DNA of 64,000 nucleotides from Bacteroidota bacterium (GTDB taxonomy: Bacteria > Bacteroidota > Bacteroidia > Bacteroidales > Prolixibacteraceae): assembly GCA_024278975.1 (NCBI GenBank), contig JAJRSD010000017.1, forward strand, positions 1 to 64,000, in the 5' to 3' direction. The notes below the pieces were generated by a model. That model saw nothing but the letters and a program-made list of their open reading frames with translations. It was not told where the DNA came from and did not search any database. Made by a program: the position numbers and the translations under genes. Positions 1 to 64,000 of the stretch are shown here, in pieces (position 1 is the first letter of the stretch; each line of letters starts with the position of its first letter).

Positions 1-511
1 AGCAAATACTCAGTTGGTAGTGACGAAACAGGAGTTAAAGTAAATGGTGATAAACACTGGGCGTGGACTTGGCAAAACGAAGAAGCCACATTTATTACCA
101 TCACCGATAATAGAGGACAAAAATCCATAACCAATACTTTTCAAGATGGGTTTAAAAACTCTGTTTTAGTTCACGATTGTTGGGGAAGCCATTTTAATAC
201 TCCAGCAATATCACACCAAATATGTATAGCACATTTACTTAGGGATATGAATTATTTGAATGAGCTTTACGGTCATAAATGGAGTAGTGCATGTAAATTG
301 CTTTTTCAGTTAGCCCTACGTTTGGAAAAGCAAATGGGAATCGCGGACTATTAGAAATATAAAAGTGAAACAGAAAATATCAGGACAATTTAGATCACCA
401 CACGGTGCATTCAGGTTCGCGGTTTTACGTTCAATAACTGATACAGTGCTGAAAAATAAAATACCAGTCTTAAATTCATTAGAATTTATTGCTAATTTAG
501 GAATTGATTAG
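1..511 (+). pseudogene. Broken IS66-family transposase, 3' part
   Basis: The window opens inside an ORF (frame 1) that reads to a TAG at 352-354. It contains VHDCWGSHF and CIAHLLRD, typical of the catalytic region of IS66-family DDE transposases. From about 329 the homologous C-terminal segment (IRNIKVKQKISGQFRS, then GAFRFAVLRS) continues in another frame to the TAG at 509-511. The join lacks the expected linking sequence, so there is an internal deletion as well as a frame change. The N-terminus lies outside the window. This is a decayed insertion sequence with no sign of activity; the family call rests on motif recognition only. Confidence 0.75.
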
Positions 512-595
512 TAACGAATTAAGTAATATTTTTACTTTTGGCATTCACTTAATCATAGACTTTTCTTTTAGTCTTTTCACATAAATTCTATTAAA

Positions 596-1852
596 ATGAA
601 ACGAAACTATTTTATCGTTGCTTTAATATTGATTACATTTTTTGTAATTTCATTTCTTACAAACATTCTCGGAGCATTAAATCCTAGCGTGTCAAGCAGT
701 TATTTATTAACTGAAACAATGGCGAGTTTTTTACCTTTTGCTTTTTTTATCGCCTACGGAGTAATGTCTATCCCATCGGGGTTTTTACTTGAAAAATGGG
801 GCGAAAAAATGATGATGATATTGGCATTTGGTTTTGCATTTGCAGGTGCACTTGGTTTCGCAATCTTCCCATCATTCAATATTTTCCTTGTCTCACTTTT
901 TACTATCGGAACCGGAATGGCAATATTACAGGTGGTTATTAATCCACTATTACGGGTTTCGGGTGGCGAGGAGAATTATGCTTTCACTTCGGTTTTAGGA
1001 CAGTTGGTATTTGGACTTGCATCATTTATTAGTCCTCAGTTATATTCGTATTTTGTTGTAAATATTGATAAGGGAGATGTAGAGAAACCTCTTATTAAGT
1101 TGATGACAAATTTAGTAGAGAATTCTTTTTCGTGGGTTTCGGTTTATTGGTTTTTTGCGTTTATAAGTCTGTTGATGATTGTTATAATAGTGTTCGTAAA
1201 ACTTCCGAAAGTTGAATTGCAGGAAGATGAAAAAGTTGGTTCGAAAGATAGTTATCTCGAACTGTTTGCTAATAAATATGTGATACTCTATTTTTTTGGA
1301 ATCTTCTCGTACGTGGGTACCGAACAAGGTATTTCGTACTGGATGTCGAAATTCTTAAGTAATTATCATGGTTTTAATCCCGAAACAGTTGGAGCCGGAG
1401 CAGTTTCGTATTTCTGGGGTTTGATGACTATTGGCGGTGTACTCGGATTAATTTTAATGAAACTTCTCGATAGCAAAATTATCCTTCGATGGTTTACTAT
1501 TTTGGCTATTATAAGTGTTGCTGCAGGATTATTCGGTAGTAGTAATATATCGTTGTGGGCATTCCCGATTTCCGGTTTTTTTCTATCGGTAATGTTTCCG
1601 GTAATTATGTCGCTGGGACTTAATTCTGTAAAAAAACACCATGGTTCGTTTGCCGGAATTTTAATGACAGGTATTGCAGGCGGTGCAATTGTTCAGTTAA
1701 TAATTGGTGGATTGAGCGATCTAACTTCACTAAAAATAGGAATGATGTTTGTTTTTATAACTCTGGGATATATTTTGAGTATTAGTTTCTGGGCAAAACC
1801 TCTAATTCAAAACAAAACTATTTTTGACAAAGAAAAACCTGATTCAAAATAA
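596..1852 (+). CDS. MFS sugar transporter, FHS (FucP/GluP-like) family
   Basis: This 418-residue protein is almost entirely hydrophobic and has the spacing of about 12 transmembrane helices, with a charged cytoplasmic loop near residues 200-215 (KVELQEDEKVGSKD). The N-terminal half resembles the fucose/glucose/galactose:H+ symporter group, including the GTGMAILQVVINPLLR stretch that in this family lies in helices 4-5. It probably imports a sugar by proton or sodium symport across the inner membrane. The next gene, on the opposite strand, encodes a nucleoside hydrolase-like protein, so the substrate could be a ribose-type or other sugar, but the sequence does not identify it. Length is normal for the family. 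Confidence 0.8.
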   Translation: MKRNYFIVALILITFFVISFLTNILGALNPSVSSSYLLTETMASFLPFAFFIAYGVMSIPSGFLLEKWGEKMMMILAFGFAFAGALGFAIFPSFNIFLVSLFTIGTGMAILQVVINPLLRVSGGEENYAFTSVLGQLVFGLASFISPQLYSYFVVNIDKGDVEKPLIKLMTNLVENSFSWVSVYWFFAFISLLMIVIIVFVKLPKVELQEDEKVGSKDSYLELFANKYVILYFFGIFSYVGTEQGISYWMSKFLSNYHGFNPETVGAGAVSYFWGLMTIGGVLGLILMKLLDSKIILRWFTILAIISVAAGLFGSSNISLWAFPISGFFLSVMFPVIMSLGLNSVKKHHGSFAGILMTGIAGGAIVQLIIGGLSDLTSLKIGMMFVFITLGYILSISFWAKPLIQNKTIFDKEKPDSK

Positions 1853-1865
1853 CATTAAAGTAAAA

Positions 1866-2858
1866 TTATTCAAACCGATTTAGCATAATTGCTTCAATAA
1901 CTTCCGCCATCCGTTCCGGCGACTCTTTTAGTTTTAAATACGAATGATTTGTTTTCTTCCCCTTTTTCCAGTGGTTATCGCCATTATCGTCAACTTTACA
2001 AACACCACCGCTAATTTTTCTCCAGTATTCGCCAACACCCCCTTTTACTGCATACAATACTGCTGTTTGGTCGAATGAGGAGTTGTCAAGGATTTCACCT
2101 TCGAAATTTGCTTTTATCCATGGTGCATGTTCGCTAAAATATAGAAATCCTTTGTAGAGTGGGGTCTCCTTGTCGATATCGTTAAAAATTGCTCCTGTTT
2201 GTATTTGTTCACCCAACTCAAATCCCGAGAAAACAATTGGCACATCTAAATTTTCGATTACAAATTTTGTAACTCCCGGCATATTTCCGTTAAAATTCCA
2301 TTCCCATCCACCTTTTGGGAATTTGCCTCCCATTATTACAAACTCTTTTACTTTTAGTGAAATTAATTCGGCACCAGTTAATGGCGAATAAGAATCGGGT
2401 TCGGATTGAATGAGCCGCTGAATATTTAACAACGGGCCAACGGCAACAATTACAATACTATTATCCTCATTCGAAGCAAGAATTTTACGATACAATTCGG
2501 TAGCATCCGGCACATCGTTGTATGTCAGAGTATGTTCAAAGTTATCGGCAATAATTTTATTGTACTGCAAGTCGGATGTTGAAGTCCCGTCTTTTCTCGT
2601 TCCTATGGGAATATCGGGGTTTAGATAAAAGCGGTTAATTGCGTCAATTGCCGGAACTGCATATTTATCAGTTCCCCAATTCATTATTGCAAGCAGTTCG
2701 CAGTTGCCACTTTTTACAAAGTTGTGTAACATTGCCAGTGCGCCTAAATCGTCGGCATCGCCACCAATATCGGTATCTAAAATTATCTTTGGCTGAGCTT
2801 GTAAAACATTGCTATTCAATATAAAAATCAATATAAAAAGTTGCAATATAAATTTCAT
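1866..2858 (-). CDS. Secreted nucleoside hydrolase (IUNH-like)
   Basis: A signal peptide (residues 1-21, ending VLQAQ) precedes the inosine-uridine-preferring nucleoside hydrolase fold. The calcium-binding aspartate cluster is visible near residues 28-38 (DTDIGGDADD), and the VGPLLNIQRL stretch and FVIMGGKF also fit the family. Such enzymes split nucleosides, or related N-glycosides, into base and ribose. Export to the periplasm suggests scavenging. The gene converges with the sugar transporter, their ends being 13 bp apart. At 330 residues it is slightly longer than cytosolic members because of the signal peptide. Substrate specificity cannot be read from the sequence. Confidence 0.82.
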   Translation of the reverse strand: MKFILQLFILIFILNSNVLQAQPKIILDTDIGGDADDLGALAMLHNFVKSGNCELLAIMNWGTDKYAVPAIDAINRFYLNPDIPIGTRKDGTSTSDLQYNKIIADNFEHTLTYNDVPDATELYRKILASNEDNSIVIVAVGPLLNIQRLIQSEPDSYSPLTGAELISLKVKEFVIMGGKFPKGGWEWNFNGNMPGVTKFVIENLDVPIVFSGFELGEQIQTGAIFNDIDKETPLYKGFLYFSEHAPWIKANFEGEILDNSSFDQTAVLYAVKGGVGEYWRKISGGVCKVDDNGDNHWKKGKKTNHSYLKLKESPERMAEVIEAIMLNRFE

Positions 2859-2891
2859 TATACTATTTTTTTAGGACAGAAACGTATTCTT

Positions 2892-3923
2892 TTATTTGTT
2901 TAATTCTCCTCTCTGACTTAACAAAACTGCTATTGGACGGGTCTCCGGGAACTCAGACATGATGATAATTAAAATAACAGTTATTGGCACACTCAGCAAC
3001 ATTCCGGTTACTCCCCACATTACTCCCCAAACAGCAAGGGTAAGTAGAACAACAAGTGGACTAATATTTAAAGTGTTGCCCATTAATTTAGGTTCAATGA
3101 AATTACCAACAATCATTTGTATGAAACCAACAATTACCAGAACTAATAAACCCTGAGTAATTTCTCCGAATTGAAGAATTGCAAATATTGCAGGGAAAAC
3201 AGTTGCTATTAATGAACCAATTGTTGGAATAAAATTTAAAATGAAAATTAGAAAAGCCCAGAAAAATGGTGCGTCAATTCCGATAAATAGAAGTGCAAAA
3301 TAACTCAGAAAACCAGTTGACAGACTTGTTATGGTTTTTAGTGCTATATAGTTTCCAATAGAGTGGTCTATTTTATTGATAAGAGCATTAATATGCTTAT
3401 ATCGTCTTTTATCGGGGTACATTGCTTTTAGCTTATGAGGAAACAGGTGCTCTTCCAAAAGCATAAAAAAAAGGTAGAGTAATACTGTAAACGTACTTCC
3501 AAAAATACCTGTTATTGCCGAAAAAAGCGATGAAAGTAATCCGCCAAAATTCATGTCTTTGGCATAATCAGTCATCATCAAAAAAATATCGATATTAAAA
3601 TGTTGGTTGATAGAGTCGGTAATTTTAGTAATATTTGCTTCGTACACCGGAAGTGTACTCGACAACTCCTGAATATTGCTGGAAATTAAATTAGCCGCAA
3701 GAACTAAGAAACTGAGAAGTAATACCGCTGAAGTAGTAGTTAACAACCATATTGGCCATCGACTTATAAACTTAACTTTTGATAATATTTTTTTTATTAC
3801 CCGAATCAGAAACCAAAAAAAAATGGCAATAATAAATGGTATAATTATCGACTGCGCAATTATAAGAACCACAACCACTGTGATTGCTACAAGGAAAATG
3901 TAGATTTTTTTTGTTGTATCCAT
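2892..3923 (-). CDS. AI-2E family (PerM-like) membrane transporter
   Basis: This 343-residue protein has hydrophobic helices at the N-terminus (residues 7-55), a soluble stretch at about 85-140 and a cluster of helices from about 150 onward. Segments such as GNFIEPKLMGNTLNISPLVV and AVWGVMWGVTGMLLSVPI are characteristic of the AI-2E/PerM family. Members are proposed permeases or exporters, some acting as Na+/H+ antiporters, so the substrate is left open. It is the promoter-distal neighbour of the nucleoside hydrolase gene on the same strand with a 33-bp gap, so co-transcription is possible. The ATG at 3921-3923 gives the expected family N-terminus. Confidence 0.85.
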   Translation of the reverse strand: MDTTKKIYIFLVAITVVVVLIIAQSIIIPFIIAIFFWFLIRVIKKILSKVKFISRWPIWLLTTTSAVLLLSFLVLAANLISSNIQELSSTLPVYEANITKITDSINQHFNIDIFLMMTDYAKDMNFGGLLSSLFSAITGIFGSTFTVLLYLFFMLLEEHLFPHKLKAMYPDKRRYKHINALINKIDHSIGNYIALKTITSLSTGFLSYFALLFIGIDAPFFWAFLIFILNFIPTIGSLIATVFPAIFAILQFGEITQGLLVLVIVGFIQMIVGNFIEPKLMGNTLNISPLVVLLTLAVWGVMWGVTGMLLSVPITVILIIIMSEFPETRPIAVLLSQRGELNK

Positions 3924-4272
3924 AATGCTCTATTTGGTGGTGCAAAATACGAAGGATTTTTTAATATATTCAATCTATTTAGCTTTTTGGGTATTGGACA
4001 AAGCGAAATCACAATTCTAAAAACCGAAAGTTTTGTGGTTTGAGTATAGTAGAAATTAAATATTTGGAGGGAGGTAAACTTGTTGTGCTAACCACCTCTG
4101 CAAAAAAAAATTAATTTCGATTTATTAAACTTCCTAAATATTTTCTAACTTTAAAACATGATTCAATCGTATCAATGTCCGGTTTTCTTTTATCTCGGTA
4201 TGCCAGAGTGTCTCGACGATGACGCAGTTTCGCATTAGCTTTTTACATTTCCTCCAAATTCTCGACACTAAA
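3924..4272. other. Intergenic region between divergent genes
   Basis: AT-rich spacer between the divergently transcribed AI-2E transporter and aldehyde dehydrogenase genes. An imperfect GAGG/CCTC inverted repeat lies near 4068-4102 with an A-run on its right side. The ORF that crosses 4134-4403 on the minus strand has no recognisable features. No RNA gene was recognised. Confidence 0.4.
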
Positions 4273-4280
4273 TATTTTTG
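4273..4280 (+). promoter_or_regulatory. Possible Bacteroidota -7 box upstream of the ALDH gene
   Basis: TATTTTTG fits the Bacteroidota sigma-A -7 consensus TAnnTTTG and lies 25 bp before the ATG at 4306. No clear TTTG -33 box was found at the usual spacing, so support is weak. Confidence 0.3.
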
Positions 4281-4305
4281 AAATAACCTATTAAAAACAA
4301 ATATC

Positions 4306-5852
4306 ATGCATAATTTACTCACTATAAAAAAAGAATTAAACCAACTGGAAATTAAATTGGTAAACAGTGGAGTTTGCACCGGAACTAAATGGAAAGAGAC
4401 CAAAGGTAAATTTATCGAATCGTTTTCGCCTTCCGACGGCGAATTAATTGCCGGAGTTCGTCAGGCAAACGCCGAAGATTTCGATGAAGTTATTGAAACT
4501 GCTAAAGGTGCTTTTGAAAAATGGCAAATGATTCCGGCTCCAAAACGTGGCGAAATTGTTCGTCAGATTGGTTTGGAACTGCGAAAATATAAAGAGCCAC
4601 TTGGTAAATTAGTCTCTTACGAAATGGGCAAAATTTATCAGGAAGGTTTGGGTGAAGTTCAGGAGATGATTGATATCTGCGATTTTGCCGTGGGGCAGTC
4701 GCGACAGTTGTACGGATTTACAATGCACTCCGAGCGCGAAAAACATCGTATGTACGATCAATATCATCCGTTGGGAATTGTGGGAGTAGTTTCGGCATTT
4801 AATTTCCCGGTAGCTGTTTGGGCGTGGAATGCAATGATTGCGCTTGTAGCCGGCGATGTAGTTGTTTGGAAACCATCGTCGAAAGTGTATTTATGTGCCG
4901 TTGCAATTTTTAATATCGTCTCTAAAGTTTTAAAACGAAACGATGTACCCGAAGGCGTTTTGAATTTGGTTGCTGCTGATTCGAGAGATTTGGGCGACAA
5001 ACTGTTCAGCGATAAAAATATCCCATTGGTTTCGTTTACAGGCTCAACTCCACTTGGTAAAAAAGTTGGTAAACTAGTTGGCGAAAGACTTGGCAGAACA
5101 ATTCTTGAACTGGGTGGAAACAACGCAATAATTATAACACCAAATGCCGACATGGAGATGGCTTTGCGCGCAGTGGTTTTTGGTGCGGTTGGTACTTGTG
5201 GACAACGCTGTACTTCGACCCGCAGAATAATTGTTCACGATTCTATTTACAATGAAATTAAACAGAAATTAATAGCTATTTACAAGAAGTTACCTATCGG
5301 AAATGCTCTCGATTCTAAAACTTTGGTTGGCCCGCTGGTAGATAAATATGCAGTTCAGAATTTCCAGAATTCAATAGAAAAAGTTAAAGCCGAAGGAGGT
5401 AAAATTATTGTTGGTGGCGACTCTTTAACAGGAGAAGGATTTGAGTCTGGTTGTTTTGTAAATCCTTGTATTGCCGAAGTTGAAAATCATTTCGAAATTG
5501 TTCAGGAAGAGACTTTTGCGCCACTTTTATATCTGATAAAATATACCGATTTAGACGAGGCAATTCGAATGCACAACGATGTTCCGCAAGGTTTATCGTC
5601 TGCAATGTTTTCAACTAATATGTTAGAAGCAGAAACATTCCTTTCTCAAGTCGGTTCCGATTGTGGAATTGCCAACATAAATATTGGTACTTCGGGAGCC
5701 GAAATTGGTGGTGCTTTTGGTGGCGAAAAGATACTGGTGGTGGCCGCGAATCGGGTTCCGATGCATGGAAAGCGTATATGCGCCGACAAACAAACACAAT
5801 TAATTATGGTACCGATTTGCCACTTGCACAAGGAATTGAGTTTAATGTTTAA
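4306..5852 (+). CDS. ALDH7-type aldehyde dehydrogenase (alpha-aminoadipic semialdehyde dehydrogenase-like), frameshifted
   Basis: This is an NAD(P)-dependent aldehyde dehydrogenase of the antiquitin/ALDH7 type. Visible features are the [11 protein letters not shown] region, [17 protein letters not shown], the general-base segment LELGGNNAI and the catalytic cysteine at residue 302 in GQRCTSTRR. It would oxidise 2-aminoadipate-6-semialdehyde in lysine breakdown, which fits the downstream saccharopine dehydrogenase gene. The frame breaks at the AAAA run 5726-5729 (about residue 474). One extra A would continue into the family C-terminus ([14 protein letters not shown], then [14 protein letters not shown]), ending at 5852. 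As read, the frame instead gives 44 unrelated residues to 5859. The cause is either a real 1-bp deletion or a consensus error. Confidence 0.85.
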
Positions 5853-5890
5853 AAATTGAGTTTTATAGGTATTTCAAAAGTTGGTTTTTC

Positions 5891-5958
5891 CGTCATCCTG
5901 AACTTGTTTCAGGATCTTTATTATTTAGTTGAGATTCTGAAATGAATTCAGAATGACG
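5891..5958. repeat. Dispersed palindromic (REP-like) repeat, family 1
   Basis: The outer arms CGTCAT and ATGACG enclose two inner hairpins: TCCTGAA/TTTCAGGA and TTCTGAAAT/ATTCAGAA. Related copies occur at 16049-16152, 17489-17554 and 33870-33966. It lies in the 136-bp gap between the ALDH and saccharopine dehydrogenase genes. Confidence 0.75.
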
Positions 5959-5994
5959 AAGATTTTTAAACACTTTTTTAATGATGAATAAAGT

Positions 5995-7341
5995 ATGAAT
6001 AACATATTAATTTTTGGTGCAGGCAGGTCGAGTAACTCGTTAATTAAATATCTCGCCGATAACGCCAACGAGTTTAACTGGAGAATAAAAATTGTTGATA
6101 TAAAAGTTAACGAGAACGAAAATCATCCTGCCGTCAGCTACTCGGCATTGAATGTAAAAGATGAGTTTGCAAGGGATTCAGAAGTAAAAAGTGCAGATTT
6201 GGTAATTTCAATGCTCCCTGCACGATTTCATAAATTTGTGGCAAAGTCGTGTGTAAAGTTTTCGAAAAACCTCTTAACGGCTTCATACGAAACTGCCGAT
6301 TTAAAAGCGTTCGAAACAGAAGTAATTGATAAAGGACTGTTTTTTCTGAATGAATGTGGACTCGACCCCGGACTCGACCACATGTCGGCAATGAAAATAA
6401 TTGACCGTATAAAAAATGAGGGGCACAAGTTGCTTTGTTTCGAATCGTTTACCGGCGGGTTGGTTGCTCCCGAATCCGATAACAATCCGTGGAATTACAA
6501 ATTTAGCTGGAATCCGCGAAATGTTGTTTTGGCTGGTCAGGGCGGCCCGGCAAAGTTTATTCAAAACGGGAAGTTTAAATATATTCCGTACAACCGGCTT
6601 TTCAGGAGAACAGAAATAATTGATATTGAAGGCTTTGGAATGTTTGAGGGTTATGCAAACCGCGATTCGTTAAAATATATTGAAAAATATAATTTACAGG
6701 GAATTCCCACAATTTATCGCGGAACACTGCGCCGCCCAGGGTTTTGCAGGGCATGGAATGTGTTTGTCCATTTGGGCGCAACCGATGATTCATATCATCT
6801 TGAGGATATTAAAAACATGACTTATCGCGAGTTTATCAATTCATTTCTATACTATCATCCAACCGATTCGGTTGATTTGAAATTGTATCGCGCAATGCAC
6901 ATCGATCAGGATTCTGATATCATTTTCAAATTAAATTGGCTGGGCATTTTCGACGATACTAAAATTGGTTTAAAACGAGCAACTCCGGCACAGGTTCTCG
7001 AACATATTTTAAAACAGAAATGGAAACTGCAACCCGATGACAAAGATATGATTGTGATGTGGCATAAATTTATTTACCACGATTCAACCCTCAATAAAAA
7101 GGTAAAATTAACAAGTTCGCTGGCAGTTGTCGGCGAAAATAGCGAGCACACTGCAATGTCGAAAACTGTTGGTCTGCCATTGGCAATTGCAGCAAAATTA
7201 GTGTTAACCGGGAAACTGAATTTGAAAGGAATGTTTATTCCAACCCATAAAGATATTTACGAACCCATTTTAAATGAATTAAAGAAACACAGTATTATTT
7301 TTTCTGAAAAGGTGGATGATAATATTCCTGAGTATTGTTAA
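5995..7341 (+). CDS. Saccharopine dehydrogenase-like protein
   Basis: This 448-residue protein starts with a Rossmann nucleotide-binding motif (ILIFGAGRSSNSL, residues 4-16). It continues with segments typical of saccharopine dehydrogenases of the lysine-breakdown type: ISMLPARFH, the ECGLDPGLDHMSAM stretch at about residues 120-133, SFTGGL, and the C-terminal part with TPAQVLEHIL and MSKTVGLPLAIAA. It would convert saccharopine to glutamate and 2-aminoadipate-6-semialdehyde, the substrate of the enzyme encoded just upstream. No separate lysine-ketoglutarate reductase domain is fused here, and none was recognised elsewhere in the window. It lies on the same strand as the ALDH gene, separated by a palindromic repeat. 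Confidence 0.85.
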   Translation: MNNILIFGAGRSSNSLIKYLADNANEFNWRIKIVDIKVNENENHPAVSYSALNVKDEFARDSEVKSADLVISMLPARFHKFVAKSCVKFSKNLLTASYETADLKAFETEVIDKGLFFLNECGLDPGLDHMSAMKIIDRIKNEGHKLLCFESFTGGLVAPESDNNPWNYKFSWNPRNVVLAGQGGPAKFIQNGKFKYIPYNRLFRRTEIIDIEGFGMFEGYANRDSLKYIEKYNLQGIPTIYRGTLRRPGFCRAWNVFVHLGATDDSYHLEDIKNMTYREFINSFLYYHPTDSVDLKLYRAMHIDQDSDIIFKLNWLGIFDDTKIGLKRATPAQVLEHILKQKWKLQPDDKDMIVMWHKFIYHDSTLNKKVKLTSSLAVVGENSEHTAMSKTVGLPLAIAAKLVLTGKLNLKGMFIPTHKDIYEPILNELKKHSIIFSEKVDDNIPEYC

Positions 7342-7348
7342 GAGAGGT

Positions 7349-8134
7349 TTATTTAACCAACCTCAAAACCGATAATACGGCACAGTGGTCGGAAGCAATT
7401 TCATCACAAATAACTCTGGTTTTTATTATCTGCCAGTTTTTAGCCGGGTAAAACATAATGTAGTCGATTTTTTTATGAGGATTGTCAGACGAATACGTAG
7501 GTTCAGGATTATCACCAAAACTGCATGTCCACTTTGTTTTCAAAATTAATATAGCTTCACTTTCAGGAGTATCGTTTAAATCGCCTGCTAAAATTGCCGG
7601 ATATTTTCCATCTGCAAAAATATTATTAATTTTTTTTACCTGATCAATTCGGTCAGGGTTGTCCTTTTTATGCTCTAAATGAGTGGCAATAAAACTGATT
7701 GTGTCACCCGAATTCAGTTCTACCATAACTTCTAAAGCTGTTCGTGGCTCATTGTCTGCAGAGTGAGGAAGTGGAATATTCCTGCTTGCAATAATTGGCA
7801 TTTTTGTTAATATCCCTTCGCCGTAACAACCACCGTCAAAATCCATCGCTTTTCCAAAAAGTGATGTCATTTTTGTCAGCCAGCCCAGCTCTGTTACCAA
7901 ATCGTAATTTCTGGCGCGATTGGTTTTAAAATCGACTTCCTGCAAAGCAACCAAATCCGGATCGACCTCTTTAATTATCGATGCAATTTTATCCAAATCG
8001 AAATCTCCTTTTGTTGTTGCTCCGTGTAATATATTGAAAGTTAATACACGAACTGTTGGCTCCTCGCTATTTTGCGCAACTACAATATTGAAAACAGTAA
8101 CAGTAGCTAATAAAAGTGTGATAATTTTTTTCAT
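7349..8134 (-). CDS. Exported endonuclease/exonuclease/phosphatase family protein
   Basis: Starting at the internal ATG (8132-8134) gives a clean signal peptide (MKKIITLLLATVTV, then IVVAQ); a longer reading to 8161 adds nine residues with no signal character. The EEP fold motifs appear in order: LTFNILHG, ALQEVD, GEGILTK, ATHLEH, AGDLNDTP and a terminal SDHCAV. These carry the metal-binding and catalytic Asn, Glu, His and Asp residues. Relatives hydrolyse nucleic acids, phosphoinositides or other phosphodiesters, and secreted Bacteroidota members are usually of unknown specificity. The gene converges with the saccharopine dehydrogenase gene with a 7-bp gap and is divergent from the propeller lipoprotein gene. 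Confidence 0.85.
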   Translation of the reverse strand: MKKIITLLLATVTVFNIVVAQNSEEPTVRVLTFNILHGATTKGDFDLDKIASIIKEVDPDLVALQEVDFKTNRARNYDLVTELGWLTKMTSLFGKAMDFDGGCYGEGILTKMPIIASRNIPLPHSADNEPRTALEVMVELNSGDTISFIATHLEHKKDNPDRIDQVKKINNIFADGKYPAILAGDLNDTPESEAILILKTKWTCSFGDNPEPTYSSDNPHKKIDYIMFYPAKNWQIIKTRVICDEIASDHCAVLSVLRLVK

Positions 8135-8230
8135 TTTGATATTAAATAAATGTACACGCAAATATCATATATATTTTTGAATTTCAAATTTTAAACTAAC
8201 TTTGATTTTAAACAATCTAAACCTATTATA

Positions 8231-9499
8231 ATGAATAAAATAATATCTGTATTTTTAATTCTTATCTCCCTGCTTTTTCTTTCCTGTTCTTCCGACAAAC
8301 AAAACTGGACACATTTTAGGGGTTCAAAAATGGATGGACATGCCACTGTAAAAACTGCTCCACTACACTGGAGCGACACCGAAAATGTAGTCTGGAAAGT
8401 TCCTGTTAACGGGTTGGGTTATTCATCACCTGTTGTTTATGACAATCAAATCTGGATCACTTCTGCCACCGAAGATGGCACCGAATTTTACACATACTGT
8501 TTCGATTTTGAAACAGGGAAATTGCTATACGAAAAAATACTTTTTAAAAGCGACGAGCCGCAACATATTCATTCAACAAATTCGTATGCAACTCCAACTC
8601 CATGCATCGAAGACGGTTTTGTGTACGTTCATTACGGAACATTTGGCACGGCTTGTATTAACACCAATAATTTTAAAGTGGTTTGGAAACGCGAAGATAT
8701 GCCGTGCAAACACATGCAGGGACCGGCTTCGTCAGTAATTATTCATAAAGATAAATTAATTGTACATCTGGAAGGAACGGAAGATCCATATGTTGTTGCA
8801 CTCGACAAAAAAACCGGTAAAACAATCTGGAAAAGTGTGCGTCCGGCAGAAATTTACGATCCTCTGGAACCGGTTTTTAGAACGTCGTTTCAAACGCCAA
8901 TTGTTATTGAAGTTGATGGGAGAGAGCTGCTAATTAGTAACTCATCGTTTATGTGTTTTGCCCACGATGTAAATACGGGCGAAGTTATTTGGACCATCGA
9001 ATATGGTTTCGATTCAACAGTCAGTCAACCTTTGTTTTACGATGGTTTGGTTTATGTAAATTCGGGTTGGATATTTGAGGATAATAAACCGTACTTTACC
9101 AGACTTTATGCAGTCGATCCGACAGGGAAAGGCGATGTTACAAAAACTCATATAAAATGGATGAACGAAGATGAAATGCCGCAAATTCCAACTCCCTTAA
9201 TTGTTGACGGCAGAATGTATATGGTTCACGACCGGGGAATGGTTACCTGCCTCGACCCAAAAACAGGAACTCCAATCTGGAAAGAGAAACTAAAAGGAAA
9301 CTTTAACGCCTCGCCAATTTATGCAGCCGGAAATATCTATTTTATAAATGTAAAAGGCGAGTGTACAATTATTAAACCCGGCAACTCTTTTCAAAAAGTT
9401 GCCGAAAACGATATTAAAGGAACTGTAAAATCAACACCCGTTTTTGTTGGCGATAAAATGATTTTACGGTCTGATAAATTTTTGTATTTGATACGGTGA
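8231..9499 (+). CDS. PQQ-like beta-propeller lipoprotein
   Basis: A lipoprotein signal (residues 1-20, LLFLSCSS with the lipobox cysteine) is followed by repeated propeller blades with the W-x(n)-G-x-x-W and ALDKKTGKTIWK signature of BamB/PQQ-like repeats (VWKVPVNGLGYSSPVV, DPKTGTPIWKEK, NFNASPIYAAGNIYF). Despite the family name there is no heme c CxxCH motif and no visible PQQ-binding cysteine pair, so cofactor binding is doubtful. It probably acts in the periplasm or on the outer membrane as a binding or scaffolding propeller. It is one of eight such proteins in the window and is transcribed alone. Confidence 0.82.
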   Translation: MNKIISVFLILISLLFLSCSSDKQNWTHFRGSKMDGHATVKTAPLHWSDTENVVWKVPVNGLGYSSPVVYDNQIWITSATEDGTEFYTYCFDFETGKLLYEKILFKSDEPQHIHSTNSYATPTPCIEDGFVYVHYGTFGTACINTNNFKVVWKREDMPCKHMQGPASSVIIHKDKLIVHLEGTEDPYVVALDKKTGKTIWKSVRPAEIYDPLEPVFRTSFQTPIVIEVDGRELLISNSSFMCFAHDVNTGEVIWTIEYGFDSTVSQPLFYDGLVYVNSGWIFEDNKPYFTRLYAVDPTGKGDVTKTHIKWMNEDEMPQIPTPLIVDGRMYMVHDRGMVTCLDPKTGTPIWKEKLKGNFNASPIYAAGNIYFINVKGECTIIKPGNSFQKVAENDIKGTVKSTPVFVGDKMILRSDKFLYLIR

Positions 9500-9546
9500 T
9501 TTTCAGTCGGAATGCAACTTCGAGTTGTACCCCAACTAATAGTTAA

Positions 9547-10038
9547 TTACATTTCAAAAGCACTGCCGGCAATTTCCATTACTCTTTCGAATTCACTAAT
9601 CGATTTCAGGTCGAGAGTGCCGGTAATATAAATTATGGCATCCGATTGAACTAATAAATACTCATTAATTTTACCGCTTTTCTTTTGAAAGAAGGTGATT
9701 CTTTGGGATGGACTTTCGGAAGTCATTAATCTTGAGAAATCTTTTAAATTGACATTCGACATAAAAAGTTTATAAATATCTACTTTTGTTTTATCTCGAC
9801 TATTACTGGTTCTCACCATCTCCATCCCTGATAGTTTACTAACGTATTCTTTAAATTCGACGGGTGCTTCTTTTGTTTCAGAAAGCATCTTAAACATCTC
9901 TCCCGTAACTTCGAAATACGAAATATTTTGCTGGGCCCTTAATAACTCAAAGACTTGATCTATTGACTGTCCACCTTTTTGAGCGAAACTCATTTCTCCT
10001 GTTATCAGGAATAAAATAATTAGAAATTGTGTTTTCAT
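9547..10038 (-). CDS. DUF4252 domain protein, exported
   Basis: This 163-residue protein has a signal peptide (MKTQFLIILFLITGEMSFAQ). The remainder fits DUF4252, a small Bacteroidota domain of unknown function, including the closing pattern in which a short beta segment (IIYITGTLDLKSISEF) precedes a final helix. It is the last gene of a three-gene operon with an ECF sigma factor and its putative anti-sigma partner. Its ATG overlaps the stop of the upstream gene as ATGA. DUF4252 genes beside ECF sigma factors are a recurrent Bacteroidota arrangement, so it may be part of the signal-sensing unit; that role is inference. Confidence 0.78.
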   Translation of the reverse strand: MKTQFLIILFLITGEMSFAQKGGQSIDQVFELLRAQQNISYFEVTGEMFKMLSETKEAPVEFKEYVSKLSGMEMVRTSNSRDKTKVDIYKLFMSNVNLKDFSRLMTSESPSQRITFFQKKSGKINEYLLVQSDAIIYITGTLDLKSISEFERVMEIAGSAFEM

Positions 10039-10535
10039 AATTTAGTAATATTTAAATTTTTCATTGGATTTTCAAATTCTATTTTATATGATTTTATGTC
10101 GTTTGATGGATTTGAAATAACATTGGTAATATCAAAACTTTTTAAAGTACTGTTTAACTCTCTCGAAAAATAGAGCAACGCATATTCCGTATTTTTCCGT
10201 ATTTCTGCAATTTGTTGTTCGCTATATTTGTTCGTTTCAGTTTTTTGCTGAAATTTTGAGAGTATGAAAATGGATGATATTCCTACCAATAATAATAAAA
10301 TGGCTGCATAGGAAAGTAAACGTTTAAAAAAATTTAACCGTATTTTTCTATTTGACGAAGTGATTTTTTCAAACGGATTAAAATCGGGTAACTGTTCATC
10401 TTTCGATTCATCGATTACTTTTTTATATACATCAATAAAATCTGTGTCGGAGTCTTTTTTAACGTCAGGTTTAAAATCGCCAACATTTAATTCTCCGTTA
10501 AGAAACGGCTCTATATTTTTTTTGTAATCATCCAT
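10035..10535 (-). CDS. Putative single-pass membrane anti-sigma factor
   Basis: The protein has 166 residues: an acidic and lysine-rich cytoplasmic N-terminus (residues 1-75), one membrane segment at about 76-96 (LLSYAAILLLLVGISSIFIL) and an external C-terminal part. This topology and its position directly behind an ECF sigma gene, with an 8-bp overlap, suggest an anti-sigma factor that holds the sigma factor at the membrane. No zinc-binding anti-sigma motif (HxxxCxxC) is present, and no known domain is clear. Translation is probably coupled to both neighbours through overlapping stop and start codons. Function is inferred mainly from context. Confidence 0.65.
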   Translation of the reverse strand: MDDYKKNIEPFLNGELNVGDFKPDVKKDSDTDFIDVYKKVIDESKDEQLPDFNPFEKITSSNRKIRLNFFKRLLSYAAILLLLVGISSIFILSKFQQKTETNKYSEQQIAEIRKNTEYALLYFSRELNSTLKSFDITNVISNPSNDIKSYKIEFENPMKNLNITKL

Positions 10536-11022
10536 TTTTTAGCTCCTCCTTAAAAATTTCGTATAATTTTTTCCTTCCCCTCGAAACGTTAACTCTAATC
10601 GAGTTTACACTCATCTCGAGTATTTCGCTTATCTCATCGTAATCATATCCCTGAAAATCTTTTAGTTCAATTGCCATTCTTTGTTGTGTCGATAAATTCT
10701 GAACTTCAATTTTTATCTTTTCAACCAGATCAATATTTTCAAAATTTAGATTTTCAGCGAAGTTTAATATCGCTTTGTTTTTGTAATTCAAATCTTCAGT
10801 TCGCTTCCGAAGTACATCAAAACAATGGTTTTTCACCGATTGCATACAAAAGCTTTCAATGTTTTTGTCTATTTGCAGCGACAATCTTTTACTCCATAAT
10901 TTCAAAACAATCTCCTGTACCGCATCTTCAGCCTCTTCGCAGTTTTTTAAAATGCTAAATGCAAATCTGTAAAGCCTGTTTTTTTGTTGAATAATTAGAT
11001 TTTCAAATTCGTCATTTGTCAT
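10528..11022 (-). CDS. ECF-type RNA polymerase sigma factor
   Basis: This 164-residue protein has the two ECF domains. Region 2 is near residues 10-75 (RFAFSILKNCEEAEDAVQEI, with the DAVQE helix that contacts core polymerase). Region 4 is near 105-160 (QRMAIELKDFQGYDYDEISE, then a helix-turn-helix around SVNSIRVNVSRGRKKLYEIF). Length is normal for ECF factors. It heads an operon with the putative anti-sigma and DUF4252 genes and is divergent from typA. It probably directs transcription of its own operon and an unknown regulon. Confidence 0.9.
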   Translation of the reverse strand: MTNDEFENLIIQQKNRLYRFAFSILKNCEEAEDAVQEIVLKLWSKRLSLQIDKNIESFCMQSVKNHCFDVLRKRTEDLNYKNKAILNFAENLNFENIDLVEKIKIEVQNLSTQQRMAIELKDFQGYDYDEISEILEMSVNSIRVNVSRGRKKLYEIFKEELKNG

Positions 11023-11115
11023 TCAAAATTGTTCTTACGGTTGTTATTGTAACTGTTGTTTTCTGTAATACGAACGAAATAGAATTTCATTACAAAGTAT
11101 GTTGATATTTTTATC

Positions 11116-11223
11116 AAACCGAAAAATTACCCCTAAATATTTCGTATTAAACCGAAGAATTACCCCTAAGTTTTTCGGTTATAAACGAGAAATTCACCCT
11201 AACTTATTAGGTTTAATACGAAA
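11116..11223. repeat. Nested direct and inverted repeats between sigma factor and typA genes
   Basis: Three imperfect direct repeats of about 33 bp begin at 11116, 11149 and 11183, each carrying a version of ATTACCCCTAA. They are overlaid by a perfect 14-bp inverted repeat: TTTCGTATTAAACC at 11140-11153 and its complement at 11210-11223. A competing 7-bp pair uses part of the same bases (AACCGAA 11150-11156, TTCGGTT 11174-11180). The two pairings exclude each other. The function is unknown. Confidence 0.7.
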
Positions 11224-11264
11224 GATTTTCTTGATTATTCGGGCGCGCTACTTCAATTCTTAAT

Positions 11265-11293
11265 CCGTCAAGCGGTTCGAAACCGCTTGACGG
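11265..11293. repeat. Perfect 13-bp stem palindrome
   Basis: CCGTCAAGCGGTT, then CGA, then AACCGCTTGACGG form a 29-nt hairpin with a 3-nt loop. It is GC-richer than its AT-rich surroundings. No T-run follows on either strand, so it does not look like an intrinsic terminator. It may be a protein-binding site or a short mobile palindromic unit. Confidence 0.75.
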
Positions 11294-11429
11294 TTACAAC
11301 GAGAGGTTGACTTTCCTATGTCAACTAATTTCAGCGAGTAAAGATTCGCCCTGTTCCTCAACGATATTAACTTTCACGCACATTCCAACGAATTAGCTTT
11401 CAATATAAAACAAGCAAATAAATCTTTCA

Positions 11430-11437
11430 TACTTTTG
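11430..11437 (+). promoter_or_regulatory. Possible -7 box of the typA promoter
   Basis: TACTTTTG matches the Bacteroidota -7 consensus TAnnTTTG and ends 20 bp before the typA ATG, implying a very short leader. The -33 element is not clear. Confidence 0.4.
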
Positions 11438-11457
11438 CAGCCCAATTCAAAAAGACA

Positions 11458-13269
11458 ATGGAAGAAATAAGAAATATAGCAATTATTGCACACGTTGATC
11501 ACGGTAAAACTACACTGGTTGACAGGATTTTACACCAGGCAAATCTTTTTAGAGACAATCAGGAAGTACAAGACTTACTTCTCGACAGTAACGACTTAGA
11601 ACGCGAACGTGGAATTACAATTCTATCGAAAAATGTTTCGGTTCATTACAAAAACACAAAAATTAATATTATCGATACCCCCGGTCACTCCGATTTTGGT
11701 GGCGAAGTAGAACGTGTTTTAAACATGGCAAGCGGTGTTTTGTTAATTGTTGATGCTTTTGAAGGTCCCATGCCGCAAACTCGTTTTGTGCTGCAAAAAG
11801 CAATCGAATTGGGTTTAAAACCAATTGTGGTTATAAATAAAGTTGACAAAGAAAATTGCACTCCGGATATTGCTCAGGAGAAAGTTTTCGATTTGATGTT
11901 TAGTTTAGATGCAACCGAAGACCAGTTAGATTTTCCAACTGTTTATGGCTCGTCAAAAGCCGGTTGGATGGGCGAAGACTGGAAAGTGGAAACTGATGAT
12001 ATTACCTATTTATTGGATTCAATTTTAGAACACATTCCACAAGCAAAGCCTAAAGATGGCACTGTTCAAATGCAAATCACGTCGCTCGATTATTCGTCGT
12101 ACACCGGAAGAATTGCAGTTGGGAAAGTAACTCGCGGTGAATTGATTCCGGGCTCGCGTGTTTCTCTTGTAAAACGCGATGGAACGATAATTAAATCGGT
12201 GGCAAAAGAGTGTTATCTGTTTGAAGGACTTGGAAAAGAGAAAACCAAACAACCTGTTCCGTGTGGCGAAATTTGTGCAGTTATGGGTTTGGAAGGGTTT
12301 GATATTGGCGATACGATTGCAGATATTGAAGAGCCCGAAGGATTAACTCCAATTAGTGTTGACGAGCCAACAATGAGCATGTTGTTTGTTGCCAATAATT
12401 CACCATTCTTTGGGAGAGACGGGAAATATGTAACCTCACGCCAATTGCGCGACAGGCTGTTTAAAGAGACCGAGAAAAACCTCGCTCTTCGTGTTGAAGA
12501 GACCGATTCGGCAAACGCATTTTTGGTTTATGGACGTGGCATTTTGCATCTTTCTGTTTTGGTAGAAACCATGCGCCGCGAAGGATTTGAAATGCAATTG
12601 GGGCAACCAAAAGTAATTATCAAAGTTATTGACGGTAAAAAACATGAGCCAATCGAGGCGCTAACAGTTCAGGTTCCCGAAGAGTTTGCAGGAAAAGTAA
12701 TTGAGCTGGTTACTGCACGTAAAGGCGATATATTAAATATTGAAGTTGCTGCCGAACGTTCTCATCTTGAGTTTAATATTCCGGCTCGCGGATTAATCGG
12801 GCTGAGAAATCAAATGTTAACAGCAACCGAAGGCGAGGCAATTATGGCACACCGATTTGCGGGTTACGAACCCTGGAAAGGCAATCTTGGAGTAAAAAGA
12901 AACGGAGCAATAATTTCACTCGAAACCGGAAATGCAATCCCGTATTCAATAGATAAAATGCAGGATAGAGGACGTTTCTTTGTAAATCCCGGAGAAGATA
13001 TTTATGCAGGTCAGGTTATTGGAGAATACACTCGCATGGACGATTTAACTATAAATATTACACGTACTAAAAAGATGTCGAATATGCGTGCTTCCGGTTC
13101 CGACGATAAAATCAGTATCGCTCCGGCAGTCAAGTTTTCGTTGGAAGAGGCGATGGAATATATTCGTAATAACGAGTACATCGAAGTAACACCCAATTTT
13201 ATGCGTATCCGTAAAATTGAGCTTAACGAACACGATAGAAAACGTACGGCAAAAGTAATTTCGGAATAG
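11458..13269 (+). CDS. typA: Ribosome-associated GTPase TypA/BipA
   Basis: This 603-residue translational GTPase shows the G motifs AHVDHGKTT (residues 11-19), [15 protein letters not shown] and NKVDKE, and the switch I segment RERGITI. These are followed by the beta-barrel domain, EF-G-like domains III/V ([20 protein letters not shown]) and the TypA-specific C-terminal domain. It binds the ribosome and supports assembly and growth under stress or at low temperature. Length is typical. It is monocistronic, preceded by a structured intergenic region and followed by an intrinsic terminator. Confidence 0.97.
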
Positions 13270-13288
13270 AGAATTCAAGAGATTTTAG

Positions 13289-13323
13289 AAAAGAGCGTCA
13301 TTTTTAATGAGGCTCTTTTTTTT
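13289..13323 (+). terminator. Intrinsic terminator after typA
   Basis: The AAAGAGC and GCTCTTT arms enclose a 15-nt loop region and are followed by a T-run of eight, 20 bp after the typA stop. Confidence 0.75.
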
Positions 13324-13497
13324 ACGCGACAGACTCGCTTCTTAAAGTAATAACCAGAGGTTGAAGTTTGAAGGGAAATTGGTGTAACAGGTAGTATCTC
13401 CAATTTTTTTGTTAACGAGTTCCTAATTTTATGAAAAAATATTGTTAATGTTACAATTTAAATTATTTTTAGAGCATAACCGAAAAAATTGATTATT

Positions 13498-14712
13498 ATG
13501 TTTACAAAAATGTCCTTAATGATATTCACCTTGTTTTTTGTAAGTTCGGCCTTAACGGCTCAAACTCCCACAAAATGGCGTGGCGAGAATAATAATGGAA
13601 TTTACAACGAAACCGGTCTTTTAAAAGAGTGGCCTGCCAACGGTCCGGAAATACTTTGGCATTTCGATGGTTTGGGTGAAGGACATTCGTCGCCATCATT
13701 TGCAAATGGAGTAATTTATGTATCTACAATGATAGATTCGATTGGGTATATTTATGTTTTGTCTCAGGACGGAAAGTTGAAATGGAAAGCTCCCTACGGG
13801 AAAGAGTTTTTTAACAGTTATCCCGGTGCTCGTACGTCACCCGTTATTGTTGGCGATTTGCTTTATATCTACTCGGGGAAAGGCGTTCTTACATGTATGA
13901 GTGCAACCGATGGAGAGATAAAATGGACAAAAGATAGTTTTAACGATTTCGATGGAAAAAATATTACCTGGGGAGTTACCGAAACTGTTGCAGTAAATGG
14001 TGATTTAGTTTATGTAACACCGGGAGGAAAAAAAAATAACGTTGTGGCATTAAATCGTTTTAACGGAGATTTAGTTTGGTCGTCGGAGGGAGAAGGCGAA
14101 CTCTCTGCATATTGTTCGCCATTGTTAGTTGAGTTGCCCGCGCGAACACTTTTCGTTACAATGACCGCCGACCACATTTTAGGTATAGACGCAGCAACCG
14201 GTGAAATGTTGTGGGCATATCCGCAAACAAATCGCTGGAAAGTTCATGCAAATACACCTGTTTTTTACGATGGCGGGTTGTTCTGTTTTAGCGGTTACGG
14301 ACAGGGTGGCGTACGTTTAGATTTGGCAGAAGATGGAGCATCGGTAAAAAAAGTATGGTTTAAAACAGAACTCGATAGCCGGATGGGTGGAATTGTTGTG
14401 GTTGATGGATATTTATATGGCTCGGGCGATAAAGCACGTCAGTGGCGTTGTGTTGATTGGAAGACCGGTGAAGAAAAATATGTCTCGAAAGAGATTGGTA
14501 AAGGAGTGGTAATTTATGCCGATGGAATGTTGTATTGTTACAGCGACAAAGGCGAACTTGCACTTGTTGAGGCTACTCCCGAAGGATTTAATTTAATTAG
14601 TAAAACAAAAGTAGAACTCGGAACTGCACAACATTGGGCGCACCCGGTAATTAATAACGGACGTTTATTTGTAAGGCATGGCGATGTTTTAATAGCATAC
14701 AAAATAAAATAG
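13498..14712 (+). CDS. Exported PQQ-like beta-propeller protein
   Basis: The ATG at 13498 gives a clean signal peptide (MFTKMSLMIFTLFFVSSALTAQ); an in-frame TTG at 13489 adds only three residues. The mature protein begins with WRGENNNGIYNETGLLKEWP, the opening shared with the next two genes. It continues with propeller blades (LTCMSATDGEIKWTKD, VVALNRFNGDLVWSSEGEG) and closes with HWAHPVINNGRLFVRHGDV. The BamB-like fold implies a periplasmic binding or scaffold role. No heme or clear PQQ ligand motif is present. It is the first of three tandem paralogues on one strand. Confidence 0.83.
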   Translation: MFTKMSLMIFTLFFVSSALTAQTPTKWRGENNNGIYNETGLLKEWPANGPEILWHFDGLGEGHSSPSFANGVIYVSTMIDSIGYIYVLSQDGKLKWKAPYGKEFFNSYPGARTSPVIVGDLLYIYSGKGVLTCMSATDGEIKWTKDSFNDFDGKNITWGVTETVAVNGDLVYVTPGGKKNNVVALNRFNGDLVWSSEGEGELSAYCSPLLVELPARTLFVTMTADHILGIDAATGEMLWAYPQTNRWKVHANTPVFYDGGLFCFSGYGQGGVRLDLAEDGASVKKVWFKTELDSRMGGIVVVDGYLYGSGDKARQWRCVDWKTGEEKYVSKEIGKGVVIYADGMLYCYSDKGELALVEATPEGFNLISKTKVELGTAQHWAHPVINNGRLFVRHGDVLIAYKIK

Positions 14713-14765
14713 CAACTATTTGTTGTTGAGATTGTTTTTTTTTAAACCAACTAAAATTTGTAATA

Positions 14766-16004
14766 ATGAAGAGATTATTATTAGCGATTGTTTTTATAGT
14801 TATTGTATTAACTGCAAGTACTCAAATTACACAATGGCGTGGCCCGAATCGCGATGGCCAGTTTCCTGACACCGGACTTTTAAAAAGTTGGCCTGAAAAT
14901 GGTCCGGAACAAATCCTTGAAGTTGAAAATATTGGTAAAGGATGGTCGTCGCCCATTTGGGTTGACGGAACAATTTATACTACCGGAATGATTGACACGC
15001 TTGATTATTTGACATCGATTGATTCTGACGGAAATATAAATTGGCAAATTCCTTATGGTCGTTCGTGGTATAAATCTTTCCCCGATACAAGAAGCACCCC
15101 GGTTGTTGATGGCGATAGAATTTATGTCCAAAGCGGAATGGGAATGTTGGGTTGTTTTAACAGAGAAACCGGAAAAAAGATATGGACAGTTGAAGTTGAC
15201 AAAGAGTATGAAACAGAGTACCACAGATGGGGAAACTCGGAGACCCCATTAATTGTCGATGATAAAGTTATTTGCTCGCCCGGGGGGAAAAAAACAAGTA
15301 TCGTAGCATTTGATAAAATAACCGGAGAATTGGCGTGGAAAACCAAATCACTCGGGGGGGCACGTGCTTATGCTTCGGCAACAATATATGAATACAAAGA
15401 TTTCAGATACATTCTTGCCGTTATTGGCACACACTTAATCGCCTTAAAACCCGAAACAGGAGAAATTGCATGGAGCTATAAATACCTCAACTCTGACAAT
15501 CCTAAACAAACAGGTCTAATATGGACCAACACCCCCGTTTTTTATGAAGATGAAATATTCCTGACAATGGGGTACGACCATTATGCCGTAATGTTAAAAA
15601 TGGACTCAACAGGAACTTCTGTAACCGAAAAATTTATCGATCAAACTTTTGATAACCACCACCACGGAGTAATATTGCACGATGGTCATCTATATGGTTC
15701 TAACTGGCAAAACAATAAACGAGGCAAATGGATTTGCATGAAGTGGGACACGGGCGAAATTGTTTATGTAGAAAACTGGGACACAAAAGGCGCAATAGTT
15801 ATGGCAGATGGGCTTTTGTATTGCTACAACGAAAAGGGGAATGTGGGACTTGTAAAACCCGACCCCAAAGAATTTGAGGTGATCAGCCAGTTCAAAATCA
15901 CCAAAGGTGCCGGGCCACATTGGGCACACCCGTTTATCGCCGATGGAAAATTATTGCTCCGCCATGGCGATGTTTTAATGGTTTACGATATTAAAGACGA
16001 TTAG
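14766..16004 (+). CDS. Exported PQQ-like beta-propeller protein (tandem paralogue 2)
   Basis: This 412-residue protein has a signal peptide (residues 1-19), then WRGPNRDGQFPDTGLLKSWP and repeated blades such as LGCFNRETGKKIWTVEVDKE and IVAFDKITGELAWKTKSLGG. It ends in HWAHPFIADGKLLLRHGDVL. Opening and closing motifs match those of the neighbours on both sides, pointing to local duplication. The gap to the preceding gene is only 53 bp, so the two may be co-transcribed. The role is probably the same class of periplasmic propeller, with ligand unknown. Confidence 0.83.
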   Translation: MKRLLLAIVFIVIVLTASTQITQWRGPNRDGQFPDTGLLKSWPENGPEQILEVENIGKGWSSPIWVDGTIYTTGMIDTLDYLTSIDSDGNINWQIPYGRSWYKSFPDTRSTPVVDGDRIYVQSGMGMLGCFNRETGKKIWTVEVDKEYETEYHRWGNSETPLIVDDKVICSPGGKKTSIVAFDKITGELAWKTKSLGGARAYASATIYEYKDFRYILAVIGTHLIALKPETGEIAWSYKYLNSDNPKQTGLIWTNTPVFYEDEIFLTMGYDHYAVMLKMDSTGTSVTEKFIDQTFDNHHHGVILHDGHLYGSNWQNNKRGKWICMKWDTGEIVYVENWDTKGAIVMADGLLYCYNEKGNVGLVKPDPKEFEVISQFKITKGAGPHWAHPFIADGKLLLRHGDVLMVYDIKDD

Positions 16005-16010
16005 ATAGTA

Positions 16011-16040
16011 AGTATTTAGTAATGAGATAAGAGTTATTAG
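16011..16040. repeat. Degenerate 7-bp tandem repeat
   Basis: AG recurs at exactly 7-bp intervals (16011, 16018, 16025, 16032, 16039), in units AGTATTT, AGTAATG, AGATAAG and AGTTATT. Two of these units recur as reverse complements at 17584-17608. Confidence 0.55.
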
Positions 16041-16048
16041 TTTAGAAT

Positions 16049-16152
16049 GTCACCCTGAACTCGTTTCAGGGTCTTTTAAAACAAATAAAATCTGTTATGG
16101 TATCATTTCAGCGTCTTTATAAAACAGATTCCGAAACAAGTTAGTAATGACA
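16049..16152. repeat. REP-like palindromic repeat, family 1
   Basis: Begins TGTCACCCTGAAC, includes the CCCTGAA/TTTCAGGG hairpin and ends in CCGAAACAAGTTAGTAATGACA. It shares arms and spacing with 5891-5958 and 17489-17554. It fills most of the 194-bp gap between two propeller genes. Confidence 0.7.
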
Positions 16153-16198
16153 ATAATCATTACAATTAATAGTAAAAAAGAAGAGTATTAGAAATAAA

Positions 16199-17443
16199 AT
16201 GAAACAAATATTTGGCATACTATTTTTATTAATATCAACCCCAATTCTCTCTCAAAATATTGTTGAATTCAGGGGTGTTGGCCGCACCGGACATTATAAC
16301 GAAACCAGGTTACTAAAACAATGGCCTGCCACCGGGCCCGAAATGATTTTAAAAATTGAAGGAATTGGCAAAGGATATTCTCAACCTATTTTTGCTGAAG
16401 GGAAAATATTTGTTTCGGGAATAAAAGAGGATACAATCGATATTCTTTCGGCATACAATTTAAAAGGCGAAATGCTTTGGGAAGCACCCTACGGAAGATC
16501 GTGGACTGCTTCGTATATTGACAGCCGCAGTACGCCAACATTCGAAAATGGAAAATTGTATATTGTTAGCGGAACAGGACAACTGAATTGTATCGATGCC
16601 AAAACAGGGAAAATTATCTGGCATGTGGATGCGAGCAAAAAATATGGTGGTGAAATATTTAAACACGGCGATGCCGAATCGCCCCTGGTTGTCGATAAGA
16701 TCGTTCTGTACACAACGGGTGGAGAGCAGAATACAATTGTAGCTTTCAATAAAAGCGATGGTTCTCTGGCATGGAAAACAAAGAGTTTAGGCGGAGCAAA
16801 ATCGTATGCATCACCAATTTTAATCCATCACAACGGACAAAAATTTATAATTGCCCAAACTTCCGAGAATATAATATCCATTTTTCCCGAGACCGGAAAA
16901 ATAGCATGGAGTTACGATTTAATTCAGTATCATCTTAATAAATCAGGAGTTGGGGCACAAACAAATCCTCCTATTTATTTCAATAATGAATTATTTGAAA
17001 CGAGCGGTTACAACCATCCCGGAATAAAATTTCTACTTTCTAATGATGGAAAATCAGTTGAGGTGAAATGGAAAAACGACACGATTGATACTCACCACGG
17101 AGGTGTGGTTTTGGTTGATGGGAATTTGTATGGGGCGAACTGGCAAAATAATTCGCACGGGAAATGGGTGAGCGTAAATTGGAAGACCGGAAAAACAAAT
17201 TGGGAAACTGCATGGGAAAATAAAGGGGCAATAATTTATGCCGATGGGTTACTTTATTTTTACGAAGAGAAAAGGGGTAATTTAGCGTTGGTTGAACCTT
17301 CGCCTGAGAGTTTGAAAATAATAAGTACTTTTAAAGTGGAAGAAGGAACTGGTCCGCACTGGGCGCATCCTGCAATTTATAACGGAATGTTGTTTGTTCG
17401 CCACGGCAATGTATTAATGATTTATAATATAAAAGACGATTAG
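16199..17443 (+). CDS. Exported PQQ-like beta-propeller protein (tandem paralogue 3)
   Basis: The 414-residue protein carries a signal peptide (MKQIFGILFLLISTPILSQN). The mature part opens with FRGVGRTGHYNETRLLKQWP, shows blade motifs LNCIDAKTGKIIWHVDASK and IVAFNKSDGSLAWKTKSLGG, and ends with HWAHPAIYNGMLFVRHGNVL. It is closest in visible motifs to paralogue 2, including the shared ending YxIKDD. It was probably produced by tandem duplication, and the gap between the copies is now occupied by a palindromic repeat. The function is presumed to be periplasmic binding or scaffolding. Confidence 0.83.
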   Translation: MKQIFGILFLLISTPILSQNIVEFRGVGRTGHYNETRLLKQWPATGPEMILKIEGIGKGYSQPIFAEGKIFVSGIKEDTIDILSAYNLKGEMLWEAPYGRSWTASYIDSRSTPTFENGKLYIVSGTGQLNCIDAKTGKIIWHVDASKKYGGEIFKHGDAESPLVVDKIVLYTTGGEQNTIVAFNKSDGSLAWKTKSLGGAKSYASPILIHHNGQKFIIAQTSENIISIFPETGKIAWSYDLIQYHLNKSGVGAQTNPPIYFNNELFETSGYNHPGIKFLLSNDGKSVEVKWKNDTIDTHHGGVVLVDGNLYGANWQNNSHGKWVSVNWKTGKTNWETAWENKGAIIYADGLLYFYEEKRGNLALVEPSPESLKIISTFKVEEGTGPHWAHPAIYNGMLFVRHGNVLMIYNIKDD

Positions 17444-17488
17444 ATTTTGAAATGTAAGACTAAATAATGAAATAGAAATTTTATGTGA

Positions 17489-17554
17489 ATGTCATGCTGA
17501 ATTTATTTTCAGCATCTTTATTAAACAGATTCCGAAACAAGTTAGGAATGACGT
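17489..17554. repeat. REP-like palindromic repeat, family 1
   Basis: ATGTCATGCTGAAT, then TTTTCAGCATC, then CAGATTCCGAAACAAGTTAG, closing with GAATGACG. The inner hairpin is GCTGAA/TTCAGC. The base change relative to the 5891 and 16049 copies (CC to GC) is matched in both arms. Confidence 0.7.
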
Positions 17555-17583
17555 TAAAAACATCGACTTTTTTCATATCTCAC

Positions 17584-17608
17584 TACTAAATACTCATTAC
17601 TTTGTACT
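17584..17608. repeat. 7-bp tandem repeat upstream of a propeller gene
   Basis: TACT recurs at 17584, 17591, 17598 and 17605, exactly every 7 bp, directly before the ATG at 17614. On the other strand the units AGTAATG and AGTATTT match those at 16011-16024. Confidence 0.55.
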
Positions 17609-17613
17609 GAAAG

Positions 17614-19038
17614 ATGACAAAACGAATAATAAATATCTCACTAATCCTCATTAGCCTGTTAGGATTTATATTCATTTTCTGGTGGTTGAACACCGATCCA
17701 ACCAACGAATTTGCAATTAGTTTGGAAGGTGCTGATAATCGGGGAGAAGGAAATACATTTATTCAGGATGTAAATATTGGCGAACATTTCGAGGAGTTTG
17801 CATCAGAATATAAAGAGTTAAACGAAACCTGGCCACGTTTCCGCGGTGCCGATTTCGATAATATCTCAAAATCGCCGGTTAAACTCATCGAAAAATTTGG
17901 AGCGGAAGGGCCGAAAATATTGTGGTCGCTTGAATTGGGTGAAGGCCACTCGGGGGCTGCCATTTACAAAGGTCTTTTCTATGTATTAGATTATAACGAA
18001 GAGGAAAGGGCTGACAAACTGCGCTGCTTTTCTTTGCTCGACGGAAAAGAACAGTGGAGCCGCGGCTACGATGTGGCAGTAAAACGCAACCACGGAATGT
18101 CGCGAACAATACCGGCAGTTACCGATAAATACATTGTAACAATTGGCCCGAAATGCCACGTAATGTGCCTCGACCGCACCTCCGGCGATTTCCGCTGGGG
18201 GCTCGACATAGTTAAAGAGTACCAGAACGAAATCCCTTTTTGGTACACGGGGCAGTGCCCGCTGGTTGATAACAACGTGGCCATTCTTGCCACCGGAGGC
18301 AGTGCATTAATTGTTGCAATGGATTGCAAAACCGGCGAGAAATTATGGGAAACACCAAATCCGAAAGGTTGGAAAATGTCGCACTCATCCATTATGCCGT
18401 TTACTTTTGCAGGTCGCAAAATGTACGTTTACAGTGCCATTGGAGGACTGGTTGGCGTGGCTGCCGACGGAGCAAATGCCGGAGAAATTCTTTGGGAAAC
18501 CTCGGCATGGAATCACTCGGTTGTTGCACCATCGCCGGTTTGCATGCCCGACGGAAAAATATTTATGACAGCAGGTTACGGTGCCGGAAGTATGATGTTG
18601 CAACTTACCGAAAACGGCGGAAAATTTACGATAGAACCAACCTTCGAATATAAACCAAAAGAGGGTTTGGCCTGCGAACAACAAACCGCCGTTTACTGGA
18701 ATGGCCACCTGTTCGGAATTCTTCCTAAGGATGGCGGGTCGCAGCGCAATCAGTTTGTCTGTGTTAATCCGGCCGATCCAACGAAAATTGTTTGGTCGAG
18801 CGGAAAAGAAGCACGTTTTGGACTGGGACCCTATTTTATTGCCGACAATAAATTTTTCATTCTGAACGATGACGGGACTTTAACAATTGCCCGCCCCGAC
18901 ACAAAAAAATACATTCAATTGGAACAGATAAAAATTTTCAAAAACGGCCACGATGCCTGGGCACCGTTTGCCATTGCCGATGGTTACATGATTTTACGCG
19001 ATTCGAAAACAATGGTTTGTATCGATTTAAATATTTAA
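17614..19038 (+). CDS. Membrane-anchored PQQ-like beta-propeller protein
   Basis: This 474-residue protein has one N-terminal transmembrane anchor (residues 5-26, IINISLILISLLGFIFIFWWL) and a spacer. The propeller begins near residue 72 (WPRFRGADFDNISKSP) and contains blades such as HVMCLDRTSGDFRWGLDIVK, IVAMDCKTGEKLWETP and PADPTKIVWSSGKE. Unlike the upstream tandem trio it is anchored rather than freely secreted, and its coding sequence looks visibly GC-richer than neighbouring AT-rich genes. It begins the redox-associated stretch. Twelve base pairs after its stop a DUF1016 gene starts, which separates it from the next propeller gene. The ligand is unknown. Confidence 0.8.
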   Translation: MTKRIINISLILISLLGFIFIFWWLNTDPTNEFAISLEGADNRGEGNTFIQDVNIGEHFEEFASEYKELNETWPRFRGADFDNISKSPVKLIEKFGAEGPKILWSLELGEGHSGAAIYKGLFYVLDYNEEERADKLRCFSLLDGKEQWSRGYDVAVKRNHGMSRTIPAVTDKYIVTIGPKCHVMCLDRTSGDFRWGLDIVKEYQNEIPFWYTGQCPLVDNNVAILATGGSALIVAMDCKTGEKLWETPNPKGWKMSHSSIMPFTFAGRKMYVYSAIGGLVGVAADGANAGEILWETSAWNHSVVAPSPVCMPDGKIFMTAGYGAGSMMLQLTENGGKFTIEPTFEYKPKEGLACEQQTAVYWNGHLFGILPKDGGSQRNQFVCVNPADPTKIVWSSGKEARFGLGPYFIADNKFFILNDDGTLTIARPDTKKYIQLEQIKIFKNGHDAWAPFAIADGYMILRDSKTMVCIDLNI

Positions 19039-19050
19039 GAGCTTGTTGAG

Positions 19051-20085
19051 ATGAAAACTAAAGAACTTATAGTATATGGTGAGGAGTTATTTCGTGGAGT
19101 TGCAACACTGATTTATAAGGCTAAATCAAAAGTTGCCATTTATTTAAACGCAGAAACAACTATCTTATACTGGAGTATTGGAGAGTTTTTATCGCTTGAG
19201 TTAAAACAAAAAAAATTACTTAACTATGGTAGTCAAATTCTTGCGACAGTGTCGCAAGAATTAACAAGACGATTTGGTAAAGGTTTCACTTACACTGCTT
19301 TAACAAGAATGATAAAGGTAGCCGAATCTTTCCGTCATGAAAATGTTGTGACACTGTCGCAATATTTGAGTTGGAGTCATTTTATCGAACTTTCAACTAT
19401 TAATAATGAAACAAAAAAGGAATTCTATTGTCTAATGTGCATTAACCAACAATGGGGTGTCAGGAAATTACGACATCAAATTAACAATATGTTGTTTGAA
19501 AGAACAGCAATTGCCGAACATCAGGAAGAAGAAATAAAAATAACTCTCGGTAATTTGGCTGAAAATAGACTTTTGCATCCTGATTTAGTTTTTAAAAATA
19601 CATATATACTTGATTTTATGAATTTGCCACAAGGGTATTCTGAAAAAGAGTTAGAGGATGAACTTGTAGCACACATCGAACAATTTATCATGGAATTGGG
19701 TACTGGATTTGCATTTATGGAAAGACAAAAGAAAATTCCGGTTGATAGTATAGATTATAGGTTAGACTTGCTTTTTTATCATCGAAAATTGAAACGTCTT
19801 GTTGCAATTGATTTAAAACTTGGAAAGTTTGAGCCAAAGCATAAAGCTCAGATGGAACTCTATCTTCGGTGGTTACAAAAACATGAAATGCAAGCAGGTG
19901 AGGAAAACCCAATTGGATTACTTTTGTGTAGCGAAGGGAATACTGAGCATATTGAATTATTATTGTTAGATGAGAAAGAAATTAAGGTCGCTCAGTTTTT
20001 GACGGAACTACCTAGTAAAGAGTGGTTTGCAAATAAACTACACAGAGCAATTGAAATTGCAGAATTACATAAAAGCGTAAAATAG
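19051..20085 (+). CDS. DUF1016 (YhcG-type) PD-(D/E)xK nuclease domain protein
   Basis: This 344-residue protein has the two DUF1016 parts. The N-terminal region (about 1-170) includes YGSQILATVSQELTRRFGKG, SWSHFIELSTI and FYCLMCINQQWGVRKLRHQI. The C-terminal nuclease-like domain (about 200-320) has the PD-(D/E)xK signature, with the Asp in YRLDLLFYHR and IDLK in LVAIDLKLGKFEPKH. These proteins are widespread in mobile and defence-associated regions and are predicted nucleases; their exact role is not established. Here it sits alone between two propeller genes, its TAG directly abutting the next ATG. It is AT-rich compared with the gene before it, which suggests insertion. Confidence 0.85.
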   Translation: MKTKELIVYGEELFRGVATLIYKAKSKVAIYLNAETTILYWSIGEFLSLELKQKKLLNYGSQILATVSQELTRRFGKGFTYTALTRMIKVAESFRHENVVTLSQYLSWSHFIELSTINNETKKEFYCLMCINQQWGVRKLRHQINNMLFERTAIAEHQEEEIKITLGNLAENRLLHPDLVFKNTYILDFMNLPQGYSEKELEDELVAHIEQFIMELGTGFAFMERQKKIPVDSIDYRLDLLFYHRKLKRLVAIDLKLGKFEPKHKAQMELYLRWLQKHEMQAGEENPIGLLLCSEGNTEHIELLLLDEKEIKVAQFLTELPSKEWFANKLHRAIEIAELHKSVK

Positions 20086-21045
20086 ATGAAAAACAAAGGA
20101 ATCATAATATTTTTAATAATCCTCGCGGTAGTAATTGTCGGGGTAGTTGTTGGTGATTTTATATCGAAACGTCCCGATAAAATGGATGCTAATATTTTTG
20201 AATACAACATTGATGAATTTAAAAATGTTGACAAGGATTTAATTCATTATAAAGAGACTAAAAACTTTAAAATTGGTTTTGAAAAACCTGCCGGAATTAC
20301 AATCGAAAATGATAAAATTTATTTAGTAGGCGACCAAGAACTAAAAGTAATTAATAGCTCAGGGAAATTAATAACAGAAGTTCTGTTAGCAGATAAACCA
20401 CATACAGTTGAGGTTGCCGGGGATAAAATTTACATCGCCTTCGAAAAGCAAATGCGGGTTTATAACGAAAAAGGCGAGCTGTTGAATGAATGGAAGTTAA
20501 CTAATCTCGATTCGTATATAACTGCAATTGCAGTGCACGATGATAATGTTTTTGTTGCCGATGCCGGAACCAGAAAAATCATACGCTTTTCGGTTGAGGG
20601 TGAAAAACTAAATGAGTTTGATGGTAAAGCTGATGAGGAAGGGGCATTTGGGTTTATTATTCCGAGTCCCTATTTCGATATTGATATTAATGAGTACGGC
20701 GATTTGTGGGTTGTAAACCCTGGGTTGCACGCCCTCGAAAACTATTCACCCGAAGGAAAACTTCGCGAATACTGGAAAAGCACCAGCATGAAAATTGAGG
20801 GGTTTAGCGGATGTTGCAATCCTGCACATTTTACCTTTTTACCAGATGGTAGTTTTATTACCAGCGAAAAAGGGTTGGTACGGATAAAAATTTATAAACC
20901 GTCAGGCGAGTTTTCGGGAGTGGTTGCCCCGCCTGCAAAATTTAAAAATGGCGAGCAGGCACCCGATGTAGCAGTCGATTCAGCGGGTAATGTTTATGCT
21001 CTCGATTTCGACAGAAAAGTATTGCGGGTATTTAAACTAAAATAG
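20086..21045 (+). CDS. Membrane-anchored six-bladed (NHL-type) beta-propeller protein
   Basis: An N-terminal transmembrane anchor (GIIIFLIILAVVIVGVVVGD, residues 4-23) precedes an NHL/SMP-30-like propeller with repeats of the kind GKLITEVLLADKPHTVEVAG, IRFSVEGEKLNEFDGKADEE and VAVDSAGNVYALDFDRK. Such propellers bind proteins or ligands and some are hydrolases; no catalytic set is evident. A FSGCCNPAHF segment near residue 243-252 carries a Cys-Cys pair. The start codon directly follows the stop of the DUF1016 gene. The gene was probably once next to the anchored PQQ-like propeller gene, and a joint role at the cell surface or in the periplasm is inferred. Confidence 0.75.
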   Translation: MKNKGIIIFLIILAVVIVGVVVGDFISKRPDKMDANIFEYNIDEFKNVDKDLIHYKETKNFKIGFEKPAGITIENDKIYLVGDQELKVINSSGKLITEVLLADKPHTVEVAGDKIYIAFEKQMRVYNEKGELLNEWKLTNLDSYITAIAVHDDNVFVADAGTRKIIRFSVEGEKLNEFDGKADEEGAFGFIIPSPYFDIDINEYGDLWVVNPGLHALENYSPEGKLREYWKSTSMKIEGFSGCCNPAHFTFLPDGSFITSEKGLVRIKIYKPSGEFSGVVAPPAKFKNGEQAPDVAVDSAGNVYALDFDRKVLRVFKLK

Positions 21046-21056
21046 AACTTTGAATC

Positions 21057-21141
21057 CTCTGTGGCTTATCCGTGCTTTCTGTGGTAAAATAAAAGAAATC
21101 TAACCACAGAGCTCACAGAGGTTTCCACAGAGTAACACAGA
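21057..21141. repeat. Dispersed repeat of the CACAGAG type
   Basis: Contains CTCTGTGG, then ACCACAGAGCTCACAGAGG, then CCACAGAGTAACACAGAG, so the same element appears in both orientations and can fold back on itself. It lies between the NHL-type gene and a small Cys-rich gene. Confidence 0.6.
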
Positions 21142-21148
21142 GAAAAAT

Positions 21149-21355
21149 ATGAATAGAAAAGAATTTTTAAAAACAACAGGCAGGCTTTTAATACTTGGTG
21201 GATTTACAGCCTCTGCCGGATATCTGATAGTCAATAAAAAGGTGACCGCGAGTTGCTCCGTTTCGCCAACTTGTAAAACTTGTAACAAAGTTTCGAATTG
21301 CGAAAATCCGAACGTAAAAGAGGTGAGGTATAAAGAAGAGACAAAAACTCCGTAG
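21149..21355 (+). CDS. Small exported Cys-rich protein, Tat-like leader
   Basis: This 68-residue protein begins MNRKEFLKTTGRLLILGG, which resembles a Tat leader with RK in place of the usual twin arginine. A hydrophobic segment follows, and then a short mature part has four cysteines in a C-x5-C-x2-C-x5-C arrangement (residues 36-51). The cysteines could hold a metal or Fe-S cluster, but the family is not recognised. It lies upstream of a Tat-type Fe-S protein and a NapH-like membrane Fe-S protein on the same strand, so a small electron carrier or maturation partner is a reasonable guess. Confidence 0.55.
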   Translation: MNRKEFLKTTGRLLILGGFTASAGYLIVNKKVTASCSVSPTCKTCNKVSNCENPNVKEVRYKEETKTP

Positions 21356-21374
21356 TAGTTGAATATGAATAACT

Positions 21375-21483
21375 CCGGGTTTTTCCAAAGGAATCCCTTC
21401 TGTCCAACCCGGGGAATAAAAAAGCGAAGCAAAACAAGGTGCATCCACGTCGGTTAAATTGAAAAACTGAAATCGCATGCACC
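21375..21483 (+). repeat. Two-hairpin dispersed repeat, copy 1
   Basis: First hairpin: CCGGGTT with AACCCGG, enclosing TTCC/GGAA. Second, 21438-21483: GGTGCATCCACGTCGG, ending in TGCACC. A second copy at 23580-23666 has GGCGCA/TGCGCC, a paired change in both arms. The two copies flank the gene pair 21509-23499 as direct repeats. Confidence 0.75.
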
Positions 21484-21508
21484 GCACAATAAAAAGACAA
21501 TAGAAGAG

Positions 21509-22087
21509 ATGGAGAAAAATAGTAAATCACAAAACAGACGGAAATTTATACAGAACGGCATTCGTATGTCGCTGTTACTCTCGTTGGGAACGGTAAGTGT
21601 AGCAGCACTTAAAAATGTTACAGGCGACGATTACGTTTGGCAAATCGACCCGTTTAAATGTACGCAGTGCGGGCGCTGTGCCACCGATTGTGTGATGACT
21701 CCCTCGGCGGTAAAATGCATTCATGCATTCGATTTGTGTGGATATTGCGATTTGTGTGGCGGCTATTTTAAACCCGATTCCAATTCGCTCAGTACGGCAG
21801 CCGAAAATCAGCTCTGCCCAACGGCGGCAATCGAACGACGATTTATCGAAGAGCCCTATTTCGAGTACCACATCGACGAGGATTTGTGCATTGGTTGTGC
21901 AAAATGTGTAGCGGGCTGCACCTCGTTCGGAAACGGATCTATGCACCTGCAGATTATCCACGATATTTGCCTGAATTGCAACGAATGTTCAATTGCCCGC
22001 GTTTGTCCGTCGGATGCCATTAGCCGGGTAAAAGCCAGCGAAGCCTACAAAGTAAAAGGCGATTTCTCAAATAAACCTAAAGCCTGA
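21509..22087 (+). CDS. Exported multi-[4Fe-4S] ferredoxin (NapG-like)
   Basis: This 192-residue protein has a Tat leader (QNRRKFIQNGIRMSLLLSLG) and several cysteine motifs: CTQCGRCATDC, CGYCDLCGG, CIGCAKCVAGC and CLNCNECSIARVC followed by PSDAI. The third and fourth are ferredoxin-like. The first, with its trailing cysteines, is less regular, so three to four [4Fe-4S] clusters are likely. The Tat signal implies folding and cluster loading in the cytoplasm before export, so it acts in the periplasm. The next gene, 8 bp downstream, encodes a membrane Fe-S protein; the pair resembles NapG-NapH. It probably carries electrons between the membrane and periplasmic partners, which may include the adjacent propellers. 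Confidence 0.82.
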   Translation: MEKNSKSQNRRKFIQNGIRMSLLLSLGTVSVAALKNVTGDDYVWQIDPFKCTQCGRCATDCVMTPSAVKCIHAFDLCGYCDLCGGYFKPDSNSLSTAAENQLCPTAAIERRFIEEPYFEYHIDEDLCIGCAKCVAGCTSFGNGSMHLQIIHDICLNCNECSIARVCPSDAISRVKASEAYKVKGDFSNKPKA

Positions 22088-22095
22088 TTAGAAGA

Positions 22096-23499
22096 ATGAG
22101 TACATTATCGAAAATAAGTTTTGAAGAAAGCTGTGAGCTACGAGTTACGGGAGGTGAATGCCAATCAATTGCCATCGGGCATAAACCTTCAACTTGTAAC
22201 CAGCATTCTGGAATACGAAACAAAAGTTTTCTCCCAACTAAAAAACTCAAATTTGTTTTTATTACTATCTACTTTTTACTTTTTACTTTTTACTTGTCTG
22301 CACAACAGCAACGTTTTCCAAAGCCTGAATTCGACACGGGTTACGAACAGCCAACGCCCATAACACCCGAACCTCGTGCTCTTGCGATGGAATATTTCGA
22401 TGTTTTGGTTCTGCTGCTGGTACTTTCGCTGGCCACCTATTTTGTGCTAAAAAGCCGTTCGCGTCAGAGTGTAATGTGGCTCTCAATATTTACGTTAATC
22501 TATTTTGGTTTTTACAGAAACGGGTGTATTTGCAGTATTGGTTCCATCCAGAATGTCGTTCTGACTTTCTTCGACCCGGAGTACGCAATTTCGATAACAA
22601 CTTTGCTGTTTTTCCTGTTGCCGCTTCTGTTTGCCCTCTTTTTCGGGCGCGTCTTCTGCGGGGGGGCTTGTCCGTTAGGAGCCATTCAGGATTTGGTGGT
22701 GGTAAAACCCATAAGTTTGCCCAAATGGCTGAATAAAACATTGGGACTGATACCCTATATTTATCTGGCGTTGGCCGTTCTTTTTGCTGCCACCGGCACC
22801 GATTTTATCATTTGCAGGTACGACCCGTTTGTGGGGATTTTTCGTATGGATGCTAAATTTCACATGGTGGTTCTCGGTATTGCTTTGTTATTGATGGGAA
22901 TGTTTGTATCGCGTCCATATTGCCGTTTTCTGTGTCCTTACGGAGTTTTGCTCAACTGGATGTCGCGGTTCTCAAAATGGCATTTAACAATTACGCCATC
23001 GGTTTGTATTCAGTGTAAACTCTGTTCCAACTCGTGCCCGTTTGATGCTATTGATTACCCAACCAACGAAAAAGAGGTGCTGAAATCGGGACTTGGCCCC
23101 AAACGTTTTCTTATTTATGCGGTGGTAATTCCGGTTTGGATTGCGGTGGGTATTTTTGCCGGTGCCAAATCACACACATTTCTATCGAAAGCAAACTCCA
23201 CAGTTTATCTTGCTGAGCTGTTGATTTCGCATCCCGAGCTCAAAAACGACCCCGATAATATTGACGTTCAAATGTTCCTTACTGCCGGAAAATCAATGCA
23301 AACACTGGTTGAAGAGGCGGAAGCAATACGCGAAGAATTTTATATTGGAAGTATGATTGCCGGAGGTTTTCTGGGATTGGTACTTGGAATGACCCTGCTG
23401 AATACTGTGGTGTTCCGACGACGACAGGATTACGAGCCGCACAAAGGAAATTGTTACAGTTGCGCACGTTGTATCGATTATTGCCCGGTTGAAAAGTGA
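22096..23499 (+). CDS. Polytopic membrane [4Fe-4S] protein, NapH/NosR-like
   Basis: This 467-residue protein has several transmembrane helices, paired CGGACPLG and CRFLCPYG motifs as in NapH/NosR/YccM-type proteins, a ferredoxin segment (CIQCKLCSNSCPFDAI) and a C-terminal CYSCARCIDYCP motif. This family passes electrons across or along the inner membrane, often to or from quinol. The first 50 or so residues are odd: they contain two 7-bp tandem arrays (22135-22148, 22271-22291), and the apparent signal segment FITIYFLLFTFYLSAQ is partly encoded by the second. The upstream ATG at 22096 is 9 bp after the previous stop, so the reading is accepted, but the N-terminus may be shaped by repeat insertion. 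Confidence 0.8.
   Translation: MSTLSKISFEESCELRVTGGECQSIAIGHKPSTCNQHSGIRNKSFLPTKKLKFVFITIYFLLFTFYLSAQQQRFPKPEFDTGYEQPTPITPEPRALAMEYFDVLVLLLVLSLATYFVLKSRSRQSVMWLSIFTLIYFGFYRNGCICSIGSIQNVVLTFFDPEYAISITTLLFFLLPLLFALFFGRVFCGGACPLGAIQDLVVVKPISLPKWLNKTLGLIPYIYLALAVLFAATGTDFIICRYDPFVGIFRMDAKFHMVVLGIALLLMGMFVSRPYCRFLCPYGVLLNWMSRFSKWHLTITPSVCIQCKLCSNSCPFDAIDYPTNEKEVLKSGLGPKRFLIYAVVIPVWIAVGIFAGAKSHTFLSKANSTVYLAELLISHPELKNDPDNIDVQMFLTAGKSMQTLVEEAEAIREEFYIGSMIAGGFLGLVLGMTLLNTVVFRRRQDYEPHKGNCYSCARCIDYCPVEK
22271..22291. repeat. 7-bp tandem repeat inside a coding region
   Basis: Three perfect ACTTTTT units lie within the putative signal segment of the NapH-like protein. Gain or loss of one unit would shift the reading frame. 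A shorter pair, GAGCTAC and GAGTTAC, lies upstream at 22135-22148 in the same gene. Confidence 0.7.
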
Positions 23500-23579
23500 T
23501 AAATTATGATTGGAGAATTGAGATAATGATAAACGTTGAAATGACAATTAAAAACTTCAACGGAGTTAAACATAAATAA

Positions 23580-23666
23580 CCCCCGGGTTTAACCGGGGGA
23601 TGCAAATAGAACAAAAAACAAGGCGCAGCCACGTCAGTCAAATTGAAACGGGTGGTTGCATGCGCC
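23580..23666 (+). repeat. Two-hairpin dispersed repeat, copy 2
   Basis: CCCCCGG/CCGGGGG hairpin with a 6-nt loop (23580-23599), then GGCGCAGCCACGTCAG at 23622, closing with TGCGCC at 23661-23666. The segment AACAAGG and the middle TCAAATTGAAA match copy 1 at 21375-21483. Confidence 0.75.
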
Positions 23667-23703
23667 GCAAAAAAGAAATAAATTCAAAGTAGTAGAAATA
23701 AAC

Positions 23704-25578
23704 ATGAATTACAACGATAAAATAAAGCTCTCCCAAAACATTATAATAGTTGCAGGAATATTCTGTATAACCGTGGCTATGCTACTGCTGCTCAACTTTT
23801 GGCAGGTCTCGAAAAACGACCCCATCGAAAGTAAAGTACTCGAAGCCCTCGTTGAAAGGCTAAAAGATGAGCCCAACAACGAAGAGTTGAAAGTGGAAAT
23901 CAGAAACTTCGATTTGCTGGCGCGGAAAGCCTATTTTAACAGCCAGTGGCAAGTGAAAACCGGAGCTTATCTGTTGCTTTTCGGAGCTATAATTCTTGCT
24001 TTTGCCCTCCATGTTTATTACACGGCGAAAAGCAAAATCGGGCAGCCCGATACGGTTCACGAAAATGAAATTATGGGACGTATTCTGGCGCAAAAAGGAA
24101 TTGTGATTGTGGGAGCTGTTGTTTTTCTTTTTGCCTTTATTGCATCGTTCGCAACCGTCAACCACCTCAACGATTACGACTTGCAGGCAGAAACGGAGAT
24201 GGAAGTAACGCCCGAAGACGAAGGGATTGAAGTAATAGAAGTTGGAGAAGTACCGCAACAAGTTCAGCAGCAAGAAGTAAAAAAGGAAGTTGCTGAACCG
24301 GGTGTTGAAGAGATAAATGTATCTAAAAAAACGGTTTCCAACGAAGTTCAGAAAGAGAATATTTCGGTGGAAGTTACAAAAGAGAAATCTACAGCAAAAC
24401 CTGTAATATCAACTTCAAATTTGACACTTGCCGACCTTCAAAAAAATCACAACTCTTTCCGTGGTCCTCTCGGGCAAGGAGTTATTTTTCATAAAAATAT
24501 ACCCACAAAATGGGACGGTGCAGCCGGAACAAATGTGTTGTGGAAATCGCCTATTCCTAAAAAGGGATACAATTCGCCGGTAATCTGGGGCGATAAAGTA
24601 TTTATTGCCGGAGGCGATAACACGGCGCGCGAGGTTTATTGTTACAACAGCAATAATGGCAAATTGCTTTGGACCGGAAAAGCGGATAATATTAAGGGAG
24701 CACCGGCAAAATTGCCGAATGTTACCGAAGATACGGGACTCTCGGCACCTACATTAACAACCGATGGAAAATGCGTTTTCGCCATTTTTGCCACTGGCGA
24801 TGTAATTGCTTTTGATATGAATGGAAAACGTGTTTGGGCGCGAAATCTCGGCGTTCCCGATAATCATTACGGGCACTCTTCATCGTTAATTACATGGGAT
24901 AATAAACTGTTTATTCAATACGACACTAACAAAGGAGGAAAAATTTTAGCACTGGATGTAGCCACAGGAGAAACGGTTTGGGAAACGGTTCGCAAATCAA
25001 AAATTTCATGGGCAAGTCCGGTATTAGCAAAAATAGATGGGAAATATCAACTTATATTAACTGCCGACCCGATTGTTGCCGGCTACGATATAAAAACCGG
25101 AAAGGAACTTTGGTCAACAGAATGTATGATGGGCGAAGTTGGTCCTTCGGTAGGTTTTAGCGATGGAGTTGTTTTTGCCGGAAATGAGTATGCAACTTTG
25201 GTAGCAATAAATCCGAACGATGGCTCAATTATCTGGGAAAACGATGAGTATTTACCCGAAGCTGCAAGTCCGCTGGCATACAAAGGATTGTTGATAATTG
25301 CCACCAGTTACGGCGTGTTGGTTTGTTACAATGCAAAAACCGGCGAACAATATTGGGAGCACGATGTGGGAACAACATTATACTCGTCGCCAGTTGTTGC
25401 CGACGGAAAACTTTTTATGATGGACAACGATGGAGTGATGCGGATTTATGAATTCGCAAAAGAGATGAAATTAATCAGCGAAAATGAACTGGGTGAAATT
25501 GCCGGAACTACACCCGCTTTTGCCGATGGAAGGATTTATATTCGTGGTGAAAAGAATTTATATTGTATTGGAAAATGA
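23704..25578 (+). CDS. PQQ-like beta-propeller fused to a three-helix membrane domain
   Basis: The ATG at 23704 (MNYNDKIKLSQN) is preferred; the longer TTG reading from 23656 overlaps the upstream repeat. Three transmembrane segments lie in the first 150 residues (IIIVAGIFCITVAMLLLL, GAYLLLFGAIILAFALHVYY, GIVIVGAVVFLFAFIASFA). A Glu/Val/Lys-rich linker of about 80 residues follows, then a propeller (SFRGPLGQGVIFHKNIPTKW, LALDVATGETVWETVRKSK, VAINPNDGSIIWENDEY). The membrane part resembles no family I can name. Same-strand placement after the NapGH-like pair suggests that it docks the propeller to the membrane Fe-S complex. Confidence 0.8.
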   Translation: MNYNDKIKLSQNIIIVAGIFCITVAMLLLLNFWQVSKNDPIESKVLEALVERLKDEPNNEELKVEIRNFDLLARKAYFNSQWQVKTGAYLLLFGAIILAFALHVYYTAKSKIGQPDTVHENEIMGRILAQKGIVIVGAVVFLFAFIASFATVNHLNDYDLQAETEMEVTPEDEGIEVIEVGEVPQQVQQQEVKKEVAEPGVEEINVSKKTVSNEVQKENISVEVTKEKSTAKPVISTSNLTLADLQKNHNSFRGPLGQGVIFHKNIPTKWDGAAGTNVLWKSPIPKKGYNSPVIWGDKVFIAGGDNTAREVYCYNSNNGKLLWTGKADNIKGAPAKLPNVTEDTGLSAPTLTTDGKCVFAIFATGDVIAFDMNGKRVWARNLGVPDNHYGHSSSLITWDNKLFIQYDTNKGGKILALDVATGETVWETVRKSKISWASPVLAKIDGKYQLILTADPIVAGYDIKTGKELWSTECMMGEVGPSVGFSDGVVFAGNEYATLVAINPNDGSIIWENDEYLPEAASPLAYKGLLIIATSYGVLVCYNAKTGEQYWEHDVGTTLYSSPVVADGKLFMMDNDGVMRIYEFAKEMKLISENELGEIAGTTPAFADGRIYIRGEKNLYCIGK

Positions 25579-25651
25579 GGTGAAGACACTTATTTAATGT
25601 AGAGTTAAACATTTAACTATTTTTGTATTTTGTTTTTTTTAAGGGAAAAAT

Positions 25652-26662
25652 ATGACTGAGAAGCTTCATAATTTAGAGATATATTTAAAACTCGTTGATA
25701 CAATTGGCAACACAATTGAAGAAGCGAGATTAAGAGCTGTGCGAGCAGTAAATAATGAATTAGTACAAGCCAATTGGGAAATCGGGAAATACATTGTTGA
25801 ATATGAACAGCATGGCAACGAGAAAGCAGAGTATGGTAGTTCGCTTTTAACAAATTTGTCAAAGGACTTGAAAACGAGATTCGGCAAGGGATTTAGTAAG
25901 AGTAATGTGTACCTGATGCGCCAGTTTTATATGAAATATCCAAAATTCCAGTTAGTGACTGGAAAATTGACATGGACTCATTATTCCGAATTATTAGGTG
26001 TTTCGAATGATAACGCACGAAGTTTTTATGAAAAGCAGGTAGCGAATGAAAATTGGAGTGTTCGGGAATTGAAAAGACAAATAAGTTCATCATTATTCGA
26101 ACGTATTGCGTTAAGTAAAGACAAAAAGGGTGTTCTTCAACTCTCAGAACAGGGGTTAATGGTAGAAGAGCCAAAAGATATAATAAAAGACCCGTATGTG
26201 CTGGAATTTCTCCAAATTCGAGAAGAACAAAGAATGAGTGAAAGTAAACTTGAACAAAAAATAATAGACAATCTCCAAACATTTTTACTCGAATTAGGCA
26301 AAGGCTTTTCGTTTGTAGGCAGACAATATAGAATTACATTAGCAAATGACCACTATTATGTCGATTTGGTTTTTTATCATCGAATACTAAAATGTTTTGT
26401 GTTAATTGATTTGAAAACGAGACACGTAAAGCATCAAGATATTGGTCAGATGAATATGTATCTCAATTATTTTAAAACTGAAGAAAGTATTGAAGATGAT
26501 AATTCTCCGATTGGAATTGTTTTAGGAGCTGATAAAAATGACATTCTTGTTGAATATGCGATTGGAGGAATATCAAACAATATATTTATTTCAAAATACC
26601 AACTTTATTTGCCTGATAAGAAAGTTCTTGAAAATAAAGTAAAAGAATTAATTGATGAGTAA
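25652..26662 (+). CDS. DUF1016 (YhcG-type) PD-(D/E)xK nuclease domain protein, second copy
   Basis: This 336-residue protein has the DUF1016 N-terminal region (YGSSLLTNLSKDLKTRFGKG, LTWTHYSELLGVSNDNARSF, WSVRELKRQISSSLFERIAL) and a C-terminal nuclease-like domain. The latter has Asp in YYVDLVFYHR and the IDLK motif in CFVLIDLKTRHVKHQDIGQM. It is clearly diverged from the copy at 19051, so this is not a recent local duplication. It is placed alone between a propeller gene and a small membrane protein gene of the redox stretch, in the same orientation, and is AT-rich. The role is uncertain; it is probably an accessory nuclease acquired by transfer. Confidence 0.85.
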   Translation: MTEKLHNLEIYLKLVDTIGNTIEEARLRAVRAVNNELVQANWEIGKYIVEYEQHGNEKAEYGSSLLTNLSKDLKTRFGKGFSKSNVYLMRQFYMKYPKFQLVTGKLTWTHYSELLGVSNDNARSFYEKQVANENWSVRELKRQISSSLFERIALSKDKKGVLQLSEQGLMVEEPKDIIKDPYVLEFLQIREEQRMSESKLEQKIIDNLQTFLLELGKGFSFVGRQYRITLANDHYYVDLVFYHRILKCFVLIDLKTRHVKHQDIGQMNMYLNYFKTEESIEDDNSPIGIVLGADKNDILVEYAIGGISNNIFISKYQLYLPDKKVLENKVKELIDE

Positions 26663-26873
26663 ACTAATAAAAATATTGGGTTCAACTGTCATTATTTTGT
26701 TTGAATTGGGAATTTGGCTCTTTGATGAGAATTTGAATAAAATAATTGACGTAGAATGGATGGGATTCTTCTCTGGATTTTTCTTCGCTTCCGGAGTTTC
26801 ACTGTCTTTAAGCCTGTGTGTAAAAAAGAATAAAACTAAAACTTTGCGTCTCCGCGCCATTGCGAGATTTTAA
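26655..26873 (+). CDS. Small two-helix membrane protein of unknown function
   Basis: Starting at the ATG 26655 gives 72 residues with two hydrophobic segments (ILGSTVIILFELGIWLF and MGFFSGFFFASGVSLSLSLC). It overlaps the last 8 bp of the DUF1016 gene and ends 2 bp before the NuoEF-like fusion starts. The last dozen residues are encoded by a copy of the dispersed repeat AAACTTTGCGTCTCCGCG (compare 32380-32405), so the natural C-terminus may have been altered by repeat insertion. No family is recognised. It could be partnered with the DUF1016 gene because of the overlap. Confidence 0.5.
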   Translation: MSKLIKILGSTVIILFELGIWLFDENLNKIIDVEWMGFFSGFFFASGVSLSLSLCVKKNKTKTLRLRAIARF

Positions 26874-26875
26874 TT

Positions 26876-29218
26876 ATGACTGATAAATATAAAAATACAG
26901 ACCAAATAATTTCAGAAAAGGGCTCAACAAAAAAGAGCCTGATTCCCATTTTGCAGGCAATTCAAAAGGAGCATAACTATCTGCCCGATGATATTCTTAA
27001 ATATGTTGCTAAAAAAACATCAATCTCGGCAGCCGAAATAATTAGTGTTGCCAGTTTCTATTCGCAATTCAGGCTTGCACCGGTTGGCGAACATATCATA
27101 AAAATTTGTACCGGAACTGCTTGTCATGTAAAAGGTGCCGGGCAGGTTTACGATGCTTTTCGACGCGAATTTAAATTGCCCAATGGTATTGATACCGAAG
27201 AGTCGGGAACTTACACACTGGAAAAAGTTGCATGTTTGGGGTGCTGTACTTTAGCCCCGGTTGTTCAGATTGACGAAACAACTTACGGGCATGTTGCACC
27301 CGACCAGGTTGGGCAGGTTATCGAAGATTTCGAAAGCCAGACAGGAAAGAAAAGTTCGAAAAAAGCACGAAAAGCTGATGGCTCCGAAATTAAAGGCGAA
27401 ATAAGAATTGGGCTTGGTTCGTGTTGCGTGGCAAGTGGCAGCGAGGATATTAAAAATGAAGTTGAAAGTGTTGTCAACGAAAGCGGGTTGCGCGTAACCC
27501 TTAAACACGTTGGTTGCGTGGGAATGTGTCATCAGGTGCCATTGGTTGAAATTGTACCAAACGAAGGCGAGCCTATTTTATATGCAAAAGTAAAACCCGA
27601 GGATGTTAAAAACATTGTTGAAAATCATTTTGATGCTCCCGGACTTTTCACCAAAACAAAAAATAAACTGCTCAATTTGGCAGAAACCATTCAAACCGAT
27701 AGAAATTGGGATGGTGTTCAGCGTTATGAAATTAGTATGCGCGAAAAACCGGTGGCTTCATTTTTAGGGAAACAGGTTCCCATTGCCACTGAATATCGCG
27801 GAATAATTAACCCGGTTGATATAAATGAGTACATAAAACGAGGTGGTTTTACGGCAATGAAAAAAGTGCTGAAAACTATGTCGTCCGATGAAGTTATCGA
27901 TGAGGTGAAAAATAGTGGAATTCGGGGACGGGGAGGAGCAGGTTTCCCAACTGCCGTAAAATGGGGACTGGTTAAAAAGCAAAAAAGCGATGTAAAATAT
28001 ATAATTTGTAACGGAGATGAGGGAGACCCGGGCGCATTTATGGATCGCATGATTTTAGAGTCGTACCCATATCGTGTTATCGAAGGAATGGTGATTGCAG
28101 CTTTCGCCACAGGAATTCATCAGGGGTATTTTTACATTCGTGCTGAATATCCGCTTGCGGTAAAACGAATTAGAGAGGCGCTTAAAATTTGTAACGAGAA
28201 TAATTATCTCGGCGATAATATTTTGGGAACTTCTTTTAACCTCAATCTTCAGATTTACGAGGGTGCCGGAGCATTTGTTTGTGGAGAGGAAACTGCGCTA
28301 ATTAGTTCCATCGAAGGTAATCGCGGATATCCGCGTATTCGTCCGCCATTTCCGGCACAAAGTGGTTTATGGGGAAAACCAACACTGGTGAACAACACCG
28401 AAACATTAGCTCAGATATCATATATTTTACGCGAAGGTTCAGATAAATTTAAAAATATTGGTACCGAAAAAAGTACCGGCACAAAAGTTTTTGCACTTGC
28501 CGGAAAAATTGCCCGTGGCGGGTTAATTGAGGTGCCCATGGGAATAACAGTTAAACAAGTTGTTGAGGAGATTGGTGGCGGAATTGCAAACGGACGTAAA
28601 TTTAAAGCAGTACAAATTGGCGGGCCGTCCGGTGGTTGCATTCCTGCTGAATTTTCTGATACTCCAATCGATTTTGAGTCGCTCAGCGAAATGGGAGCAA
28701 TGATGGGCTCGGGTGGTTTAGTGGTACTCGACGATACCGATTGCATGGTCGATATTGCACGTTATTTCCTTTCGTTTACGCAGGAAGAGTCGTGTGGGAA
28801 ATGTACTTTTTGCCGGGTTGGAACAAAACGAATGTTAGATATTCTCAACAATATTACCACAGGAAAAGGTAAAAAAGGAGATATAGAGGAGCTGGAACAT
28901 CTCGCGGGCTGGACAAAAAAAGGAAGTCTGTGCGGACTGGGGAAAACCGCGCCAAATCCGGTGTTGAGTACTTTGAAATATTTTAGAGATGAATACGAAG
29001 CCCACATAAACGGAGTTTGCCCAACGGGAAAATGCACCGATTTAATTACTTACTCGGTAAACGATGAGTGCATTGGTTGCACCAAGTGTGTGCAAAAATG
29101 CCCGGTAGATGCGATACCGTTTACTCCGCACGAAAAACATTGGATTGATACAGAACTCTGCATAAAATGCGATGCCTGCCGAGTAGTTTGCCCGGTTGAT
29201 GCGATTGATGTTAAGTAG
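26876..29218 (+). CDS. NuoE-NuoF (HydC-HydB-like) fusion, NAD(P)H-oxidising Fe-S flavoprotein
   Basis: This 780-residue protein carries, in order: a NuoE/HydC domain (1-160; [2Fe-2S] ligands C78, C83, C120, C124); a thioredoxin-like [2Fe-2S] domain (172-275; CC183-184, C214, C218); a NuoF domain (about 290-690; GRGGAGFPTAVKWG at 351-364 for FMN/NADH, EESCGKCTFCRVG plus the SLCGLG cysteine for the N3 [4Fe-4S]); and two C-terminal [4Fe-4S] motifs (CIGCTKCVQKCP, CIKCDACRVVCP). This is the HydB plus HydC content of electron-bifurcating enzymes and of StnB/StnC, here on one chain. It would exchange electrons with NAD(H) in the cytoplasm. The 2Fe-2S/FAD protein at 29506 is the likely partner. Confidence 0.9.
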   Translation: MTDKYKNTDQIISEKGSTKKSLIPILQAIQKEHNYLPDDILKYVAKKTSISAAEIISVASFYSQFRLAPVGEHIIKICTGTACHVKGAGQVYDAFRREFKLPNGIDTEESGTYTLEKVACLGCCTLAPVVQIDETTYGHVAPDQVGQVIEDFESQTGKKSSKKARKADGSEIKGEIRIGLGSCCVASGSEDIKNEVESVVNESGLRVTLKHVGCVGMCHQVPLVEIVPNEGEPILYAKVKPEDVKNIVENHFDAPGLFTKTKNKLLNLAETIQTDRNWDGVQRYEISMREKPVASFLGKQVPIATEYRGIINPVDINEYIKRGGFTAMKKVLKTMSSDEVIDEVKNSGIRGRGGAGFPTAVKWGLVKKQKSDVKYIICNGDEGDPGAFMDRMILESYPYRVIEGMVIAAFATGIHQGYFYIRAEYPLAVKRIREALKICNENNYLGDNILGTSFNLNLQIYEGAGAFVCGEETALISSIEGNRGYPRIRPPFPAQSGLWGKPTLVNNTETLAQISYILREGSDKFKNIGTEKSTGTKVFALAGKIARGGLIEVPMGITVKQVVEEIGGGIANGRKFKAVQIGGPSGGCIPAEFSDTPIDFESLSEMGAMMGSGGLVVLDDTDCMVDIARYFLSFTQEESCGKCTFCRVGTKRMLDILNNITTGKGKKGDIEELEHLAGWTKKGSLCGLGKTAPNPVLSTLKYFRDEYEAHINGVCPTGKCTDLITYSVNDECIGCTKCVQKCPVDAIPFTPHEKHWIDTELCIKCDACRVVCPVDAIDVK

Positions 29219-29240
29219 GTTGCAGGTTGCATGTTGCAGG
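29218..29240. repeat. 7-bp tandem repeat (GGTTGCA) before the IVP-like gene
   Basis: GGTTGCA, GGTTGCA, TGTTGCA, then GG, starting inside the TAG stop of the NuoEF fusion. With the AACCTGY array at 29481-29494 it forms inverted flanks around the IVP-like gene. Confidence 0.7.
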
Positions 29241-29263
29241 ATAACAGGATAAAGACAAAAATA

Positions 29264-29482
29264 ATGAAAAATTATAGAGAATTGGAGGTGTATCAAATGG
29301 CGTACAGTCTGGCAATAAAAGTTCATAGAATGACTTTAACACTTCCAAAATATGAAATGTACGAACAAGGAAGTCAGGTTCGCAGGTCAACTAAAAGTAT
29401 AAAAGATAATATAGTTGAAGGTTATGGTAGAAAATTGAATAAGTTTATAGATTACGTAGAAAAACATTGGAATGAGAATTAA
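29264..29482 (+). CDS. Truncated four-helix bundle protein (23S rRNA IVP-like, S23 family)
   Basis: From the ATG at 29264 the protein has 72 residues: MKNYRELEVYQMAYSLAIKV, then the helix LPKYEMYEQGSQVRRSTKSI and IKDNIVEGYGR, all typical of the S23/four-helix bundle family. Family members are usually about 115-125 residues; this one stops after about 60 percent of the fold, ending FIDYVEKHWNEN, so helices 3-4 are missing. In some bacteria the family is encoded within 23S rRNA intervening sequences, and in others as solitary genes. It sits between two redox genes, flanked by inverted 7-bp repeats. It is probably a decayed mobile cassette. Confidence 0.7.
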   Translation: MKNYRELEVYQMAYSLAIKVHRMTLTLPKYEMYEQGSQVRRSTKSIKDNIVEGYGRKLNKFIDYVEKHWNEN

Positions 29483-29494
29483 CCTGTAACCTGC
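29481..29494. repeat. 7-bp tandem repeat (AACCTGY) after the IVP-like gene
   Basis: AACCTGT, AACCTGC, then AAC. The reverse complement, GTTGCAGGTTACAGG, matches the array at 29218 (GTTGCAGGTTGCA), giving inverted flanks. Confidence 0.65.
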
Positions 29495-29505
29495 AACTTT
29501 AAAAC

Positions 29506-31062
29506 ATGATTACATTAAAAATAAATAACAAACAAATCGAGGTCGAAGAGGGAACTTCAGTAATGAAAGCCGCGCAGCAAATGGGAGTTGAAATTCCAAA
29601 TATGTGCACACACAACGAACTGGAGCATTTTACTTCGTGTATGGTTTGTATGGTAAAAGACCAATCAAACGGAAAGCTTTTTCCGTCGTGTTCGGTTGAA
29701 GCAACCAATGGATTGGAAGTGGTAACCGATGATGACGAAATAAAAGAGTCGCGACAAACAGCACTCGAATTGTTACTTAGTGAGCATGTTGGCGATTGTG
29801 AAGCACCTTGTCAGATAGGTTGCCCGGCACACATGGATATCCCCAAAATGAATCGTTTGATTGCTGCCGGAAAATTTGATGAGGCGCTGAAAGTGGTAAA
29901 AAAGGATATTGCTTTACCCGCTGTTCTTGGGCGAATTTGTTCTGCCCCGTGCGAAAATGCTTGTCATCGCAAAACGGTTGACGAACCCATTTCTATCTGT
30001 CTTTTAAAACGTATTGTTGGCGATGATGGAAACACAGTAGATTTGAATTCGCCAAACCCGACAGGGAAAAAAGTTGTTGTAATTGGTGCCGGTCCTGCCG
30101 GATTGGCTGCGGCATATTATCTTCAAATAAAAGGAGTTCAGGTTACGCTGGTCGATAAAAATAAAAAAGCTGGTGGGTTGCTTCGTACCGCGATTGATGA
30201 TGAAATTCTGCCTAAAAATGTTCTCGATAAAGAGATCGACTTAATTGTAAAAACAGGGGTTGAATTTCGGGGAGGCGAGGAAATTAATACTGAGCTTTTT
30301 GAGTTGTTTAAAAATAAATTTGATGCAATAATTATTGCCACCGGAGCAATTTCAGAAAACCCCGAAATATTTGGATTGAAAGCAGGTCCAAAAGGAATTA
30401 TTGCCGATAGAAATACCTACGAAACTTCGGAAGAAAAAATATTTGCCATCGGAAATGTGTTGCGTTCATCGCGGATGGCGGTGCGTTCAGTAGGACAAGG
30501 AAAAGAGGTTGCGTTTTCGGTGATGCAATTTTTTAATAAGCAGGGAATAAAAGGCGATCCACGGATATTTAACTCGCGGTTTGGTAGGTTGGTGGCCGAC
30601 GAATTTGCAGAATATATTAAGGAATCGGTTGAGGGGCAACGTGTTTTACCGGAAAACGGTGGTTATTCAGGATTCTCGAAAGAGGAGGCAATTGCTGAAG
30701 CAAAACGTTGTTTGCACTGCGATTGCCGCGCCATCGACGAATGTAAATTGCGGGAATATTCCGACCAGTATAATGTAAATCAGCGACGGTTTAAAACCAG
30801 CCAACGCCGAAATATCACAAAGCAGATAAACCACGGCTCGGTAATTTACGAACCTCAAAAATGTATTCGGTGTGGAATTTGTGTTCGGCTCACCGAAAAA
30901 TATGGAGAGGAATTTGGATTTACTTATATTGGCAGAGGTTTTGATGTTGAAATTGGTATCCCGTTTGACGAAGAGCTGGAAAAAGGATTGACTAAAATTG
31001 CCGTAAAAGTTGCGGAGGGTTGTCCGACTGGTGCAATTTCTTTAAAAAAGAATAGGGAGTAA
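29506..31062 (+). CDS. 2Fe-2S/FAD/[4Fe-4S] oxidoreductase, GltD/NfnB/StnA-like but without the NAD(P) domain
   Basis: This 518-residue protein begins with a NuoG/HydA-type [2Fe-2S] domain (C34, C45, C48, C62). A Cys-rich [4Fe-4S] region as in GltD/NfnB follows (C98, C102, C106, C145, C149, C153). An FAD Rossmann motif VVVIGAGPAGLAAAYYL (GxGxxG 194-199) leads to IIATG at 276-280. Only about 20 residues separate IIATG from the closing FAD segment (DRNTYETSEEKIFAIGN, 301-317), where GltD-type enzymes carry a full NAD(P)-binding domain. The C-terminus has C402-C413 and a CIRCGIC...CPTGAI motif. It probably receives electrons from the NuoEF-like fusion and passes them to ferredoxin or a membrane partner. 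Confidence 0.82.
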   Translation: MITLKINNKQIEVEEGTSVMKAAQQMGVEIPNMCTHNELEHFTSCMVCMVKDQSNGKLFPSCSVEATNGLEVVTDDDEIKESRQTALELLLSEHVGDCEAPCQIGCPAHMDIPKMNRLIAAGKFDEALKVVKKDIALPAVLGRICSAPCENACHRKTVDEPISICLLKRIVGDDGNTVDLNSPNPTGKKVVVIGAGPAGLAAAYYLQIKGVQVTLVDKNKKAGGLLRTAIDDEILPKNVLDKEIDLIVKTGVEFRGGEEINTELFELFKNKFDAIIIATGAISENPEIFGLKAGPKGIIADRNTYETSEEKIFAIGNVLRSSRMAVRSVGQGKEVAFSVMQFFNKQGIKGDPRIFNSRFGRLVADEFAEYIKESVEGQRVLPENGGYSGFSKEEAIAEAKRCLHCDCRAIDECKLREYSDQYNVNQRRFKTSQRRNITKQINHGSVIYEPQKCIRCGICVRLTEKYGEEFGFTYIGRGFDVEIGIPFDEELEKGLTKIAVKVAEGCPTGAISLKKNRE

Positions 31063-31069
31063 TTAATTA

Positions 31070-31230
31070 CCCTTTCGGCTTCGCCACTTTCCCTTAAAAA
31101 GGGAAAGACGTTCTAAAATAATGAATAGTATAATTTGTAACATGTACAATCGTTGATTTGAACGTTTTCCCCTCGTGAGGGGAAATGTCGATAACTTGTC
31201 CCGATTTTATCGGGAGACAAAGGGGTAAAA
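31070..31230. repeat. Palindromic repeat, family 2 (CCCCTC type)
   Basis: Three hairpins: TTTCCCTT/AAGGGAAA, TTTCCCCTC/GAGGGGAAA with a 2-nt loop, and CCCGAT/ATCGGG. Then CAAAGGGGTAAAAG. The same element is found inverted at 46527-46690. It fills the gap before a propeller gene and crosses the longer in-frame reading of that gene. Confidence 0.75.
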
Positions 31231-31241
31231 GAAACAATTAT

Positions 31242-32354
31242 ATGAAAAAAATAATATATACAATATTATCAATCTGGCTAACATTCAATATAAATGCCCA
31301 GCCGAAGGATTCGTGGCCAATTTTCCGTGGCGACCAAAATCTAACCGGTGTTTCGAAAACCAAAATTCCAACTTCCCCAAAATTATTATGGACTTTTGAA
31401 ACTGCCGATAATATTAAATCGGCACCTGTTGTTGCCAATGGAAAAGTTGTAATTGGCTCAACCGATGGCGTAGTTTATTGTCTCGATTTTAAGGGTAAAC
31501 TACTTTGGAAATTCGACACCGGAAATACAATTGAAGCCCCGGCACTCATCGTAAATGGTACAGTTTATATTGGTAATTTAGACGGAATGTTATATGCACT
31601 TGATTTAAACTCGGGCGATAAAAAATGGGAATACGAATGTGAAAATCAAATTATTGGCTCGGCAAACTGGTGGACTGAAAATGGCACAACCTATATTTTT
31701 GTGGGGAGTTACGATTATTACCTGCACTGTGTGGATGCTAAAACTGGTAGCTTGAAATGGAAATACGAATCGGATAATTTTATTAACGGAGCCGCCGCCT
31801 GCGAAAACGGAACTGCAATGTTTGGTGGTTGCGATGGTTTTTTGCATTTGGTTGATATTGCCACCGGAAAGTTGGTAAAGAAAATTGATGTGGCTACATA
31901 CGTGGCAGGGTCGATTACAGTTGAAGGAAACAAAGCGTATATCGGCGATTACGATGGTCGCTTTTTTCAGGTTGATATTACAACCGACAAGACTTCGTGG
32001 GTTTGGGAAGATAAAAATACAAAACTGCAATTTATAGCCTCGCCGGTACTTCTGGGAAATAAAGTGTTAACTGCCAATTATAATAAATATCTTTACTGTT
32101 TCGACAAAAACACAGGCGAAAAATTATGGGAATACAATACGGGAAAACATGTGGAAGCATCGCCGGTGATAGTAAACGATAAAGTAATTGTTGCAAATAT
32201 GCGCGGCGATTTGGCAATGGTAAACCTTTCTGATGGCAAACTTGTTTGGAGTTACGAGATTGGGGGGCAGATTATCAGCAATCCAGCCGTTGCCAGCGGA
32301 AAAATATTTGTAGGGGCTTACGATGGAAACGTTTATTGTTTTGGAGAAAATTAG
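31242..32354 (+). CDS. Exported PQQ-like beta-propeller protein
   Basis: The ATG at 31242 gives a standard signal peptide (MKKIIYTILSIWLTFNINAQ); the 31185 reading runs through a dispersed repeat and is rejected. The mature propeller of about 350 residues has very regular blades: VYCLDFKGKLLWKFDTG, LYALDLNSGDKKWEYECENQ, LHCVDAKTGSLKWKYESDN, FLHLVDIATGKLVKKIDV, LYCFDKNTGEKLWEYNTGK. This makes it the most canonical propeller of the window. It follows the 2Fe-2S/FAD gene on the same strand and precedes a glycosyltransferase gene. It has no heme or Fe-S motif, so it would be a protein-interaction or substrate-binding partner. Confidence 0.83.
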   Translation: MKKIIYTILSIWLTFNINAQPKDSWPIFRGDQNLTGVSKTKIPTSPKLLWTFETADNIKSAPVVANGKVVIGSTDGVVYCLDFKGKLLWKFDTGNTIEAPALIVNGTVYIGNLDGMLYALDLNSGDKKWEYECENQIIGSANWWTENGTTYIFVGSYDYYLHCVDAKTGSLKWKYESDNFINGAAACENGTAMFGGCDGFLHLVDIATGKLVKKIDVATYVAGSITVEGNKAYIGDYDGRFFQVDITTDKTSWVWEDKNTKLQFIASPVLLGNKVLTANYNKYLYCFDKNTGEKLWEYNTGKHVEASPVIVNDKVIVANMRGDLAMVNLSDGKLVWSYEIGGQIISNPAVASGKIFVGAYDGNVYCFGEN

Positions 32355-32355
32355 T

Positions 32356-32412
32356 TAACCGCAGAGATGCAAAGTCGCAAAGTTTTTCTTCGCGTCTCCG
32401 CGCCTTAGCAGT
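32356..32412. repeat. Dispersed repeat (GCAAAG...CGTCTCCGCGCC)
   Basis: AACCGCAGAGATGCAAAGTC, then CTTCGCGTCTCCGCGCCTTA. Related sequence encodes the end of the small protein at 26655-26873. Confidence 0.5.
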
Positions 32413-32484
32413 AAATAAAATAAATAGAATTTTTAAATGAATAGGAGGATAAAAGACATTTGGAAAGTGTGGACAAACTTCTGA

Positions 32485-32503
32485 CTTCCGTCTTCCGTCT
32501 TCC
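32485..32503. repeat. 7-bp tandem repeat
   Basis: CTTCCGT, CTTCCGT, CTTCC directly upstream of the glycosyltransferase ATG at 32516. The unit is close to the complement of the AAGTCGG array at 36110. Confidence 0.6.
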
Positions 32504-32515
32504 AACTTTTTTACT

Positions 32516-33817
32516 ATGAATATCATACAAATAATACCAGGTTCGGGAGGAAGTTTTTACTGCGGCAACTGTTTGCGCGACAGTAAATATGTTGATGCGC
32601 TGCGGAATTTAGGACATCAGGTTGTTAAAATTCCGATGTATCTTCCGTTGTTTGCCGATGAACACGACATTTCCGATATCCCGATTTTTTACGGTGCAAT
32701 CAGTACTTATCTGAAACAGGTTTATCCAATTTTCCGGAAAGCCCCAAAATGGGTTGATAAATTACTCAATTCGAAGCCAATGATGAAAATGGCTGCGTCG
32801 ATGGCAGGTTCTACCCGTGCAAAGGGATTGGAAGATATGACTATTTCGATGTTGTTGGGCGAGGAAGGTGAGCAAAAAGAGGAGTTGGATAAAATGGTAA
32901 ACTGGATTGCCGGACATTGCAAACCCGATATTATCCATATCTCGAATGCACTGCTTCTGGGGCTGGCGAAAAAGTTGAAAGAGAAAATTGGAGTTCCTGT
33001 TCTTTGCTCGTTACAGGATGAGGATGTTTGGGTAGATGCAATGCACCCGCAGTTTCAGCAAAAAATTTGGGATTTAATGCACGACCGGTCGGAAGATGTT
33101 GACGCGATGGTTGCCGTAAGTAACTATTTTGCCGATGCGATGAAAGTAAAAATGAATCTTTCCACCGACAAACTGCATACTTTTTATCTCGGTGTCGATT
33201 CGGGAGATTACAAATATATTTCACCAAAAAAGAAACCACGAAACGTGGGGTATATCTCGAGGATGTGCCACGAAAATGGATTCGATATTGTAATCGATGC
33301 TTTTATTGAATTGAAAAAGCAAAAGGGTTTCGAAGATGTTAAACTAATTGCTACGGGCGGCTCAACAGGCGACGACAATAAATTTATTAAAGAGCAAAAA
33401 AAGAAAATCAAGGACAATAAACTGGCTGATTTCTTTGAAATTCTGCCTGAATATGAGAATGAAGCACAACACGAATTTTACAAGCAGGTCTCTTTGATTT
33501 CGGTGCCGGTTCGAATTGGAGAAGCTTTCGGAATGTACTTGTTAGAGTCAATGGCATCTGGAGTTCCGGTTGTGCAACCCGCGCTTGGAGCATTCCCCGA
33601 AATTATTGAAAACTCGGGTGGTGGCGTAACTTATATGCCAAACACGCCGGGTAAACTTTGCGAAATGTGGATAAATTTGCTGTCAAATCCGGAAAAACTT
33701 GAAGAGTTGAGTCATGCTGGTTATAAGGGAACAAAAGAAAAATTCAATATCCACAACCACGCTGCCGAAATTATCGGATTGTATGAGAGTCTTACAGTTC
33801 GACTTCGCTCACTGTGA
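32516..33817 (+). CDS. Glycosyltransferase family 4
   Basis: This 433-residue cytosolic protein has a GT-B fold. The N-terminal domain starts NIIQIIPGSGGSFYCGNCLR and includes CKPDIIHISNALLLGLAKKL. The C-terminal nucleotide-sugar domain has NVGYISRMCHENGFDIVIDA, a glycine-rich loop, and the GEAFGMYLLESMASGVPVVQ motif with the usual glutamates of GT4 enzymes. It would transfer a sugar from a nucleotide donor to an unknown acceptor. The last few residues (VRLRSL) read into a dispersed repeat, so the natural end could be slightly different. Position between a propeller gene and an ABC exporter suggests that it decorates a product of this locus. Confidence 0.82.
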   Translation: MNIIQIIPGSGGSFYCGNCLRDSKYVDALRNLGHQVVKIPMYLPLFADEHDISDIPIFYGAISTYLKQVYPIFRKAPKWVDKLLNSKPMMKMAASMAGSTRAKGLEDMTISMLLGEEGEQKEELDKMVNWIAGHCKPDIIHISNALLLGLAKKLKEKIGVPVLCSLQDEDVWVDAMHPQFQQKIWDLMHDRSEDVDAMVAVSNYFADAMKVKMNLSTDKLHTFYLGVDSGDYKYISPKKKPRNVGYISRMCHENGFDIVIDAFIELKKQKGFEDVKLIATGGSTGDDNKFIKEQKKKIKDNKLADFFEILPEYENEAQHEFYKQVSLISVPVRIGEAFGMYLLESMASGVPVVQPALGAFPEIIENSGGGVTYMPNTPGKLCEMWINLLSNPEKLEELSHAGYKGTKEKFNIHNHAAEIIGLYESLTVRLRSL

Positions 33818-33869
33818 CGACCGTCATCATGAGGGTTCACCCAAATTAATTGGGCATAATGAGTAAATG

Positions 33870-33966
33870 ACAGGGAGATGCTGAATCAAGTTCAGCATGA
33901 CGCTATAATTTGAACGTCACCCTGTCCAAAGGTCTCCCGTGGAGAACTTGGTTCAGGGTCTTTTAA
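33870..33966. repeat. REP-like palindromic repeat, family 1 (two units)
   Basis: GATGCTGAATCAAGTTCAGC with ATGACG, then CGTCACCCTG and GGTTCAGGGTC. The arms and the hairpin class match 5891-5958. The preceding 33797-33822 has a related CGACTTCGCTCACTGTGACG element that overlaps the end of the glycosyltransferase gene. Confidence 0.65.
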
Positions 33967-34031
33967 AAGAATATGTCATTGGCAGCGTAGTCGAAGGATG
34001 TTATAGAAAATGAAAATATTAGATTAGAAAT

Positions 34032-34056
34032 ACCCTTCGACTTCGCTCAGGGTGAC
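34032..34056. repeat. Short palindromic repeat (CCCTTCGACTTCGCTCAGGG)
   Basis: CCCT/AGGG arms around CGACTTCGCTC, followed by TGAC. It lies directly before the ABC ATPase gene; a GTG in it opens the longer in-frame reading from 34052, which is rejected. Confidence 0.6.
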
Positions 34057-34069
34057 AAAAAAGATAATT

Positions 34070-34744
34070 ATGCTACTACAACTAAAAAACATATCAAAAG
34101 GATACGGAGAATTCGGAACACATAGTTTCCGTCCGGTTCTAAAAGAACTAAATCTGGAAATTGGAAAGGGCGAAAAAATTGCCATAATCGGTCCGAGTGG
34201 TTCAGGAAAAACAACTTTGCTAAATTTAGTAGGTGCACTCGATTTGCCCGATTCGGGTGAAGTAATTTTCGATGGGAAAAACATTACCGGATATTCAAAA
34301 AGGGAACTTGCAACTTTCAGAAATCAACATTTAGGATTTATTTTTCAGTTACACCATTTAATGCCGCAACTTAATTTGTGGGAAAATGTGTTGTTACCGC
34401 TTCTTCCACAAGGAAATTCTGTTTCAAAAGGACAAAAAGAGTGGGCTGAATATCTCATTAATAAAGTTGGAATTTGGGAGCAGCGCAATCAAAAACCATC
34501 AGAAATGTCGGGTGGCGAATGTCAGCGGACAGCCGTTGTCAGGGCGTTGATTAACAGACCGCAACTTATTCTTGCCGACGAACCAACCGGTGCACTCGAC
34601 GAAGAAAATGCAGCGGCTCTTTCAGAATTGCTTATTCAGTTAAGCGATGATGAGAATATCACGTTGGTAACTGTTACACATTCATCGGAGTTAGCAGAGC
34701 AGATGGATAAAAAACTCATTTTAAGAAATGGGAAGTTGGTTTAA
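34070..34744 (+). CDS. ABC transporter ATP-binding protein (LolD/MacB type)
   Basis: From the ATG at 34070 (MLLQLKNISKGYG) the protein has 224 residues. It shows Walker A GPSGSGKTTLLN, the Q-loop LGFIFQLHHLMPQL, the signature MSGGECQR, Walker B LILADEPTGALD and the H-loop VTVTHSSELA. This is the LolD/MacB-type ATPase that works with FtsX-like permeases. Its permease is encoded at 35212, with a small nucleotidyltransferase gene in between. The pair probably extracts or moves a substrate such as a lipoprotein, peptide or lipid at the inner membrane without itself pumping through a channel. The 34052 GTG start is rejected because it lies in a repeat. Confidence 0.92.
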   Translation: MLLQLKNISKGYGEFGTHSFRPVLKELNLEIGKGEKIAIIGPSGSGKTTLLNLVGALDLPDSGEVIFDGKNITGYSKRELATFRNQHLGFIFQLHHLMPQLNLWENVLLPLLPQGNSVSKGQKEWAEYLINKVGIWEQRNQKPSEMSGGECQRTAVVRALINRPQLILADEPTGALDEENAAALSELLIQLSDDENITLVTVTHSSELAEQMDKKLILRNGKLV

Positions 34745-34810
34745 ATAGAATTTTGTATTTTTGACTACTATGTTTTTTGGTCATTTAATGATTGATAAAA
34801 TTTTAAAGCA

Positions 34811-35125
34811 ATGGTTAATAAATCAATTATAGACACCGCCCTAAAATACATTACACTTATTCCAAAAGATTTAGATGTAAAAAAAGCTTATCTGTTTGGC
34901 TCGCATGCAAAGGGTTTAGAAACGGAAGATAGTGATATTGATATTGCAATTATAATTGGGAATATGACAGATTTTTTTTCTACTCAAATGCAATTAATGC
35001 GTATTCGGAGGGAAGTTGATTTAAGGATTGAGCCACATCCTATCGGAGAATCAGATTTTACAGTTCTAAATCCTTTTGCTAATGAAATCCAAAAATTGGG
35101 TGTTGAACTTAATTTTGACAGATAG
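34811..35125 (+). CDS. MNT-type nucleotidyltransferase domain protein
   Basis: This 104-residue protein has the minimal nucleotidyltransferase core: YLFGSHAKG (GS motif, residues 27-35), then ETEDSDIDIAIII with the paired aspartates, and a third acidic position near VDLRIEP. Many MNT proteins are the antidote half of HEPN-MNT toxin-antitoxin pairs and AMPylate the HEPN toxin. No HEPN gene lies beside it here; the neighbours are the two halves of an ABC transporter. It is therefore an orphan that separates genes that normally adjoin. Function is uncertain. Confidence 0.75.
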   Translation: MVNKSIIDTALKYITLIPKDLDVKKAYLFGSHAKGLETEDSDIDIAIIIGNMTDFFSTQMQLMRIRREVDLRIEPHPIGESDFTVLNPFANEIQKLGVELNFDR

Positions 35126-35211
35126 ATTGTTATATTGAGCGAAGGCGAAACATATTTTATAGTTAGACTGTCGACAACTACGCTCAGAATGAAAAAAGAA
35201 ATAAACGTGCA

Positions 35212-38200
35212 ATGACGCGATTTCAATACATATTAAAAACATTCGCACACTACATAAAAGCGAATTTATTGGTTGCAGTGGGAGTTGTAATTAGTACCAT
35301 GGTTTTAACCGGTTCGCTGATAATTGGCGATTCGGTACGTTACAGTTTAGAGCAGGCAACGTTCTACAGGCTGGGCGAAACCACACATCTTGTTTCGGTT
35401 ACCGAACGTTATTTCCGGCAGGAAATGGCTGACGAAATAGAAGCCGATAATCGTGAAATTAAAGCAACACCGATTCTGCTTTTGGAAGGAATTGCAGTTT
35501 CAGGCGGCGGTCAGCAGCGAGTAAATAAAGTGCAGGTAATTGGTGTGAACTCTGATTTTGTAGAAATTGCAAAATCGAATCTGTTTGCCAAACTCGAAAA
35601 TAACGAAATAGCAATTAGCAAGAATCTTGCTGAACGTTTGCAGGTTTCGGAAGGCGATAATATTCTGGTTCGCATAAAAAAGGCAAGTTTAATTCCGATG
35701 AATGCTCCCTTTGTTTCGGCTGAAGAGACAAGCGTTTCATTGCGTGCAACTGTGAAAAATGTAGTTTCAAAAAAGGAGCTGGGACGGTTTAGTCTGAAAA
35801 ATTCGCAGACAGCACCCTATAATATTTTTCTTTCAATAGAGCGGTTAAATCGATTAATGGAGTTTAAAGGCAAGGCGAATAAATTGCTTATTTCTACTCA
35901 GTTAGATAATAGTATTGTTGAAAAGTCGGTTAAAAATTGCCTGACACCGGAAGATGCAGGTTTGGTAATCAATGATATTGAATCGACCAACGAAATTGAA
36001 ATTTCCACGGAGCGTGTTTTTCTTGAAGATAAAATTTCTAAAGCATTAAAAAAGTTACCCGGTGCTGAGCCGATTCTCTCTTATTTTGTTAATGAAATTG
36101 GAAGGTTGAAAGTCGGAAGTCGGAAGTCGGAAGCAGAGAAAAAAGTTCAAAGTTCAAAGTTCAAAGTTCAAAGTACAACCATTCCATATTCATTTGTTTC
36201 GTCGGTGGAAGATAGATTTTTAGCTGAAAACGAAATCATTTTAAACAGTTGGGCGGCTGACGATTTAAATGCAAAACCGGGTGATAAAATCACGTTGAAA
36301 TATCTGGAAATTGGTCCGCTCCGTAAACTGGTTGACAAGGAGTCGGAATTTATTTTAAAGGAAGTTATTCCGATGGATTCCAGATGGAGCGACCCAACTC
36401 GTGTTCCGCATCTGCCGGGACTTTCAGATGCTGGTCATTGTCGCGAGTGGGATACCGGAGTTCCAATTGATTTGGATGCCATCCGTGATAAAGACGAAAA
36501 ATACTGGGACGATTACAAGGGAACGCCGAAAGCTTTTGTCTCGCTTAACAAGGCTTTGGAAATGTGGGCGAACCGATTTGGAAATTACACGGCAGTTCGG
36601 TTTCCGGCAGATTCGTTCGATAAAGAAAAATACAATCAGTTATTTGCTTTAGAGATTAATCCGGCAGATTTGGGAATGACGATTGAGCCAATTCGAAAAC
36701 AGGGAATTCACGCAGCGCAGAACGGAACCGATTTTAGTGGTCTTTTTATTGGTATGAGTTTTTTTATTTTAATTGCCTCTATCGTGTTAACATCGCTTCT
36801 GTTCAGACTAAATCTCGAAACTCGTTCTGCACAAGTTGGGCTACTTTCCGCTTTGGGATTTCAGCAAAAACAGGTACGTAGTTTTTATCTTATTGAGGGT
36901 CTGATAATTTCATTTGTGGGTGGAATAATCGGTGTAATCGTTTCGCTGTTTTACACTCAATTTGTATTTAAAATACTCAATTCCCTTTGGTTCGATATAG
37001 TGAGAACGAATGTGTTGGAGGTAAAAATATTACCAATAACTTTGTTTGCAGGGTTGATAATTAGCCTGATTGTTTCGCTATTGGCAATATCTGTTTCGGT
37101 TAGAAGATTTCAAAACAGAAAGGCGATTGACCTACAAAATACGCTGCATTCGAACAGTAGGAAATGGAGTAAACTAATTCGTAATTCACTTCTCTATCTA
37201 TCGCTAACAATTTCAATAGCTATTTTTATAAAACAAATTTTCTTTGCTGAACAGATAAATCCGGCACTTTTCTTTTTAACAGGTGGCTTATTACTTTTTG
37301 GCTTGCTTCTGTTATTTCAAAAAACTTTGGTAAAGCTGGAATCGCACGAAAAGTCGGAAATCAGACTGGGAAAATTGGCGATGCTCAATTTAACCCGAAA
37401 TAAAAGTCGCTCGTTAACTGTTGTAATTTTGTTTGCTCTCGGAACATTTTTGGTTGTTTCAACAGGTTCGAATAAATTGGATCTGTTTGCCAACGCGCAA
37501 GAAAAATCGAGTGGAACCGGTGGTTTTCTGTTTTTTGCCGAAACTACAATGCCGGTTTTGTTCGATATTAATAATAGAGAAAAGCGCGACGAAGAGGGTA
37601 TTTACGAAAATTTTGAAGTTGTTCAGTTACGAAAAATTGAGGGCGACGATGCCAGTTGTTTGAACTTAAACCGTATTTCGCAGCCTGCAATTTTAGGTGT
37701 TGACCCCGGGAAATTACACGAGCGATTTTCGTTTGCTGTCAGGTTAAAAGAGTTGGGCAAATCTGACCCATGGCAGGTTTTAAACGATAAATTCGATGAT
37801 GGAACAATTCCGGCAATTGCCGACCAAACTGTAATTCAATGGGGACTTGGAAAAAAAGTTGGCGATATTCTTTTTTATCAAAATGAACTTGGCGACACGC
37901 TTAGATTAAAATTAATTGCTGGTACTACACCTTCAATATTTCAGGGATTTATTATTATTTCGAATAAGAATTTCCTTGAAAATTATCCAACAAGCAGTGG
38001 TGCAAATTTATTCCTAATTGATGGTAAACCGGAAAATTCCAATAAAATAGGAGAAGAGTTACAATCTGTTTTCCGCGATTATGGCTGGGAAATGGAATCA
38101 ACGGCAAAACGTTTGGTCGAGTTTTACTCGGTAACTAATACTTATCTCTCAATTTTCCTTGCGCTCGGGGCACTGGGATTAATTCTCGGAACAATTGGTC

Positions 38201-38523
38201 TGGCAGTTATTCTCGCCCGTACAATTTTAGAGCGTCGCCGCGAAATTGCAGTTATGCAGGCAGTTGGATTTGCAACTCAATCTATTTTCTTTATCCTGAT
38301 AAAAGAGTACCTTTTTTTACTTTTTGCAGGAGTTTTAATAGGTTTTGTAACAGCCGTTGTCGCTACACTTCCGGCATTCCTGTCTTCCAATTCCGATGCT
38401 TCATTTTCGACAGTTGCAATTGTTGTTGCACTTATTCTTGTAAATGGATTTCTTTGGATTGTTGGGTTGAGTTGGTTTTCGCTCCGTAAGAAAACTTTGG
38501 TTGCCGGACTGAAAGTATTGTAA
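35212..38523 (+). CDS. FtsX-like ABC transporter permease, large
   Basis: This 1103-residue protein has an N-terminal helix (LLVAVGVVISTMVLTGSLII), a large periplasmic region (about 50-510), three to four helices (about 515-630), two more helices near 655-700, a further N-in helix (SLTVVILFALGTFLVVSTG), another periplasmic region and three final helices with an FtsX domain (LGLILGTIGLAVILARTILE, RREIAVMQAVGF). This is a duplicated FtsX layout as in LolCE/MacB-type exporters, and it pairs with the ATPase at 34070. An unusual basic stretch of about 25 residues (near 298-322) is encoded by two 7-bp tandem arrays at 36110-36177 and looks like an in-frame insertion. Confidence 0.88.
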   Translation: MTRFQYILKTFAHYIKANLLVAVGVVISTMVLTGSLIIGDSVRYSLEQATFYRLGETTHLVSVTERYFRQEMADEIEADNREIKATPILLLEGIAVSGGGQQRVNKVQVIGVNSDFVEIAKSNLFAKLENNEIAISKNLAERLQVSEGDNILVRIKKASLIPMNAPFVSAEETSVSLRATVKNVVSKKELGRFSLKNSQTAPYNIFLSIERLNRLMEFKGKANKLLISTQLDNSIVEKSVKNCLTPEDAGLVINDIESTNEIEISTERVFLEDKISKALKKLPGAEPILSYFVNEIGRLKVGSRKSEAEKKVQSSKFKVQSTTIPYSFVSSVEDRFLAENEIILNSWAADDLNAKPGDKITLKYLEIGPLRKLVDKESEFILKEVIPMDSRWSDPTRVPHLPGLSDAGHCREWDTGVPIDLDAIRDKDEKYWDDYKGTPKAFVSLNKALEMWANRFGNYTAVRFPADSFDKEKYNQLFALEINPADLGMTIEPIRKQGIHAAQNGTDFSGLFIGMSFFILIASIVLTSLLFRLNLETRSAQVGLLSALGFQQKQVRSFYLIEGLIISFVGGIIGVIVSLFYTQFVFKILNSLWFDIVRTNVLEVKILPITLFAGLIISLIVSLLAISVSVRRFQNRKAIDLQNTLHSNSRKWSKLIRNSLLYLSLTISIAIFIKQIFFAEQINPALFFLTGGLLLFGLLLLFQKTLVKLESHEKSEIRLGKLAMLNLTRNKSRSLTVVILFALGTFLVVSTGSNKLDLFANAQEKSSGTGGFLFFAETTMPVLFDINNREKRDEEGIYENFEVVQLRKIEGDDASCLNLNRISQPAILGVDPGKLHERFSFAVRLKELGKSDPWQVLNDKFDDGTIPAIADQTVIQWGLGKKVGDILFYQNELGDTLRLKLIAGTTPSIFQGFIIISNKNFLENYPTSSGANLFLIDGKPENSNKIGEELQSVFRDYGWEMESTAKRLVEFYSVTNTYLSIFLALGALGLILGTIGLAVILARTILERRREIAVMQAVGFATQSIFFILIKEYLFLLFAGVLIGFVTAVVATLPAFLSSNSDASFSTVAIVVALILVNGFLWIVGLSWFSLRKKTLVAGLKVL
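36110..36177. repeat. Two 7-bp tandem arrays inside the permease gene
   Basis: AAGTCGG x3 at 36110-36130 and AAGTTCA x4 at 36143-36170, plus an imperfect AAGTACA. Copy number change by one unit would shift the frame of the ABC permease. Confidence 0.8.
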
Positions 38524-38630
38524 GTAAAAAAAGGGGCATCTAAAAAATTCACAACAATCTACTGATATACAAACCATTACATTCAGGAAGTAAATATTTG
38601 GGTAGAATTGCGGATATTCATCAACAATAC

Positions 38631-40175
38631 CTATTCCCAATAATCAGCGATAACTGATTTCATCTCCGGGAATTTTTCATCGCTGTCGCCCACCTCTTTT
38701 TTCAGAGCGAGCAGCTCTTTTTTCATCTCCGAAATTATTGCAGAATATTCGGGGTTATTGTAATTATTCTTTAGTTCGTGAGGGTCTTTTTCTAAATCGT
38801 AAAATTCCCAAGCGGGTGTTGTATTTTCGCGATGTGCTCTCGGCATATTCAAATGTTGCCCGTAAAAAAATGCCAGTTTATATCTTTCGTTTCTGATTCC
38901 AAAATGCCCCGGGCGATTGGTTTGGTGCAGCCAATAACGATAATACATCGACTTGCGCCACCCTTTCGGCGTGTTCCCTTTCAGGTTTTCGCGGAAGCTT
39001 TCGCCTTGAATAAATTTGGGTTTTTCGATGTTGGCATAATCAGCAAACAGTGCTGCAAAATCAATATTCAAAATTATATCGTCGATACGCGAACCACCTT
39101 TAATCTCTTTGGGATAGCGAATTACAAATGGCATCCGTAGCGACTCTTCATAAATTAACCGTTTATCAAAAAAACCATGTTCTCCCAAAAAGTAACCCTG
39201 GTCGGCGGTATAAATTACAATTGTGTTGTCGGCAATTCCCTCTGCTTCGAGATAATCGAGCAGTCGCCCAATATTATCGTCGATGGCAGCACCGCTTCGT
39301 ATAAAATCTTTCACCAGTTTCTGGTATGTTTTTTTACGCTGTGCAATACTGTCTAATCCATCAACAGAAAAAGGTAACTCGGGATATTTAGCCCAGAATT
39401 TAGGGTTTCTGGTATTTTCGAGATACCGCTCTTTCAGCGCATCCAATGTTTGTCCCGAGAATGTTCGTCCGGTTGTTTCTGCTCCAAAATCGTATAACGA
39501 TTCCGGCACCGGTATTTCAACACCTTCAAGTAAATCTTTGTAACGGTCAGGAAAATCAAATGGTTCGTGTGTTGCTTTAAAATGACACATCATTAAAAAT
39601 GGCTTGGTTTTATCGCGGCTTTTTAGCCAGTCGATTGTTAGTCCGGCAATAACATCGGTAGAAAAACCTTTATGTTCTACTCCACCTCCGTAATAATCTT
39701 CCCAGTTATCTGCTGTTTTCAGTACCGGATTCCAATATCTTCCCTGCCCCGGCAAAACATTATAATAATCGAATCCGGATGGTTCCTTTTTCAGATGCCA
39801 TTTCCCGACTATTGCCGTTTGATATCCGTTTTTCTGAAACACTTTTGCAATGTTCATACTATCGGGTTCCATGGCTTCTGATAATGTATAAATGCCATTT
39901 CGGTGGCTGTACTGACCGGTTAATATTGTTGCGCGGCTGGGTGTGCAGATAGAATTTGTACAGAAGCAATTATCCAAAACGGCACCTTCTTCTGCCAATC
40001 TGCCGATATTGGGTGTATGAACAATATCTTTTAAAATTCCGCCATAAATTCCCCATGCCTGAGAAGTGTGGTCGTCGCTTAAAATAAAAAGGATGTTTGG
40101 TTTTGGCGCTTCTGTTTTTTGCGTGCAACCTTGTATAACGAGTAGTGCAAAAAACAGTAATAGGATATTTCTCAT
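38631..40175 (-). CDS. Sulfatase (formylglycine-dependent), lipoprotein
   Basis: The ATG at 40173-40175 gives a lipoprotein leader (MRNILLLFFALLVIQGC); the longer reading to 40202 adds nine residues. The alkaline-phosphatase-superfamily sulfatase domain shows the metal site ILSDDHTSQAWG, the formylglycine motif C77-T-P-S-R81, VGKWHL and the late TADQGYFLGEHGF. The cysteine would need conversion by a sulfatase-maturing enzyme, which is not in this window. It probably removes sulfate esters from a glycan at the cell surface or in the periplasm. It is one of three sulfatases within 14 kb, all on the minus strand. Confidence 0.92.
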   Translation of the reverse strand: MRNILLLFFALLVIQGCTQKTEAPKPNILFILSDDHTSQAWGIYGGILKDIVHTPNIGRLAEEGAVLDNCFCTNSICTPSRATILTGQYSHRNGIYTLSEAMEPDSMNIAKVFQKNGYQTAIVGKWHLKKEPSGFDYYNVLPGQGRYWNPVLKTADNWEDYYGGGVEHKGFSTDVIAGLTIDWLKSRDKTKPFLMMCHFKATHEPFDFPDRYKDLLEGVEIPVPESLYDFGAETTGRTFSGQTLDALKERYLENTRNPKFWAKYPELPFSVDGLDSIAQRKKTYQKLVKDFIRSGAAIDDNIGRLLDYLEAEGIADNTIVIYTADQGYFLGEHGFFDKRLIYEESLRMPFVIRYPKEIKGGSRIDDIILNIDFAALFADYANIEKPKFIQGESFRENLKGNTPKGWRKSMYYRYWLHQTNRPGHFGIRNERYKLAFFYGQHLNMPRAHRENTTPAWEFYDLEKDPHELKNNYNNPEYSAIISEMKKELLALKKEVGDSDEKFPEMKSVIADYWE

Positions 40176-40507
40176 TTTATTAATTATTCTCGTGATATTC
40201 ATCTTTATTGTTGAGGTTTCGAAAATACCGATTATTATTGAGAATAATAATGCTCGTAGATTCGTAAATGTCCAGCTCTGTCTTATTTTTTTTCAAAATA
40301 AATTATTTTTTTCTTAAATCAAATTCTTGAAAGCTATTAAAAAAAAGCAGGTCTTACAAAGAGGCTAAGAAACGGAGTCATATAAATCCCTATATCTTTA
40401 CATAATTGTCAACATTTTAATCTTTAGAAATTTATCCCTAATTATTAGGATCTTTGCCATTTCCCAAGCACTTTGCTTTCACTGTGCCTTTTAACTGCAC
40501 AATTTTA
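40176..40507. other. AT-rich intergenic region between sulfatase and helicase genes
   Basis: About 330 bp without a convincing ORF. No clear hairpin terminator, tRNA or repeat seen. This is one edge of the AT-rich island that carries the helicase-nuclease gene. Confidence 0.4.
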
Positions 40508-43500
40508 TTAAGCACTAATGGCTTCAATAGTTTCTTTTAACACGTTTGGGTAAGTTGCATCAACCTTTTTAGTCTCATTCTCAATTATATTAATATTGTC
40601 GGTAAATGCTAAACTTACATTCAATTTATTGTCAAGAAATACAATTCTATTATTCTCAATATTTTGAATAAATTTAACTAATTGGTTTGTTTCACTTTTT
40701 GGATTTCTCCACCAATTTGTACTCCATATTCTATGGAAAACAAAACCATACTCTTCTAGAATCTTTTGTCTGTGCATGTCATATAAATATGCTTCTTGGC
40801 TTGAATGGTAAGCAGCACCATCACATTCTATGGCAATCTTAGGGACTCCTTTAATTTTCGAATCATAAACTAAGTCAATTCTAAAACCGGCAAATTGTAA
40901 TTGAGGAATTATTTTTGATTCATCAAAGTGGTCTGTTAAAGCTTGATATACTTCTTCTTCAAATGGAGACTCAAGATCACTATTTAATATATCAATTTTT
41001 GAATTTTGAGTAGTATTTTCTGATAATGCATTTAGTACAGCTAATCGTTGTTCCTTATCTTCATCACTAACGGCTTTACAATATGCTAAATAAGCAAAGA
41101 AAACAGCACGTCTATTATTTGAACCTTCGATTAACAAATGCTCTTTATAATTGAGAAGAACCTCTTCAGGAATAGATGTACAGACATAAATCTTATATTT
41201 TGCTCTGGTAATGATAACGTTTAATAATTTGTATCCTTTTTGATGATTTATTGAGCCAAATCGTTGTGAGAATTTACCATCCTTATTTTTTCCATAGGTT
41301 GTTGTTAGGATTATTACATCTCGTTCATCTCCTTGAATATTTTCCAGATTCTTAACAAATAATCCATTCTCTTCGAGTTCTAATATCTTTTCGTTAAACT
41401 TTGAATAACTATCAAACTTGCGTCTTTCATTGATTTTACTTAAAATAAGATTTCGTTGGTGAATATTAAATGTCGCAATGCCAATTGTTGGATATTTACC
41501 ATTTGGCAAACGACTAATATTATTCTCAATTATAGATAAAACGGTTTCTGCTTCAACCTCATTTGTATGATCGGAATAAGTACCATCTACCTGAATATAT
41601 TTAATTGGAGTATATTCAAAGCTATTTGGTAATGGTTTCAATCTTTGATTATAAAAAGCATAATTTGAAAAGTCTATAAGATAAGGATGTCTAGATCTAT
41701 AATGAAAATCTAAATGTTTCTTTTCAAAGCTTAACTCTGAAGCAAAATCGAGAACTGATTCACATGACAATAAAATATTATCTCTATCAACTGCAATTTC
41801 TTCCTCTTCCTCTTCATCAGAATCATCCACATCATCAATTGACCCATCAAATATTTTACTGAAATAATTAGAAGGAGGCATTTGATGTTCATCACCAGCA
41901 ATTATAATTTGTTTCCCTTTTAACAAGGCAGGTAAATTATCTTCTAATTTTAATTGACTTGCTTCATCAAACATTACAATATCAAAATATTGATTTCTTT
42001 CTTTAAATAGATTACTACAAACATCAGGCGTTGTTAAAATAATTGGGAAAAAGGTTGTAAAAAAATCAATATCATATTTAACTATTTGTCTAAGGGATAG
42101 TCTTTGATACCTATTACTTTTCCTTTTATTATATAAATTCTCAACTGATAAATTATGGTCTCTGTTGTTAAATACTTTTGTTGCACTAATTTGTTTTGAG
42201 AACCAATACTCACGAATATACTTTAATTGTTTCTCATCAAAATTTGACAATGTATTATTTAATTCTTTATAATCTTTATCATCTCTTGGTAAATCTATAT
42301 TTGCAGAATTAACAAGCAAGGAATCTAAATAGTGGATAAGGAAAACTTTCTGCCAATTTCTTTTTTTCTTTAGCTGATTGATAATATTCCTATTCTGCAC
42401 TGAAAGAGAATTGTCATATTGAATCCATTTGAACTCATGTAAAAAAAGATCATTTTCATGATTAAAGAAAATATTATATGAATTTAAAATAGTTTTTATG
42501 TCTCTTAATATTGATTTGAAATTGCTTTTATCAATCGTTTGTTTAATCCAATTATCATTTTCAATCTGTTTACTAAGATTTAAACAATGATTTAAAATTG
42601 CTTTTTGGTCACTTAAAGTTTTCCTCTTTGATTTTGAGAATAATGAAGCCATTTTATATGATATACCATTTGTTTTCTGTAAATCAAAAAAGTCAGAATT
42701 ACCTCTATAGGTATTTAATATCAATTCTATTTTAGACTGTCCCCCTTCAAAATCATCCATATAACTTTGAAAGTTTTCCTTGATATTTTGTTCAATTATA
42801 AAAGGATTGCCACCAACTAATTTCGAAGAATTCAAAAATGAATATTCTCTATTTGATTTGTAATCATTATAAAGGTCATTACCTTCCCTGATTAGTTCGA
42901 GAAAGCTATTTAGTTCCGTTAAATCATATTTAAAATAATCTTTCTCAATTTCAATCTTATATTTTTCTTTGTTACTTTTTTGTTCGGACAACAACCAGCC
43001 GATAATATTAGTCCAATTTTTATCTCCAAGAAGATTTTCTCCTATTTTTAGATGTTTTCTATTAATCGAATTAATAAGTGATTTTGCATTGTTAATACTA
43101 CTATTTAATTGCGATTTAGAATATGTTGTTCTAACCTGAACGTTTTCAATTCTATCTCTTACTGAATTAACAACATTTCGTCTGCCTGTCTTCTGTACTT
43201 CTGTTATTTGTACATTCAAATTTGAAAGTCCCTTTTTATCAAGAGCTTCTTTTAAAACATTTAAGGCAGTTATTTTCTCACATACAACAATTGTTTTTTT
43301 CTTATTTTCTAAAGCATTAATCAAAATTGCTGTTAAAGACTGGCTTTTCCCTGTGCCAGGAGGACCTTGAATTAAAATATTACGTGTATTTTTCAAGGAA
43401 TTTAGAATGCTTTGTTGTGAAGGATCAGTTTCTACAGATGATATTGCTTGAAAAGAATGTTCTTCCATTTCTCCAAGATCAATTGGGGATTCTTCCATGC

Positions 43501-44317
43501 CAAGCAGATTTTCATAGTCATCAATAATATTCTGTTTTTGCACTTCAAAAATTGAAAATAATCCACTAAAATCAATAAATGAGTTGTTAGATGTCGATAA
43601 TAATTCTTCGTATTTATTTTTATTTGAGATTGATTTAATATTTCCTATGTTCTGTTTAAATGTTTCACGTATATTAGTTGATGCTATACTTTTAACTGTG
43701 TTTATTAAATTAACACAAATATCTAACAACTCTTCCTTGTCTATTAAACCATCATCCAATAATTCAGGGGATATAGGAGTTACTCTTACTCCCGAATCAC
43801 TTTGCAGATGATTAATAAGAACTTCATTTATATAGGTAGGATCGTCTTCGTTTCTTTGAATAATCCAAGTATTAAGCTCTTTCGTTCTTACTATTTTCAA
43901 TGACCAAATTAGAATTGGAGCAACTGTAAGTTTGTTATCTGAACGGTCTTTTCTAACAAGCAATGGAAACCCAAATCCAAATGTGTTTATTCCTTTTTCC
44001 GATTCAATTGTATCAGTTTGATTGATTAAATTTTCAAATGACTTTGTGATTTTATTCAGTTGAACCTTTTTATCATCATTAAATGAATTCAAATCAATTA
44101 CATTGTCTTTCCAGCTAACTTTAAATTTTAAAGGCTGTTCTGACAAAAGTGCATTAACGAAATTTTGAGGTAGATTTTCATTTATATACGACAATCTTGT
44201 AAGATCAAATTTATATATTGAACGTGCTGGTATTGCATTTAAATGAACACCTCTTCTACTACCAACTTTTAGTCTATTTTGTAATTCAAGTAATAATTTA
44301 TCTGTTGTTTTTATCAT
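40508..44317 (-). CDS. SF1 helicase with C-terminal Vsr-like nuclease domain (DUF4011-helicase-Vsr type)
   Basis: This 1269-residue protein has a poorly conserved N-terminal region (1-300). SF1 helicase motifs follow: Walker A GPPGTGKSQS (about 316-325), DEASQLKLEDNLPAL (near 783), IAGDEHQMPPSNYF, HYRSRHPYL, NIQGDERDVIILTT and NVIITRAKYKIYV. A C-terminal PD-(D/E)xK domain of the Vsr/DUF559 type lies near 1110-1215 (GFRIDLVYDSK, IAIECDGAAYHSS, RIWSTNWW). This architecture is known from putative phage-defence loci. The gene is much more AT-rich than the flanking sulfatases and stands alone, consistent with horizontal acquisition. Antiphage function here is inference. Confidence 0.85.
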   Translation of the reverse strand: MIKTTDKLLLELQNRLKVGSRRGVHLNAIPARSIYKFDLTRLSYINENLPQNFVNALLSEQPLKFKVSWKDNVIDLNSFNDDKKVQLNKITKSFENLINQTDTIESEKGINTFGFGFPLLVRKDRSDNKLTVAPILIWSLKIVRTKELNTWIIQRNEDDPTYINEVLINHLQSDSGVRVTPISPELLDDGLIDKEELLDICVNLINTVKSIASTNIRETFKQNIGNIKSISNKNKYEELLSTSNNSFIDFSGLFSIFEVQKQNIIDDYENLLGMEESPIDLGEMEEHSFQAISSVETDPSQQSILNSLKNTRNILIQGPPGTGKSQSLTAILINALENKKKTIVVCEKITALNVLKEALDKKGLSNLNVQITEVQKTGRRNVVNSVRDRIENVQVRTTYSKSQLNSSINNAKSLINSINRKHLKIGENLLGDKNWTNIIGWLLSEQKSNKEKYKIEIEKDYFKYDLTELNSFLELIREGNDLYNDYKSNREYSFLNSSKLVGGNPFIIEQNIKENFQSYMDDFEGGQSKIELILNTYRGNSDFFDLQKTNGISYKMASLFSKSKRKTLSDQKAILNHCLNLSKQIENDNWIKQTIDKSNFKSILRDIKTILNSYNIFFNHENDLFLHEFKWIQYDNSLSVQNRNIINQLKKKRNWQKVFLIHYLDSLLVNSANIDLPRDDKDYKELNNTLSNFDEKQLKYIREYWFSKQISATKVFNNRDHNLSVENLYNKRKSNRYQRLSLRQIVKYDIDFFTTFFPIILTTPDVCSNLFKERNQYFDIVMFDEASQLKLEDNLPALLKGKQIIIAGDEHQMPPSNYFSKIFDGSIDDVDDSDEEEEEEIAVDRDNILLSCESVLDFASELSFEKKHLDFHYRSRHPYLIDFSNYAFYNQRLKPLPNSFEYTPIKYIQVDGTYSDHTNEVEAETVLSIIENNISRLPNGKYPTIGIATFNIHQRNLILSKINERRKFDSYSKFNEKILELEENGLFVKNLENIQGDERDVIILTTTYGKNKDGKFSQRFGSINHQKGYKLLNVIITRAKYKIYVCTSIPEEVLLNYKEHLLIEGSNNRRAVFFAYLAYCKAVSDEDKEQRLAVLNALSENTTQNSKIDILNSDLESPFEEEVYQALTDHFDESKIIPQLQFAGFRIDLVYDSKIKGVPKIAIECDGAAYHSSQEAYLYDMHRQKILEEYGFVFHRIWSTNWWRNPKSETNQLVKFIQNIENNRIVFLDNKLNVSLAFTDNINIIENETKKVDATYPNVLKETIEAISA

Positions 44318-44478
44318 GTTGTATACGTTTGAATGTAATGGTGAATTATTATGACAATTATTTTTTGTATCCCTTGTTTGAACTAAATGTTGGCTTCCAT
44401 AAGTTCGTTTTCTTTGGATTTGTATGTAGCTCTCTATCTCATCTTCTCTTTCAAAACAATTTCGTTTCTTTTCTTTTT

Positions 44479-44664
44479 TTATCTCTCCCTTAAAATAAAA
44501 GTGTTTTTTACAGTAGGATGCGGTATTCGAATATATTTCTTTCCTATCTCATTCTGTTTTGCTTTTCGTAGGTTACTTTCGGCTTCTGCTCTATGAACCG
44601 CCAAATTATCTGCCTTTACCCAGTTTTGGGAGATTCCTGTTTTTGTATTTATTTTTTGTGTCAT
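44479..44664 (-). CDS. Small basic protein of unknown function
   Basis: A 61-residue ORF (MTQKINTKTG, ending PTVKNTFILRER) rich in Lys, Arg, Asn and Ala. It has a plausible helix (NLAVHRAEAESNLRKAKQNE) and then a short strand-like end. It lies upstream of the helicase gene on the same strand, with a terminator-like hairpin at 44704-44743 just before it. No family recognised. It could be spurious, though amino acid composition looks protein-like. Confidence 0.4.
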   Translation of the reverse strand: MTQKINTKTGISQNWVKADNLAVHRAEAESNLRKAKQNEIGKKYIRIPHPTVKNTFILRER

Positions 44665-44703
44665 AATATCTGTTTTTTAATATCGAGATTGATAATTTCT
44701 TTT

Positions 44704-44743
44704 AAAAAAAAGGGCCCGGAATAAATCCCGGAGCCCCGGGCTT
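44704..44743 (-). terminator. Intrinsic terminator, minus strand
   Basis: On the minus strand a GC-rich hairpin (arms GGGCTCCGGGA and TCCGGGCCC, with one bulge and G-U pairs) is followed by a run of eight T. It ends the small two-gene unit 44768-45358. Confidence 0.65.
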
Positions 44744-44767
44744 ATGATGTTTTGTGTTTCAACCAAT

Positions 44768-45121
44768 TTAATTTGTCGCTAAATTCTTGCGCTCTTTTTT
44801 AGTTATTTTCCGATATACGAGTTTTCCGTTCTTTTTCTGTTTTACAACTCTCTTTTCAACATAATAGCTTAGCCCATTTTCCCGATATTCAAAAAAGAGA
44901 TTGTCGGCTTCAAATATCTTTTCAACATCTAATTTAAGTCCGGTATTTAGAAAAATACTCTCTTGCAATGTTTCTGTACACTGGGTTTTAAAAAGGCGTG
45001 AATCAACCGGATTTTTACTATCGATATAAATTATATATCCATATTTATGTGCATTAGCACTAAATGCTATTACAGCCAGTATCACTATTATTGTTAATCT
45101 TTTCATCCTTTTTATATTCAT
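44768..45121 (-). CDS. Small exported protein of unknown function
   Basis: This 117-residue protein has a signal peptide (MKRLTIIVILAVIAFSANAH within the first 25 residues; the first ATG is 45121 and a second at 45106). The mature part is basic toward the C-terminus (VVKQKKNGKLVYRKITKKER). No domain recognised. Its ATG directly follows the stop codon of the 78-residue gene upstream, so the two form a translationally coupled pair ended by the terminator at 44704-44743. It lies inside the AT-rich island. Confidence 0.55.
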   Translation of the reverse strand: MNIKRMKRLTIIVILAVIAFSANAHKYGYIIYIDSKNPVDSRLFKTQCTETLQESIFLNTGLKLDVEKIFEADNLFFEYRENGLSYYVEKRVVKQKKNGKLVYRKITKKERKNLATN

Positions 45122-45358
45122 TTAAAAATTCACTATCTCTTCAACTAATTCAATTTCGGTGTTATCTAATGGCTCTCCTTTTAGCGATGTTAGCAAACGC
45201 GAAAATTTTTCTGCATTGTCCTCCGGAACCATTTCCGCCTTATGATCTATTTTCGAGAGTAACTCAATAAAAGAGTCAACGGTTTTTATTTTTTGCTCTC
45301 TATCCGGGCTACTCTTTCTTGCCATATAATTAGCCCGTAAAAAGTTTGTTTTAATCAT
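45122..45358 (-). CDS. Small protein of unknown function
   Basis: Translates to 78 residues from 45358, or 67 from an internal ATG at 45325 (MARKSSPDREQKIKTVDSFI). It is helical and charged, with a leucine-rich acidic C-terminal half (FSRLLTSLKGEPLDNTEIEL). No signal peptide or membrane helix. It abuts the exported 117-residue protein gene. No family recognised. Confidence 0.5.
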   Translation of the reverse strand: MIKTNFLRANYMARKSSPDREQKIKTVDSFIELLSKIDHKAEMVPEDNAEKFSRLLTSLKGEPLDNTEIELVEEIVNF

Positions 45359-45622
45359 TCATTTTATTTTACGACAAACATATAGCTGAATTTTCTAATA
45401 CTATATGACAGCAGATGTCAAAATAAAATTATGGCAGGTGTGCAAATAAGAAGCAGGTATTCAGCGAGATAAGGTTGTGTTTTGAAGAGGTGTGATTAAA
45501 CTAATTTCTATCTTTATTTGGTTTATTAATAAAATACAGATAACTTTTGAGATAAATATGACATGGTGTGTCATATTCAATTTAAAATCTCTTGGCGAGT
45601 TGTTGGTTAAAAGTAAGAACAG

Positions 45623-46492
45623 ATGAAGAAATATTACTCATTGGGCGAATTATTTAAAGAATTTCGAAAGTTTAAAAGTTATTCGCAAACGGAACTTGCT
45701 TCAATAATCGATGTTGATGTTAGAACGATAATCAGATGGGAGAAAAATGAGACACTTATTAATCTGAATCTGGAAAAGGAGATTGTGGAGCTTTTGAATA
45801 TTCCGTATCAAATAATTCGAAACCTGAATACAGATAACCCAATTCCTGTTTTTTTCGATATGAAAACCAGAACCTATTCGCTTAGTGCTTTAATGATAAA
45901 AGCAGAGAGTATTTCGTGGTATAACTCGAATTTGCCGGTTGAAGATGAGCGGATTCATTATTTATCGAAAGACAGCGACGTAGAATTTGTAACCAATATT
46001 CAGAAGATGTATAAAAACCTAAAACCCATTAAGCCTGAGTTGGTACGAAAAGCTGCAGAATTGTTGCCCGAACTAAATCTTGTACTGCACGACCAGGCAG
46101 GATATTATGCGGGCCACATTACAATACTGCCGCTAAAATACGATAGTTATGAAAAGATAAGAAACCGTACGATGAACGAAGGTTCGTTGACACTCGCAGA
46201 CTTTGCGCCTCGGTTTGATGAGACTCCGCTGGTATTTTATTTTTATTCTCTTTACGCCGATACAATTGAAAATTCATACTATATGATGAACCGGCTACTC
46301 TCTTATTTCAGAGAGAAAAAATTTAACGATTATCTGTTTTCGGGTATTACCTACAAAAAAAATAAAGCCAACGCATTTCGTGAAATCGGATTGAGAGTTA
46401 TTTGGGAAGACTCGAATGAGAATGACCCGGAAGCCACCTACACATTTTTAGAGGGAAATCTGGACATGTTTCTATTTGGAAAAATGAGTTAG
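45623..46492 (+). CDS. XRE-type helix-turn-helix regulator with a GNAT-like C-terminal region
   Basis: The N-terminal 60 residues form an XRE/Cro helix-turn-helix (LFKEFRKFKSYSQTELASII, then VDVRTIIRWEKNE). The remaining 220 residues have no obvious DNA-binding feature but contain DQAGYYAGHITILPLKYDSY and AFREIGLRVIWED, which resemble strands of a GNAT acyltransferase fold; this is a weak call. It is probably a cytoplasmic regulator with a sensory or enzymatic C-terminal domain. The gene stands alone between small unknown genes and a sulfatase, on the opposite strand to both, and may control the surrounding unit. Confidence 0.7.
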   Translation: MKKYYSLGELFKEFRKFKSYSQTELASIIDVDVRTIIRWEKNETLINLNLEKEIVELLNIPYQIIRNLNTDNPIPVFFDMKTRTYSLSALMIKAESISWYNSNLPVEDERIHYLSKDSDVEFVTNIQKMYKNLKPIKPELVRKAAELLPELNLVLHDQAGYYAGHITILPLKYDSYEKIRNRTMNEGSLTLADFAPRFDETPLVFYFYSLYADTIENSYYMMNRLLSYFREKKFNDYLFSGITYKKNKANAFREIGLRVIWEDSNENDPEATYTFLEGNLDMFLFGKMS

Positions 46493-46526
46493 TTTTTATG
46501 ATTATCCGTATTTACACTTAACACTT

Positions 46527-46690
46527 TACCCCTTCGCCTCCCGATAAAATCGGGACAAGTTATCGGCACTTCCCCTCATTGAGGAGAAGCAACTCCAAGC
46601 AAACGTTAGAGCAAACATCGAAAAACCCCTGAACTGTGTTGCGAGCTTTCTCCCCTTCAAAGGGGAGATGTCGATAGACAGAGGGGTAGG
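46527..46690. repeat. Palindromic repeat, family 2, inverted relative to 31070
   Basis: CTCCCGATAAAATCGGGA, CAAGTTATCGGC, TTCCCCTCATTGAGGAGAA, then CTCCCCTTCAAAGGGGAG and ATGTCGATAGACAGAGGGG. Shared words with 31070-31230 appear in reverse complement. It fills most of the 338-bp gap 46493-46830, in which no gene was found. Confidence 0.75.
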
Positions 46691-46830
46691 GCAATAGATA
46701 ATTATAAATAACAATAGTTTTGGCTGGATTTTTGTTTTTCTTAAACAAAAATCAGGACAAACAGATTAGTAACCAGTACTTTATATTTTGGTAGTGCTGC
46801 TGAGTAATAACAACAGATTTAAGGGAACTT

Positions 46831-48255
46831 CTAATAATCAACACCCCGATCCGATTTCTTGCATGATTCAATCCAACCAAATAATTCCGATTTCATTGTA
46901 TTAACCAACTCCGTGTTTTCAGAAGCAATATTATTTCTCTCCTCTCTATCATCCAATAAATTGTATAATTCAAAAGTCGCTCCTTTATCTATACTAATCA
47001 GTTTATATTTTTGTGTTACCCACGAGATTTTTTTCTGATACCGAAATCCTATTGGTTTTGTTCGCTCTTTTTTATTACCATTTAGAACTCCTGCCAAACT
47101 AACTCCGTCAACCGGTCTGTTTTCAGGATAATTCAGTTTAAGAATATCTACAATTGTTGGCAAATAATCGCTTGTTACCGTTGGTATATCGGAAACTAAT
47201 CCGGGCTTGATTTTGGCAGGCCAGACACAAAAAGCCGGCACGCGTACACCACCTTCGTAAAGCGAGCGTTTACGTTCTCTAAAAGTGCCGGAGCTTCCGG
47301 GAGTACCTCTTTCCGGTCCGTTATCGCTGCAAAACCAAATCATTGTATTTTCTGCTTCTCCCAACTCTTCAAGTTTTTTCCAAAGTCGCCCAACTTGCTT
47401 GTCCATTGCCGAAATGGTTGCATAATAAATCTGTTCCTGATATGAATAATTACTGTATTCCGCCATCATTTTGCCGTTTGCCACAACTGGTAAATGTGGT
47501 GTGTGAATCCACACTGTTGAGAAAAATGGATTTTTATTTATTACTGAATTTTCGATAAAAGGAATTACTCTGTCCATTATTATTTTAGAATCATCGCCAT
47601 CCAGATTTTCCGTTTCTGCCAATTCTACACCTTTCCAGTAAAATGTACCATAATCTTTTGCACTGTTTTTATTCTGAACTGCTTTCCATCCGTACCGTAA
47701 ACTCTCTCCCTTTTCAGTATCAAACAGGGTTGGTTTAAACATTGGATCGTAGGTTGGCACTTTCGATTCGGTTACAAAATAAGTATCGTAACCATTCATA
47801 GTTGGAATACTGTAATGTGTTGAATCTCCGGGACGGGCACGGTTTGCATCCTTTACTTTTGTTGTTAAAGTTCCCAAATGCCATTTCCCGAAATGCCCTG
47901 TTTCGTATCCTCGTTCTTTTAACAATTCGGGCAATGTAATTTCTTCAGTTTTCAGATGCCCTGTGTTTGCGTTAGGAATTCCATAACGATACGGATTTCG
48001 TCCTGTCAGACAACTTCCGCGTGTTGGCGAACAAACAGCAGATGCCGAATAGAATCGGCTGAAGATTATTCCTTTTCCTGCCAAGGCATCTAAATTTGGA
48101 GTTTTGATAATTTCGTTTCCATTAAATCCTGTGTCGCCCCAACCGAGGTCGTCGCACATTATTAATATGATGTTTGGATTTTTATATTCCGATTTTTGTT
48201 GACAACTTAAAAACAGAATTGTTGCGAAGAAAAGTAAAAATAGATTATTTTTCAT
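46831..48255 (-). CDS. Sulfatase (formylglycine-dependent), lipoprotein
   Basis: This 474-residue protein has a lipoprotein leader (FLLFFATILFLSCQQ). The sulfatase domain shows IIIMCDDLGWGDTGF-like metal ligands, the formylglycine motif C75-S-P-T-R79, FGKWHLG at about residue 121 and WFCSDNGPERGTPGSSG near 310. It is probably located at the outer membrane or periplasm and acts on a sulfated glycan. It differs clearly from the sulfatase at 38631 (CSPTR versus CTPSR, different lengths), so the two belong to different subfamilies. It lies upstream of a propeller gene and a glycoside hydrolase gene on the same strand. Confidence 0.92.
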   Translation of the reverse strand: MKNNLFLLFFATILFLSCQQKSEYKNPNIILIMCDDLGWGDTGFNGNEIIKTPNLDALAGKGIIFSRFYSASAVCSPTRGSCLTGRNPYRYGIPNANTGHLKTEEITLPELLKERGYETGHFGKWHLGTLTTKVKDANRARPGDSTHYSIPTMNGYDTYFVTESKVPTYDPMFKPTLFDTEKGESLRYGWKAVQNKNSAKDYGTFYWKGVELAETENLDGDDSKIIMDRVIPFIENSVINKNPFFSTVWIHTPHLPVVANGKMMAEYSNYSYQEQIYYATISAMDKQVGRLWKKLEELGEAENTMIWFCSDNGPERGTPGSSGTFRERKRSLYEGGVRVPAFCVWPAKIKPGLVSDIPTVTSDYLPTIVDILKLNYPENRPVDGVSLAGVLNGNKKERTKPIGFRYQKKISWVTQKYKLISIDKGATFELYNLLDDREERNNIASENTELVNTMKSELFGWIESCKKSDRGVDY

Positions 48256-48316
48256 AATATTGATTTAGCCTCATCTCTCCTGAAAATAAGGAAAAAAATG
48301 TTCGTAGTTACAATTT

Positions 48317-49597
48317 TTATTTTTTTGATAAATCGGCACAAACCAACTTATTGTCGTTTCGAACAAAAATATGCTTATTTGCAAAAGCCGGCTGTGTCCA
48401 TACTACTCCGCGCGGATGTTGTTTTTTTGTCGGTTCAATAAGTTTTGCCCTGCTTATCTCGGTAAATCCTTTTGGCGAAAGTTCCGAAATTATCAACTCT
48501 CCCTGTTCGTTAAACATCCATGTTTTATCTCTATTCTGAACAAAATGAATATTCGCCCAACGTTTTCTTTTTACCGCCGTTTGGTCTTCCCAAATCCGGT
48601 CGCCGGTGGCAAATTCCAAACAGCGCAATTCGCCATAACTGTCAACTCCATAAATAAAATCGTCGATAATAACCGGAGTATTCATCACACAATGCAGTGC
48701 ATCGGTTTTTCGTTCGCTTTCGCCACAGCGTTGCCAAACTTTTTCGGCAGTGGTGTAATCGTCGCCCAGTTTAATTAATAGCGAGCCACTATAAAATGCG
48801 CTCACAAAAATATGGTTATCGTACAAAACAGGTGTTGCAATACTCATTCCCGAACCGGTTTTCCAAATAAACCGCCAGAATATTTCTCCGCTTTCAGGAT
48901 TTAATCCCGACAGGCTGTTTTCGGTCCAATTCACGACCACCTTTTTTCTGTTTTTTTCAATCAGTATTGGAGCCGAGTAACCTGCCCTGTCGTCGAGGTT
49001 TCTCCATATCTCTTCGCCCGTATTTTTGTCGAAAGCCACAATTCCCGCATTATTGCCGCCACTAACATGAACAACAATTTTCTCGGCAACAATTAAAGGA
49101 GTGGAGGCAATTCCCCAAATTGGCATATTAATTTCGTACTCAACATTTAAATCTTTCTGCCAAAGTATTTTGCCATTTTCAGCATCGAAACAAAACAGAT
49201 TTCCCATTGTACCGAGCGAATATGCTTTGCCATCATTTATAATAACCGAAGCCCGCGGACCGGCAGGATAGCCAACTCCCTCGTAAATACAATCGTAGCG
49301 AAACTCCCATATTTTTTCACCAGTATGTTCGTCAAAACAAAGTACACCTTCAGTCTGTTTTGGACTCGTTTGCAAATCGGTTACATAAACTTTTCCGTTG
49401 TAAACTGTTGGTCCCGAGTAACCTGAACCAATTTCAACCGACCATTTGTGTTCAATTGTATCCAAATCAAATTTCTCAACTATCCCACTTTCGTTCCAAA
49501 TGCCATCGCGGTTTATACCTCGCCAGTCAGGCCAGTCTTGTGCAATCAACCATGAACTTACAAAAAACAAAAAAGTAACCAGTATAATTTTTTTCAT
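48317..49597 (-). CDS. Exported PQQ-like beta-propeller protein
   Basis: This 426-residue protein has a signal peptide (MKKIILVTFLFFVSSWLIAQ) and an opening WPDWRGINRDGIWNESGIVE close to those of the tandem trio at 13498-17443. Blades follow, such as LCFDEHTGEKIWEFRYDCIY, IVAFDKNTGEEIWRNLDDRA and LSGLNPESGEIFWRFIWKT. It is the only propeller in the window located in the sulfatase region, about 29 kb from its nearest look-alikes. It may take part in glycan handling or be a dispersed duplicate. No cofactor ligands visible. Confidence 0.82.
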   Translation of the reverse strand: MKKIILVTFLFFVSSWLIAQDWPDWRGINRDGIWNESGIVEKFDLDTIEHKWSVEIGSGYSGPTVYNGKVYVTDLQTSPKQTEGVLCFDEHTGEKIWEFRYDCIYEGVGYPAGPRASVIINDGKAYSLGTMGNLFCFDAENGKILWQKDLNVEYEINMPIWGIASTPLIVAEKIVVHVSGGNNAGIVAFDKNTGEEIWRNLDDRAGYSAPILIEKNRKKVVVNWTENSLSGLNPESGEIFWRFIWKTGSGMSIATPVLYDNHIFVSAFYSGSLLIKLGDDYTTAEKVWQRCGESERKTDALHCVMNTPVIIDDFIYGVDSYGELRCLEFATGDRIWEDQTAVKRKRWANIHFVQNRDKTWMFNEQGELIISELSPKGFTEISRAKLIEPTKKQHPRGVVWTQPAFANKHIFVRNDNKLVCADLSKK

Positions 49598-49624
49598 CTA
49601 AATAATATTTTCTAAAAATTAATT

Positions 49625-50712
49625 CTATTCCAAAATCTTTAAAGGAATATGAACATTATAAGTAGGTTTTATTGGCTCTCCCTCTTTTTTAACTTCGCGG
49701 GCAGCACAAAATAAAACTGCCGGATTTCCATCTTTGTCGAACCAGATTTGTGGGCGTTCAAGGTTTTGTAATTTTGTTGTATCGCCACTCTCCCATACAA
49801 TTTCTGTTTTCGAAATCATTAAATTTTTTGATGGTTTCCAATTCAACCCATCCTCCGACTCGAAAAGTGCAAGCGATTTATAACCGGTATAATGTGCATA
49901 CATATCTTTTACAACTGAATAATATTTCCCGTTTTGATACCACAGAAACGGATCTTCGGCAGTGGCTTCGGTCAGTAAAGTTTCTTCGGCAATTGTAAAT
50001 GGTCCGGTTGGTGTTGGCGCAGTTGCCAGACAGTGAATCGGGTCGAACTTGCCAGATGTTTCAGCACCCGGTTTTCTGGCTTTAAACATCATTAAATAAT
50101 TTCCGTCGGGAGTTTGACAAACACTTGGATTTACCATGTACCCGTGTGCCGGTTTCCCTTCCTGATAATCTATTAACGGTTCGGGCAAAACTTCCCACGG
50201 ACCAGTAGGATTATCTGCAACGGCAACTCCTATTCGTTGGGTGAAAATATGATTCATCCAGTCACTCAACCCCAAATCTTCTTTTCGGTGCGAAATAAAA
50301 TAGAGGTAATATTTATCGCCAAATTTTTTGATATGCGGATTGTGTGCTGCCTCTTCGTTCCAGTGTCCGGCACCAAACCCGGTTAAAATTACTTTTTGAA
50401 ATTTGTATGGTCCGGTTGGCGATTTTGAAGTTGCATAAACAATATCAGAGTTTTTAAGCCATCCTCTAAAACCTGTTTCCACTGGCCAGCGGGTATAAAA
50501 CAGGTGGCAAATTCCATCGTCGGTTTGTACCATGCTTGCACCCCAGATATTATAATCCGGATTTTTTAAAACTGAATGCAAGGCAACCGGTGCCAACTCA
50601 ATTTTTAAATCTTTTCGCGATGTCGTCTTTTCTCCTTATTACTGCTGTTTGAGCATGATATTATCAAAATAACAATCGGAAGCAGAAGTATATATTTTTT
50701 GTATGTAATCAT
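49625..50712 (-). CDS. Glycoside hydrolase, five-bladed propeller (GH43/GH117-like), frameshifted
   Basis: The enzyme body reads from about 50596 to 49625: NIWGASMVQTDDGICHLFYT, AHNPHIKKFGDKYYLYFISH, YMVNPSVCQTPDGNYLMMFK, then ATAEDPFLWYQNGKYYSVVK. These are spaced as in GH43/GH32/GH117-type propellers, with candidate acidic catalytic residues. The start is missing in that frame. Upstream, an ATG at 50710-50712 opens a lipoprotein leader (ILLLPIVILIISCSNSSNKE) in another frame. Joining them requires one extra A at the minus-strand AAAA run, 50628-50631. The product would be a lipoprotein acting on a glycan. Its neighbours are two sulfatases and a propeller gene. Family assignment is tentative. 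Confidence 0.7.
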
Positions 50713-50722
50713 TTTAATAAAA

Positions 50723-52261
50723 TTAGTTTAGTCCTTTATAGATATTTCGCCACTCTTTTATCAATTCGGAATTTGTTCGATCGTCTTTTGGGAAATTAGG
50801 ACTGTAAAGCATTGTTTTATTACGAACAACTAACTCCCCATCTTTAACAAACTCAACACCACGTTCACTCAAATGTTCAACCATATGTTTATGCCATTTT
50901 GCTAATTCGTTTTTATTTTTTTTCGATAGATTAGTAATTTCTCCCGGGTCGCTTTTTAAATTAAAAAGCTGCTCTTCGCCTGTTCTGAGAAACCAGATAT
51001 ATTTCCATGTTCCATCTGTTAACGCTGCCCAATAATTATCTTGACTATAAGTTGTTGCGTGCTCTAAATCTATAAAATCCCGCCATTCTGAATCTGGGTT
51101 TTCAACTAATTTAAATAACGATAATCCATCCATCTCTTCAGGAATATCGGCATTGGCAGCATCTAAAAAAGTAGGGAGAAAATCACGCAATTCAGTTGGG
51201 TTTTCCAATTTTGAGCCTCTTTTTAGCTTCCCTTTAAAACCTGCCTGCCATTTAAAAATAAACGGAACATTTGCAGACCCCTCGTAAGCATACGTTTTTC
51301 GCCAATGATGATGGTCGCCCATCATATCTCCATGGTCGGATGTAAAACAGATTATTGAGTTTTCGTAGATTCCTTTTTCTTTAAGAGCTTGAATAATTTT
51401 ACCTACCATTTCGTCTATAAATGTAATATTTGCATAATAATATTTCTTGCTTTCAACAGCATGTTCAATTCCAAAATTTCCGAAAGCAGCACTTTTACTA
51501 CCATGTATTGAATCTAATGAATGACACCAGTCTCCGATTACCGGTTCGGGAATTTCCACTCCATCGTACATATCTACAAATCGTTGCGGTGGATCGTACG
51601 GACTATGTGGACGTGCAAACGAAATTTTCAAAAACAGTGGTTTTTCCTGATTGTAATTTTCAATTAATTCAACAGCGGTTTTACCTGTCCAGTATGTGGG
51701 ATGCAGTTTTTCATCTAACTGATAAACCGCGGCACTGTGCTCATTCCAGCCAATTCCGGTAACATCAGGATCTTTGTCCGGTGCATTTATTTTAAACCAA
51801 TCGCGGTAATCACTAACAAAACCATCTTGTTCAACACGTCCGCTTTCGTCAACTAAAGTTCCATGAAAACCATGTAATGATTTTTGGGGAAACCAGTGCA
51901 TTTTACCAATCCCAAAAGTATAGTAACCTGCCTCTCTCAACATTTGCGGCATCTCGTATTTGTACTTTCTGGCTACTCTTCCATAACCCAACATTCCATG
52001 GTGCCAGGGCGACATTCCGGTTAATAACCCTGAACGCGCCGGAGTGCAACTGGGGACCGACGAATAGCCATTTATAAAGGTTACGCCTTCGTTGGCTATT
52101 TTGTCAATATTTGGAGAAATTACGGCATCGTTCCCCATACAACCAAGAGCGTCGGCACGTTGTTGGTCCGTCATTATAAAAATAATGTTGGGTTGCTTTT
52201 GGGCAATCGATACAACTGAAAGAAATATTATTATTGCGGTGGTAAAAAATTTAATATTCAT
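50723..52261 (-). CDS. Sulfatase (formylglycine-dependent), exported
   Basis: This 512-residue protein has a signal peptide (MNIKFFTTAIIIFLSVVSIAQ). Its sulfatase motifs are IIFIMTDQQRADALGCMG, the formylglycine site C72-T-P-A-R76, GIGKMHWFP and CFTSDHGDMMGDHHHWRK. The TDQQRADALG opening is typical of choline-sulfatase-like and heparan-type S1 sulfatases, so it belongs to a different subgroup from the other two in this window. It ends 10 bp before the lipoprotein start of the frameshifted glycoside hydrolase gene, supporting a shared operon with it, the propeller gene and the 46831 sulfatase. Confidence 0.92.
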   Translation of the reverse strand: MNIKFFTTAIIIFLSVVSIAQKQPNIIFIMTDQQRADALGCMGNDAVISPNIDKIANEGVTFINGYSSVPSCTPARSGLLTGMSPWHHGMLGYGRVARKYKYEMPQMLREAGYYTFGIGKMHWFPQKSLHGFHGTLVDESGRVEQDGFVSDYRDWFKINAPDKDPDVTGIGWNEHSAAVYQLDEKLHPTYWTGKTAVELIENYNQEKPLFLKISFARPHSPYDPPQRFVDMYDGVEIPEPVIGDWCHSLDSIHGSKSAAFGNFGIEHAVESKKYYYANITFIDEMVGKIIQALKEKGIYENSIICFTSDHGDMMGDHHHWRKTYAYEGSANVPFIFKWQAGFKGKLKRGSKLENPTELRDFLPTFLDAANADIPEEMDGLSLFKLVENPDSEWRDFIDLEHATTYSQDNYWAALTDGTWKYIWFLRTGEEQLFNLKSDPGEITNLSKKNKNELAKWHKHMVEHLSERGVEFVKDGELVVRNKTMLYSPNFPKDDRTNSELIKEWRNIYKGLN

Positions 52262-52325
52262 ATTACAAGTTTTAAGCTTATTAGAATTTTTCTAAATTAC
52301 TACTTATTTACTATTTTAGAAAAGA

Positions 52326-52769
52326 TTATCTTTTCTGTTTAAAAAACTCCTGCATTAATTCCGAACATTCAGTTTCCATAATTCCGCCAACAACTTCTGT
52401 TTTAGGATGAAGTGCTTTTGCAGCAAACTTTTTATATCCACGTTTCTCGTCGAACGCACCAAAAACAACTTTACTAATTTGCGACCAACCCAATGCCCCT
52501 GCACACATTACACAGGGTTCGAGTGTAACATATAAAATGCAATCGGTTAAGTATTTTCCTCCCAAAAGATTTGCAGCGGCAGTAATCGCCTGCATTTCGG
52601 CGTGGGCTGTTACATCGGTCAATGTTTCGGTTAAGTTGTGGGCACGAGCTATAATTTTTCCTTTCGAAACTACCACAGCACCAACCGGAACTTCGCCTTT
52701 TTCGAAAGCGATAAGCGCCTCCGAAAACGCTTTTTTCATAAAATATTCATCATTAAAAGGTTTAATCAT
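52326..52769 (-). CDS. tadA: tRNA-specific adenosine deaminase TadA
   Basis: This 147-residue zinc enzyme has the catalytic HAEMQAI motif (zinc His and general-acid Glu, about residues 56-62) and PCVMCAGALGWSQI with the two zinc cysteines. TadA changes A34 to inosine in tRNA-Arg(ACG), allowing decoding of CGN codons. Length and N-terminus (NDEYFMKKAFSEALIAFEKG) are typical. It converges with nothing and diverges from aspS, with 86 bp between starts, so the two may share a promoter region. Confidence 0.92.
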   Translation of the reverse strand: MIKPFNDEYFMKKAFSEALIAFEKGEVPVGAVVVSKGKIIARAHNLTETLTDVTAHAEMQAITAAANLLGGKYLTDCILYVTLEPCVMCAGALGWSQISKVVFGAFDEKRGYKKFAAKALHPKTEVVGGIMETECSELMQEFFKQKR

Positions 52770-52855
52770 AAAACTAATTTAAAAAGCTGTAAAACAATGC
52801 CGATAAAATTGCTAAAAACTTCTTATTTTCGCAACCTAATTTAAAAGAATAAATC

Positions 52856-54607
52856 ATGTTCAGAACTCATACTTGTGGCGAACTAAAAATAACCGACGTT
52901 AATAACGAAGTTACTCTCGCCGGCTGGATACAGCGAATTCGCAACCATGGTGCAATGACATTTATTGATTTGCGCGACCGTTACGGAATAACACAGCTGG
53001 TAATTGATGAAGACAGTTCCGACACTGTAAAAAAACAGTTAACCGAATTAGGAAGAGAGTTTGTAATTCAGGTAAAAGGAACTGTTCGCGAACGCTCGAG
53101 TAAAAACAGAAATATTGCTACAGGCGAAATTGAAATCGGTGTAGTAAATATTACGGTTTTAAATTCATCTGAAATACCGCCATTTACAATTCAGGACGAT
53201 ACTGATGGCGGCGATGATTTAAGAATGAAGTATCGCTACCTGGATTTACGTAGAAATAAGGTTCGAGATAATTTGATTTTGCGTGCTAAAATGGCTCATG
53301 CAGTGCGTAGTTATCTAAATGAAAAGGAGTTTATCGAAACGGAAACGCCGGTTTTAATAAAGTCAACTCCGGAGGGTGCACGTGATTTTGTAGTTCCATC
53401 GAGAATGAACGAAGGCGAGTTTTATGCCCTTCCACAATCGCCGCAGGTTTTTAAACAGTTGTTGATGATAGCCGGTTTCGACCGTTATTATCAAATAGTA
53501 AAATGTTTCCGCGATGAAGATTTACGTGCCGACCGCCAACCTGAGTTTACTCAAATAGACTGCGAAATGTCGTTTGTTGAACAGAAAGATATTCTGGAGA
53601 CTTTTCAGGGATTGACAGAATATCTTTTCAAAGAAATATTAGATATTGAAGTAACTGAATTTCCATGGATGCCATATTCCGAGGCGATGGAAAAATATGG
53701 ATCCGACAAACCAGATATCCGTTTTGATATGCTGATTAATGATATTTCGGATGTAGTAAAAGGAAAAGGCTTCGGCGTTTTCGACTCGGCAGAATTTGTC
53801 GGGGCGATTAATGCCGACGAATGTTCGTGCTACACTCGCAAACAACTCGACCAACTTACAAACTGGGTAAAACGCCCGCAGATTGGAGCGAAAGGTTTGA
53901 TTTATGTGAAGTGCAACGACGATGGTAGTTTCAAATCGTCGGTAGATAAATTTTATTCGCAAGAAGATTTAAAAATTTGGGCCGATACAGTTGGTGCAAA
54001 ACCACACGATCTGATTTTGGTAATGTCGGGCGACAGAGAACAAACTTTGTCGGCTCTCGGAGAGTTGAGATTAGAGATGGGAAATCAACTTAAACTTCGC
54101 AAAAAAAATATATTCAAACCACTTTGGGTTGTTGATTTTCCGCTTTTGGAATGGAACGAAGAGACTGAACGATTCCACGCAATGCATCATCCGTTTACTG
54201 CGCCAAAACCTGAGGATATCCATCTGCTGGAAACCGACCCTGGTAAAGTTCGTGCAAATGCGTACGACCTTGTTATTAATGGTGTTGAAATTGGTGGTGG
54301 TTCAGTTCGTATTTTCGATTCGGAGTTACAGGCAAAAATGTTTGGTAAGTTAGGATTTACAAAAGAGCAGGCGCAGGATCAGTTTGGATTTTTGATGAAT
54401 GCATTTAAATATGGTGCTCCGCCACATGCCGGTATCGCTTTTGGTTTCGATCGTTTGGTTTCGTTATTTGCCGGGTTAGATTCAATTCGAGATGTAATTG
54501 CATTCCCTAAAAATAATTCTGGTCGCGATGTGATGATTGATTCTCCATCGCAAATTGCTCAGGAACAGTTGGATGAATTGAGTTTGAAATTGAATTTGAA
54601 AGAATAA
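52856..54607 (+). CDS. aspS: Aspartyl-tRNA synthetase
   Basis: This 583-residue class II synthetase starts with the OB-fold anticodon-binding domain ([20 protein letters not shown]). Motif 2 follows ([19 protein letters not shown]), then the bacterial GAD-type insertion (about 290-410), and motif 3 near the end ([15 protein letters not shown]). It charges tRNA-Asp in the cytoplasm. Length is normal for bacterial AspRS. Whether it is discriminating for tRNA-Asp over tRNA-Asn cannot be read with confidence here. It is monocistronic, with a strong bidirectional terminator after its stop. Confidence 0.97.
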
Positions 54608-54646
54608 TAATTTAATGTTTGAATGGCTTACAAAATATAGAGAAAC

Positions 54647-54676
54647 AAAAAAGGGAAGCATTTGCTTCCCTTTTTT
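54647..54676 (+). terminator. Bidirectional intrinsic terminator between aspS and exbD
   Basis: AAAAAAGGGAAGCA, TT, TGCTTCCCTTTTTT: a perfect 8-bp GC-containing stem with A-run and T-run, so it can end both aspS on the plus strand and the exbD operon on the minus strand. Confidence 0.9.
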
Positions 54677-54695
54677 GTTATATAGATTATAGATT

Positions 54696-55166
54696 TTATC
54701 TCTCTACTTTTTTCCTTGAAGAGTAGTTAATGTGCAGTGCTGCAGATTTCCGCAATTCTTGCTTAATATCCGATACAATTCCCATTTTCGTATTCTCATC
54801 AATTTTTAATGAAGTAATCATAAATTTCTGATCTGCTTCATCTCTTGCTTCTCTTTCAGCAATAATGTAATCTTGAATATCACCTACATTTGCCCATTGG
54901 TCGTTCAACTGAATACGTGGAGCTTTTCCGAAAGTAGCCTGGAATTGTTTCTTTGGCTCACCTACGTAAATATAACTAACCAGCGATTTTTTCTCGAGTT
55001 TACTCAATTCAGTCGCATTAGGTAATTTCTGCGAAACATTTACTGTAACCTCGCGCATTGTTGTACTAACCATAAAGAAGAATAACAACATAAATACGAT
55101 ATCTGGTAACGATGCCGTTGAAATTGGAGGAAGTTCTTTACCTCCTTTTTTTCTAAATTTACTCAT
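54696..55166 (-). CDS. ExbD/TolR-family biopolymer transport protein
   Basis: This 156-residue protein has a single N-terminal membrane helix (PDIVFMLLFFFMVSTTMREV, residues 25-44) preceded by a basic start. The family aspartate within this helix (D26) is part of the proton path. The rest is a periplasmic domain. It overlaps the upstream ExbD gene by 8 bp and is the last gene of the ExbB-X-ExbD-ExbD operon. With ExbB it forms an inner-membrane motor that energises TonB-dependent outer-membrane receptors or a related process. Confidence 0.88.
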   Translation of the reverse strand: MSKFRKKGGKELPPISTASLPDIVFMLLFFFMVSTTMREVTVNVSQKLPNATELSKLEKKSLVSYIYVGEPKKQFQATFGKAPRIQLNDQWANVGDIQDYIIAEREARDEADQKFMITSLKIDENTKMGIVSDIKQELRKSAALHINYSSRKKVER

Positions 55167-55731
55167 AATTTTTTCCTTTAGGTTCAGCTTCAGATATTCT
55201 TGAAGGATAAATTGTACGAATTGCTTTTTGTTCGTCTTTCTGTAAATTAGAATACGATTTTTTAAATTTCGCCTTTGCTAATTCTTCCCTCAATTCATTA
55301 ATGGCAGCAACCAGTTCGTTTTGAACAGCAATATATGTTCCGTATTTTGTATCTAAGTCATTACGTAAAGAAATAACACCTTTTGTTACTTCAACCGAAC
55401 CAAAGAAAGGTACTTCCTTGATTTCTTTTTCGGGTAAATTTTCTTCGTTATATGGGTTTGCCATAAACAGTTTTGCCCTTTCACGTAAATCCTCAATACG
55501 AGCATATTCATTTTCCACCAAAAGATCATTGTTTCTATTAACCAACACAACAAACACGTTACGTTCTTTAATTTGTGTATCGTCTTCAATTTTCTCTTCT
55601 TGCCATTGTGGAAGTCTTCTTTCAAGACCACTGTCAACGTCCATCGTGGTTGTCACCAGGAAAAAGATGAGCAACATAAAAGCAATATCTGCTAATGATG
55701 TAGCTGCTATTTCAGGTACTTTTCTAGCCAT
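55159..55731 (-). CDS. ExbD/TolR-family biopolymer transport protein, second copy
   Basis: This 190-residue protein has the ExbD helix (ATSLADIAFMLLIFFLVTTT, residues 10-29) with the conserved Asp (D16) and a longer periplasmic part than the neighbouring ExbD, ending in a charged tail. Two distinct ExbD paralogues after ExbB are common in Bacteroidota. It lies 26 bp after the four-helix membrane protein gene. Confidence 0.88.
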   Translation of the reverse strand: MARKVPEIAATSLADIAFMLLIFFLVTTTMDVDSGLERRLPQWQEEKIEDDTQIKERNVFVVLVNRNNDLLVENEYARIEDLRERAKLFMANPYNEENLPEKEIKEVPFFGSVEVTKGVISLRNDLDTKYGTYIAVQNELVAAINELREELAKAKFKKSYSNLQKDEQKAIRTIYPSRISEAEPKGKNYE

Positions 55732-55757
55732 AATTATTTTTCCTGTTAATTATATTA

Positions 55758-56222
55758 CTACGATTTAAACATGCGAACTAAAGGAGTTAGGACAATTGAT
55801 AAAATTGCTATTCCTAACAAAATATATGTTGCATATAAACCTGTATCTACCAATTTCGCAACTCCCTCTGTTAAAGATCCGTTATTGATGAATTTATCAA
55901 CTCCAATAAATTGTGGAATTTCTGATGATGCCATCATGTACGAAACTAAGGCTACAACACCCATAAACACAAGGGAAATTATTCCTCCTTTTGCAGCTTT
56001 TTTGTCGGTAACTGTTTGCATCAATCCTGCAATTATTGCAACTCCAGCACCAAAAGCGATAAGGATATAAGCCCAAATAAGATTGGTGTTAATCCAACTC
56101 AACATTGATGGATCTGTTTCAACGTCCTCATTAATATTAACCATCAAAGAAACAATTAAAACTGCTGAAATTAGGAGTAGAACCCACAATACTATAGTTA
56201 CTATTTTTCCTATTTTATCCAT
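55758..56222 (-). CDS. Four-helix membrane protein of an ExbB/ExbD operon
   Basis: This 154-residue protein has four hydrophobic segments (IGKIVTIVLWVLLLISAVLI, LIWAYILIAFGAGVAIIAGL, GGIISLVFMGVVALVSYMMA, YATYILLGIAILSIVLTPLV). It sits between exbB and the two exbD genes with short gaps (8 and 26 bp). Proteins of this kind recur at this position in Bacteroidota but have no established function; a structural or regulatory part of the motor is inferred. Confidence 0.72.
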   Translation of the reverse strand: MDKIGKIVTIVLWVLLLISAVLIVSLMVNINEDVETDPSMLSWINTNLIWAYILIAFGAGVAIIAGLMQTVTDKKAAKGGIISLVFMGVVALVSYMMASSEIPQFIGVDKFINNGSLTEGVAKLVDTGLYATYILLGIAILSIVLTPLVRMFKS

Positions 56223-56230
56223 GTATTCAA

Positions 56231-57037
56231 TTATTTTTTCAAGTTGTATTTTACTAATATATCTAATAACGAGATTGAAGCATCTTCCATATTATTGATG
56301 ATACTATCAATTTTAGCGATACAGTAGTTGTAAAAGATTTGAAGGATAATAGCAACTACAAGACCTGTTACAGTTGTAATCAAAGCTACTTTAATACCAC
56401 CAGCAACAAGTGCAGGAGAAATATCACCAGCAATTTCAATTGCATCAAAAGCTCCAATCATACCAATTACCGTACCCATGAAACCAAGCATCGGTGCAAG
56501 TGCAATAAACAGTGAAATCCAGCTTAATCCTTTTTCTAAAAGACCTGCCTGTACACTACCATAAGCAATAACCGATTTTTCAGCAACGTCTAATCCTTCT
56601 TCAACTCTATCGAGTCCCTGATAGAAAATACTTGCTACCGGTCCGCGAGTTGATCGGCAAACTTCTTTTGCAGCATCAACACCTCCACTTTCTAAAGCCT
56701 CCTCAATTTTAGCTAAAAGTTTTTTAGTGTTACTGGTTGCGAGATTAAGGTAAAGTACTCTTTCAATTGCAAACGCTAACCCTAATATCAAGGTAATTAA
56801 TACGAATGTCATGAAAGTTGGACCACCTTCAATAAACTTTTGTTTTAGCTGGCTGTGTAAAGATTTACCTTCTTCAGCTACTGCTGCCGCTTCTTCTTCA
56901 GGGTCAGCCGTTAAATCTACCTGCTCTTGAGCGGCTGTTGTGTCTTTTGCAGTTGCATTGTCTTGTGCAATCACAACGTTTGATGCCATAAAAAATAACA
57001 TCCCAAATACTGCTACTAACGCGAATAGTCTTTTCAT
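56231..57037 (-). CDS. exbB: MotA/TolQ/ExbB-family proton channel protein
   Basis: This 268-residue protein has an N-terminal signal-like helix (LFALVAVFGMLFFMASNVVI), an acidic Ala/Glu-rich spacer (about 25-60), a helix near 78-95, a cytoplasmic part (ALESGGVDAAKEVCRSTRGP) and two C-terminal helices (WISLFIALAPMLGFMGTVIG, VALITTVTGLVVAIILQIFY). The last two line the proton channel in this family. It heads the ExbB-X-ExbD-ExbD operon. The extra N-terminal region is typical for Bacteroidota ExbB-like proteins. Confidence 0.9.
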   Translation of the reverse strand: MKRLFALVAVFGMLFFMASNVVIAQDNATAKDTTAAQEQVDLTADPEEEAAAVAEEGKSLHSQLKQKFIEGGPTFMTFVLITLILGLAFAIERVLYLNLATSNTKKLLAKIEEALESGGVDAAKEVCRSTRGPVASIFYQGLDRVEEGLDVAEKSVIAYGSVQAGLLEKGLSWISLFIALAPMLGFMGTVIGMIGAFDAIEIAGDISPALVAGGIKVALITTVTGLVVAIILQIFYNYCIAKIDSIINNMEDASISLLDILVKYNLKK

Positions 57038-57180
57038 AATTGATTTTAAATTTTAATTAATAATCTTTTGATTTTGTTTTATATTGATTTTTAAAATTTT
57101 TCAAACTCTTAACAAAAAATGTGCCTCTTTTAATTATTTGTATTTTCAATAAAAATAGAACGACTTCTCTTATAATTTTG

Positions 57181-57268
57181 CGGAGAGAGAGGGATTCGAA
57201 CCCTCGGTACCGTTTCGCGGTACACACGCTTTCCAGGCGTGCCAGTTAAGCCACTCCTGCACCTCTCC
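57181..57268 (-). tRNA. tRNA-Ser (anticodon GGA)
   Basis: Read on the minus strand it begins GGAGAGGTGCAGGAGTGGC. The anticodon stem is CACGC/GCGTG around CTGGAAA (anticodon GGA). A long variable arm (TACCGCGAAACGGTA) is typical of class II tRNA-Ser, and GGTTCGAATCC is the T-loop region. The acceptor end pairs GGAGAGG with TCTCTCC, leaving G as discriminator. CCA is not encoded. Confidence 0.95.
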
Positions 57269-57339
57269 AGTATTTTTTACTGGTCTCCTCAAAAAATAAG
57301 GGCTGCAAATTAATAAAAAATTGCGAATAAAAAATAAAG

Positions 57340-58383
57340 CTATTCACTAATTTCCCCTCGCAAACTTTTATTTAGATACATTTTTACATCATCAGTATTT
57401 AAACCTTGCCCCAATAAAAACATAAGTTTTGTAATGGCAGCCTCAACAGTCATGTCTTTCCCCGAAATTACTCCTGCTTTTATTAGTTCTATACTTGTTT
57501 CGTACTGCCCCATAACTACTCGTCCTCCTTCGCATTGTGTGATGTTTAACACAATAATATTTTTTTTAATAGCACGTTTTATACAACTAATTAACCATCG
57601 TGTGGTAGGAACATTTCCTGAGCCAAATGTCTCTAAAACAACTCCTTTCAGTTCGGGGATATTGAAAATGGAATTAAATACACTTCGACTAATTCCGGGA
57701 AACATTTTTAGAATTACAACATTGTCGTTGAAACTGGTATTTACTTTTAAAATACCCTTATTTTCTGGTTGGTAAATGTTTTTACTACTATATTTAATGT
57801 CAACTCCTGCAATTGCGAGTTCGGGATAATTAACAGAATGAAACGCACTAAATAGTTCAGAATCGCTTTTTACCGTTCGATTTCCACGAAACAGCCTGGA
57901 GTCGAAATATATACACACTTCGGGGACTATACTTTTACCGTCTTTTTTTGAAGATGCAATTTCAACCGATGTAATTAGGTTCTCTTTTCCATCGGTTCTG
58001 AGCATACCAATTGGCAATTGCGAGCCTGTTAAAATTATTGGTTTGTCAAGATTTTCGAACATATAACTCAAAGCAGAAGCAGTATAAGCCATTGTATCTG
58101 TTCCGTGCAAAATTACAAATCCATCAAACTTATTGTATTGCTTTTTAATCTTGTTGGCAATTTTTATCCAACTTGTCGGGTTCATGTTTGAAGAATCAAT
58201 AACCGGATTTAATACCTCTGTTTGAATATTCAAATTGAATTTGTTGAGTTCGGGAACCTCTTCTAAAATTTGCTCGAACCTTACGGGAGTCAGCATTCCG
58301 GTTTGTGGATGTTGTACCATACCGATTGTGCCTCCTGTATAGATAATAAGAATCGAGGATTTTTTATTTTTTGCTTTAGCCAT
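57340..58383 (-). CDS. Type I L-asparaginase
   Basis: This 347-residue protein has no signal peptide. It shows the first active-site threonine motif YTGGTIGMVQ (residues 15-24) and the second, ILHGTDTMAYTAS (about 92-104), followed by GSQLPIGMLRTDGKENL. The C-terminal domain has ETFGSGNVPT. The cytoplasmic, AnsA-like form hydrolyses asparagine to aspartate and ammonia. It ends 72 bp upstream of the tRNA-Ser gene on the same strand and begins 27 bp after the TatD gene, suggesting co-transcription with TatD. Confidence 0.9.
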   Translation of the reverse strand: MAKAKNKKSSILIIYTGGTIGMVQHPQTGMLTPVRFEQILEEVPELNKFNLNIQTEVLNPVIDSSNMNPTSWIKIANKIKKQYNKFDGFVILHGTDTMAYTASALSYMFENLDKPIILTGSQLPIGMLRTDGKENLITSVEIASSKKDGKSIVPEVCIYFDSRLFRGNRTVKSDSELFSAFHSVNYPELAIAGVDIKYSSKNIYQPENKGILKVNTSFNDNVVILKMFPGISRSVFNSIFNIPELKGVVLETFGSGNVPTTRWLISCIKRAIKKNIIVLNITQCEGGRVVMGQYETSIELIKAGVISGKDMTVEAAITKLMFLLGQGLNTDDVKMYLNKSLRGEISE

Positions 58384-58410
58384 AAATTACTTCAATAATA
58401 GCGCAATTTA

Positions 58411-59175
58411 TTAAATTCCAAACAGATTGCGTGCATTCAAAGTAGTTATTTCTGATACTTGTTCAACAGGAATTTGATAAACCTCTGCCAACTTTTGGGC
58501 AATGTAAACCAAATAGGAGCTTTCGTTACGTCGTCCGCGCTTTGGAACCGGAGCTAAATACGGTGAGTCGGTTTCTAAAACCAAATGTTTTAAATCTATT
58601 TTTTCGATTGTTTCACTCAGATTACTGTTTTTAAAAGTTAGTACTCCTCCAATTCCGAGTAAAAATCCAAGGTCGATAACTTTTTTTGCCTCAGTATTAT
58701 CGCCAGTAAAACAATGAAAAACACCCTTTAACGAACCATCTTGCTCTTCGTTTACAATTTTGTAAACCTCATCAAAGGAGTTTCTTACATGAATAACAAT
58801 AGGAAACTGATTTGATTTAGCTAATTTTATTTGATACCTGAATGCATCTTTCTGTTCATCAATAAATGTTCTGTCCCAATACAGATCGATACCAATTTCG
58901 CCAATTCCGTAGAATTTATGTTTGTCTAACCAATACTCAACTGCCTGCAACTCCTCTTTATAATCGGCAGCTACCGAGGTTGGGTGCAATCCCAATAGTG
59001 GATAACATATATGAGGATATGAATTACTTAAATCAATCAAACGTTTCATTGAGCCTGAATCGATACCCGGAAGTATGATTTTTTTTACATCGTTATTATA
59101 TGCATTCTGTATAATTTCGTCAATATCAGAATTAAATTCGTCGGAATAAATATGTGAGTGCGTATCAATTAGCAT
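58411..59175 (-). CDS. TatD-family metal-dependent deoxyribonuclease
   Basis: This 254-residue TIM-barrel hydrolase shows the metal-binding HSH near the N-terminus (IDTHSHIYSDEF), GEIGIDLYWD, VIHVRNSFDEV, GVFHCFTGD and LETDSPYLAP, all TatD motifs. Family members are 3'-5' exonucleases or act in DNA repair and degradation. It is the first gene of a likely two-gene unit with asparaginase. Confidence 0.92.
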   Translation of the reverse strand: MLIDTHSHIYSDEFNSDIDEIIQNAYNNDVKKIILPGIDSGSMKRLIDLSNSYPHICYPLLGLHPTSVAADYKEELQAVEYWLDKHKFYGIGEIGIDLYWDRTFIDEQKDAFRYQIKLAKSNQFPIVIHVRNSFDEVYKIVNEEQDGSLKGVFHCFTGDNTEAKKVIDLGFLLGIGGVLTFKNSNLSETIEKIDLKHLVLETDSPYLAPVPKRGRRNESSYLVYIAQKLAEVYQIPVEQVSEITTLNARNLFGI

Positions 59176-59346
59176 ATCGAAAGAGTAATTTCGGCTAATG
59201 TATAAAACTGATTTATTTTGAATTATAATTATACATTATCTAAAAATTAAATCTTCAGTATTAGATTTTTTATTTTTTTTAAAATTAGTATTGAATTATT
59301 TCCAAAACCGTTGCAAACTGTACTATTTAGATTATAAGTGCTAACT

Positions 59347-59400
59347 AAAAAAGTTCGATTCTGCCCAATTTGATAATCAAATTAAGAAAAATCGAACTTT
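59347..59400 (-). terminator. Intrinsic terminator after gdhA
   Basis: On the minus strand AAAGTTCGATT pairs with AATCGAACTTT and is followed by TTTTT. An inner palindrome, AATTTGAT/ATCAAATT, lies in the loop. Located 55 bp after the gdhA stop. Confidence 0.85.
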
Positions 59401-59454
59401 ACAATTCGTTAACAACAAGTATAAAAAACGAAAAATTATCTGGTTTGAGTTGTA

Positions 59455-60789
59455 TTAAACAACTCCCTGTGCAAGCATAGCTTCGGCAACTTTTACAAAG
59501 CCACCCACATTTGCGCCTTTTACGTAATCAACTTTACTTCCACTCAATCCATATTCCACGCAGGTTTCATGAATGTCTTTCATAATTCCTTTTAATCGTG
59601 CATCCACCTCTTCGCGAGGCCAGTTTATTCGCATACTATTTTGCGACATTTCTAACCCTGAAACTGCAACACCACCGGCATTGACTGCTTTGCCCGGTGC
59701 ATAATCAATATTCTCCGACAGGTATTCCATGGCTTCTGTAGTGCATCCCATATTCGAAACTTCTGCTAAAAGTTTACACCCATTTTTTACCAGGTTCTCT
59801 GCATCCTCAAGGGTTACTTCATTTTCGGTAGCACATGGCATTGCCACATCAACCGGAACTTCCCACGGATGTTTGCCTTCAACAAATTTTGCACCAAATT
59901 CTTCGGCGTAAGGTTCTACAATATCGTTATTCGTAGCTCGCAGTTCGAGTAAGTAATCAACTTTTTCTCCGGTAATACCATCAGCATCGTAAATATATCC
60001 ATCGGGGCCAGAAATAGTAACTACTTTGCCACCCAGCTCATTTATTTTTGTAATAACTCCCCATGCAACATTTCCAAAACCTGAAACGGAAACGATTTGT
60101 CCATCAATGGTTTTGTCGATTCGTTTTAGCATGTGCTCTAAAAAATAAACTGCTCCAAATCCGGTAGCTTCCGGGCGAATTAAACTACCACCCCACGCCA
60201 AGCCTTTTCCGGTTAATACTCCGGTAAATTCATTTTTCATCCTTTTATACTGTCCAAACAGATATCCAATTTCGCGACCTCCAACTCCAATGTCGCCAGC
60301 CGGAACATCAGTATTTGGTCCAATGTGTCGATATAATTCAGTCATAAACGATTGACAGAACCGCATGATTTCGCCATCTGTTTTTCCTTTCGGGCTGAAG
60401 TCGGAACCTCCTTTTCCACCTCCCATTGGTAAAGTTGTAAGGCTATTTTTAAATGTCTGTTCAAATCCTAAAAATTTAAGAATACTTAAAGTTACACTGG
60501 CATGAAATCGCAAACCTCCTTTATACGGGCCGAGTGCCGAATTAAATTCGATACGGTAACCACGGTTGATTTGTACATCGTCGCGGTCGTCGACCCACGG
60601 TACACGAAACATAATTACACGCTCCGGCTCTACCATCCGTTCCAGAATTTTGGCTTTTTGGTATCGCGGATGTTTTTCGTAATAGCTCCAAACCGATTCT
60701 ATTACCTCTTCAACAGCTTGGTGAAATTCATTTTCACCGGGAGTCCTCCGCTCCAGGTTTGCAATAAATTCTTTTATATCTGCTTTCAT
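59455..60789 (-). CDS. gdhA: NADP-type glutamate dehydrogenase
   Basis: The ATG at 60787-60789 (MKADIKEFIANLERRTPGEN) gives 444 residues, the usual length of hexameric GdhA; the longer reading to 60816 adds nine residues. Key features are the substrate-binding PMGGGKGGSDFSPKG with the conserved lysines, PAGDIGVGGREIGYLFGQYK, and the nucleotide-binding VSGFGNVAWGVITKI. It catalyses reductive amination of 2-oxoglutarate with ammonium. NADP preference is inferred from similarity to the bacterial biosynthetic type. The gene is monocistronic, with a terminator behind it. Confidence 0.93.
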   Translation of the reverse strand: MKADIKEFIANLERRTPGENEFHQAVEEVIESVWSYYEKHPRYQKAKILERMVEPERVIMFRVPWVDDRDDVQINRGYRIEFNSALGPYKGGLRFHASVTLSILKFLGFEQTFKNSLTTLPMGGGKGGSDFSPKGKTDGEIMRFCQSFMTELYRHIGPNTDVPAGDIGVGGREIGYLFGQYKRMKNEFTGVLTGKGLAWGGSLIRPEATGFGAVYFLEHMLKRIDKTIDGQIVSVSGFGNVAWGVITKINELGGKVVTISGPDGYIYDADGITGEKVDYLLELRATNNDIVEPYAEEFGAKFVEGKHPWEVPVDVAMPCATENEVTLEDAENLVKNGCKLLAEVSNMGCTTEAMEYLSENIDYAPGKAVNAGGVAVSGLEMSQNSMRINWPREEVDARLKGIMKDIHETCVEYGLSGSKVDYVKGANVGGFVKVAEAMLAQGVV

Positions 60790-61150
60790 TACTTTAAGTT
60801 TTAAAATGATGGGCAAAGATATATATCTTAGAAAATATAAAACAAGAATTTAGTGAATATTCAGCAAATTTGTAATGCGCTTAAATTCAGAATGTTAGTT
60901 TAATAAAAAAGATGTTAAAAAACAGTCTGTGATAATTGTCAGGATTTTTGAGTTAAAATCATCTCGAATGAACGCTAAGGTGTGACTATAAGTTCAAGAA
61001 ATAATTTTCTGATATATTATAAAATTAAATTGTTATTTCTATCGAAATAGTCACTTTGGAAGATGAGGTGTTTTTCTATCATCTATATTTCTCATTTCCC
61101 TACAAATCATTGCAAGTTGCGCCTCCTTCGAAATGAAATAATAAGCTCAT
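60790..61150. other. Intergenic region upstream of gdhA and downstream of groL
   Basis: About 360 AT-rich bases between two minus-strand genes. It should hold the gdhA promoter near 60800-60900; no box is clear. No ORF of substance, repeat or RNA gene recognised. Confidence 0.4.
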
Positions 61151-61186
61151 AAAAAAAGCTCTTCCCAAAATGAGAAGAGCTTTTTT
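61151..61186 (-). terminator. Intrinsic terminator after groL
   Basis: AGCTCTTC and GAAGAGCT arms around a short loop, with A-run and T-run on either side. It ends the groL transcript, 26 bp after the stop codon. Confidence 0.9.
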
Positions 61187-61211
61187 GTATATTTTTCAGA
61201 ATAGAATTCTA

Positions 61212-63242
<2,031 letters not shown>

Positions 63243-63275
63243 AAAAAGCCATTCGAAATTAATCGAATGGCTTTT
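63243..63275 (-). terminator. Intrinsic terminator after secG
   Basis: AAAAGCCATTCGA and TCGAATGGCTTTT arms with a 6-nt loop; TTTTTT follows on the minus strand. Located 19 bp after the secG stop. Confidence 0.9.
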
Positions 63276-63293
63276 AAAATATAGTAGTTTATT

Positions 63294-63656
63294 TTACTTG
63301 TTACTTTCGTCTGTTGCAGCCGGATTAATTGGCTGTTCTGCTGGTGCAGTAGTCGGAAAACTTGGAACCTGAGTCGGGTCGATTGCAGTTTCGATTTGCT
63401 GCTGAACTTTAGACTGGTTGGCATCTGCAACGCCGCGCTGAATAAAAGCTGAGCCCAAAACTGATAAAACCAACAACGATGCAGCCAAAACCCATGTTGC
63501 TTTTTCGAGGAAATCTGCAGTTTTACGAACTCCCATTACCTGACCCGATGATTGGAAATTACTTGCCAAACCACCACCTTTTGAATTCTGTACCAAAACA
63601 ATTAGTACTAAAAGGATACAAACGATAAATATTAAAACTGTTATTAATGCGTACAT
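63294..63656 (-). CDS. secG: Preprotein translocase subunit SecG
   Basis: This 120-residue protein has two membrane helices (MYALITVLIFIVCILLVLIV and ATWVLAASLLVLSVLGSAFI) separated by the typical cytoplasmic loop with LVQNSKGGGLASNFQSS and VMGVRKTADFLEKAT. SecG assists SecYE in protein export. The Pro/Thr/Asn-rich C-terminal tail is common in Bacteroidota. It lies 10 bp after a TPR protein gene on the same strand. Confidence 0.93.
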   Translation of the reverse strand: MYALITVLIFIVCILLVLIVLVQNSKGGGLASNFQSSGQVMGVRKTADFLEKATWVLAASLLVLSVLGSAFIQRGVADANQSKVQQQIETAIDPTQVPSFPTTAPAEQPINPAATDESNK

Positions 63657-63666
63657 TATATTCTGA

Positions 63667-64000
63667 TTAAATGTTCTTAATTTTTTCTATTTCTTCAATT
63701 CGGGTTGCAAAGTAAACACTTTTTTCCGGATATTTCAAACTTAATTTTTTATAAGTCTCCAATGCTTTTTCGTAATTTTTTTGCTGAAAATAAATAGTTG
63801 CCAAAGTCTCGGTAACAATTCCTTCGTTTTCAGTAGTCGAATTCTCTTCAACCTCTTTTATTTGCGGGGTCGATAGACTTTTATTATCATCAGAATTTTG
63901 CCTGATCGCCCCGGGTTTGGCCGATAAAAACTTATCAATTAACGAGTCTCCTTGTAATGTTTCAATTTTACCATCCAATTTATATGACGGCAAAACACTA
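63667..64000 (-). CDS. TPR-repeat protein, partial
   Basis: The C-terminal 111 or so residues of a gene that runs off the window end; no stop codon is found between 63993 and 64000, so the start lies outside. A tetratricopeptide-like pair of helices is visible (ETLATIYFQQKNYEKALETY, then KKLSLKYPEKSVYFATRIEE). The upstream part is polar and low in complexity. In Bacteroidota a TPR gene of this type often precedes secG. Function unknown; protein-protein contact is likely. Confidence 0.65.
   Translation of the reverse strand, partial: SVLPSYKLDGKIETLQGDSLIDKFLSAKPGAIRQNSDDNKSLSTPQIKEVEENSTTENEGIVTETLATIYFQQKNYEKALETYKKLSLKYPEKSVYFATRIEEIEKIKNI

Follow-up and report, generated by a model that had tools for sequence, protein, structure and literature searches.

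A conserved Bacteroidota gene cluster that may couple a Bfu-type flavin enzyme core to iron-sulfur proteins and propellers of the cell envelope

The window analyzed here, a stretch of 64,000 nucleotides from a Bacteroidota bacterium, contains a gene cluster at 13489-38523 in which all genes lie on the (+) strand. The original prediction had placed a single-strand locus of about 15 kb in this region, made up of propellers, a Cys-rich protein, a ferredoxin, a NapH-like protein, a NuoE-NuoF fusion and an FAD protein. Each of these components was found where it had been placed and the single strand holds; the size does not, as the true unit is larger. Overlooked were an upstream extension of three exported propellers (13489-17443) and a downstream extension containing a glycosyltransferase, an ABC ATPase and an FtsX-type permease (32516-38523).

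The upstream genes encode the exported PQQ-like propellers PQQa1 (13489-14712; PF13360, 5e-28; a variable-copy family), PQQa2 (14766-16004; PF13360, 1e-19) and PQQa3 (16199-17443; PF13360, 2e-28). They are followed by PQQ1 (17614-19038; PF13360, 4e-22), a propeller with an N-terminal membrane anchor, and by an NHL-type propeller, also with an N-terminal anchor (20086-21045), whose vicinal C243-C244 pair is invariant in 92 of 92 aligned rows. PQQ2 (23704-25578; PF13360, 2e-35; reading frame open from a TTG at 23656; conservation assessed over 83 rows) places its propeller after three hydrophobic segments and a charged, Pro-containing linker, and PQQ3 (31185-32354; PF13570, 7e-68) is exported. 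In PQQ1, residues R158, N159, H160, Q214, C215, H257 and R401 are invariant (83/83 rows), and its AlphaFold model (pLDDT 91.6) contains a helix at residues 3-27. Foldseek places the PQQ1 fold close to BamB, tetrathionate hydrolase and PQQ-dependent quinoprotein dehydrogenases, from which PQQ1 differs by an identity of just 11-16% among the 50 structural matches listed, by its N-terminal anchor, by the linked Fe-S genes and by the host's lack of a PqqE match above the cut-off. The sole match to PqqE in the host genome (31 bits; cut-off 381) is the radical SAM gene of a terpenoid locus. Given that PQQ1, PQQ2 and PQQ3 also score under the quinoprotein dehydrogenase family cut-offs, we rejected assignment to these enzymes. 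A related propeller is located at 48320-49597, surrounded by sulfatases and a GH43 enzyme.

Three Fe-S or Cys-rich genes lie between the NHL-type propeller and PQQ2. The first encodes a 68-aa exported protein (21149-21355) whose four Cys (C36, C42, C45, C51) are invariant in 68/68 rows; a segment whose Cys are spaced identically occurs within the ferredoxins of two other loci (L045 and L047). The second, a Tat-type periplasmic ferredoxin (21509-22087), has 16 Cys in four groups that are invariant in 98/98 rows and predict four [4Fe-4S] clusters, an arrangement which we take to resemble NapG. The third is a NapH/NosR-like membrane Fe-S protein (22096-23499; PF12801, 2.5e-15), the conserved part of which begins at about 22255 and which carries two CxxCxxCxxxC motifs plus seven more invariant Cys, that is 15, in 91/91 rows. 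An assignment as NapH equivalog was rejected, with scores of 38-40 bits against NapH NCBIfam models (cut-offs 213-234); the NosR model gave 48.8 bits (cut-off 1000). The structure model (pLDDT 75.3) falls below 50 at 402-405 and 407-414, in the C-terminal Cys region, and resembled no solved structure at E 0.001. Pfam scans of the larger cluster proteins of the window (all but the 68-aa protein) found no FMN-binding domain; among the relatives, part of the neighbor genes was scanned for this domain. Similar to the NapGH/NosR/NapH-like extracytosolic modules described in the available part of PMC8238504, a multi-TM Fe-S protein with PF12801 is thus combined with a Tat-type periplasmic ferredoxin bearing four cluster motifs. 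The differences are the FMN-binding domain missing from these scans, model scores far under the cut-offs and linkage to an NADH/ferredoxin module, rather than to a quinol donor only.

This module is headed by a fusion protein (26876-29218) with NuoE-like, thioredoxin-like and NuoF-like FMN/NADH domains as well as 2x4Fe-4S motifs. In the available text of PMC9304861, the Bfu family is defined by BfuB, which comprises FMN-binding 51K, SLBB, NADH 4Fe-4S and ferredoxin-type 4Fe-4S domains, and by the NuoE-like BfuC. In the Pfam scan, PF01512, PF10589, PF01257 and Fer4 exceed their cut-offs in the fusion, and the SLBB domain scores slightly below its cut-off (25.5 bits; cut-off 27). Assuming that our mapping of the Bfu-defining InterPro domains to Pfam holds, the fusion appears to contain the domain set of BfuB plus BfuC, and we call it BfuCB. 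Its NuoE-like part has the Cys residues C78, C83, C120 and C124. According to the same available text, the B2 cluster of A. mobile is bound by C438, C476, H525, C531 and C536, and this His is absent from non-bifurcating homologues (PMC9304861). Shifted uniformly by 185 residues, or by 184 past a one-residue gap visible in the alignment of BfuCB to StnB, rather than read from an aligned A. mobile sequence, these positions correspond to C623, H710, C715 and C720, present in 69/69 rows, and to position 661, which is Thr or Cys in 59/69 rows and Thr in the window protein. The B1 ligands, whose positions we took from NuoF and presume to be equivalent, are C640, C643, C646 and C686. All four occur in the window protein and in 64/69 rows; in the other five, which form a single clade, C646, the third of them, is Gly, and this would weaken the path from FMN to BfuA in that clade.

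The eight C-terminal 4Fe-4S Cys of BfuCB are likewise retained in 69/69 rows, as are C183, C184, C214 and C218 of the thioredoxin-like domain. The first two of the latter are adjacent, which is an unusual spacing, and the aligned StnB has equivalents of C214, C218 and one of C183/C184; we are unsure whether this domain holds a B5 cluster. The best PDB match of BfuCB is 8oh5_B (StnB; 702 bits), and 9bov_B, 9n5u_B (NfnB), 7t2r_B and 7q4v_B (HydB) are further top matches, with formate dehydrogenase and complex I subunits ranking below them. The fusion is present as originally predicted, and its reading as a plain respiratory NuoEF was rejected because of the diagnostic His and the other B2 ligands, the ferredoxin-side clusters and the StnB top match. 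Judged from sequence, it is a core of the ferredoxin-using Bfu (HydBC/StnAB) type. Respiratory complex I was also rejected, given that Pfam scans found no other Nuo subunits in the cluster.

The protein encoded at 29506-31062 combines 2Fe-2S, GltD-type Fe-S and FAD Rossmann-fold domains with C-terminal Fe-S motifs. PF13510 and PF14691 score above their cut-offs and PF22117 reaches 27.3 against a cut-off of 27, so the protein appears to provide the 2Fe-2S and 4Fe-4S domains required of a BfuA. It aligns with residues 4-289 and 426-671 of 9bov_A and skips residues 290-425, the segment holding the second Rossmann motif; the NADP-binding Rossmann domain is thus absent. The FAD glycines are kept in 58/61 rows. 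Arg239 of 9bov_A, a residue number that 9bov_A presumably shares with S. ovata StnC, aligns with Ile234, and Arg occupies this column in 4/61 rows, in a stretch containing gaps. In 3/61 relatives the flavin domain is gone and all 18 Fe-S Cys are retained. Taken together, the missing NADP domain, the flavin Arg lost in most rows and the flavin domain lost in these relatives imply a third substrate other than NADP(H). Most likely, the NapH-like protein and the Tat ferredoxin exchange electrons with the protein by way of its Fe-S clusters, a coupling of BfuA to NapH that gene linkage suggests. The predicted 2Fe-2S/FAD/4Fe-4S protein is hence confirmed, and its identity can be refined to a StnC-like protein with its NADP site deleted. 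Its stepwise erosion, of the NADP domain and then of the flavin domain, offers a natural series for locating the entry point of the third substrate.

StnABC is the Sporomusa-type electron-bifurcating transhydrogenase within the Bfu family (PMC10482914 and PMC9304861, available parts; PDB 8OH5). BfuCB matches StnA and StnB, which are fused here. The resemblance of the FAD protein to StnC covers three parts (2Fe-2S, GltD-type Fe-S and FAD); the protein differs from StnC by the lack of the NADP domain, by the mostly lost flavin Arg and by its length (518 aa vs 1172-1178), as the FdhF-like part is missing too; linkage to membrane and periplasmic genes is a further difference. The BfuA flavin part that is eroding, the B1 Cys ligand lost in 5/69 rows and the unusual B5 ligand set might also be expected of a non-bifurcating NADH or ferredoxin dehydrogenase, in which the Bfu-like core is a mere electron entry to the periplasm. 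However, the ferredoxin-side Cys and the B2 His, the latter absent from non-bifurcating homologues in the available text of PMC9304861, are invariant in 69/69 rows, and we consider this explanation quite unlikely.

To the downstream extension belong a GT4-type glycosyltransferase (32516-33817) with an N-terminal CxxC (C16, C19) invariant in 13/13 rows, an ABC transporter ATPase (34052-34744; PF00005, 1e-33) and an FtsX/MacB-type ABC permease of 1103 aa (35212-38523; PF02687, 3e-20); Pfam scans detected no redox domains in these three. Two YhcG/DUF1016 nucleases (19051-20085 and 25652-26662; PF06250), a 23S rRNA IVP-type small protein (29231-29482; PF05635, 1e-14) and a Polbeta nucleotidyltransferase (34811-35125; PF18765, 2e-11) are interspersed and probably not members of the unit: we regard the first three as hitchhikers outside the system and the last as a candidate hitchhiker. 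YhcG matched in just 3/80 loci of one scanned set (L097, L102, L124) and, by tblastn, in none of the other, and the IVP family was found in six other loci.

Scattering of these genes in related genomes had been named as the outcome that would speak against a joint locus. We compared the window proteins by tblastn with 104 fetched loci, of which four were duplicates, and the cluster recurs with few exceptions in the 100 distinct Bacteroidota loci, so that this check favored the original prediction. Loci were picked by NapH or ferredoxin matches, so the presence of these two is partly by construction, and denominators count loci in which the given gene is present or a fixed length is available to accommodate it, a rule that tilts slightly towards presence and leaves breaks in short loci (e.g. 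L043, L044, L048) uncounted. On the same strand we found PQQa in 75/80 loci, PQQ1 in 85/88, the NHL propeller in 94/94, the small Cys-rich gene in 64/94, NapH in 98/98, PQQ2 in 89/90, NuoEF in 80/83, FAD in 64/66, PQQ3 in 55/56, the glycosyltransferase in 44/44, the ABC ATPase in 25/26 and FtsX in 9/10. Among the exceptions, NuoEF is missing at its expected place in three loci (L033, L046, L128), FAD and PQQ3 sit on the opposite strand in L053, L043 has no ferredoxin next to NapH, and the ABC ATPase gene of L108 is divergent and placed upstream. The BamB-like fold of PQQ1, together with a glycosyltransferase, ABC and FtsX proteins devoid of redox domains, could indicate that the genes of a Bfu enzyme are co-located with a separate unit (propellers, glycosyltransferase and ABC/FtsX) that serves envelope assembly or glycosylation. 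This is distinctly improbable, given that Fe-S and propeller genes alternate on a single strand and in a single order in nearly all loci.

We consider it probable, by a modest measure, that the cluster encodes a membrane-attached Bfu-type bifurcating or confurcating dehydrogenase, through which the NAD(H) and ferredoxin pools of the cytoplasm would exchange electrons with the periplasm. BfuCB would bind NAD(H) and ferredoxin, with a single FMN as the site where their electrons merge or split. The BfuA/StnC-like protein would relay these electrons through its Fe-S clusters, and the NapH-like protein could carry them over the membrane, where the Tat ferredoxin and the small four-Cys protein would receive them. 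On the periplasmic face, PQQ1, the NHL propeller and PQQ2, all of them anchored, may scaffold or catalyze the reaction. The originally proposed chain from NAD(H) to the periplasm thus stands as the best reading, amended by the Bfu type of its NAD(H) module and the StnC-like nature of its FAD protein; complex formation, the order and direction of electron transfer and the role of the propellers, like the joint function itself, are inferred. With outward flow, NADH and reduced ferredoxin would donate and electrons of very low potential would reach the outside.

Within the Bfu reading, we favor outward over inward flow by about two to one. The latter is an unlikely variant in which propeller enzymes would oxidize a low-potential donor (a sugar aldehyde, for example), whose electrons the Bfu core would bifurcate to NAD+ and ferredoxin. 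The available text of PMC9304861 describes Bfu enzymes as reversible. PQQ1 is dense in invariant polar residues, its fold is near that of tetrathionate hydrolase and quinoprotein dehydrogenases as well as BamB, and the propeller at 48320-49597 has sulfatase and GH43 neighbors, all of which would suit oxidation outside. However, inward electron transfer runs against the membrane potential, the propellers have no known redox cofactor, and neither PqqE above its cut-off nor a heme motif was found. The heme motif CXXCH is absent from the core families, except for 2/98 NapH frames.

The predicted lack of a terminal reductase extends to the neighbors scanned: no terminal enzyme was detected among recurrent neighbor families (12 representatives of 43 listed families, each in at least two loci), which comprise regulators, an esterase, transporters, hitchhikers and toroids. 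A hydrogenase core is missing as well: Pfam scans of the cluster detected neither an H-cluster domain nor NiFe subunits, which separates the cluster from the HydABC bifurcating hydrogenases, with which it shares the HydBC-type core. In the host genome, PF03116, PF00346 and PF00115 are each matched twice, those to PF00346 on other contigs, and a separate HydBC-like locus is present; the cluster is therefore not the host's only NADH oxidizer. In the available text of PMC9304861, Bfu enzymes use third substrates that lie in the cytoplasm or form part of hydrogenase-type or complex I-type membrane complexes; searched for the words periplasm and propeller, that text returned neither. If true, a membrane-spanning Bfu core would demonstrate heme-free export of reductant near ferredoxin potential.

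The best clue to the periplasmic substrate might be a pathway of five genes, terpene-cyclase and radical SAM proteins among their products, which occurs in 7/25 cluster-bearing Bacteroidales genomes and in 0/124 Bacteroidales genomes without the cluster. Its confinement to cluster bearers among the sampled genomes is a hint of a so far undescribed redox process in the envelope. We tentatively propose, as a rather unlikely extension, that a bifurcating, membrane-spanning enzyme with a periplasmic third substrate serves a new envelope terpenoid process: the pathway would make a cyclic terpenoid, the glycosyltransferase and ABC/FtsX would glycosylate and export it or its carrier, and the chain would reduce the terpenoid or use it as an external lipid electron carrier. 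This co-occurrence opens the orphan cluster to lipid analysis in cultured Draconibacterium, Maribellus and Sunxiuqinia. In six loci, the terpenoid pathway adjoins the cluster.

The original prediction described a redox locus of about 15 kb. The genes that it named are all real and all lie on the same strand, but the unit to which they belong is longer on both sides: three exported PQQ-like propellers (13489-17443) form its upstream end, and a GT4 glycosyltransferase, an ABC ATPase and an FtsX-type permease (32516-38523) its downstream end. Inserted between the unit's genes are two YhcG nucleases (19051-20085 and 25652-26662), an IVP gene (29231-29482) and a nucleotidyltransferase gene (34811-35125); the cluster joints of some relatives likewise hold ORF6N, IVP or YhcG genes. 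A defence system was ruled out, as the seven window proteins scanned against PADLOC yielded matches only for YhcG and for an unrelated helicase (40511-44317, minus strand), which carries an MTES_1575 nuclease domain and matches the PADLOC candidate PDC-S37. The glycosyltransferase (32516-33817) has an invariant N-terminal CxxC (13/13 sequences), which to our knowledge is unusual among GT4 enzymes. The source genome measures 4.65 Mb, and named ferredoxin relatives at 79-91% identity come from Draconibacterium, Maribellus, Mariniphaga and other Prolixibacteraceae.

A search for conserved neighbourhoods, suggested by the original prediction, revealed a common gene order. With the NapH-like membrane Fe-S protein (22096-23499) as query, 48 of 149 genomes of the order gave matches at E 1e-10. 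Of these, 25 are strong, counting the source genome, with E-values no worse than 2.5e-70 and, in the other 24, 40-68% identity; 23 are weak, with identity of at most 36%. Surroundings were fetched for all 24 other strong genomes and for three of the 23 weak ones. Most strong loci display, up to contig ends, the order PQQa, PQQ1 and NHL (propellers), the small Cys-rich protein, the Tat-type ferredoxin, NapH, the propeller PQQ2, the NuoE-NuoF fusion, the FAD protein, the propeller PQQ3, the glycosyltransferase, ABC and FtsX. Exceptions are L033 (no cluster gene within ~10 kb after NapH), L043 (PQQa directly before NapH; PQQ1, NHL and ferredoxin missing), L044 and L046 (no cluster gene after PQQ2), L046 and L038 (PQQ1 and PQQa missing upstream), L053 (FAD protein and PQQ3 on the opposite strand), and L048 and L051 (glycosyltransferase not adjoining PQQ3). 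The cluster is absent from the three weak loci (L055-L057), where the NapH-like gene stands alone, accompanied in L056 by a ferredoxin-type match; two weak loci examined further gave no clue.

Scanning genome contigs with the ferredoxin alignment returned at least 498 relatives among 586 stretches. The best 80 of these again showed the cluster, with minor losses and one scrambled locus (L128), and their record titles name Bacteroidota taxa and one Chlorobiota. Presence of each gene was counted over 100 distinct loci after removal of four duplicates; frames without stop, short or low-identity frames and identical copies were excluded from the conservation counts. In a draw of 395 genomes from the phylum, with at most eight candidates scored per genome, the source genome was the sole ferredoxin match at E 1e-30, which argues for a system restricted to certain lineages; plasmids gave no ferredoxin match at E 1e-15. 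Seven loci (L060, L061, L062, L071, L072, L084 and L090) contain a LytTR response regulator and a histidine kinase within the propeller part of the cluster, probably its local regulator, and five (L066, L070, L086, L090 and L091) a GxDLY/GDSL esterase gene between the NuoEF and FAD genes.

Judged from its sequence, the NuoE-NuoF protein (26876-29218) is predicted to be a fused core of the electron-bifurcating Bfu family. It combines NuoE, NuoF, a middle thioredoxin-like domain and two C-terminal 4Fe-4S motifs, and such a domain set defines the family in the available part of its description (Schut et al., 2022, PMC9304861). The same source draws attention to cluster B2, one of whose ligands is a His lacking in non-bifurcating homologues, and reports that some two thirds of BfuB proteins have Thr at the C476 position. 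Adding 185 to C438, C476 and H525 of A. mobile leads to C623, Thr661 and H710; allowing for a gap of one residue, the series continues with C715 and C720. Across 69 distinct relatives C623, H710, C715 and C720 are invariant, and position 661 varies (38 with Thr, 21 with Cys, 10 with other residues). Among solved structures, StnB of Sporomusa ovata (8OH5; PMC10482914, available part) matches best, followed by 9bov, NfnB and HydB-type subunits, all of which outrank formate dehydrogenase and complex I. A complex I fragment is ruled out by the B2 His and the ferredoxin-side clusters, and no other Nuo genes occur in the cluster; a hydrogenase or formate dehydrogenase is ruled out by the absence of such a catalytic domain from the cluster's Pfam matches. 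Counting against the Bfu assignment, the third Cys of B1 is Gly in five sequences of one clade (L034, L036, L117, L120 and L125), and cluster B5 is unsure because the Cys spacing of the thioredoxin-like domain is unusual.

The FAD protein (29506-31062) is, by its alignment, a StnC-like subunit whose NADP site has been lost. Compared with 9bov_A, a first match spans its residues 2-283 and a second pairs 272-511 with 426-671, so that residues 290-425 of 9bov_A, containing the second Rossmann motif, are without counterpart; a transhydrogenase is ruled out by the absence of this NADP domain. Mutation of R239 lowers the activity of Stn, the Sporomusa-type transhydrogenase (PMC10482914, available part); this residue aligns with Ile234, a position within a gappy stretch that is Arg in only 4/61 sequences. 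The FAD-binding glycines are kept in 58/61 sequences. L048, L050 and L051 have no flavin domain; together with L136, they also lack the Lys that aligns near StnC K170. A quick tree places at least two losses of the flavin domain, with the warning that the affected sequences form its longest branches. All 61 sequences, the flavin-less ones included, retain 18 Fe-S Cys and H94. On the simplest reading, electrons go via Fe-S clusters and NADP(H) is not needed, nor FAD in some lineages.

Cys residues are also kept on the membrane and periplasmic side: 15 in the NapH-like protein (91/91 sequences), 16 in the Tat ferredoxin (21509-22087; 98/98), four in the exported 68-residue protein (21149-21355; 68/68, gene present in 64/94 loci) and a vicinal pair in the NHL propeller (92/92). 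The ferredoxins of L045 and L047 contain an internal stretch with the Cys spacing of the small protein, which ties the latter to the ferredoxin. A multiheme conduit is ruled out, CXXCH having been found nowhere in the core families but in 2/98 NapH frames, as is a quinoprotein, since PqqE had no match over the cut-off in the source genome. No FMN-binding domain was found among the cluster proteins either, and the chain would thus run mainly on Fe-S clusters. The PQQ1 model is of high confidence (pLDDT 91.6), falling below 50 at 44-48 and at 159-161, within an invariant RNHG stretch. Of the 50 fold matches listed for it (11-16% identity), BamB ranks first by E-value and tetrathionate hydrolase by query-normalised TM-score (0.56-0.62); for the NapH model (pLDDT 75.3), a search of solved structures gave no match at E 0.001.

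We propose that NADH and reduced ferredoxin would meet at the Bfu core, or be formed there in the reverse reaction, and that the BfuA-like FAD protein would hand electrons on to the NapH-like protein at near -400 mV, for use outside by the Tat ferredoxin and the anchored propellers; we infer partner binding within this chain. The -400 mV is our own estimate, midway between the values for NADH (-280 mV) and ferredoxin (-500 mV) in the available part of PMC9304861. The source genome also carries genes of the Rnf/Nqr, complex I and oxidase types, as well as a further HydBC-like locus, so the cluster would constitute an added electron route. PF03116 (Rnf/Nqr) is uninformative, being present in 136/149 genomes of the order and 22/25 of those with the cluster. 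Elsewhere in the source genome (G000:C10:41395-43098), NuoF- and NuoE-like matches are interrupted by in-frame TAA stops and perhaps represent a decayed paralogue.

By membership, the cluster is a variant of the Bfu family with a new type of partner. We know of no name for the whole system, and no paper on this gene combination was found in the open-licence literature. Modules of NapH-like proteins with FMN-binding partners have been described (PMC8238504); the available parts of this paper do not mention propellers, those of PMC11406978 mention neither NapH nor propellers, and a word search of the available PMC9304861 text found no propeller, fusion or periplasm.

The cluster is further linked to a terpenoid-like pathway. 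A squalene-hopene-cyclase-like gene lies immediately upstream of PQQa1 in L063, L073, L077 and the distant L051, and the copies checked have a DxDD motif. Within the order, the cyclase occurs in 7/25 genomes with the cluster and 0/124 without it (7/149 in all; hypergeometric p 1.7e-6, uncorrected for kinship and for the choice of this gene, spotted among recurrent neighbours). At E 1e-30, the radical SAM protein of the cyclase locus has matches in 16/149 genomes; the top seven (E <1e-120, at least 50% identity) coincide exactly with the seven cyclase genomes, and in the remaining nine identity does not exceed 36%. The source genome carries the pathway on a contig other than the window's, as a five-gene locus (G000:C90, L154:9579-15740, minus strand) encoding a 4Fe-4S protein, a radical SAM protein, a DUF116-polyprenyl synthase fusion, a small toroid and the cyclase-like toroid with DxDD, and is the only cyclase-positive genome among the 395 of the phylum draw. 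A search of 48 further cluster-bearing genomes, taken from the best-80 loci, detected the cyclase in 27 (two of the 48 repeat the first set, both without cyclase), giving 34/71 in all. L159 (G137) runs synthase, toroid, cyclase, two PQQa-like genes and a frame read as the start of PQQ1, and in L135 PQQ3 is followed by 4Fe-4S and radical SAM genes; together with the four loci that have the cyclase upstream of PQQa1, both gene sets are joined in six loci. Because about half of the cluster-bearing genomes, many of them incomplete drafts, are without the pathway, the pathway seems to depend on the cluster and not the reverse.

The window has another PQQ-like propeller, in a stretch that also encodes sulfatases and a GH43 enzyme (46831-52261, minus strand), and these neighbours suggest that propellers of this kind may take part in the use of sulfated glycans.
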